Positions 1 through 34,361 of a stretch of DNA of 34,361 nucleotides are shown piece by piece. Location: positions 1 to 34,361 of the forward strand of contig RZYD01000004.1 of assembly GCA_009930445.1 (NCBI GenBank), in the 5' to 3' direction. Source of the stretch: Bacteroidia bacterium. Lineage in GTDB: Bacteria; Bacteroidota; Bacteroidia; Bacteroidales; BM520. The position numbers were made by a program, and so were the translations under genes. The number at the start of each line of letters is the position of its first letter. Within the stretch, counting starts at the first letter, position 1. The notes beneath the pieces are model-generated. The model did not search any database. It worked only from the letters and a program-made list of their open reading frames with translations, and was not told where the DNA came from.

Positions 1-99
1 GATAAGTGTTTGAAGAGCTAGTATTTATTTTATAATAGTTAGAACCATTACTGTCTGGGCTTTTAAATACAAAACAGTATTTATTACCAACAGTCAACG
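1..99. repeat. Terminal direct repeat, copy 1 (identical to 34263-34361); circular-contig overlap
   Basis: gataagtgtttgaagagc...accaacagtcaacg is identical at both ends over 99 nt; an ORF reads through the joined ends in frame. Confidence 0.97.
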
Positions 100-538
100 A
101 GACCCTGTTAAAATTAACTTTAAAAGGACTACCACCATTAAAAACTTCATCTTTATCTAGCTCAACACTATCTAAAACACTACCCGTTGGATTTTCACTA
201 GCGTCGGCATTATATACTTCTATTGTCAAATCGCTTGGAGTTCCTGTCCAAATAGTTATATAAAAAGTAGCACTCATTAAATATCCTTTAGTAGCCTTAA
301 AAGATTGTGAAACAATATCATCATCACGAATATCCCACTGAGCTCCTCCACTATTAGTTTGCGTTATTTCTTCCGTTTCTCCTGTTGGTTTCAAAATATC
401 ACCCCATTTTGTCAACGGACTAACACTTGTTCCACCAGTTAATAAGCCTGTTAATGATATACTATCAGGGTCAATACTACTTGCGTTCTCGGCCGGCCAT
501 TTATCCCCTGCGTTAAATTTATATTTTGATAAACTCAT
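1..538 (-). CDS. N-terminal part of tail fibre/receptor-binding-like structural protein, continuing at 34262-33190 on the circle
   Basis: ATG at 538 (MSLSKYKFNAGDKWPAENASSIDPDSISL...) open to position 1; in frame with ORF 33190..34359 once the 99-bp overlap is collapsed (about 536 aa total). Confidence 0.85.
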   Translation of the reverse strand, partial: MSLSKYKFNAGDKWPAENASSIDPDSISLTGLLTGGTSVSPLTKWGDILKPTGETEEITQTNSGGAQWDIRDDDIVSQSFKATKGYLMSATFYITIWTGTPSDLTIEVYNADASENPTGSVLDSVELDKDEVFNGGSPFKVNFNRVSLTVGNKYCFVFKSPDSNGSNYYKINTSSSNTY

Positions 539-542
539 AAAT

Positions 543-779
543 TTATTTTAATTTCCTTTCTTTTAAAATGTTTCTAAATTTCTTTTTTATTTTTTTGTTG
601 TCTTTCAAAAAATGAAAGGGTGTATTAACTTTATTAAACTCCTCTTTTGTCCCATTATATTCAGCTCTAATAACTTTATGCTGAAAATTACACTCAGTCA
701 CAACTTGATAAGCCTCCAAGTCGTCAGCGACCTCAACCTCAACGATAACAATATTCTTTTTTTGTTTTTCTTTAACCAT
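543..779 (-). CDS. Small hypothetical protein
   Basis: 78 aa ORF directly downstream of a near-consensus promoter (788-816). Confidence 0.6.
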   Translation of the reverse strand: MVKEKQKKNIVIVEVEVADDLEAYQVVTECNFQHKVIRAEYNGTKEEFNKVNTPFHFLKDNKKIKKKFRNILKERKLK

Positions 780-787
780 ATATCAAA

Positions 788-816
788 ATTATAACATTTT
801 TCTTAGACACTGGCAA
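788..816 (-). promoter_or_regulatory. Sigma70-like promoter TTGCCA-N17-TATAAT
   Basis: plus strand ATTATA 788-793, 17 nt, TGGCAA 811-816. Confidence 0.65.
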
Positions 817-1483
817 AGGTATATTTACAACTAACCACGATCGCAGTAGAGGTATCTTTAGCCCAACTCAATCCTTTAAGGTAAGACCATAATTGACCAG
901 TATCAACAGTCCCAGTCCCGTCAATAGCATTACCAAACTCAGTAATAGTAACAGAGCCACTAGGTGGATATTCAGCCTCAGTCAAAAAAGCAGTCAAATA
1001 AGCGATATTAGATGAGGCAGTAGCACTAGCAATATCATTCCTATAAGTTTCAGTTTCTAAAGTAGTATCTGAGGCAGAGGCAGAGCCAGTAGTTCCAGTC
1101 CCGAATAACGCTTTATTGATTTCTCCTGTATAGGTGGTGTCACCAGTCAATAATCTAGTAAGAGCATTAAATCCAGCATTACAGATTACATTTTTGTGAA
1201 CATCAACATTAACCAACTTACCAAAATGATAATTATTAAACATATAATCACGAACTGCCAACATAAACTCTAATTTAGTCTTTTTCAATCTACGATTGAA
1301 AAACTTTCTAAACTTATTGACATAACTATCAAATTTAGTGAATTTATATTCCTCCACCATTTTATCGCATTTAGCGACTAGATTTTTATTTTCTATTTTT
1401 TGTTTTTCCGTTAATGTTTTCTGATCGTGAAATTTAGCAGTAATCTCACCAGTAACTTTAACTTTTTGGTTTAAATTTTTCAT
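803..1483 (-). CDS. Tail/baseplate appendage protein
   Basis: ...NAGFNALTRLLTGDTTYTGEINKALFGTGTTGSASASDTTLETETYRNDI..., GTG-[ST]-DTxLxxE pattern typical of phage tail appendage proteins; position between hub and fibre. Confidence 0.55.
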   Translation of the reverse strand: MKNLNQKVKVTGEITAKFHDQKTLTEKQKIENKNLVAKCDKMVEEYKFTKFDSYVNKFRKFFNRRLKKTKLEFMLAVRDYMFNNYHFGKLVNVDVHKNVICNAGFNALTRLLTGDTTYTGEINKALFGTGTTGSASASDTTLETETYRNDIASATASSNIAYLTAFLTEAEYPPSGSVTITEFGNAIDGTGTVDTGQLWSYLKGLSWAKDTSTAIVVSCKYTFASV

Positions 1484-1493
1484 ATTTTTATAA

Positions 1494-2981
1494 TTAACCT
1501 AAATAACTTCTATTTAACATAAACTCCCTTTTTTTATCTGTCTGTCCCGTAGGAGTATAAGGGCATAAAACAAAGTCAGGATGAACCCCAGCCCCAAAAG
1601 GGTCTTTTTGTAAGTCCTCAGTGACCTCAACATCTTGGTGGTCCTCTTTTTGGTCAAGAACCTCAACCTCCTCAGTAACCTGAACCCTCTGACTATCTAT
1701 ATAATATTTTTCTAATACTTCATCCTCATTCAATTCTAAATTATCATTACTCAATAATTTATCTTGTAAAAACTGAATAATCCCCATAGTTTGAGTAGTA
1801 GCTAATTCCACAGTCCACTCTCCCTTTGTCCGAGTAATCATTTTTAAAGCTACCCTTTGGATAATGAACTGGTCAGCAATTCCCAAATCTGTCAAATTTA
1901 TTGATAAAGTTTGTCCTGATTTTAACCCACTCTCATAAGTTCTAAAAGAACCCTCCCGAACTGACTGAGCATAGCTTTCTAATTGAGCCTGTGCGTAAAG
2001 CTGTGCGTCCTCAGAACTTTTTAAGTCCTTATTGACCTTAGAGAACTCATATCTCCCAAATTGACTTATAGAGCCTAAATCCTCAATCTGAACGATTATA
2101 GGTATCTCAGGGTATCCAGTAATAACAATCGGATGAGTATCGGTAGGGGCAGTCCCAAATCTTATATATTTCTGATTATAATTCCAATAACAATCATAGC
2201 CAGTAGTATCTAAATTCTCAACCCCAACCGTAACAGGCGAACCATTAACAGTAACTATAGGCAACTCAGCAAATTTATAATCTGTATTAAAAGCAGTAGT
2301 AGTCCCGTCCCCTGTGTGGTTTTTATCACGAGTATTAGTAGCAACTTTATCAGCCCCCCTGATAGTGACAACATTTCTCAACTGACTTAAATCACTATTC
2401 AAATCTAAACTATTACCAATTATATAATCACTATCATCAGAAATATTAAAAGGTGAAGCCTCAGAGTTTTTAGCAATAAAGTGAATATCACTATCATAAT
2501 CAATATACCAAATATAATTAGTCAATTTGGCTAGATCGTTCAAGCACTGAGTAACGGTCTTTTTATTGAAAACAATTCTAGTAATCTCTATATCACAATC
2601 AACATTAGTAATCGTGACCCCTGACAAATAATTAGTATTGATATAATCAATTATGTCATTCACAGTTTCCTCATCAAAACTTTCGGTAACAATCACTCTA
2701 TCTAATTTTAAGGTTTCATCTTTTACGGTGACCTGATAATAAGCAATATCAGCCTCAAAATAATTCCTTACCCTGATTATAGTCCCACTAAATATTTTAT
2801 CTGAGCCGTCAGTAGCGACCACACTATCACCAATAGCAGGTTTATAACTCTGACCTGTATATGTTTTTATTATAAAAGAGCAGGTGTTAGGTTGCTGATT
2901 AACATTATCCTCATATCTAAAACTACCCCACTCAACCAAACTGGACTTATCAACTCCTCCGATTGTAACTGTGATGTTCAT
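1494..2981 (-). CDS. Baseplate hub / tail protein (gp27/Tal-like)
   Basis: 495 aa, directly downstream of tape measure; N-term MNITVTIGGVDKSSLVEWGSF and hub-like organisation. Confidence 0.6.
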   Translation of the reverse strand: MNITVTIGGVDKSSLVEWGSFRYEDNVNQQPNTCSFIIKTYTGQSYKPAIGDSVVATDGSDKIFSGTIIRVRNYFEADIAYYQVTVKDETLKLDRVIVTESFDEETVNDIIDYINTNYLSGVTITNVDCDIEITRIVFNKKTVTQCLNDLAKLTNYIWYIDYDSDIHFIAKNSEASPFNISDDSDYIIGNSLDLNSDLSQLRNVVTIRGADKVATNTRDKNHTGDGTTTAFNTDYKFAELPIVTVNGSPVTVGVENLDTTGYDCYWNYNQKYIRFGTAPTDTHPIVITGYPEIPIIVQIEDLGSISQFGRYEFSKVNKDLKSSEDAQLYAQAQLESYAQSVREGSFRTYESGLKSGQTLSINLTDLGIADQFIIQRVALKMITRTKGEWTVELATTQTMGIIQFLQDKLLSNDNLELNEDEVLEKYYIDSQRVQVTEEVEVLDQKEDHQDVEVTEDLQKDPFGAGVHPDFVLCPYTPTGQTDKKREFMLNRSYLG

Positions 2982-2982
2982 A

Positions 2983-5067
2983 CTATAAATTATTAGCTAG
3001 TTGTAGTTTATTTATAATTTGATTACCGATTTTTTCTCCTGCCTCATTATCAAGCAAAGTATTCCCAGTAATATTTATCTCAATAGCCCTCACCTGAGAT
3101 GAAGTTTCAGCAACTCTCCTATTTATATCAGCGACACTAATCTGACCAGTAGTCAAACCTTTCTTTGAGTTTTGAATAGCTTTAGCTAACTGATTATATT
3201 TTTCAATTTCTCTATTTATACTCTCAGCAGTAGCTAACTCACTCTCAGCAAGAAAAGCCTGATAATTTTTTAGTCCTTGTTCTTGATAGGCTTTAATCTC
3301 AGCATATTTAGCAACTTCTAAAGCTAACTCTTTTTGTAGAGCATTATACTTAGACTGATATTCCTCCTCTATCGCCATTCTCTTTAAATTCAAATCCTCC
3401 ACAGTTCTCTCAAACTCTGTTAGACTGGCTCTCCTACGAGCCTCAGCGACCTCATTATGATAAGCCAACTCAATAGACTTCTTTTCAGCCAAGACAGCTT
3501 TTTCTCTTTCTAATTCTGAGAATAACTGGTCTTTATGGTCTTGGTCTTTCTCTGACTGCCATTGAGCCTGTAAATCAGCGACTTTCTGCTCTTGTTCTAC
3601 ATAAGCCTCAGCGAAGTCATTTCTAATCCCTAGAGTATCTTTAGCATATCCAGTATTTAACTCTTTCATTTTATCTGTAATCTCAACTATTTTACTACCG
3701 ACATCATTAAGAGCCTCCATACTTTTCTCTCCAAAGTCCTCTAGTGTTTCACCGAATTTTTTAAATTGTTCTGTGGCTTTCTTTCCGTCCTCAGTAGCCT
3801 CATCAAATCCCTGAGATAAACCACTTAAAGCATTATTATATTCTCCTAACTGAGTTGTAGCCCCTGGCATACCCTCCATAGCAACGAACTCATTAAAAGT
3901 ATCAACTACTTTCTGCCAAGAACCAGCAACATAATCAGAAGTCCCCGAACTATTGGTCCCAAAATTTTTCATCTCTAAAGTGACATTAGAGAACATATCT
4001 GTGAACATAGTGCTAATTTCCTCTTTAGCACCACTAAAATCACCTGTGATAGCTTTTCCAATAGATGAAAAAACACTCATCAAGTTTTTACCAAAATCTT
4101 TAAATAAATTTATTCCGTCCTTAACGAAAGCGACCATTACCTTAGACACATCATACATAGTCATACCGAACCCGATAAAGGTATCAATAATAGCTCTCAA
4201 AGACTGCCATAGCAACTTAAAGAACTGAACAACCCCGTAGATCGTCTTTCCGACATAATTAAAGCCCTCAGCGTCAGCTCTGAGCCAATCAGCAAGTTTT
4301 ATCAACTCATCTACAAGCAGACCTCCCCAAGTGATGAGCATATTTCCTTGCGTTCTTAAAAATATATTTATACTATCTTTTAAATTTGAAATCTTACCTA
4401 GAAAAGTCCCTGATTGTTTATCCATTAAATCAAAGAACTTACCTCCCTCACCTGACATAGTTTGAAAGGCTTTCTCAACCTCAGGAAATCCAATCTTACC
4501 CTCACTAACCATATCCTTAATAGCTTTCTCACTTACATTCAAATTCTTAGCTAACTCAGATATAAGAGGCACACCTGCCCTGACGAAATCTCTTAATTCA
4601 ACACCAGTCAAAACAGTTTGACTTTTAACCTGACCATAGTTATAAGCTAGTCTATTCAAATCTACACTTAGACCAGCACTAACATCACCCAACGCTTTCA
4701 TAGTAGGTATAACGCTATTAGCCTCAATACCCATAGCTAAAAGCTGTTTAGCACTCTGCTCAATACCAACTAATTCAAAAGGTGTCTTAGACGCAAAATC
4801 AGCCAAATCTCTTAACATAAGATTGGCTTGTTCAGCACTTCCCAACATAGTAGTAAAGGCAATCTGTGTCTGCTCAAACTTTCCAGCTAAGTCTATCATC
4901 TTTCTACCGAGAGCAACTACTCCCATAGTTCCCCCCAAGATCGCACCTAATTTTAAAGCGGTAGAGCCTAAACCACCCATACCGCTTTTTACCTTGTTTA
5001 AATTGGCAGTAGCCTCATCTTTTGCCTTGATAACTATTGATAAATTTTTTTTATTTTCACCTAGCAT
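2983..5067 (-). CDS. Tail tape measure protein
   Basis: 694 aa; FEQTQIAFTTMLGSAEQANLMLRDLADFASKTPFELVGIEQSAKQLLAMG is a classic tape-measure N-terminal domain; coiled-coil C-term. Confidence 0.95.
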   Translation of the reverse strand: MLGENKKNLSIVIKAKDEATANLNKVKSGMGGLGSTALKLGAILGGTMGVVALGRKMIDLAGKFEQTQIAFTTMLGSAEQANLMLRDLADFASKTPFELVGIEQSAKQLLAMGIEANSVIPTMKALGDVSAGLSVDLNRLAYNYGQVKSQTVLTGVELRDFVRAGVPLISELAKNLNVSEKAIKDMVSEGKIGFPEVEKAFQTMSGEGGKFFDLMDKQSGTFLGKISNLKDSINIFLRTQGNMLITWGGLLVDELIKLADWLRADAEGFNYVGKTIYGVVQFFKLLWQSLRAIIDTFIGFGMTMYDVSKVMVAFVKDGINLFKDFGKNLMSVFSSIGKAITGDFSGAKEEISTMFTDMFSNVTLEMKNFGTNSSGTSDYVAGSWQKVVDTFNEFVAMEGMPGATTQLGEYNNALSGLSQGFDEATEDGKKATEQFKKFGETLEDFGEKSMEALNDVGSKIVEITDKMKELNTGYAKDTLGIRNDFAEAYVEQEQKVADLQAQWQSEKDQDHKDQLFSELEREKAVLAEKKSIELAYHNEVAEARRRASLTEFERTVEDLNLKRMAIEEEYQSKYNALQKELALEVAKYAEIKAYQEQGLKNYQAFLAESELATAESINREIEKYNQLAKAIQNSKKGLTTGQISVADINRRVAETSSQVRAIEINITGNTLLDNEAGEKIGNQIINKLQLANNL

Positions 5068-5070
5068 AAT

Positions 5071-5594
5071 TTATTTATTCTTGTTAGCCTCTAGACGAGC
5101 TTTCTTACTCTCCATTTCAATAAACTTGATAAATACTTCAATCGTATAACTATCCTGTTTATCTAATTGGTCAGGCGTCCAGCCGAACCTATCACAGAGG
5201 GCAAAGTCAATATACTCATCAGGGACTTCTTTATCATTACCGACAAGATAAGCACCAATATAATCATCTATCCTATCACTTATTTTTTTTTTGTCATTTC
5301 GTCAATAGCTTTGATGATTAACTCACAATCCTCATCTTTCATATTGTCAAAGGTTTCTTTACTAACTGGCATTTCTTTTTCGTTAATAACCAGTTTTTCC
5401 ACCATACCAATTAAAGCAACATCATTAGCATTATCCATATTGGCAATACTAATTCCGTCAAAGGTTTGGCGACTATCTTTGACATCCATTTTCCCCTCCA
5501 CATTTTCATATAGAGTAGCCTTGATTTTTTTCTTTAGTCCTCTAGTGACGAAAGGTTTTAGAACGGCATATCCGTTTGAAAATTTAATCTCCAT
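5071..5594 (-). CDS. Predicted -1 frameshift product (GT-like tail assembly chaperone); shift at A10 run (5283-5292)
   Basis: -1 frame after A10 gives 70 codons ISDRIDDYIGAYLVGNDKEVPDEYIDFALCDRFGWTPDQLDKQDSYTIEVFIKFIEMESKKARLEANKNK*; no ATG/GTG/TTG near its start; ends 3 nt before the tape measure ATG. Confidence 0.85.
5280..5594 (-). CDS. Tail assembly chaperone, G-like product
   Basis: 104 aa ORF between tail tube and tape measure genes, ending MTKKK* at an A10 run. Confidence 0.8.
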   Translation of the reverse strand: MEIKFSNGYAVLKPFVTRGLKKKIKATLYENVEGKMDVKDSRQTFDGISIANMDNANDVALIGMVEKLVINEKEMPVSKETFDNMKDEDCELIIKAIDEMTKKK

Positions 5595-5644
5595 AAGATT
5601 TTAATTTAAGGGGGTGAGTGGTAAAACCCACCCCTATTTATTAT

Positions 5645-6619
5645 TTAGTAACTTGATTTTTCGTTAGTCAATACAGCCTCAGCACTCTTACTATCAGTTA
5701 AGCTATAAAAACCTTTAAAGGCAACAACCATTTTAACCAACTCATTATTATCTCCACTCTCAACAGGGTCGCTAAATTTAACTTTAGCTAGGTCAATTAC
5801 CAACTTAGGGTTTGAAGTAGCCCCGATAGTAACATCAGTATTGGTCAACTCAACTCTCATAGCCTTACTATCTCCGTCTAAAGCATAATCTCTCATATAT
5901 AGACTAGAGAAATATAATTCTACACTACCCTCAACAGCAACCTGCTTAACCAAGAAATCACTTGGTCCGTCATTATTCAATATATCCTTATCCTCAATAT
6001 TCTTATTGATAGTTAAGGAGATATTACGGGCGTCAATAGCAGTAGCACTATCAATCCCTGAATAATTGGCGGCTAACTTCACAGCAATATTCTTAGCCAT
6101 AAAGTAATTTTCAGCAACATAGCTAGGAGAGTTAGATGAGCTTTCGCCTTTCTTACCTCTTAACTGAGCCTCAAACTTTACATAGTCATTAACAGACGCG
6201 TCAATCTTTAAACTCTCAATTACTGAGTTAGGATAAGACACTTGTTCAAGATCGCCTCTCTTTTTCTCAATAGTAAAGGTAGGATGTTCAGCACTCTGTA
6301 AAACTGAGAAAGTGTGTTCATAAACACCACTATCACCAGTTTCACTTGAACTAACAGAACCGAAAGCACCTAATAAGAAAAACCCAAAACTTTGGTCAAA
6401 GATTTCACCAGCGACCACACCTGAGGCGAACTTCTTACTAATTACTTGGTCCTCACTATCCTGAATAACACCCATAGACCTCTCAGTAGCGATTACATCT
6501 ATCTTTTCGCTTATATCCTCATTCAAAGGTTTAAGCCAAAAAGCAGGGGTGACCTTAGTTCCTCTTGTGGTTTCTTTGCCAATACCGATATTAAATTTTC
6601 TTTTTAAAATTTCACTCAT
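5645..6619 (-). CDS. Major tail tube protein
   Basis: KFNIGIGKETTRGTKVTPAFWLKPLNEDI... typical phage tail tube N-terminus; position before chaperones. Confidence 0.85.
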   Translation of the reverse strand: MSEILKRKFNIGIGKETTRGTKVTPAFWLKPLNEDISEKIDVIATERSMGVIQDSEDQVISKKFASGVVAGEIFDQSFGFFLLGAFGSVSSSETGDSGVYEHTFSVLQSAEHPTFTIEKKRGDLEQVSYPNSVIESLKIDASVNDYVKFEAQLRGKKGESSSNSPSYVAENYFMAKNIAVKLAANYSGIDSATAIDARNISLTINKNIEDKDILNNDGPSDFLVKQVAVEGSVELYFSSLYMRDYALDGDSKAMRVELTNTDVTIGATSNPKLVIDLAKVKFSDPVESGDNNELVKMVVAFKGFYSLTDSKSAEAVLTNEKSSY

Positions 6620-6627
6620 ATAATTAT

Positions 6628-6810
6628 TTATTTATTTAATAATTCTTTAAGTTTTTTGTTAGCCTCTTTAGGAGAACTAGCTTTCACGGTAACCCCGTGT
6701 TCAGGAAAGCAGTAATCTCTTTCCTTTGTTTCTATTATAGCACGATTGCTATTTCTTGTCATCTTTTTTTCGGGACTTAATGACTTGTCCTCAGTTTTTT
6801 TAATAGCCAT
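6628..6810 (-). CDS. Small hypothetical tail-module protein
   Basis: Internal start MAIKKTEDKSL preferred over the 6855 start. Confidence 0.5.
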   Translation of the reverse strand: MAIKKTEDKSLSPEKKMTRNSNRAIIETKERDYCFPEHGVTVKASSPKEANKKLKELLNK

Positions 6811-6847
6811 ATAAATTAGGATTAAATTTGTTATGTAAAGGGGCGAG

Positions 6848-7072
6848 TTAATCACCCCTATTTTGAGTTATATCTATCTGATATATATCAGCCCAAAAGG
6901 TCTTATTAAGAAATCTAACAATCTCTTTCGGGGTCATATTACCAAATAGAGAGTGATAAAGGTTGTGCTGTTTTTCAGCTACCTTACAGACATTTAACAC
7001 TCCTTTTCCCTCTAGTCTGCTCTGAGGGATGATGTGATGTTTCGTTTTCTTATTCTGATTTTTTCTTTTCAC
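6848..7072 (-). CDS. Small HNH-like protein
   Basis: KHHIIPQSRLEGKGVLNVCKVAEKQHNLYHSLFGNMTPKEIVRFLNKTFW: HHxxP...N...H..H metal-finger-like pattern. Confidence 0.55.
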   Translation of the reverse strand: MKRKNQNKKTKHHIIPQSRLEGKGVLNVCKVAEKQHNLYHSLFGNMTPKEIVRFLNKTFWADIYQIDITQNRGD

Positions 7073-7098
7073 TTATCCCTCCTTTTTTTAATGAACAA

Positions 7099-7509
7099 TT
7101 ATGTTAGTTGTTTTAACTTTTTACATTCAAGGGTAACCTCTAACACTCTCATCATTAACTCTCTATCCTCCCACATAAAAGCCGAACTCATACTCACATC
7201 ATCACACACACCCCCAAGGGTATCATCCTCATCAAACGCATTATCAATAGTATCAGCCAAAGTATTCAATAAATCCTCACCTTGCTCTTGACCTCTAGCG
7301 TCCTCATTAACTTCCTGATAAATACGAACCCTAAAATTATAAGTCTTATTTATGGTTTTTACACTCTCACGAGTTTTAGTATTCTCCGACCCTAAAATTA
7401 CAGCGACAGGATATTCCTCAAAACTTCCTTTATTATATTTATAGACTTCTTTTATTCCGTCTATCGCTTTTAATTTATTGTAGATCGCAGTAATCAAAGT
7501 TTGCCTCAT
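7099..7509 (-). CDS. Tail terminator/completion-like protein
   Basis: 136 aa MRQTLITAIYNKLKAIDGIKEVYKYNKGSFEEYPVAVI..., position after gp10-like. Confidence 0.55.
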   Translation of the reverse strand: MRQTLITAIYNKLKAIDGIKEVYKYNKGSFEEYPVAVILGSENTKTRESVKTINKTYNFRVRIYQEVNEDARGQEQGEDLLNTLADTIDNAFDEDDTLGGVCDDVSMSSAFMWEDRELMMRVLEVTLECKKLKQLT

Positions 7510-7958
7510 ATTTTTTTTACAATATTTTTTAACACATTATTGAAAATAGTATTTATCGGACTAGCTACGATATTGGCAGTCCTCTCAACAAAGGGATTAG
7601 CTTTTTGACCTTTGACTTTTTTAGTAAAAATCATTTTCCCTCCGACCTTGAAAGCCAATACTTTAGCATTAACTGGTCTAATATAATCATTCCTTTTTCC
7701 ATAAATACCAGTCCCCTCGTGAACATAACCAGCATATTCTCTAGTAGGGTAAATTTTTACACTAATCGGGGCATAATCCATAGCAATAGTTCTCCTTAAC
7801 AATCCAGTCTTTCCGACAGGGGCTTCTTTTTTTTCAGTTCTCAAAACAACCTTACCAGCTTCTTTAACCCCTTTAATCAATTCTGAACTAACCAATAGAG
7901 GGGCACGAGTAAAGGCTTCTTGTATTTCTTTTAAATTTTCAACCTCTATTGAATACAT
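7506..7958 (-). CDS. HK97 gp10-like neck/tail completion protein
   Basis: KEAPVGKTGLLRRTI...YAGYVHEGTG is the gp10 signature. Confidence 0.85.
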   Translation of the reverse strand: MYSIEVENLKEIQEAFTRAPLLVSSELIKGVKEAGKVVLRTEKKEAPVGKTGLLRRTIAMDYAPISVKIYPTREYAGYVHEGTGIYGKRNDYIRPVNAKVLAFKVGGKMIFTKKVKGQKANPFVERTANIVASPINTIFNNVLKNIVKKI

Positions 7959-7960
7959 AT

Positions 7961-8263
7961 CTAATTATTAGCTTTATATATATAAGCCTCTAAACGGCTC
8001 ACCTTGCGAAATTTAAACTTTCTGATAGCTTTTACCACATACTTCACATTATCCTTGTCTACGACTATGTCAGCCTCTTTCAGGTCCTCATTAACATCAC
8101 AATAGAGCTTACAAGCCTTAGACGGGTCGCCCTCAGCCAAAATCACATCCTCAGCTTTAAGAGGCAAGATAATTCCCATAATAGTCCCGACATTAAAATA
8201 TTCCTCAGTCTTACTATACAGGGTAGGTCTTTTTACTGTGATTTGCTCATTAAAAAATATCAT
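7961..8263 (-). CDS. Head-tail joining (stopper-like) protein
   Basis: 100 aa beta-rich ORF in conserved neck synteny. Confidence 0.6.
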   Translation of the reverse strand: MIFFNEQITVKRPTLYSKTEEYFNVGTIMGIILPLKAEDVILAEGDPSKACKLYCDVNEDLKEADIVVDKDNVKYVVKAIRKFKFRKVSRLEAYIYKANN

Positions 8264-8847
8264 ATATTTCTAACTCTATAAGTGGATAACATAGATTTTA
8301 ATTCAGGAGTTAAACAATCCTGAAAGGTGACATTTCCTCCGTCTAATCCCTCAGAACTCTCACCCTCACTCTCACTTTTATTATAAAACCCGTCAGCTAA
8401 CTTTAAACAGGCTAATTTAAGCCCATTAGGTAAATCAGCACTATCTCCTGAGATCGTATATCCAGCAGTATAAACAACCTTATAATTATTATATCCTGAT
8501 TGAACTCCTAGATTTTCTCTAGTGAAATTCAATTTGATTATTCCCTCATCAGTCAATAGAGCATAATTATCTCTATCCTCCTCACTCCAACTAGGTGAAC
8601 TTTCTGTCCCTGAGTTATAATAAACAGTCACATCAGTTATCTTAGTCCGATTAGTTAAGAAAATTTGGTCGCCCTCATCAATAATATCATCTCCGTTAAA
8701 ATACTCAGTGACCTCTCCTTTAACTAATTTATTCTGACAATAGGATTGAACAAAATCAATCACACCATTCACAATCAAGTCAATTTTATCATCATAAGTA
8801 TCTACACTTATACCAGCGAAATTTTTAAACTCTGCTTTTGTAATCAT
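8260..8847 (-). CDS. Head-tail connector (gp6-like adaptor)
   Basis: MITKAEFKNFAGISVDTYDDKIDLIVNGVIDFVQSYCQNKL typical adaptor N-terminus. Confidence 0.75.
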   Translation of the reverse strand: MITKAEFKNFAGISVDTYDDKIDLIVNGVIDFVQSYCQNKLVKGEVTEYFNGDDIIDEGDQIFLTNRTKITDVTVYYNSGTESSPSWSEEDRDNYALLTDEGIIKLNFTRENLGVQSGYNNYKVVYTAGYTISGDSADLPNGLKLACLKLADGFYNKSESEGESSEGLDGGNVTFQDCLTPELKSMLSTYRVRNI

Positions 8848-8856
8848 ATTTTTAAA

Positions 8857-9486
8857 TTAAAATTTATACCCCTTAGCACTTTTACCAATCCCCTCGTGCC
8901 AAGTTTCTAAGTCTTTGAGATATACACTTAAATATCCGTTCTTTCTCCAAAATCCACCCCTCTCAACATCTTTCTCAATCATCTGCTCAGCCATTAACTC
9001 AAAAGCCTCTCTAGGTATCACTGTGAACATTCCTCCTGTGTGAGTAGTTATCTCAACATTAAAAGAACCCAATTCTCTCCTATTATCAACTATCTGAGGC
9101 TTATAGGAGGGCAATATATTCAAATCTAAAGGGGCTGTGATGTATTTATCTCCCACTTCGTTATAAAACCTCATAATCTCTGCTAAAATCCCTCTAGTCT
9201 TAATTTGGCAGTCATCATCAAACTTCATTACATAGTCAGGAATAAACCCGTGTTTAGTCCCCTCTCTATATCCACGAACCCAAGCCCTAACTATTCCCTC
9301 GTTTTCAATATTACTAATTACATTATAGCCTTTTTTCTTAAGCCATTCAACAGTTCCGTCATTACTTCCGTTATCTACAACAATATGCTCATAAGGATAA
9401 CCAGCTTTTCTTTTTAATTCTCCTAAAAATCTCCTAGTAGTTTCTAAGCGACCTCTAGTAATTGTGATAACTAAAACTTTTTTCAT
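8857..9486 (-). CDS. Family 2-like glycosyltransferase
   Basis: VLVITITRGRLETTRRFL...HIVVDNGSNDGTVEWL...VMKFDDDCQI. Confidence 0.85.
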   Translation of the reverse strand: MKKVLVITITRGRLETTRRFLGELKRKAGYPYEHIVVDNGSNDGTVEWLKKKGYNVISNIENEGIVRAWVRGYREGTKHGFIPDYVMKFDDDCQIKTRGILAEIMRFYNEVGDKYITAPLDLNILPSYKPQIVDNRRELGSFNVEITTHTGGMFTVIPREAFELMAEQMIEKDVERGGFWRKNGYLSVYLKDLETWHEGIGKSAKGYKF

Positions 9487-10043
9487 AATAATTTTATAGT
9501 AATTAACATTTTTGAATAATCATCAGACCTAGCTACATATCGGTCAACGACCTTAAAATATAAATCTAATCTTTCTAAAAATAACTCCTCGTAGATTGAG
9601 GTTTTATGTTTTTCAGCAGGATTACCACCACACTCATCTTGTTCAACCACACCGAGAGGCACAACAATCATCATATACTTGAATATCCCCTTTAACCTAA
9701 CCAATAAATCAAACATCTCATTTTCCTCTAAATGCTCTAACACATCCCCAAAGATTGCGAGATCGTAGGTTTTCTTACTATCCCACCATTCCCTTATATC
9801 ACACTTCTCAACCACATTATAAATCCCCTCATACTTCAACCACTCAACAGACTTATCAAAAACTTCTAATCCTTTTAAAAAGATATTAGGTCCAAGAACT
9901 GAACGAGCTATCACTCCATACTTACCAAGACCAGCACCAAAATCAACGATAGTAGCAGGTTGTATTCTTTTTAAAATAACCTTAGCGACTTCATCTGTCA
10001 TCCCCCAACTTCCTCCTGTATTTTCAGGTTTTATCTTTTCCAT
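9483..10043 (-). CDS. SAM-dependent methyltransferase (class I-like)
   Basis: TIVDFGAGLGKYGVIAR...YDLAIFGDVLEHLEENE; 4-nt overlap with downstream GT. Confidence 0.75.
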   Translation of the reverse strand: MEKIKPENTGGSWGMTDEVAKVILKRIQPATIVDFGAGLGKYGVIARSVLGPNIFLKGLEVFDKSVEWLKYEGIYNVVEKCDIREWWDSKKTYDLAIFGDVLEHLEENEMFDLLVRLKGIFKYMMIVVPLGVVEQDECGGNPAEKHKTSIYEELFLERLDLYFKVVDRYVARSDDYSKMLITIKLL

Positions 10044-11515
10044 ATTTTCATAAAATCAACTTTATTAAAATCAATCACTTCACCCTTTTTCATCATTCTA
10101 TTATATAGGTCAGGATTTTCTAAAAGCATTTTCTTGTCATACTTTAGCTGTCTTTCCTTTTTAGCCTTTACATCCTCATCTCTCACATAACCAAAATGCT
10201 TTAAGATATATTCAGTTTCTTTCCTATTCTGATAAGCATATTTAGGTCCTGAACCACAGTGTAGATTTCTGTCATAGAACTTTTGTGATTGTTCGGGGCA
10301 ATATCTAAATAACCTGATATTCTTTTGCTGAGAAAACACCCCGTCAATTCTTACTTTATCCTCAGACCCCCAATAATGAGCCAAGACAAAATCATAGGCA
10401 ATACCACTATTGAGCAAACTGATAATAGCAGGTCTATTTAATTCCTCATCAAAGAACTCATCTGCGTCAATCGGGATAATTCCAAGAGGATTTTTAGAGA
10501 TAGCATATTGAGTAGCCCTCTCTCTTAATAAGTTCTCAGCCTTACCAAACAATTTGAATTTATGCTCGTAGATCGTGATAGGGTAATATTCTTTTAACCT
10601 TTTTAACTCTTTTATAGTTTTAGTATCTGAGTTATCACAGACAACAACTATCTCGTCAATTAGTTTCCTTTTAAATAAGTCAATAATTACTCTACTCATA
10701 TATCTGTCAGCCTCATTACCGACAATCATACTCCCGATTATTCTTTCCTTGTTTTTCCACTTTAAATTAAAATAAGCAAGACCATTATAATAATTAGAAC
10801 GCCAAAACTCAGACATAGTATTTACACTATCCTTGCCCTCGTGTTTGGCTTTAGCCTTGCTTACACAAATTTTATATCCTCGCCTTTTAACATTCTCACA
10901 TAAATCATTATCCTCAAACATAAAGAAAAATGTTTCATCAAATCCTCCAATCATCTCAAATAACTCTCTCCTAATACACATCACAGAGCCATTAAGACCC
11001 CAAGAGGTTTCAGAACAAGCAGTCCCGACCATTCCGACCTCACTATCACTAAAAGGCTTTAACAGATTATAGAAAAAACCACTCTCACTTAACTCAACAT
11101 CATCATTTAGGAATAAGATAAACTCTCCTAGTCCCTCATTTAACTTAGCCCCGTCATTACAGGCTTTAGCAAAACCCCCAACCTCAGGGCTAAACTTCCT
11201 CTCAATAACTTCAAGAGTAATTTTTTTCTGTTTTAAATATTTTTTAAGAACACCTAAACTAGCGATTGATTTCTTGTCCTTAGTAGGCACAACAACATCA
11301 ATAACTCCTCTTTGATATTTCTTGCCGAGAATATTACGCCCAGTCAATTTATCTCTCTCAACCTCATCAGGCATATAAACATCCTCCAGCAACTCAGTCT
11401 TTTTAACAATCTTATCTTTTTTTAATTGTTTATATTCCTCAGGGCTTACAGCTCTGACATCCCCTGGCACATAATTATCTTGACCTTTTAGATATTCCAC
11501 TAATATCTTGGTCAT
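10031..11515 (-). CDS. Glycosyltransferase with N-terminal capsid-adjacent-type small domain and a second GT-like half
   Basis: IDVVVPTKDK...FILFLNDDVELSESG...GGFDETFFFMFEDNDLC; second half GNEADRYMSRVI...IPIDADEFF. Confidence 0.8.
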   Translation of the reverse strand: MTKILVEYLKGQDNYVPGDVRAVSPEEYKQLKKDKIVKKTELLEDVYMPDEVERDKLTGRNILGKKYQRGVIDVVVPTKDKKSIASLGVLKKYLKQKKITLEVIERKFSPEVGGFAKACNDGAKLNEGLGEFILFLNDDVELSESGFFYNLLKPFSDSEVGMVGTACSETSWGLNGSVMCIRRELFEMIGGFDETFFFMFEDNDLCENVKRRGYKICVSKAKAKHEGKDSVNTMSEFWRSNYYNGLAYFNLKWKNKERIIGSMIVGNEADRYMSRVIIDLFKRKLIDEIVVVCDNSDTKTIKELKRLKEYYPITIYEHKFKLFGKAENLLRERATQYAISKNPLGIIPIDADEFFDEELNRPAIISLLNSGIAYDFVLAHYWGSEDKVRIDGVFSQQKNIRLFRYCPEQSQKFYDRNLHCGSGPKYAYQNRKETEYILKHFGYVRDEDVKAKKERQLKYDKKMLLENPDLYNRMMKKGEVIDFNKVDFMKIWKR

Positions 11516-11521
11516 AATTTT

Positions 11522-11701
11522 TTACTTAGATTTTTTATACTCTTTAGCAAATCCTTTCTTAATAAATTTCTCTGCTAAACTTTTGTTAAAACCAGCAACC
11601 TCACCTTTGATATAAGGGGTATGTGGTTTAACGAACTCAATTAAAACCAATTTCTTAGTTTCCTTTTTTTCCTCTTTGTTAGAGGTGTTTTGTCTTGCCA
11701 T
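11522..11701 (-). CDS. Small protein next to the major capsid gene (not in the ORF track)
   Basis: ATG at 11701: MARQNTSNKEEKKETKKLVLIEFVKPHTPYIKGEVAGFNKSLAEKFIKKGFAKEYKKSK*. Confidence 0.8.
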   Translation of the reverse strand: MARQNTSNKEEKKETKKLVLIEFVKPHTPYIKGEVAGFNKSLAEKFIKKGFAKEYKKSK

Positions 11702-11763
11702 AAATTTAGATTATTAAGTTAATTAGCTTACGAGGTCCACCTCAAAAGAGATGAACCTTAAAG

Positions 11764-12825
11764 CTATTTAACACCAGTCATTTTCTTACAAGCGGCAGGA
11801 AGTGTATAAACACCGTCCACAGCTTCAGCAACAACTAGCTCAACTTGTAACTTAGATAGGACTTTGTCTGTATCAACAAACATTTTTTCTCCGTCCTTAA
11901 TCCAGTAATACCACATATCACCGAAATAGATTTCTGTGGTATCAGCAGAACTTCCTAAATTAGCAGGGATGTCAGCACTTTCAACCAAAGGTTTGCCTAA
12001 TACTTTAGTAGTATTAAAGTCAAAAATTGGTCTACCGTTGTCATCCTCTACATTTAGAATAGCCTGCATTCCAAGTGAGGAAGTTAAGAATACTGCGTTA
12101 TCACGATATTGTTCATCTAGAGCAAAATATAGTTTAACCATATCTTTATACTCTAAAGCTGAACCAGCCTGAGCAATAGTGCCAGTCAAAGAAGCAGATC
12201 GTAGACCTGTAGGCTTAGCGTCACCGTCACCAGCAACGAAAGCACTTTCCTCTTTGTTTCTTAACGAACGAGCACACAATTCACCAACATAGTTAACGAT
12301 ATTATATGCTGAGGTATTTAACAACTTACGAGGAATAAGAACTCTAGCCGCTAAATAGTAATCCCCAAGAGTTTTCTTGTTTAAAGTAGGATTGCTTTCA
12401 GTGATAGTTTCGTTCTCATCTACCCAATAACCTGTAACACCTGTCCCCTCAGTAGGTAATTGAAAATTACCTGACATTTGGAAAACAAAAGCCAACTTAC
12501 GCATTTTGGCAATTTTATCTTTGGCTTGTAAGATAAAAGAGCTTAATTCGGTAGGCACAGCGTAACCGAATGATTCAGTATCAGAGTCAATAGCTTTCTT
12601 TTCAAACTCAGCAGATTTCTGCTCACTACATACTTCTTTGATGAAGTTAGCAGATTTCTCTAAATTTTCCTCGTCACTATTAACTTTAACTTCGTCTTTT
12701 AAAGTGCCTTTGACCTCATCAAGGACTTCCTTTTTAAGGTCAGGGATTATTTCTTTAATCCCGTCAGCCATTATGGATTTTAATTCCTCCATAGTGACCT
12801 CTTTGATTTCATTTTTTTCACTCAT
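11764..12825 (-). CDS. Major capsid protein, HK97 fold, with charged N-terminal delta-like region
   Basis: FGYAVPTELSSFILQAKDKIAKMRKLAFVFQMSG...RVLIPRKLLNTS...YFGDMWYYWI. Confidence 0.9.
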   Translation of the reverse strand: MSEKNEIKEVTMEELKSIMADGIKEIIPDLKKEVLDEVKGTLKDEVKVNSDEENLEKSANFIKEVCSEQKSAEFEKKAIDSDTESFGYAVPTELSSFILQAKDKIAKMRKLAFVFQMSGNFQLPTEGTGVTGYWVDENETITESNPTLNKKTLGDYYLAARVLIPRKLLNTSAYNIVNYVGELCARSLRNKEESAFVAGDGDAKPTGLRSASLTGTIAQAGSALEYKDMVKLYFALDEQYRDNAVFLTSSLGMQAILNVEDDNGRPIFDFNTTKVLGKPLVESADIPANLGSSADTTEIYFGDMWYYWIKDGEKMFVDTDKVLSKLQVELVVAEAVDGVYTLPAACKKMTGVK

Positions 12826-12842
12826 AAAATTAAAGATTAAAA

Positions 12843-13676
12843 TTATTTAGATTTTGTTATCCTAAGCAAATATTGACTTGATTTCAAATTCTGCTTAGCA
12901 ACTTGTCTAATACGGAGGATTTTTTTATCAGGGTTGCTATTGCCCTCTCCGTTATCAGCTACGACCTTTGTTTTGTGAGCCTTAATCTCACTAATATGTT
13001 TTTTTAAAAACTTTCTACTCATAGGCATTACCCAACATTTCTTTTCTCCATTCTCACGGTAATAAACCTTTAACTCTTTTTTCTTAACATCAATCTTAGT
13101 ATAATCAGCCTTGATGATTTTTTCTTTCTTTTCCTCTTTCTCTTTTTCCTCATCTTTCTTTTCAGTTTTCTTTTTATCATCCTTTACATTTATCAATTCA
13201 GTATCAGGATTAGCACCAGCTAAAACAGGTGACCATTCGTAAAGACGAGCCTTTGTGATAACTCTAATATCAGGGTCATCCTCACTCCACTCATAACCAA
13301 GAACTCTAAAGCCGATTGAGAACTCATCAACAGTTCCAAATTTCAAATCACTATAAGCCTCTTTACCTCTTTGAGTTTCTAAATTGAATTGTCCTTTAAT
13401 ATATAAACCTTTCTCATCCTCACGAGCCTCCAAAGTCTTAGCAATAGGCTGGTCCCAATTATGAGCCCAAACTCCCTTAGGGAATTTCTTAGCAAGGCTT
13501 TCAGCGAAAGCACCTCTTTTAATAATATCTCCCACTAGGTCAACATTATCAAAAATACTAACATAAGCCTCAACAATACCTTTCTCATCATCAGCTTTAC
13601 TTTCAATGATTTTGAGTTTCACAGGTAAAATGACTTTTATGTCTGCCTTTGCCTCAGCATTATTTTTTTTGCTCAT
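12843..13676 (-). CDS. HK97-family prohead protease
   Basis: GIVEAYVSIFDNVDLVGDIIKRGAFAESLAKKFPKGVWAHNWDQPIAKTLE...DEFSIGFRVL. Confidence 0.9.
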   Translation of the reverse strand: MSKKNNAEAKADIKVILPVKLKIIESKADDEKGIVEAYVSIFDNVDLVGDIIKRGAFAESLAKKFPKGVWAHNWDQPIAKTLEAREDEKGLYIKGQFNLETQRGKEAYSDLKFGTVDEFSIGFRVLGYEWSEDDPDIRVITKARLYEWSPVLAGANPDTELINVKDDKKKTEKKDEEKEKEEKKEKIIKADYTKIDVKKKELKVYYRENGEKKCWVMPMSRKFLKKHISEIKAHKTKVVADNGEGNSNPDKKILRIRQVAKQNLKSSQYLLRITKSK

Positions 13677-13712
13677 ATTTTTAACTTAGTTAAATTATTT
13701 CTATATATCTTG

Positions 13713-13741
13713 ATTATAGCAGGAAATCAAAAAACTGACAA
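13713..13741 (-). promoter_or_regulatory. Sigma70-like promoter TTGTCA-N17-TATAAT
   Basis: plus strand ATTATA 13713-13718, 17 nt, TGACAA 13736-13741. Confidence 0.7.
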
Positions 13742-13803
13742 CATTATTCGCCTCTTTTCTTTTTGATTTCTTTAATAGTTTTAGACATATATATTTTTAA
13801 TTA

Positions 13804-15879
13804 TTAAATAGGCACAATATCACATTTACAATTAGGATGAACTGGTATCTCTCCTTGAATACTTTTCATAGTCCACTGGTTCTGTGATTTTGCTACACAC
13901 TCCTCACAAGCCCCAGGGCTTAATAACCACTCAGCCTCGTTAAAACCATAATACATATAGGTTTGTAGATGAGCCTCAGTAATTCCTCTAGCAGTTTCAG
14001 TCCTAGCAATCATCTCAGCTCTAGTATCACCAGCAAAGCTGAATACCTTTCTTACCCTCTTAGTTAACTCACCGATATTCTCTCCCTGAGCAATACCCTC
14101 CCTGATCGTGGTATCAAAGGCAGTGATAGTAGTGTCATTTATATTCTTACCAATTTCCTCACCAACTTTATCCAACCACTCTCTTAAGAACTGAAAATCA
14201 GATATAGCAGGTTGGTTTATCAATTCACTAGCTTGTTTAGCACCTCTCATCACGGTTTCATACATTAGAGGATTGATTATCTCAATAGTGGCACTTAACT
14301 CATCCTCTACATCAATACCAATATCCTCAGCAACACTCTTTTTAACTTTCTCTAATTTAGCTATAAACCTGCCCTCCTGAGCCTTAAAGAACTTTTTAAA
14401 TGTATCAGACCATATTTTCTCTAAACTCTCCTCCTCAGCCATTCTAGCCTTATACCAAGCCTCAACAACATCCTTACTCAACTCTAGTTTTTTTTTTGGT
14501 TCAGCCTTTTTATCAACTAACTTAAAAACAACTTTCTTTTTACCCTCTAAAATCTCATAGGCTTTCTTAGTGGCTTTCTCAGATAATTTCTTATTTCTTA
14601 ACTTTCTATTTAAAATCATTTTCTTAACATATTTCTCAGTCTTAAGGTCAACTCTACCCTCATCCATTTTCCTAGCGTCACCAATCTTTAAAATCTCAGC
14701 AGATTTTTTCTCTCCACCAATCATAGGTAAAGAAGTAAGAGGCATATAAATATACTCTCCCCCCTTGATAGGAGTAAGTCCGTCCATTTCTCTGACCTCA
14801 TTAACGGTCCTCCAACGATTAACGCTTTCAGTCTTTTTCTTTAACTCTATTTCCTCATCCTCTTTGGCAAGAGGCTCAAAGCCTAACCAAATATCATCAT
14901 CAAACTTAGGCACTAAAAACTCATTCAACTGCTCACAGATTTCAGTAGCCAAAGGTTCTAAAGTCCATTTATTAAACTGATATTCCCCAGCGACAGCAGA
15001 GGCTCTATTTACATCATCAAAAGTCATCAAAGATTTCGGCACTCCAAATATTCCAAGTATCTCATCTCTGTTTAACTTACGACCCTCAATAAATTCTAAA
15101 TCACGAGGAGGGATGACATTAGGTTTAAACTTCATACCACCTTGTAATATCTGAATTTTATGAGCATTTTCAAACCCTGCCATTTTAGCCTTAGACTTTT
15201 TCTCTAATCTCTTAATTTCTTTATTATCCAATATTTCCTCAGTTTCTAAAAAACCACTAGAGATCGCACCCTCTTTCAAAAGATTGTTATTAGATTGAAG
15301 CATATAGTCATCATTCTCAGCAGTCATTCTTACAGCCTCAATAATACCAATACCTTTGTCAGGATTTTTAGGATTATAATTTTTTAAAAAGATAACTTGG
15401 TTCGGGCTATACTCTCGTTTATAAGTCCCAATCTCATAAACATACTTAACCACATTACCCTCTTTATCTTTCTCTGCTTTAAAATACTCAGGTCTAGCAA
15501 TATACATCTGAGTAGGATTATTCCCGTTCTTATCTCCACCCTCTAATATCCAGGGTGAAGCACCTAACAAATCTCTATACACAACACTCAACTGAATAAA
15601 ATTATATTTAGTCATTTGAGAGTTAACCCTATTTAACAATTCAAGGACTGGATGTTCCAAGACCTCAAACACTTTATCTCCTTTTAATTTATATGCCTTA
15701 AATTCAATCTGAGCCAAACCCATAGACCTACGAGCAACACAACCATAAACCCAGCTCTTATAAAAATCTAAAGCGTCATTCTTAGTGACGATATTAGACA
15801 TTATGCCTGAGTTATAAAAAAAGGAATAAGGCACGCCTTTCTTTTCACCGAGATTAAAGATTTTACTAAATAGTCCCAT
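13804..15879 (-). CDS. Portal protein fused to C-terminal MuF-like head morphogenesis domain
   Basis: Portal region (EILGIFGVPKSLMTFDDVNRASAVAGEYQFNKWTLEPL) plus C-term IARTETARGITEAHLQTY...CEECVAKSQNQWTMKSIQGEIPVHPNCKCDIVPI. Confidence 0.88.
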   Translation of the reverse strand: MGLFSKIFNLGEKKGVPYSFFYNSGIMSNIVTKNDALDFYKSWVYGCVARRSMGLAQIEFKAYKLKGDKVFEVLEHPVLELLNRVNSQMTKYNFIQLSVVYRDLLGASPWILEGGDKNGNNPTQMYIARPEYFKAEKDKEGNVVKYVYEIGTYKREYSPNQVIFLKNYNPKNPDKGIGIIEAVRMTAENDDYMLQSNNNLLKEGAISSGFLETEEILDNKEIKRLEKKSKAKMAGFENAHKIQILQGGMKFKPNVIPPRDLEFIEGRKLNRDEILGIFGVPKSLMTFDDVNRASAVAGEYQFNKWTLEPLATEICEQLNEFLVPKFDDDIWLGFEPLAKEDEEIELKKKTESVNRWRTVNEVREMDGLTPIKGGEYIYMPLTSLPMIGGEKKSAEILKIGDARKMDEGRVDLKTEKYVKKMILNRKLRNKKLSEKATKKAYEILEGKKKVVFKLVDKKAEPKKKLELSKDVVEAWYKARMAEEESLEKIWSDTFKKFFKAQEGRFIAKLEKVKKSVAEDIGIDVEDELSATIEIINPLMYETVMRGAKQASELINQPAISDFQFLREWLDKVGEEIGKNINDTTITAFDTTIREGIAQGENIGELTKRVRKVFSFAGDTRAEMIARTETARGITEAHLQTYMYYGFNEAEWLLSPGACEECVAKSQNQWTMKSIQGEIPVHPNCKCDIVPI

Positions 15880-15907
15880 ATTATTTTTAATAATTTTAAC
15901 TATCTAA

Positions 15908-15936
15908 ATTATAGCACTATACCCACAATTTGACAA
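15908..15936 (-). promoter_or_regulatory. Sigma70-like promoter TTGTCA-N17-TATAAT upstream of portal gene
   Basis: plus strand ATTATA 15908-15913, 17 nt, TGACAA 15931-15936. Confidence 0.7.
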
Positions 15937-15938
15937 TA

Positions 15939-17321
15939 TTATTCAAGAGTAATTATATCTAAAACTCTTTTAGGCTTAACCAAACTATACATCCTCATCA
16001 TAACCATATCAGCATAGTCAGGAGATCGTCCAATATTCTCTTTAATTTTATCCTTACCGACTAAATAAATCTTTCCGTCTTTATCTACATCTCTCTGCTT
16101 AATCTGTCCCAATTCCTCAATATACTCATCTTTGGCTTTACTATCAAAAGCCTCCTCATCCACACCTAACTCACCAGCCTCCATAACCTCAGCTAATTTA
16201 AAATAGCACTGAGTTTTAAGGTTTCCATAATTCTCATAGAACTCACCTCTCTTTTTCCTTAACTCATCTTGCTTAGTGAGAACAGGTGACGAGCCATTTA
16301 TAAATCCAATACACCCCTTAATATTATCAACTACTCCACCACCAACTCCGTCCTCATCTAAAATGATATGACTGGTCCTGACTTTATACTTCTGAGCCAA
16401 CTTCTTGATATACTTGGCACTCTCTAAAGTGCTACTCCTTATCTCATAGGGAATAATAAACACCTTGACTAATTGTAAGCCCTCCCATAGACCGACAGGC
16501 ATATTATCTCTACCCTTACGAGATACATCACCAGTAAGCCACCTATCCCTCTTGTCATTAACCTTTTGCTTAAATTGGTCCTGAATAACATCAAGGTCAA
16601 ACAGACAAGCAGGGTCATCATCATACTCCCAATTACCATTTAACAATCTCTCCCGAGTATTTTTATCTTTAATCGCCTTTAACTGAGCAATATAATGTTT
16701 TGAGATGAACGGGTTGTCTTTAGCCAAAGCTCTAATAAAGGCTTTCCCTCTCTCCAATATCCCGTCTTTAAAAGGCTTATAAAAATAAGTATAGACCCAA
16801 CCCTTAGAGGGATTACAGGTCCCCAATAACTTAGGGATTAAACCATACTCATCTAATTTAAAACGAATACGAGATTTTATCACTTCCCAAGCCTTGAAAG
16901 TAATCTGATTAACCTCATCAATAAAAGCGCCAGTCAATTCCAAAGAACCTAACTCATCATAATTCGGGTCACTAGGCTGATGAGCCAAATCAGCTAACAA
17001 CACCTCACTCTTATTGATAAACTTAATTAGTCCGTCCTGAGCATTATAAGTAAAATGAACTCCCTGCTTTAACCCCCACTTATGACAGACCTCAAAAAAA
17101 GTCTTTAGGGTAGTTTCCTTTAACCTCTTTAATTTTTTACGACCTATCAGCCAACGAGTTCCTTTATAGGTGATAGCCATTTTAATAATCCAAGCACAAC
17201 CTAAAAAAGACTTAGCCCCACCTGCCCCACCACCAAACACAATCTCAGTGGTCACATCATCAGCAAGATAAGCCCAAGCCTCTTTTTGTTTTTCTGTTTG
17301 TTCCCATTTAATCTTTGCCAT
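15939..17321 (-). CDS. terL: Terminase large subunit
   Basis: VFGGGAGGAKSFLGCAWII (Walker A-like), GAFIDEVNQI, ...ILDEDGVGGGVVDNIKG... nuclease region. Confidence 0.93.
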   Translation of the reverse strand: MAKIKWEQTEKQKEAWAYLADDVTTEIVFGGGAGGAKSFLGCAWIIKMAITYKGTRWLIGRKKLKRLKETTLKTFFEVCHKWGLKQGVHFTYNAQDGLIKFINKSEVLLADLAHQPSDPNYDELGSLELTGAFIDEVNQITFKAWEVIKSRIRFKLDEYGLIPKLLGTCNPSKGWVYTYFYKPFKDGILERGKAFIRALAKDNPFISKHYIAQLKAIKDKNTRERLLNGNWEYDDDPACLFDLDVIQDQFKQKVNDKRDRWLTGDVSRKGRDNMPVGLWEGLQLVKVFIIPYEIRSSTLESAKYIKKLAQKYKVRTSHIILDEDGVGGGVVDNIKGCIGFINGSSPVLTKQDELRKKRGEFYENYGNLKTQCYFKLAEVMEAGELGVDEEAFDSKAKDEYIEELGQIKQRDVDKDGKIYLVGKDKIKENIGRSPDYADMVMMRMYSLVKPKRVLDIITLE

Positions 17322-17847
17322 TTTCGCTTTTCTTAGTAGTTATAATAAACTCAAAAGGCTCTAAATCCTCATCCTGACCTAACCCAACCTTTTGGCGATA
17401 CTTTTTCATTTTCCTGCCAGCATAAAAACGAACCATAGAACCGTCACCTTTTATAATCCCCTGTTTAATCTTATCATCAACTATTGTATCAAAACTATCA
17501 TCAATTTCATCAACGGCTTTTTTAAATTCCTCATCCTCCTTATACCAATTATAAAAAGTGACATTTGAAATCTTTACTTTAGCACAGGCATTAGTCACAA
17601 TCCCAAAACTATCTTTAAGAGCATCCAAAAACTTAGCCTTATTTTTAGCAGTCTTTTCCTTTTCCTTACTCCTATCTCTCCCTAATTTATCCTTAGGCTT
17701 AGGGGTTGTTAAATCTGTTAAATCTGTCTTTTTCTTTTTACTCCCTTTTTTAGCAACACTTTTCTTAGCCGAACTCTTTTTCGGTTTTTTTTTGCTTGAT
17801 ATTTCTATACTAGGCAGACTATTTTTTTGTTCTTTTTTTCTTGGCAT
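17308..17847 (-). CDS. terS: Terminase small subunit, Lys-rich N-terminus
   Basis: DSFGIVTNACAKVKISNVTFYNWYKEDEEFKKAVDEI HTH; adjacent to terL. Confidence 0.8.
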   Translation of the reverse strand: MPRKKEQKNSLPSIEISSKKKPKKSSAKKSVAKKGSKKKKTDLTDLTTPKPKDKLGRDRSKEKEKTAKNKAKFLDALKDSFGIVTNACAKVKISNVTFYNWYKEDEEFKKAVDEIDDSFDTIVDDKIKQGIIKGDGSMVRFYAGRKMKKYRQKVGLGQDEDLEPFEFIITTKKSENGKD

Positions 17848-18061
17848 ACTTCATTAAAGTTTTAATTACTCCATATAGAAAATTAGTGAGAACTACTACA
17901 ACGATTGCCTCTCCCATAGATAGCTCTATTCCTAGTAGGCTTAAGAACCATTTACCGATTGAGGCTTCTATCCATACAATCCCGATCGTGATAAATATAG
18001 CAGTAACCCAAATTTTCTTTACTCTCTTTTTCCAAAGTTTATTTATTGTTTCCTTGTCCAT
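17819..18061 (-). CDS. Small two-TM membrane protein (holin-like?)
   Basis: IWVTAIFITIGIVWIEASI...GEAIVVVVLTNFLYGVIKTLM. Confidence 0.55.
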   Translation of the reverse strand: MDKETINKLWKKRVKKIWVTAIFITIGIVWIEASIGKWFLSLLGIELSMGEAIVVVVLTNFLYGVIKTLMKYAKKKRTKK

Positions 18062-18067
18062 ATATCT

Positions 18068-18559
18068 TTATTTAATTTTATTTTGATAGGCATATTTTCC
18101 ATACAATTCTCTAGCTTTTTTATTATACCAAATACCTGCTTCTCTCTCTGTTAAAAATTTTTTTTTATATCTTTTATCATTTTTTTTTATATCTGCTACC
18201 CATTTTTTACGACCTTGATATGTTCTTGAAAAAGACACTCCCTTATATTTTGATGTTGGCTTTCCACCTAAATAACCTCTTTTCTTTTTATTTTCAAAAT
18301 GATTTTTTTCGCTTATTGATATTAAAACCAGATTACATTTTCTATTATCAAGCTGATTTCCGTTCTTATATAATACTTTTTTATTATTCTGAGTCATTAT
18401 TACAAATTTCCACATAGGGATAACTATAGTCTTTCGGTCAACACCAAATTCTCTGAATACTGTGTTATTATTCGTTACCCAATTAAATCTATTAAGATAC
18501 TTATAATCATCATCATCTACAATAGCATATTTACCTCTTTTTAATTTAATCTTTTTCAT
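18068..18559 (-). CDS. HNH/AP2-type homing-endonuclease-like protein
   Basis: KNGNQLDNRKCNLVL plus AP2-like SKYKGVSFSRTYQGRKKWVADIKKNDKRYKKKFLTEREAGIWYNKKARELYG. Confidence 0.85.
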   Translation of the reverse strand: MKKIKLKRGKYAIVDDDDYKYLNRFNWVTNNNTVFREFGVDRKTIVIPMWKFVIMTQNNKKVLYKNGNQLDNRKCNLVLISISEKNHFENKKKRGYLGGKPTSKYKGVSFSRTYQGRKKWVADIKKNDKRYKKKFLTEREAGIWYNKKARELYGKYAYQNKIK

Positions 18560-18560
18560 A

Positions 18561-18776
18561 CTAATTGCTAGTGATACATACTATCTTAGTTATTCCTGTC
18601 ATTCCTCCATATCCATTATACTGCCATACCTCTCCAACAAGCAAACCAGCCTCGTGGCATTTATTAGTTTCAGCAATTATCTCATCATTAGTCATAATCC
18701 TTGACTGAGCAGACGAACACCCAGCTAATATAATAGGCATTACCAAGATAAATAAAATTAAAATTACTTTTTTCAT
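18561..18776 (-). CDS. Small phage-encoded lipoprotein
   Basis: MKKVILILFILVMPIILAGCSS: signal peptide with lipobox ILAGC. Confidence 0.75.
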   Translation of the reverse strand: MKKVILILFILVMPIILAGCSSAQSRIMTNDEIIAETNKCHEAGLLVGEVWQYNGYGGMTGITKIVCITSN

Positions 18777-18780
18777 ATAG

Positions 18781-19518
18781 TTAACTTAATTTTAAAATGT
18801 TCTTAAGTATTTCATCCTCACCGAACTGGTCTTTAAGAATATTAGCATTAGGAATTTGGCAGTGTCCTCCAATCTTTCCTTTAGGAGGGTAAAGAGTAGG
18901 TCTAATAACCTCAGGCTTTCCTAACTCTCTATATCCTTTATTGTAGCTAGTATTGAAATCAGTAAGAACCACATCAAAGTTAGCGCCGATTTGCTCACAT
19001 AACTTATCTACATACTCAGTGAACGCAATACAGTGAGCATAATAGGTAGTAGATACTAATTTCCCTAACTCAGTATTCTTAGAACCTTTGACAACTTTAG
19101 CGTCTAATCCAAGATCGTCTTTAAAATGGAATAGAACTTTTAGACCTAAATTATCATCATCAGCCCCAATATATTTAACAAAGGTTTTAACTCCCTCATA
19201 TAAATTAGGATGAACCCCACGAATAGGAGAGTGAACTACATTCCCGAAAGCTAAAAATAATTGAAAAGTAACGCTTACTTTAACCGTGCTGTGAATAACC
19301 ACAAACTTTGGTTTATATTTATTTATGTTCTCAACTACAACCTCATTAAACTTTTCATTATAAGGGATACAGATATGTAGATATTCCATTCCCTCTCTAA
19401 AATTATTTATCCCTTTAGATAAATCATTCTCCAAGATAAAGAAGTCCTTAGGAGAGTTTATATAGACTTCTTTGATAGCAGTCCCGACTTCGCCAAGACC
19501 TAAAATTCCAATAATCAT
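18781..19518 (-). CDS. NAD-binding nucleotide-sugar dehydrogenase-like protein (short form)
   Basis: GILGLGEVGTAIKE Rossmann; GKLVSTTYYAHCIAFTEYVDKLCEQIG; GKIGGHCQIPN resembles UDP-sugar dehydrogenase GGHC(I/L)P motif. Confidence 0.7.
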   Translation of the reverse strand: MIIGILGLGEVGTAIKEVYINSPKDFFILENDLSKGINNFREGMEYLHICIPYNEKFNEVVVENINKYKPKFVVIHSTVKVSVTFQLFLAFGNVVHSPIRGVHPNLYEGVKTFVKYIGADDDNLGLKVLFHFKDDLGLDAKVVKGSKNTELGKLVSTTYYAHCIAFTEYVDKLCEQIGANFDVVLTDFNTSYNKGYRELGKPEVIRPTLYPPKGKIGGHCQIPNANILKDQFGEDEILKNILKLS

Positions 19519-19529
19519 ATATTTTTAAT

Positions 19530-19742
19530 TTAATTAACAGATATAAATTTATTATGCTTTTTTAAGAAATCATCAACTGGCTTGTCAAAATTCTTTTGGT
19601 CCAAATCACCTAATATCTCTCTTGCTCTACTCAACCGACAATAAAACCCACACTCACATTTATAGTTTTCATTAAATCTCCTCTTTATCTCATTCCCACA
19701 CATAGGGCATTTATCATCCCGTAAGTTTTCCCAATTTTTCAT
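19530..19742 (-). CDS. Zinc-ribbon protein
   Basis: CPMCGNEIKRRFNENYKCECGFYC. Confidence 0.7.
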   Translation of the reverse strand: MKNWENLRDDKCPMCGNEIKRRFNENYKCECGFYCRLSRAREILGDLDQKNFDKPVDDFLKKHNKFISVN

Positions 19743-20479
19743 ATTCCATTTATAGGTATTCTCACAATAGGGTTTATGCTTAGATTACCCCCCTGAATTT
19801 TCCTTTTAATCTCAACAACATTATGCCCCCACTTTTTTTGAAATAGGATAGCTTGTTCCTCCTCTTTTTTCATAGTCCGATAACTAGCACAACCTCCTTT
19901 TTTCTTTATATGAGCAGATACATAATGATATTTATTAAATCTCAAAACCTTTCTGAATTTCCTGAGGGCTTGAATAGAATAATCATAGTCCTCCTTAAGA
20001 CCTAATCTCTCATCAAACCTTATATCCTCGTCCTTGATTATTCCCATACAAGGTCCGAGAATAACTGAACTAAAACTAAAGGGCGAATACTCACGATAAA
20101 ATTTCTTATCGCTTTGTAAATTAACGCCCCAAAGTTTAGTCCCTAATTCTTTTGCCATTCTAAAATTATTCTCAAATAAATCATAGACCTCCTGCTCAGT
20201 CATCATAAACATTTCCAAATTCTCGTAATAACCAAATTGTCTAATATCATCATCCAACATCACCAACTCATTCCCCTTACTATTATCAAGAATAAAATTT
20301 CTAATTACTGCCATACCCTTACCTGCTAGATCGTCAGGAATAGCGACTATTTTATTGTCATTATATTTTTTATACTCCTCTACCTCAAACTGATGACAAT
20401 AAATAACTGCTCTACTAAATTTTTTAGCAGTCAGACAATCATTTGCTCTTTTATAACTTGGTATAGCAATCTCAAACAT
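19739..20479 (-). CDS. GT-A-fold glycosyltransferase, possibly TET-associated-GT-like
   Basis: FEIAIPSYKRANDCLTAKKF...VIRNFILDNSKGNELVMLDDDIRQFGY...FDERLGLKEDYDY. Confidence 0.6.
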   Translation of the reverse strand: MFEIAIPSYKRANDCLTAKKFSRAVIYCHQFEVEEYKKYNDNKIVAIPDDLAGKGMAVIRNFILDNSKGNELVMLDDDIRQFGYYENLEMFMMTEQEVYDLFENNFRMAKELGTKLWGVNLQSDKKFYREYSPFSFSSVILGPCMGIIKDEDIRFDERLGLKEDYDYSIQALRKFRKVLRFNKYHYVSAHIKKKGGCASYRTMKKEEEQAILFQKKWGHNVVEIKRKIQGGNLSINPIVRIPINGI

Positions 20480-20480
20480 A

Positions 20481-20669
20481 TTAACCCTTAATTACTAAAT
20501 TACTGCCACATTTAGGGCAGGTGATAACCCTACCAGTAGCCATATAAATTAAATACAGACAACCAATAGGCAATAGGAATAAAAGCAATAAGAACAAAAC
20601 GAAGTAAGAACCCCTATTCCTAATCTTTGGTTTCCCGTAGTATTTACAAATTTGACATCTAATAGTCAT
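20481..20669 (-). CDS. LITAF-like zinc ribbon split by a hydrophobic segment
   Basis: CQIC - FVLFLLLLFLLPIGCLYLIYMA - CPKC. Confidence 0.6.
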   Translation of the reverse strand: MTIRCQICKYYGKPKIRNRGSYFVLFLLLLFLLPIGCLYLIYMATGRVITCPKCGSNLVIKG

Positions 20670-20670
20670 A

Positions 20671-21105
20671 TTATTTTAGATTAACCACAAAAGCGTCAAC
20701 TGAGTGGCGTATTTTAATAATCTCAGGCACTACATCCTCAGGAATATCTAAGGTCATAGTGTCTTTGCTAAAGTCAACTTGCTCAACACTCACATTAAAG
20801 TAAGGTATCTCTAAACCTTTCATTTCCTCTAATTCTCCCTTAACCTGAGCAATATTGTCCTTTAGAGAACGAATAGAAGCCTTATAGTCGTCAAACATAT
20901 CAGGCTTAGCCTCAACATTTTTAATTTTTCCCTCTAACTCTTTGACCTGATCGTTGAAGTAATCTAGGTCAACAGAGATTTTGACTTTATAATTTGATAA
21001 AGCCTCAGTTAGACCGAAAGGGCTTTTAATCTTTAAAGTCCACTGCCTAGCATTTTCCTTGACTGATAAAGCAAGGATTTTAAATTTCATTTTTTGCTCT
21101 GCCAT
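20671..21105 (-). CDS. Hypothetical coiled-coil protein
   Basis: 144 aa, central charged heptad-like segment. Confidence 0.6.
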   Translation of the reverse strand: MAEQKMKFKILALSVKENARQWTLKIKSPFGLTEALSNYKVKISVDLDYFNDQVKELEGKIKNVEAKPDMFDDYKASIRSLKDNIAQVKGELEEMKGLEIPYFNVSVEQVDFSKDTMTLDIPEDVVPEIIKIRHSVDAFVVNLK

Positions 21106-21116
21106 AAAATTAAAAC

Positions 21117-21722
21117 TTATTTAATTAAATCAAGGAGTTTCTGACCGTCTAATACACGACCAACCCCTTTTTGTTTATAGTCTTTATTACTACTCTTAGA
21201 TAAAACACTTTTCAATTTAAAATAATCCTCAATAGCCATCCAATCAACTGAATTGTTAAAAGCAAATACTATATAATTATTTTCCTCTAATAACTCAGCA
21301 CTAAACTCCTCCTCCTTAACCAAGCTGACATCATCAGCGAATACCTTACTCAACTCACTCTCCATAAAACCAACCTCTCTCAATAACTTCTCATCCAGTC
21401 CAGCCAATAACTTAGTATCAAACTCACCCTTATTTTTATTCAATCTTAAATTTAACTCTTTCTCATCCTTAATCTGTAAATTCACACCAACACAAGGCAC
21501 TTCTTTCATTCCTAACTCCTGAGCAATCATTAACCTTTGATGACCACCGATAACAATATTTTTCCTCTTAGGATTGATATTGATTACAATAGGCTCAACG
21601 AAATCAAATTTTTTAATTGACTTTTTTAATTCCATTTTTTCCTTTTTCCCAATCTTTCGGGGATTGTAGGTAGCAGGTTTTAATTCACTAACCTTTTTTT
21701 GTATTATTTTTAGATTGCTCAT
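21117..21722 (-). CDS. ParB/sulfiredoxin-fold domain protein
   Basis: VSELKPATYNPRKIGKKEKMELKKSIKKFDFVEPIVIN...VIGGHQRLMIAQELGMKEVPC. Confidence 0.88.
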   Translation of the reverse strand: MSNLKIIQKKVSELKPATYNPRKIGKKEKMELKKSIKKFDFVEPIVININPKRKNIVIGGHQRLMIAQELGMKEVPCVGVNLQIKDEKELNLRLNKNKGEFDTKLLAGLDEKLLREVGFMESELSKVFADDVSLVKEEEFSAELLEENNYIVFAFNNSVDWMAIEDYFKLKSVLSKSSNKDYKQKGVGRVLDGQKLLDLIK

Positions 21723-22152
21723 AATTTTGTTTATCCATATTTATAATATAAATACTCTTGATTTTTTCTCCCCTGAACTCTCCTTTATCAATAGCCTTTT
21801 TAATGGCATTAGTAGCTTTATCTAATACCTGTTTAGCCTCCTTATCAAAATTCAATTTCAAATTTTTAAACTTCTCTTTAGCCTCTTTCTTGATCGTAGG
21901 TAAAAATTGATATTTAGCCCCGTGTAGCATACGCAAATAAGCAACCCTATTATTCTCATCATCCTGAACCTCAACAGGCGAATAAATAACAGCCCTTTCT
22001 TTATTCCCATTCTTATACTCTACTGCGACAAGCACAGAACCAATCAAGAAATATTTAACCTCTTGCTTAATTCCTTTTTTTGACTTTTTATATTTACTAT
22101 CAAAATCTACTTTAAAAAATAGATTTCTTTTAATTGTGTTTTTAATATCCAT
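21688..22152 (-). CDS. Hypothetical protein
   Basis: 154 aa ORF, same-strand packing. Confidence 0.6.
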   Translation of the reverse strand: MDIKNTIKRNLFFKVDFDSKYKKSKKGIKQEVKYFLIGSVLVAVEYKNGNKERAVIYSPVEVQDDENNRVAYLRMLHGAKYQFLPTIKKEAKEKFKNLKLNFDKEAKQVLDKATNAIKKAIDKGEFRGEKIKSIYIINMDKQNYEQSKNNTKKG

Positions 22153-22155
22153 AGA

Positions 22156-22368
22156 CTAATTTTTTATTTTATACTTAACTCCGTTAATATTTAGAGTGCC
22201 TTTCATTCCATATAAAGCCCCGATTAACTTTAACCCGTCTTTATTGAAAATCTTTTTAGCACACCAACGCCAAACGAATTTAGGCATAAAATTAGGTTTC
22301 TTTCTTAGAAATATGATGAAAGAGTTTCTTGTCCCCTTTCTAATTTTTTTAGCTTCCTTTGTGTTCAT
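22156..22368 (-). CDS. Small hypothetical protein
   Basis: 70 aa ORF overlapping preceding gene end. Confidence 0.5.
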   Translation of the reverse strand: MNTKEAKKIRKGTRNSFIIFLRKKPNFMPKFVWRWCAKKIFNKDGLKLIGALYGMKGTLNINGVKYKIKN

Positions 22369-23053
22369 AGGTAAATTTGTTAGATAATTTTTTTCTCATT
22401 TCAGCTAGATGTTTATTTATTCTAGCTTGTTCCTCAGGTGTTCTTTCTACTTTAGCCTCTCTTATCATTCTTTGAGTTTCAGTTTCAACTTGCTTTTTAT
22501 TTTCTTGCCTTATCTCACTATCACTAGGCAATTTCTTATATTCAGGCTTAGCCCACTTCTTATTATTCCTGAGCCAAGTAGACCACCTCTGACGCATAGC
22601 AAAAGTTTTCTGTTTTTGCCAGTGTTCTTTTTTGCCTCCGTCATTCTTAGCAGTCCAATAATCAATGAACGCTTTTCTCTCCTCATATAAATCAGCAGGG
22701 ATTGAACCGACAAGATCGTCAAACTTTTCTTTAAAAGACTTATTGCCACTACCCTTGACTGGCTCTGTAATAATTTGAGGATAAATCTTTCTTAGGTTTC
22801 CCCCAGCCCTATCAACCTCACTCTTTAAAAATCCTCTATCCTCTAAACTCTTAATCAATCTACTGACCTGAGTAATTGAGATTTTAAATAACTCAGCAAA
22901 ATACTGATTACTAGCCCAGCAATATCCCTCTTGATTACTTAATGCTGTTATCTCTGCGAACAATAGTTTAGCAGTAGAACCAACAACATCATCATATCTC
23001 ACAGTAGCAGGAATAATCGCCCAAAAGCTAGGTCTTTCTTTTTCATTCTCCAT
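22349..23053 (-). CDS. HTH replication-initiation-like protein
   Basis: RPSFWAIIPATVRYDDVVGSTAKLLFAEITALSNQEGYCWASNQYFAELFKISITQVSRLIKSLEDRGFL; start revised to MENEKERPS (23053). Confidence 0.75.
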   Translation of the reverse strand: MENEKERPSFWAIIPATVRYDDVVGSTAKLLFAEITALSNQEGYCWASNQYFAELFKISITQVSRLIKSLEDRGFLKSEVDRAGGNLRKIYPQIITEPVKGSGNKSFKEKFDDLVGSIPADLYEERKAFIDYWTAKNDGGKKEHWQKQKTFAMRQRWSTWLRNNKKWAKPEYKKLPSDSEIRQENKKQVETETQRMIREAKVERTPEEQARINKHLAEMRKKLSNKFTYEHKGS

Positions 23054-23059
23054 ATTATT

Positions 23060-23088
23060 ATTATACACTATTTTTTAAACCTTGCCAA
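23060..23088 (-). promoter_or_regulatory. Sigma70-like promoter TTGGCA-N17-TATAAT abutting ATG at 23053
   Basis: plus strand ATTATA 23060-23065, 17 nt, TGCCAA 23083-23088. Confidence 0.7.
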
Positions 23089-23091
23089 CAC

Positions 23092-23550
23092 CTAAAAACA
23101 AAATCTCTCAATAAATCCTATCTCCTTTAATAAATCCTCTTTAATAGACTTACGACTTTCATCCTCAGCAATCATCTCAGCCTCCCTCCACTTAGAAAAT
23201 GGCACAATAATCATCTCTCTGTCTTTGGCTCTCTGACCTTTTTTATAGAACCAAACAACTACATACCCATTACCACAACCAAAAAAGCAGTCAAAAGGTT
23301 TTTTGTTTGTGAACCTCATTTTAGGATTATCAGGAATAAAGGGCATATCATTTATTTTGTGATAGCACCCCTCATCCTCAACTTCTTTCAAAGCGATAAC
23401 CTGATGAGGACTTAAACTGTCAAACCTAATTGACTGCGACTTTTCTATTTTCAACTCAAAAGCTGAAAATTTACCATATTGACTTTTTATATATCCTTTA
23501 TTTTCCTCAGCCCATTTAGAAAATAAAATTTGAAAATCTTTCTCTTTCAT
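23092..23550 (-). CDS. RecU-like/PD-(D/E)XK Holliday junction resolvase-like protein
   Basis: SAFELKIEKSQSIRFDSLSPHQVIALKEV...YHKINDMPF...KKPFDCFF; start revised to MKEKDFQ. Confidence 0.7.
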   Translation of the reverse strand: MKEKDFQILFSKWAEENKGYIKSQYGKFSAFELKIEKSQSIRFDSLSPHQVIALKEVEDEGCYHKINDMPFIPDNPKMRFTNKKPFDCFFGCGNGYVVVWFYKKGQRAKDREMIIVPFSKWREAEMIAEDESRKSIKEDLLKEIGFIERFCF

Positions 23551-23575
23551 ACGACAAGCAAAATATAAAAGATTA

Positions 23576-23956
23576 CTAGAGCTGAGGAGGGACAACAGAG
23601 TAAGTCCTATCATCCCTCTCCTCTATCCTCAAACTCTTATATTTATTAGTTAAATATTTTTTAATCTGCCTCCAATCTCTTGTAGGCATACGCTTACAGA
23701 GGTCATCAATATCGGCTCTAATAATAGCCCTATACCGATTATAATCTTTATCAAGACCATTCCCTCTGTGATGATAACTACAAACTGGCACGATAGCCCA
23801 TTTCTCATTTATTCTTTTACCAGCAAATAAGAAAGCGTGTTCCCACTCTACTCTCCCCTGACATTCGTGTCCTTTCCCTATATCGCAATAAATACAAGAT
23901 CGCATAAACGGGTCCTCAGCTATCTCCTTTCTCATTTTTAATGGTATCGGTTTCAT
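23576..23956 (-). CDS. HNH-type zinc-binding nuclease-like protein
   Basis: CIYC...CQGRVEWEHAF...INEKWAIVPVCSYHH. Confidence 0.7.
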   Translation of the reverse strand: MKPIPLKMRKEIAEDPFMRSCIYCDIGKGHECQGRVEWEHAFLFAGKRINEKWAIVPVCSYHHRGNGLDKDYNRYRAIIRADIDDLCKRMPTRDWRQIKKYLTNKYKSLRIEERDDRTYSVVPPQL

Positions 23957-23957
23957 A

Positions 23958-24134
23958 CTACTTCGTAATTTTTAACTTATCTATATCAATATGAACCGTC
24001 CTACCATATTGAACCTTACTGGCTAATATAACAGCCTTAAGAACATCAATAGTCATTCTACATTTAAGACAACAACTCTCTCCGTTCTTTCTAAAATAAA
24101 GTCCACATTTTTCGCATTTAATTCTTTCTTTCAT
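23958..24134 (-). CDS. Small zinc-finger protein
   Basis: MKERIKCEKCGLYFRKNGESCCLKCRMTID; start revised from 24170. Confidence 0.6.
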   Translation of the reverse strand: MKERIKCEKCGLYFRKNGESCCLKCRMTIDVLKAVILASKVQYGRTVHIDIDKLKITK

Positions 24135-24138
24135 ATAA

Positions 24139-24882
24139 TTAAACGCTAACTCCAACAATCTCCTCCTCAAAAATATCTATACCTTTGATGTTTCTAACTC
24201 CTGCTCTAATATCTGCTCTAATCAACTTCTCATCAATAACAAGATATTTTTTAGGGACTTGCTGAGGTTCAACAACTTTAAAATTCCACTGCTTTCTCAT
24301 CTTTAAACTTCCATTATCAGAGTGAACTGATTTTTGTTGTTTGAAATCAGTATCATCAAAACTAAATTCCTCTCTACTAGCCTCCTCCTCTTTAGCTTTC
24401 TGCTCATCCTCAATCCTCTGTAATTCCTCTTTTTTAGCTTTACCTTTTAATCCCTCTTTTTCTAATCTCTTTCTTTCTTTCTCAGCCTCTTTCTCTCTTT
24501 GTTTTCTTAATTTCTCTTGGTCTTTCTCCCACTCCTTTCTTTTTCTGTCCTCCTCTTTTTTTCTTTCAGCCTCTAACTTTTCCTCCTGAACCTTACGAAA
24601 ATTAACAACCTTTAATTTTCCTAAACTTTGAGCCTTTTGTAAAAACTCTTTAATAGGTCTAAACCTAGCATTTATGCTAGTCAATTGGTCATTAAGAGGT
24701 TTTGTAAAGAATAACCTTGTTTCCTCTAATGTTTTTAACTGCTTAGTTATTTCAGCTAATAACTCAGTAGCCATTTTTACTCCATGCTCATCTTTGATTG
24801 TGAGGTCATTAACTCTCTCAATCAAATCTTTTGAGCCTTTTTGAACGACAACTAATTTGTCGTCAATTTGTGTCTTTGTCAT
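24139..24882 (-). CDS. DUF1351-like coiled-coil recombination-module protein
   Basis: TKPLNDQLTSINARFRPIKEFLQKAQSLGKLKVVNF plus long KE-rich coiled coil. Confidence 0.6.
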   Translation of the reverse strand: MTKTQIDDKLVVVQKGSKDLIERVNDLTIKDEHGVKMATELLAEITKQLKTLEETRLFFTKPLNDQLTSINARFRPIKEFLQKAQSLGKLKVVNFRKVQEEKLEAERKKEEDRKRKEWEKDQEKLRKQREKEAEKERKRLEKEGLKGKAKKEELQRIEDEQKAKEEEASREEFSFDDTDFKQQKSVHSDNGSLKMRKQWNFKVVEPQQVPKKYLVIDEKLIRADIRAGVRNIKGIDIFEEEIVGVSV

Positions 24883-24887
24883 AGATT

Positions 24888-25238
24888 TTAATTATTATAT
24901 TTTTTATAAAATTCGTTTGCTAGTTTTAGCACTCGTAATCGTAACATATTTTTCTCGCCTTTTTTAAGTCCATTTATCCCCACAAACCTCTCTCCTCCAT
25001 TTTTTTGATTACGATTATTCTCAGCTATACTCCTCTTAGGAAATTTCATATCTGAGCATTTTTTAGGCTCTACCAAATCACCAATCCTCTCATCAGGTCC
25101 AATTCGGTAGATCGCAACATCAAATCCACTTAAACAAGGCTCTAGGCAAATCTCATAATCCTTAAACTCAAAGGAATAATACATCTGCCTATCATCAGTT
25201 ATAGCTAACTGAAAGTCTTTCCATTCTAATTTTTTCAT
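24888..25238 (-). CDS. Hypothetical protein
   Basis: Start revised to MKKLEWKDFQLAI; same-strand packing. Confidence 0.55.
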   Translation of the reverse strand: MKKLEWKDFQLAITDDRQMYYSFEFKDYEICLEPCLSGFDVAIYRIGPDERIGDLVEPKKCSDMKFPKRSIAENNRNQKNGGERFVGINGLKKGEKNMLRLRVLKLANEFYKKYNN

Positions 25239-25239
25239 A

Positions 25240-25905
25240 TTAGTTATAGTTTTTACGAGCCTCAAATTTCTTACTAATATTCTCAAACCTCTCTATTGTC
25301 CCTGTAATACCTGATGAGCCAACTAACTTCTCAATATTTTTATAATCACGATATTCAGTAGTCAACTTAGCTCTATTCTCAGCCTCTAAACGACTACACC
25401 CGACCTTATCAATTATTTCAGTAATCTTGCCATAGTATAATTGTTTTTTATAAATCAGATAGCCATTTAAAAGAGGCTCATAGGATAAGAAAATCGCAGA
25501 CTTCTCTAACCAATAATCAGCAGGTATTTTAGCTTTATCATTTATCATCTTTCGCATATTTCCTAACTCAGCCTCAACATAATCCATAACTCTCCTAACT
25601 TTATCCTCCTCCTCCTCAGAAAATTTAAGCCCCTCCATTAACTCATTATAGCTAGGTGGTTTCCTGTCTAAAATAATACCTCCAAAAGTTTTCTGAACAT
25701 TACTGACAAAATCTTTATTCTCCTGTTTAAGCATTTCTAAATAATTACCTAACTCCTCAATCTCTGCCTCACTCCATTTATCCTCAGCTTGAATTTCATC
25801 TAAAAGGTCAGGCAACCTTTTTTCAAAATATGCTTTTCTAATTATCCCCTCAGTCTTACCACATATTTTGACCTCCTCTATTTTTTTTGTAGTTTTCTTT
25901 GCCAT
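25240..25905 (-). CDS. Hypothetical protein
   Basis: Start revised to MAKKTTKKIEEV. Confidence 0.6.
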   Translation of the reverse strand: MAKKTTKKIEEVKICGKTEGIIRKAYFEKRLPDLLDEIQAEDKWSEAEIEELGNYLEMLKQENKDFVSNVQKTFGGIILDRKPPSYNELMEGLKFSEEEEDKVRRVMDYVEAELGNMRKMINDKAKIPADYWLEKSAIFLSYEPLLNGYLIYKKQLYYGKITEIIDKVGCSRLEAENRAKLTTEYRDYKNIEKLVGSSGITGTIERFENISKKFEARKNYN

Positions 25906-25909
25906 ATAT

Positions 25910-26341
25910 TTAGAATGGTATATCCTCAACCCTTATCTCAGGCTCATTATCAGCACTAGGCTGAGAATAATCTGTTTTAGGTTCGGGCTGAGAATACTCA
26001 CCTTGATTATTTTGATTATCATTTTTAGAACTTAAGAACTCCAACTCATTAACAATAACCTCAGTCACATATTTCTTAACTCCATTACTCTCATAATCTC
26101 TAGTCCTCAATTCACCGATAACTCCAATCTTAGAGCCTTTAGTTAGATGTTCAGCAAAGACTTCTGCCTGACGACCAAATAAAACGATATTGGTAAAATT
26201 AACTATCTGCTGTCTTTGTCCTTGCTGGTCTTTATAAAATTTATTAGTAGCGATTGAATTTGACACAACCGACTTACCTGTGTTTGTTTTTTTGAGTTCG
26301 GGATTTTTAGTGATATTCCCGATTAAAATTACTTTGTTCAT
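25910..26341 (-). CDS. ssb: Single-stranded DNA-binding protein
   Basis: MNKVILIGNITKNPELKKTNTGKSVVSNSIATN...FTNIVLFGRQAEVFAEHLTKGSKIGVIGELRTRDYE; acidic tip DIPF. Confidence 0.97.
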   Translation of the reverse strand: MNKVILIGNITKNPELKKTNTGKSVVSNSIATNKFYKDQQGQRQQIVNFTNIVLFGRQAEVFAEHLTKGSKIGVIGELRTRDYESNGVKKYVTEVIVNELEFLSSKNDNQNNQGEYSQPEPKTDYSQPSADNEPEIRVEDIPF

Positions 26342-26351
26342 AAATATATAA

Positions 26352-26795
26352 TTAGAATAAATTAGCTTGTGGAGATTTTTCAGCTTGATACTCCTCTCTC
26401 CTCTTATAGCTGTAATAATCTATATCACTAATATTCACAGCCATAGGTTCTTTAGAGTGAGTTTCCCAAGCCTTATGATCGTAGGAAAGGACTTGGTTTG
26501 CCATAGTAGCAACTATATCCATACAAGTAACCTCTCCGTGAATAAACTTAATCCCCTCCTCAGTAGGTATCCAACCACCTTTAGCACCATAGACTAATCC
26601 GAAGTATTGTAGCTTTTGAAAGTTAGCTAATTGATTATGAGTTAAATCTAGGCTTTTCTGTAAATTACAGGCTAGATGATATTTCTCAAAATAATCAACT
26701 AATTTTCTCAACGCCTTAACTAAAGGCACATTTAGTCTGTGAGTATAGGCAGTCACCACACCACCACAGCACTCACACTTTTCTTGATACTTCAT
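26352..26795 (-). CDS. Zinc-ribbon/winged-helix-like hypothetical protein
   Basis: CECCGGVV...LDLTHNQLANFQKLQYFGLVYGAKGGWIPTEEGIKFI. Confidence 0.55.
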   Translation of the reverse strand: MKYQEKCECCGGVVTAYTHRLNVPLVKALRKLVDYFEKYHLACNLQKSLDLTHNQLANFQKLQYFGLVYGAKGGWIPTEEGIKFIHGEVTCMDIVATMANQVLSYDHKAWETHSKEPMAVNISDIDYYSYKRREEYQAEKSPQANLF

Positions 26796-26796
26796 A

Positions 26797-27582
26797 CTAT
26801 TGAACTAAAGCCTCCATTTCTTTCTGTATATTTTTAAGATACAGACAAGAAAGGTAGCCCTTTGTTATACGAGGGTCAGACTTAAAACTCTTAACTGCGA
26901 ACTCAGCATTTTCTTTCCCAAATCTAACAATCCAATTTCTATCAAATTTCTTTTCAAACTCCTCCTCGTGAGCAAGACCATAACCACCAACCTGTAAAAT
27001 AAAGTCCCAATAAATTCCATTACCACTTTTAAAATCTATCAAACAATATTCTCCGTCAACCTCAGCGATACAATCTAAAGTCCCAACGAAATTATATTTT
27101 TTTGAATAGACTAATTTTTCAGTAGCAATAAACTTTACATTATGCTCTTTCTCCCAATCCCTAAAAGCTAAATAGGCATTTTTAATTTCAGGGTCTTTAG
27201 GTATAGCAGGGATAGTCTTTCTCTCTCCTAATTTATATTTAATATACTCACTTACTAGATCGTGGATAATAGAACCCTTTTCAGCAGACTTATCCCTTTT
27301 AGTCCTCCAAGCATTTTTAGCTTGATTGATTTCAGGCTCTCCCACTACTCCCCCACTACTTAAAACATCAACGAGGGCTTTTCCCATTTCTTTACAAGCC
27401 CAAGGGATTAAGAGGGGCTTATCTATCATACCAGTAGCACCAGTAACCGATTTTAGCCATTCTCCATTATCTCGTCTAATATAGACGTGAGAATAGCGAC
27501 CATACTTCTCATAGAAGTCTATTGTGATTGAACCCCCATAAAGATTAAATGTTCTTGTAGGGGTATAAGTTGTCTTTGCCAT
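26797..27582 (-). CDS. PD-(D/E)XK nuclease superfamily (Cas4/exonuclease-like)
   Basis: EKGSIIHDLVSEY...NFVGTLDCIAEVDGEYCLIDFKSGNGIYWDFILQVGGY. Confidence 0.85.
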   Translation of the reverse strand: MAKTTYTPTRTFNLYGGSITIDFYEKYGRYSHVYIRRDNGEWLKSVTGATGMIDKPLLIPWACKEMGKALVDVLSSGGVVGEPEINQAKNAWRTKRDKSAEKGSIIHDLVSEYIKYKLGERKTIPAIPKDPEIKNAYLAFRDWEKEHNVKFIATEKLVYSKKYNFVGTLDCIAEVDGEYCLIDFKSGNGIYWDFILQVGGYGLAHEEEFEKKFDRNWIVRFGKENAEFAVKSFKSDPRITKGYLSCLYLKNIQKEMEALVQ

Positions 27583-27608
27583 AGATTTTTTTATTTAATT
27601 TAATAAGT

Positions 27609-28541
27609 TTATTTTACCATTTTAGGACTATTTAAAAAGTCCATTAAATATTTTTGAGCAGTAGATTGCTGTATTTTTAAACTCTTAATATTCTGACCAG
27701 TATAGTTATTATATACCTCAACCATAATCTCAACTTTCTCCTTAGTTAACCCGTCATCAAGGCTTATCTCAGCCTCCTTTGCCAAGACCCTGACTAGCTT
27801 ACTAAAATAATCAACTCCTTTATCCTCTTTGACTACCTCAGGCTCTATCTGATTACCCTCTACAACCTCAACATTCTCCGGATTACTCTCACTCACAATA
27901 AACTCATTCTTGTTATAGACATCACTAGCAATCCCCAACTCACTAGCACATTTCTTAAGGGCGTCAGTAGAGGCACTTTTATAATCATTAGCCATATCAA
28001 CTGGCATACTGGTATTAGACTTCAAATACTTAACACTAGCACCACCGAACTGGCTTTTGACGATAGCAACATTATTGTTTTCGTCTTTAATGATTAACTT
28101 ACCTTGAACCCAAACCTGAACGACTTTGTTTCCTACTTTGACCTCTCCCTTATCAATAATCTCAAAGTCCCAACGCCAACCGAATAAATAGTTTAGAGCA
28201 GTTTTCATATAACCACCCTCAACATAACTCAGCATAGTCCCACTTGGTCCTTTTCTTTGTTTGATATACTGAGCAGGTGTTCTCTCTGCCATTTTGAGCA
28301 ACACCTTTAAATCAAAGACTGGTTTAACTAGAGATTTTTTACTCTCTACAACCAAAGCCTTATTTAACTGCTGAGATAAATCCTCAGCTTTTTGTTCTGT
28401 TTCCACTAAAGCAAGTTTCAACTCTTTAACCTGCTTACTCTCTCTAGGCTTTCTAGTAGCCTTTTTTTGAGATGTTTTTTTAGCGACTTTCTTTTTAGTA
28501 GTCTTAGCTACCTTTTTTGTCGCAGTCTTAGTCTTTGCCAT
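27609..28541 (-). CDS. Rad52-like single-strand annealing protein with Lys-rich N-terminal tail
   Basis: TALNYLFGWRWDFEIIDKGEVKVGNKVVQVWVQGKLII...DYKSASTDALKKCASELGIASDVY. Confidence 0.75.
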   Translation of the reverse strand: MAKTKTATKKVAKTTKKKVAKKTSQKKATRKPRESKQVKELKLALVETEQKAEDLSQQLNKALVVESKKSLVKPVFDLKVLLKMAERTPAQYIKQRKGPSGTMLSYVEGGYMKTALNYLFGWRWDFEIIDKGEVKVGNKVVQVWVQGKLIIKDENNNVAIVKSQFGGASVKYLKSNTSMPVDMANDYKSASTDALKKCASELGIASDVYNKNEFIVSESNPENVEVVEGNQIEPEVVKEDKGVDYFSKLVRVLAKEAEISLDDGLTKEKVEIMVEVYNNYTGQNIKSLKIQQSTAQKYLMDFLNSPKMVK

Positions 28542-28569
28542 AGATATAAGATTAAATTATTATATTATA

Positions 28570-28598
28570 ATTATACACCATTTTATTAACTAACCCAA
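28570..28598 (-). promoter_or_regulatory. Promoter TTGGGT-N17-TATAAT (GGTGTATAAT family)
   Basis: plus strand ATTATA 28570-28575, ACCCAA 28593-28598. Confidence 0.55.
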
Positions 28599-28835
28599 GT
28601 CTTTCTTTACAAGGACAATATTTCTCCAAACTCTACCACCCTTTTTTTTAATAACTCTAATCCTGCCTTTATCAATTAAAGACTGAATAAACTTTTGAGC
28701 ACCTGTCGGGCTGATTGAGAATTTGTCAGCGATTTCTTGCCTTGTAGGAGAATAGTTATTGTCAACTATATATCCAAGAATATAGGCAAATATATCCTCC
28801 TCTCTGCTTGTTAGTGGTAAATTTACTTTAGCCAT
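28590..28835 (-). CDS. LexA-N-terminal-like winged-helix regulator
   Basis: LTSREEDIFAYILGYIVDNNYSPTRQEIADKFSISPTGAQKFIQSLIDKGRI. Confidence 0.75.
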   Translation of the reverse strand: MAKVNLPLTSREEDIFAYILGYIVDNNYSPTRQEIADKFSISPTGAQKFIQSLIDKGRIRVIKKKGGRVWRNIVLVKKDLG

Positions 28836-28865
28836 ATACTTTTTATCATTATTATTTATATTTTA

Positions 28866-28894
28866 ATTATACACCTTTTTTTAAATTTAATCAA
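28866..28894 (-). promoter_or_regulatory. Promoter TTGATT-N17-TATAAT (GGTGTATAAT family)
   Basis: ATTATACACC at 28866-28875 with TTG-type -35. Confidence 0.5.
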
Positions 28895-28895
28895 A

Positions 28896-29246
28896 TTACT
28901 TTTTCCCCAATATTATCTTAGCAATTTTTTCAGTAGTCATACACCTCAGATTACTAATCCCAGCGTAGAAATCACAATCATTATCTAATTCTCTCTGAAC
29001 AAGAGGCTTGTGGTTTGAAAATCTTATTTTATATAATTTCTCACCCTTTTTAACAAAAACATATTTAGATATTTTGTTAGATCGTGGAATATATAACTTA
29101 ACCTCCCAACCCTCTCTCAACATCCTGAGAATAAATCTGAGATATTTAGGGGCACCATATTTCCCCTGAGATAGCTTCATCACCTTTTTGGCAATATCTC
29201 TCTCATTACAGGGTCTAGCCCTGTGGTAGTTTTTCTTAAACGCCAT
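28896..29246 (-). CDS. Hypothetical protein
   Basis: 116 aa ORF, co-directional. Confidence 0.55.
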   Translation of the reverse strand: MAFKKNYHRARPCNERDIAKKVMKLSQGKYGAPKYLRFILRMLREGWEVKLYIPRSNKISKYVFVKKGEKLYKIRFSNHKPLVQRELDNDCDFYAGISNLRCMTTEKIAKIILGKK

Positions 29247-29559
29247 ACTTAGAAATTTTTAGACTATTATAATGACGGGCGTCTTTAGCATATCTATATA
29301 AGAAATCAACAATCTCATTAAGGTCAAACTCACTCTCTCTGAACTTCACATCCCAATCAAACACGATCGCACCATAATTCAAAGCCTTACTCTTATTATT
29401 AAAGGCAATAGCCCAAAGTCCATTATCCTCAACCCAATAAAACTGATAGCCTAATTCCTCGTGATAATCAGCAGTAAAACGCATTATATCATCTAAACTG
29501 GCGAACTCTCCGAAGTCAAAGCCAACTACTAGCTTTGCTATTTCTTTTTTAGTAATCAT
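29236..29559 (-). CDS. Hypothetical protein
   Basis: 107 aa ORF, co-directional. Confidence 0.55.
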   Translation of the reverse strand: MITKKEIAKLVVGFDFGEFASLDDIMRFTADYHEELGYQFYWVEDNGLWAIAFNNKSKALNYGAIVFDWDVKFRESEFDLNEIVDFLYRYAKDARHYNSLKISKYGV

Positions 29560-29569
29560 AATTTTATAA

Positions 29570-30112
29570 TTATTTTCTAACGATTGATTTCTCTCCTAAA
29601 ATTCTCACAGTTAGGTTCTGCTTGCCAAACTTTATTGCTCTGTCTTTCTCCCAGTAGTTCATAGCAATATCTACTCTATTACCAAATCGTGAGTTCATCC
29701 TGTCCCAAACGATACATTCAAAACTCCAACCATTTGATGCTATAATCTGTAACTCAGTCCCTAGAGGCACGAAATTGGCAGCACATACATTCTGACCCTT
29801 AGCAACCTCCTCACATAAATTGACCTTTGAATAAGCACCGATACAGGGAGAACTATCAGTTTGGTTCACATCACCAACATTATAGGCAGTAACCTCTCTG
29901 ATTGTTTCGCTAACTACTTCACGAATAATAATCTCCTCTGAGTTTATCTCGTTAGTATTAGCAAGGGTTTCAATAGACTTAATTGTCTTATTACCCTCTG
30001 ACCAAATATATCCCGAAAGAACACCGACAACGATAAGCGTAAAAATGATTTTTCTTTTAAGTATTTTTCCCCTACGCTTTCGGGTCATATACTTTCTTTT
30101 TTTATTTTCCAT
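29570..30112 (-). CDS. Membrane-anchored 3D-domain (MltA/RlpA-type) cell-wall lytic protein
   Basis: TM near N-term; VTAYNVGDVNQTDSSPCIGAYSK...VCAANFVPLGTELQI...VWDRMNSRFGNRVDIAM. Confidence 0.8.
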   Translation of the reverse strand: MENKKRKYMTRKRRGKILKRKIIFTLIVVGVLSGYIWSEGNKTIKSIETLANTNEINSEEIIIREVVSETIREVTAYNVGDVNQTDSSPCIGAYSKVNLCEEVAKGQNVCAANFVPLGTELQIIASNGWSFECIVWDRMNSRFGNRVDIAMNYWEKDRAIKFGKQNLTVRILGEKSIVRK

Positions 30113-30117
30113 ATTTT

Positions 30118-30192
30118 TTAATTTTCCTCCTCCTCTGGTAGATCGTCAATATCTTGATGATTAGCAGGGAGGTAGGGATTAAAATTTAACAT
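30118..30192 (-). CDS. Possible 24-aa acidic small protein
   Basis: MLNFNPYLPANHQDIDDLPEEEEN*; fills the gap between neighbours. Confidence 0.35.
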   Translation of the reverse strand: MLNFNPYLPANHQDIDDLPEEEEN

Positions 30193-30194
30193 AA

Positions 30195-30512
30195 TTATTT
30201 ATTTAAAGTTTTAATATTAAACTCACTAATTTTTTTCTCTCCACAATGTAAATCTCTCTCTATACCTAAACCGAACTGACCTTTAAACTCCTCTAACTCA
30301 GCAAGACTGAAAGCACCCCACTTGTCATTATGGTCACCGAATAAAGATACATAGCCATAAAAACATTTATTCTCCTCATCCCACTCAGTAGCATACCAAG
30401 TCCCTGCCCCTGTCGGATTAAAGAACTTAGCAACCACGATAGGGTCTTTTTCCTCACTTTGGTCACCGACCTCTTTAAATCTCTTTTTTAACTCCTCTGT
30501 TAATAATTTCAT
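30195..30512 (-). CDS. DUF2958-like protein
   Basis: DPIVVAKFFNPTGAGTWYATEWDEENKCFYGYVSLFGDHNDKWGAFSLAELEEF. Confidence 0.8.
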   Translation of the reverse strand: MKLLTEELKKRFKEVGDQSEEKDPIVVAKFFNPTGAGTWYATEWDEENKCFYGYVSLFGDHNDKWGAFSLAELEEFKGQFGLGIERDLHCGEKKISEFNIKTLNK

Positions 30513-30518
30513 ATAATC

Positions 30519-30656
30519 TTATTTATACATCTGCTCGGCTACCTTGAACTCTAGTTCAACCACCTTACAGACTTTATTAAATTGAGCCTTTGTTATTTTC
30601 TGCTTTAGCTCAGTTAGCAGACTTCTTTGTTTTTGATGTAATTTTTTAGCTGACAT
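30519..30656 (-). CDS. Small hypothetical protein (not in ORF track)
   Basis: MSAKKLHQKQRSLLTELKQKITKAQFNKVCKVVELEFKVAEQMYK*. Confidence 0.5.
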   Translation of the reverse strand: MSAKKLHQKQRSLLTELKQKITKAQFNKVCKVVELEFKVAEQMYK

Positions 30657-30660
30657 AATT

Positions 30661-30843
30661 TTATTTAATATTTTTCTTTTTTAATATTTTTACTAATTGC
30701 TCTCTACTTAATCCATTCTTAAACTCTTTTGATTGTCTATCATAGAAATCTATTCTCTCACCCTCCTGATTATATATTCCCCATATCGGATATTTACTCA
30801 TATACTCTGAATAGATTTTTATTGTTTTGAACTCTTGTGTCAT
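30661..30843 (-). CDS. Small hypothetical protein
   Basis: 60 aa ORF downstream of promoter-like element. Confidence 0.5.
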   Translation of the reverse strand: MTQEFKTIKIYSEYMSKYPIWGIYNQEGERIDFYDRQSKEFKNGLSREQLVKILKKKNIK

Positions 30844-30870
30844 AAAATATTTTTAATTGATTATGTTAGT

Positions 30871-30899
30871 ATTATACACCATTTTATAAACCTTGTATA
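30871..30899 (-). promoter_or_regulatory. Promoter-like TATACA-N17-TATAAT (GGTGTATAAT family)
   Basis: plus strand ATTATACACCATTTTATAAACC. Confidence 0.5.
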
Positions 30900-30906
30900 G
30901 TCGTAT

Positions 30907-31260
30907 TTATACACAATAAATACGGGGGTATTTTGACTTATCCACAGAACCACTTTGAGAATGTAAGTGTATATGGCAACTATCACATAAACAAACTAAA
31001 TTATTATATTTATTATTAGTAGGCACTTCATCAATATGATGAACAACCAATTTTTTCTTTTTAAAACCACAAATCTGACAAGTATAATCATCCCTTTTTT
31101 TTATATCATCTCTTATTTTATTCCATACTCTAACATTTCTTGAATTTATACCAACTGCTATTTGCTGAGCCCTTTGATAAGATATATCAAAAATCTTTCC
31201 TATTGACTGATAAGATAATCCTTTGTTTCTTAGCTCTATTATTCTTTGATTTCTGTTCAT
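30907..31260 (-). CDS. HNH endonuclease with N-terminal HTH
   Basis: IIELRNKGLSYQSIGKIFDISYQRAQQIA; KRDDYTCQICGFKKKKLVVHHIDEVPTNNKYNNLVCLCDSCH. Confidence 0.9.
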   Translation of the reverse strand: MNRNQRIIELRNKGLSYQSIGKIFDISYQRAQQIAVGINSRNVRVWNKIRDDIKKRDDYTCQICGFKKKKLVVHHIDEVPTNNKYNNLVCLCDSCHIHLHSQSGSVDKSKYPRIYCV

Positions 31261-31320
31261 AGTATTATTTTTAATTATTATAAGCAGATCGTATCTTATC
31301 GTTGATATTTTTCAAGTCTA

Positions 31321-31350
31321 CAAAAACAAAAACCCCCAAAAAGGGGGCTT
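31321..31350 (-). terminator. Intrinsic terminator at end of lysis/late transcript
   Basis: minus strand GCCCCC-TTTTT-GGGGG followed by TTTTTGTTTTTG. Confidence 0.9.
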
Positions 31351-31432
31351 CTGTTAAAATCTCGTGGCAAAGACTTTCTGACAAGGGAGAGGAGAAAGAC
31401 CCAAGTCAGTATATAAAAATCCTTTCGGAATT

Positions 31433-32551
31433 TTATTTCAATTTTAATGTTCCCTGTATCGCCTTATCCCACTCAATCTCACCTTTCTCATTCTTAGGCA
31501 CTTCAATACCGAAATTTAAACATACACTCTCCATAGCCTCAGGACTTAAGAAAGGAAGCCATACACCCACAGCAGGGCTATTCTCATCCTTAATAATTTT
31601 TACATTTTGATTGTTAGACATATCATTCCAATTATTATTTAAGTCAATCAATGTCCAAGGGCTATAAACGAAATACCCAGCGAAATAATCACTTTGTAAT
31701 TTCTGCCAACCCTCAACTCCACAGGAATTGCCCCAAGAGTTTATCGGACTGATTGTTTTTTTATTATTTTCTAAAAATGCTTTTCCACCAAATAAAGCGT
31801 GTGACCAAGCAACCTCTAAAGGAATTTGTGGATATTCAGAAGTCCAACCTCTACCATTCTCTCCGTCAACTGCGAAAAATACTCCCAACCCCATAAGCAT
31901 AGCCCAAGCCATTTTATCCATTAACTCAGGTCCAAACCCTTTAACGCTTTTATATTCTTTACTCTTAAGGATTGAACGAACCTCTTTCAGCTCATCAGTT
32001 TCCTCAGGCTTTTCTAAATATTCTTTTTCTGAGTAAGGATTTCTGACTATCCCGTGGTCAGTTTCAAATTCGTGATAACAAGGCACTAATTCCTCAGTCC
32101 CAACTCCACGATTACAAGTCAACTTTAATCCGTCCCTTAGATAAGCACCAACTCCCTCTCCAAGAGAAATATAAGCATAAATATCCCTAGCAGATATTTT
32201 TTTATATTCTCCAGTTTCAATAAAATTTAATATCTCTAAATAATAACTCAAAGCCTGTCCTACGCAAGAACTAGATATGCCTTGATTTTTTACAGGTATT
32301 TTAAAAGGAGGAATATTTTTCTTTTTTACTTCATCAACTATCTCTCTATATCGGTCAACTCCCCAGCCCTCTCGTCCTCTTATTCCAAAAAACTCAGCCT
32401 CATCTTTACAGATCGCACGATAGCCGAGTAATAATTCAATATCAAAACCTAACTCCCAATCAAAGGGGGCAACAGAGGCAAATGCTCTATCTCTTTTGTC
32501 CTCCATTTGTTTTGACAATATTGAACTTTTACCTAAATCTTTCTCTAACAT
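31433..32551 (-). CDS. Papain-family (C1-like) cysteine peptidase
   Basis: PFKIPVKNQGISSSCVGQALSYYLEI (Cys), WSHALFGGKAF (His), SPINSWGNSCG (Asn); start revised to MLEKDLGK. Confidence 0.8.
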   Translation of the reverse strand: MLEKDLGKSSILSKQMEDKRDRAFASVAPFDWELGFDIELLLGYRAICKDEAEFFGIRGREGWGVDRYREIVDEVKKKNIPPFKIPVKNQGISSSCVGQALSYYLEILNFIETGEYKKISARDIYAYISLGEGVGAYLRDGLKLTCNRGVGTEELVPCYHEFETDHGIVRNPYSEKEYLEKPEETDELKEVRSILKSKEYKSVKGFGPELMDKMAWAMLMGLGVFFAVDGENGRGWTSEYPQIPLEVAWSHALFGGKAFLENNKKTISPINSWGNSCGVEGWQKLQSDYFAGYFVYSPWTLIDLNNNWNDMSNNQNVKIIKDENSPAVGVWLPFLSPEAMESVCLNFGIEVPKNEKGEIEWDKAIQGTLKLK

Positions 32552-32552
32552 A

Positions 32553-32843
32553 TTATTTATTAGCATTAGTTAAGACAAATTGTAGAAGTAATAAAAATCC
32601 TGAGGCTATATAAACAAATCTTTCTAATTTTCTCATTCTGTTTTCGTGGTCTTTGATTTTAGTATCAACAGCAATCTCTTGTATTTTTATTTTTTCTCCA
32701 ACCTCCTCTTTATCACATTTATTAACTTCAACTTTAGATAGTCTAGTTTTAAAGTCATTATTATCCCGTATTAAATCAGATAGACGAGTATCTATCCTAA
32801 TAAGCAGATCGTGGTCACTTTGATATTTACTTTCCTCCGACAT
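32553..32843 (-). CDS. Coiled-coil protein with C-terminal TM (XhlA-like topology)
   Basis: ...NRMRKLERFVYIASGFLLLLQFVLTNANK, next to holin. Confidence 0.6.
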   Translation of the reverse strand: MSEESKYQSDHDLLIRIDTRLSDLIRDNNDFKTRLSKVEVNKCDKEEVGEKIKIQEIAVDTKIKDHENRMRKLERFVYIASGFLLLLQFVLTNANK

Positions 32844-32848
32844 AGTTT

Positions 32849-33052
32849 CTATTTCTTAGGTTTATAATAACTCCAAATAGGTAAAATTATCGCTGACACA
32901 GCACTCACAGCGTTAATAACTGTCATTATGGTATCAGTGAAGGCTTCAGCGTTAAACTCTCCAGTATAACCCATTAGAGTTAAAATAACATAAAGTGAAG
33001 CTGATATACCTGCCCAAATTCTCCTTTGTTTTAATAGTTCTAAAATTTTCAT
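32849..33052 (-). CDS. Holin-like small membrane protein
   Basis: 67 aa, RRIWAGISASLYVILTLMGY...TVINAVSAVSAIILPIWSYYKPKK. Confidence 0.65.
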   Translation of the reverse strand: MKILELLKQRRIWAGISASLYVILTLMGYTGEFNAEAFTDTIMTVINAVSAVSAIILPIWSYYKPKK

Positions 33053-33096
33053 AAAGTTTGTATTAAGTTAGATTATTAAGTTATATTATTATATTG

Positions 33097-33156
33097 ACAT
33101 TTATGTTAATACCCTCTTTACATAAATGTTAATAGCTATATACATTTATGTTAATA
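33097..33156. repeat. Three 15-bp direct repeats ACAT(TTT/AAA)TGTTAATA type at 33097-33111, 33120-33134, 33142-33156
   Basis: ACATTTATGTTAATA / ACATAAATGTTAATA / ACATTTATGTTAATA. Confidence 0.9.
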
Positions 33157-33189
33157 GGTATAACAGCTTTTAAACAGTTAATCCACAAC

Positions 33190-34361
33190 CTAACTACTTG
33201 TTATTGCTTCCCAAGATGTTCCGTTATAAAAATTTAATTTATTAGTGGTTGAGTTAAATATTATCTGTCCTGCCCTTACTCCTAAAAGAGCGTCTCTTTG
33301 CGCTGTAGTTAAACTTTGAGCAACAAATACTTCTTTAGGAATTTTAGTGTTTCCGTCTAATCTTAATATATTAAAATCATCATCTGTCTTAGGAGTTTGA
33401 GTTGCGTTTGTTCCTAAATCTAAATAATAACCACTAGCGCCGTCAGAAGTATTTCCACTAATATCAGTCCCACTTGAAGGACTTGTCATTTTCTCTATAT
33501 TCTTATCAGATTTAATAATAAATTTATTAGTGCTATATTCAACTGTTTCATTTCCACTTGTTAATTCTCTAATTTGTTCTTGTAAAGCTGAGGCAATTTC
33601 ATCAAAAGTCGGGACTTTTTCTCCTATTATTTTAAAATATAAATCTATGCTTACATTTGTCCAAGGATTACTACTAACTTTTTCTATAACATTACCGTTA
33701 GAATAAATATCACTTGTTGAACATTGAGCAGATACATATTGACTTGATGTAGTTTGAGGATAAGCCGGAGGTGTTAAAACTATCGCATATTTTGTATTGG
33801 AATTTAACAAAATAGATGAACTCAAAGTTAATTCTATATCTTGATAACTTGTTGTTAATTCTGTCGCAATGTTTAATGTGGCAGTAGCTAAAGCACTACC
33901 AGTTGGAAAACCACCAGAAGTCGCATATATTCCTACCGTTAATGTTCCATAAGCACTTGAATACTTTTTGAGCCTTAAAACTATTTTTGATATTAAATTT
34001 TTACTTACAGTTTCAAAAGTTTGTCCCTGTTGTATTTCATCATAAAAAGCTCTCTCATTTCCTGACCCACCTACAAAAAGGTCCGTTCCCTCACTTTCGT
34101 ATGGTAAACTTAATATATTATCATCATAGTCAGTATTATCTATATTTATAGAGTATTTTAAAAAGTTAACTGATGTTGCCATATTAACTTTCATATAAAT
34201 ATCGCTTGATACAGAATTCCAACTAGAGCCACCGTTTAAACTATATTTTAATGTTCCGTCTGGATAAGTGTTTGAAGAGCTAGTATTTATTTTATAATAG
34301 TTAGAACCATTACTGTCTGGGCTTTTAAATACAAAACAGTATTTATTACCAACAGTCAACG
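33190..34361 (-). CDS. C-terminal part of the same tail fibre-like protein
   Basis: Ends ...TTAQRDALLGVRAGQIIFNSTTNKLNFYNGTSWEAITSS, a common C-terminal signature of phage fibre/appendage proteins; the listed TTG start at 34359 is an artefact of the cut. Confidence 0.8.
   Translation of the reverse strand, partial: LTVGNKYCFVFKSPDSNGSNYYKINTSSSNTYPDGTLKYSLNGGSSWNSVSSDIYMKVNMATSVNFLKYSINIDNTDYDDNILSLPYESEGTDLFVGGSGNERAFYDEIQQGQTFETVSKNLISKIVLRLKKYSSAYGTLTVGIYATSGGFPTGSALATATLNIATELTTSYQDIELTLSSSILLNSNTKYAIVLTPPAYPQTTSSQYVSAQCSTSDIYSNGNVIEKVSSNPWTNVSIDLYFKIIGEKVPTFDEIASALQEQIRELTSGNETVEYSTNKFIIKSDKNIEKMTSPSSGTDISGNTSDGASGYYLDLGTNATQTPKTDDDFNILRLDGNTKIPKEVFVAQSLTTAQRDALLGVRAGQIIFNSTTNKLNFYNGTSWEAITSS
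34263..34361. repeat. Terminal direct repeat, copy 2 (identical to 1-99)
   Basis: Exact 99-nt match to window start. Confidence 0.97.

Follow-up and report, generated by a model that had tools for sequence, protein, structure and literature searches.

Few bacteria have known signals for recombination and end protection, and most such signals come from long chromosomes. Chi, the hotspot word of RecBCD and AddAB, is over-represented in lambdoid phages that carry a recombinase and lack a RecBCD inhibitor (median observed/expected 2.50; PMC3784561). Lambda exonuclease pauses at GGCGATTCT, of which GGCGA is the crucial part (PMC7496540), and the cyanobacterial word HIP1, GCGATCGC, is highly repeated (PMC6604393). 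One study of phage restriction-site avoidance reports no systematic strand-asymmetric avoidance of Type I or Type III sites (PMC6286503). Here we describe a word, RCGATC, that looks like a direction-reading signal for a DNA-end-processing enzyme in the window, the whole 34,361-nucleotide stretch of DNA that was analysed; no report of such a signal for such phages was found in the literature searched.

A computed count places 30 copies of GATC in the window, the first at position 839 and the last at 32807. Each copy is followed by GT (21) or GC (9), with all other contexts at 0 of 30, and is preceded by A (22), T (5) or C (3) and never by G, exactly as counted in a preliminary description of this DNA that had reported every GATC to be GATCGY. 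All 30 are GATCGY on the plus strand, that is RCGATC on the minus strand, and genes of any size all lie on the minus strand, so that RCGATC occupies the coding strand in 30 of 30 cases, as that description had claimed. Reverse copies occur only at the two sites that form the palindrome RCGATCGY. A null of synonymous codon shuffling (300 shuffles), the kind of check the description had proposed, yields 87 ± 7 GATC, close to its estimate of about 100, with 6.4 ± 1.8 RCGATC (maximum 14) and 80.6 copies in other contexts (minimum 60), against 30, 30 and 0 observed. These values quantify its suggestion of general GATC avoidance with one enriched context, a combination that recurs in relatives. The varied codon frames it noted are also borne out: all three are used, and three sites are intergenic. 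Together with the shuffles, which do not reproduce the pattern, the use of three frames rules out a codon or amino-acid cause.

The motif extends upstream and beyond the GATC core, with no A at −3 and no C at +4. Its fuller form on the coding strand is Y-B-RCGATC-D, and the extra specificity at −4, −3 and +4 is asymmetric. Across the group of phages that share the motif, reverse copies are nearly confined to RCGATCGY, which makes up 15 of 167 sites (9%) against about 10% expected by composition; this chance frequency suggests that a reverse copy is harmless where a forward copy is present. Words of restriction type are depleted on both strands of the window (observed/expected: ACGT 1/40, GTAC 0/47, TCGA 0/64), as are GANTC (3/77) and CCATC (1/46), and GATC outside RCGATC shows Type II-style avoidance (0/81 against the codon-preserving null). 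GAAGT, the second strongest word, was considered as a similar signal and rejected, as it is not evenly spaced (coefficient of variation (CV) 0.93); its prominence is what is left when GAAGA and GAAGG are avoided.

RCGATC occurs about once per 1.1 kb, with gaps of 285–1960 bp and one of 2294 bp where the circle closes, and successive 5-kb intervals hold 5, 4, 5, 4, 4, 4 and 4 sites. The spacing CV in the window is 0.38, an evenness reached in 0 of 20,000 random placements and the lowest CV among 189 hexamer patterns of similar count. Values of 0.38–0.63 occur in the group, compared with about 1 for control words, and RCGATC is more evenly spaced than any of 140–335 control words in four of five genomes (the window and three of four relatives); in G002 the CV is 0.79 and the spacing is not significantly even (P 0.10). 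Even spacing, the flank preference at −3 and +4 and the occurrence of the pattern in relatives went unmentioned in the preliminary description.

Relatives were found through the large terminase subunit, which also fixed the direction of each genome. The same oriented pattern, which the description had proposed looking for in related phages, is present in at least four further, distinct phage genomes whose terminases are 67–83% identical; the best covered of these genomes hold 37–39 RCGATC among 42–47 GATC. Codon shuffles give observed/expected RCGATC of 39/10.7, 37/12.2, 38/13.8 and 13/6.7 in four relatives, an enrichment of 2- to 5-fold across five genomes or large contigs, in which GATC outside RCGATC stands at 0/81, 3/75, 10/82, 5/127 and 2/66. 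Contig-wide counts of RCGATCW by strand in four relatives are 33:0, 21:0, 24:0 and 12:0. The pattern is absent from every more distant relative examined, and it was not found outside the group in phages whose replication, glycosyltransferase or ParB genes are related. Individual positions, whose conservation had been suggested as a further check, are for the most part not conserved: relatives share 28 of 116 aligned sites (about a quarter), compared with 13% for control words, and at 70–74% identity positions mostly turn over while density and direction are kept. This turnover rules out fixed functional sites and points to a dispersed signal readable anywhere. A motif-less relative, G005, has structural genes in common with the group and lacks the early/replication module, indicating that the motif tracks that module. 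Minus-strand genes in G003 were considered as a means of separating a DNA signal from an mRNA signal and set aside, as these open reading frames of 213–225 bp look spurious; the two kinds of signal are inseparable in the group because every genome lacks convincing genes on the opposite strand.

Table 1 Phage genes and RCGATC sites in the window.
Feature	Position	Strand	Basis or remark
PD-(D/E)XK-type exonuclease	26797..27582	-	PHROG 298
Rad52-like single-strand annealing protein	27609..28541	-	Pfam Rad52_Rad22, 6.1e-10
SSB	25910..26341	-	
RecU-like Holliday junction resolvase	23092..23613	-	weak match
DnaD/replication initiation-like protein	22349..23068	-	
Stand-alone ParB-N domain protein	21117..21722	-	
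TAGT-family glycosyltransferase	19739..20479	-	
Large terminase subunit	15939..17321	-	
Small terminase subunit, probable	17308..17847	-	
RCGATC site 1	839..844	-	GATC count; GATCGC on +
RCGATC site 2	1423..1428	-	GATC count
RCGATC site 3	2534..2539	-	GATC count
RCGATC site 4	4240..4245	-	GATC count
RCGATC site 5	4939..4944	-	GATC count
RCGATC site 6	6250..6255	-	GATC count
RCGATC site 7	7483..7488	-	GATC count; also at homologous place in L002
RCGATC site 8	8452..8457	-	GATC count
RCGATC site 9	9761..9766	-	GATC count
RCGATC site 10	10571..10576	-	GATC count
RCGATC site 11	12197..12202	-	GATC count
RCGATC site 12	14104..14109	-	GATC count
RCGATC site 13	15262..15267	-	portal gene; common to L001-L003
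RCGATC site 14	16024..16029	-	terminase gene; common to L001-L003, L007
RCGATC site 15	17984..17989	-	intergenic
RCGATC site 16	19113..19118	-	GATC count
RCGATC site 17	20329..20334	-	GATC count
RCGATC site 18	20949..20954	-	GATC count
RCGATC site 19	21892..21897	-	GATC count
RCGATC site 20	22714..22719	-	GATC count
RCGATC site 21	23898..23903	-	GATC count
RCGATC site 22	25110..25115	-	GATC count
RCGATC site 23	26477..26482	-	GATC count
RCGATC site 24	27258..27263	-	GATC count
RCGATC site 25	29080..29085	-	GATC count
RCGATC site 26	29365..29370	-	GATC count
RCGATC site 27	30141..30146	-	intergenic
RCGATC site 28	31287..31292	-	intergenic
RCGATC site 29	32411..32416	-	GATC count
RCGATC site 30	32807..32812	-	GATC count

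The window phage carries a recombination set of exonuclease, Rad52-like annealing protein, SSB and RecU-like protein (Table 1). The exonuclease, 62–69% conserved in motif-bearing relatives whose contigs cover this module and with no homologue found in G005, is one candidate reader of RCGATC. A second candidate is the ParB-N protein, which is 62–82% conserved in motif-bearing relatives and recognisably similar to ParB/Spo0J/Noc. No protein of the group is better conserved than the TAGT-family glycosyltransferase (76–85%), a candidate DNA- or virion-modifying enzyme; it and the ParB-N protein both rank high in conservation among the group's non-structural proteins, and neither has a homologue in G005. 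The phage proteins scanned yielded neither a DNA methyltransferase domain nor a hydroxymethylating enzyme, and no primase was found in the phage, whose initiator looks DnaD/O-like.

Oriented, enriched RCGATC was not found in the bacterial DNA tested, which may not be that of the host. In a co-binned Bacteroidota-like metagenome-assembled genome (MAG), RCGATC counts by coding strand are 106 versus 90 and those of the longer motif 33 versus 17; this MAG was rejected as the source of the signal, as RCGATC is not clearly enriched there, and an apparent enrichment of AGATCGT (242 versus 44) is void because CTAG, a rare word, occurs in the reversed-letter control. No oriented enrichment is seen in stretches of Patescibacteria and Desulfobacteraceae MAGs. 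The Desulfobacteraceae MAG had appeared to hold thousands of one-way RCGATCW, an effect of plus-strand matches being listed first and of a reversed-letter control that again holds CTAG; in the 331 kb read, GATC is ordinary and unbiased, and the MAG was rejected as host. A CRISPR-spacer search that compared the window's first 19 kb with 299 genomes from the phylum gave only short, chance-level matches, and 0 of 19 loci read lay in an array-like repeat.

We tentatively propose that RCGATC, in its fuller form YBRCGATCD, serves as a Chi-like recognition signal, dispersed and directional, a reading whose probability we put somewhat below even. Among the causes suggested in the preliminary description, a Chi-like signal fits the pattern best; its function, its reader and the direction from which the enzyme enters are inferred. 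Two forces would then act on the genome, near-total avoidance of restriction sites and the need for a dispersed Chi-like word. The reader, either a helicase-nuclease of the host or the exonuclease that the phage encodes, would enter where replicating or packaging DNA has a free double-strand end, move against gene direction, encounter RCGATC every 1.1 kb or so and, on reading it, halt degradation or change over to recombination. The remaining GATC contexts may have been lost because hosts have GATC-cutting restriction enzymes among many others, and the cost of each GATC, weighed against the need for coverage, would keep sites few and evenly spaced. Turnover of positions at constant density fits a signal read anywhere. 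Packaging in lambda starts at the terS end, and if it did so here the conserved coding-strand direction would be as expected. Several observations sit uneasily with Chi-like reading: no bacterial chromosome carrying oriented, enriched RCGATC emerged from the DNA tested; the 30 remaining sites should be cut if GATC restriction is real, unless they are tolerated or protected; spacing in G002 is not significantly even; and sites are uniform along the genome, whereas lambdoid Chi is concentrated near the origin and the packaging site (PMC3784561). A phage-owned version of the Chi system, with a genome-wide, even, one-way signal read by the phage exonuclease or the ParB-like protein and retaining GATC despite restriction, we regard as rather unlikely.

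The survival of a single GATC context amid near-zero restriction words (TCGA 0, GTAC 0, ACGT 1, CCATC 1) would have one cause if the host cut GATC and YBRCGATCD survived by being marked on one strand. The marker would be a modification enzyme of either phage or host, for example one involving the ParB-like and TAGT-family proteins, whose conservation in the group and absence from G005 agree with such a role; the 30 sites would be those covered by the marking enzyme and may be kept if the mark is useful. We consider this unlikely, as protection alone predicts neither the 2- to 5-fold enrichment nor the evenness nor the one-way orientation, the scan of phage proteins yielded no methyltransferase domain or hydroxymethylating enzyme, and the TAGT match could target virion proteins or sugars. 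Even spacing on one strand around the whole circle would also suit another directional DNA process, such as lagging-strand initiation every 1–2 kb in one-way replication, T5-like one-strand nicks, or a phage ParB-like protein loaded step by step as the DNA is replicated or packaged, and both the ParB/Spo0J/Noc similarity and the link between the motif and the early/replication module agree with this. However, host primase, which would be expected here given the DnaD/O-like initiator and the lack of a detected phage primase, reads about three bases; ParB-type sites are long palindromes, unlike RCGATC; and the loss of GATC elsewhere would need a second cause, making such a process quite unlikely.

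An mRNA-level signal, YBRCGAUCD, serving for example processing or an RNA-binding protein about once per kb of message, would account for a motif that always lies in the sense strand of co-directional genes, and, compared with control words, motif positions are slightly less paired (0.43 versus 0.39, P = 0.04). We find this improbable: spacing ignores gene boundaries, with sites anywhere in genes and in three intergenic gaps, no consistent structure occurs at the sites, and the loss of other GATC contexts is left unexplained. In phage T7, all copies of the EcoP15I site face one way, and the preliminary description had offered comparable one-orientation immunity as an option. Enzymes of Type III and similar kinds require two sites placed head to head, so that one orientation escapes (PMC6286503), and restriction-type avoidance in the window phage is extreme. 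Immunity of this type is nevertheless a poor fit and highly improbable, as reverse copies are tolerated at chance frequency in RCGATCGY, neither enrichment nor even spacing is predicted, and other GATC contexts, irrelevant to such an enzyme, are lost all the same.

In a phage purged of restriction-type words a needed word stands nearly free of noise, so signals may be readable from phage sequence alone, including for uncultured hosts. Evenness, full orientation and position turnover give a direct measure of selection, and the way restriction trades off against the need for a GATC-containing word is testable.

RCGATC shares one-way copies with the EcoP15I sites of T7 and differs from them in tolerating reverse copies inside palindromes and in being enriched and evenly spaced. 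HIP1 is palindromic and non-directional, whereas few RCGATC sites form the octamer palindrome. Both are highly repeated words containing CGATC (PMC6604393). As in general restriction-site avoidance by phages (PMC6286503), GATC, ACGT, GTAC, CATG and others are near zero in the window, but here with one fixed asymmetric exception that is enriched, one-way and evenly spaced. The lambda pause site differs in sequence (GGCGA, only partly like RCGATC) and is described at the left cohesive end, with no report of an evenly spaced series along the genome; it is alike in that a short word with CGA at its core draws a strand-specific response from a phage exonuclease (PMC7496540), and an exonuclease belonging to the wider PD-(D/E)XK group is encoded in the window. 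Chi differs from RCGATC in sequence, lacking the GATC core, and in lambdoid phages it clusters between origin and packaging site, whereas RCGATC runs evenly genome-wide at about one per kb with a putative reader and no same-signal host genome found. On the sequence side, RCGATC is like Chi a short, asymmetric, dispersed word held in one orientation and over-represented in the phages that would use it (30 versus 6.4 expected in the window), the window phage, like those lambdoid phages, encodes a recombinase, and observed/expected values of 2–5 in the group stand beside a median of 2.5 in recombinase-positive, inhibitor-negative lambdoid phages (PMC3784561).

Direct counting returned 30 GATC sites in the window, every one of them GATCGY on the plus strand, exactly as the preliminary description had reported. 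The window is a complete circular-map contig of a tailed phage, and its recognisable proteins (terminase, portal, protease, capsid, tube, tape measure and baseplate) are all encoded on the minus strand, so the motif reads RCGATC on the coding strand. Exact repeats of 99 bases at the window ends and 127 bases at the ends of the related contig G001 resemble assembler k-mer lengths, that is, circular maps rather than genuine terminal repeats. Shuffling synonymous codons within the genome, with proteins and codon usage unchanged, gave expectations of 87 GATC, 6.4 RCGATC and 80.6 GATC in other contexts, versus 30, 30 and 0 observed. Codon-preserving shuffles therefore fail to yield the restriction, and the earlier proposal of general avoidance plus one enriched context holds. 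RCGATC sites are also much more evenly spaced than random (5, 4, 5, 4, 4, 4 and 4 per 5 kb), with a gap CV of 0.38 that was unreached in 20,000 random placements and is the lowest among 189 hexamer patterns of like abundance in this genome.

Features of the window phage genome
Feature	Position	Strand	Remarks
GATC sites	839-32807	+ (as GATCGY)	
99-base repeat	1-99; 34263-34361		
Glycosyltransferase-2 family gene	10031-11515	-	inside structural block; 65-77% in three relatives
TAGT-family glycosyltransferase	19739-20479	-	best conserved group protein (76-85%), exceeding terminase
ParB-N protein	21117-21722	-	
Exonuclease	26797-27582	-	
377-aa protein	31433-32566	-	no Pfam or PHROGs family match; papain-like C...H...NSWG motifs by eye; 58-63% across group

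The restriction extends to the nearest of the terminase relatives gathered from IMG/VR. Coding-strand RCGATC accounts for 4/4, 22/23, 6/7, 17/19, 9/9, 14/15, 9/9, 3/3 and 7/7 GATC sites in those with 67–83% terminase identity and for 10/10, 13/13 and 5/5 in additional contigs, several of the counted contigs being overlapping or near-copies. Whole relative contigs gave 39/42, 37/47, 38/43, 13/15 and 23/25; the codon null, where run, predicts 7–14 RCGATC and 66–127 other GATC. In a word scan of the examined loci, CGATC was outstanding (z 6–19) in this group only. The pattern is real, strong and common to at least five distinct phage genomes. GATC contexts are ordinary in the next relative, G005 (locus L010, 64% terminase), and in the other more distant viral and prophage loci examined. 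Distant relative G007 (L124–L125, 55% terminase) does not avoid GATC and has a weak orientation bias, with 10 RCGATC forward versus 1 reverse.

As a rule, a GATC in this group requires a preceding RC on the coding strand. The 167 RCGATC sites analysed in five genomes avoid A at −3 (12/167, versus 24–29% before other RCG words), favour pyrimidines at −4 and almost never have C at +4; this one-sided preference indicates that the word being read exceeds GATC and is directional. Reverse copies occur almost only within the palindrome RCGATCGY, whose chance-level frequency (15/167) indicates that a reverse copy is not harmful in itself. Positional conservation, raised in the preliminary description, was mostly missing: relatives with 70–74% DNA identity share 28/116 aligned sites (control words, about 13%). 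Density and direction are kept, and positions mostly lost.

Many restriction-type words are avoided at once, and to an extreme degree. Observed/expected counts in the window are TCGA 0/64, GTAC 0/47, ACGT 1/40, CATG 1/37, TGCA 1/40, GANTC 3/77, CCATC 1/46, GAAGA 2/97 and CCTTC 2/54, and GGCC, GCATC, GTCTC and ATTAAT are also near zero. Relatives share avoidance of ACGT, GTAC, CCTTC and non-RCGATC GATC; the remaining avoided words vary, and this partly relative-specific avoidance could help to infer the restriction repertoire of the hosts. Terminase phylogeny places the group among Patescibacteria-binned contigs (Moraniibacteriota, Falkowbacteria and Gracilibacteria), away from Bacteroidota prophages; the window contig itself was binned in a 3.5-Mb MAG. 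Terminase relatives sit in Patescibacteria, Desulfobacteraceae and Nanoarchaeote bins (L010 and L160 in Desulfobacteraceae MAG SURF_4; L128–L130, L134); as the terminase tree sets them apart from Bacteroidota prophages, they could be either Patescibacteria phages or products of misbinning. No chromosome examined carries oriented, enriched RCGATC (150–340 kb read per group; the true host may lie outside this set). An apparent Desulfobacteraceae signal was an artefact of match listing order and a poor control, and was dropped once the sequence was read.

Phages are well known to avoid Type II sites, GATC among them (PMC6286503), and 30 sites left in one fixed context of a purged genome must be either needed or exempt. 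Exemption of RCGATC-context GATC from restriction would account for their survival, but protection by itself would yield no 2- to 5-fold enrichment, even spacing or one-way orientation. Next to this protected-context reading, the rivals are another replication-linked role and a signal at the mRNA level; no group member has convincing opposite-strand genes, so DNA-strand and coding-strand signals are inseparable. G005 and the window have structural genes in common, but homologues of the window exonuclease, SSB, initiator, ParB-like and TAGT-family proteins were not found in G005. RCGATC thus tracks the early gene module, which fits a phage-encoded reader; a host change could do likewise. Neither a TET/JBP protein nor a hydroxymethylase was found accompanying the TAGT-family glycosyltransferase. 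Lambda exonuclease pauses strand-specifically before GGCGATTCT (PMC7496540), so the phage exonuclease is also conceivable as a reader.

Our best reading, held tentatively and at a little under an even chance, is that RCGATC acts as a directional signal of the Chi type in a phage that has otherwise been stripped of GATC. A restriction cost per GATC site would cut the word down to an evenly spread minimum. Should packaging begin close to the small terminase gene, as it does in lambda, an enzyme entering at the free end would run counter to the genes and reach coding-strand RCGATC from its 3′ side, the side from which Chi is productive. Among the proteins of the window phage are an exonuclease, a Rad52-like annealing protein, SSB and a RecU-like protein; Chi is over-represented in phages with their own recombinase but without a RecBCD inhibitor (PMC3784561). 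Chi is a needed, dispersed, one-way word, and the RCGATC pattern fits that description.
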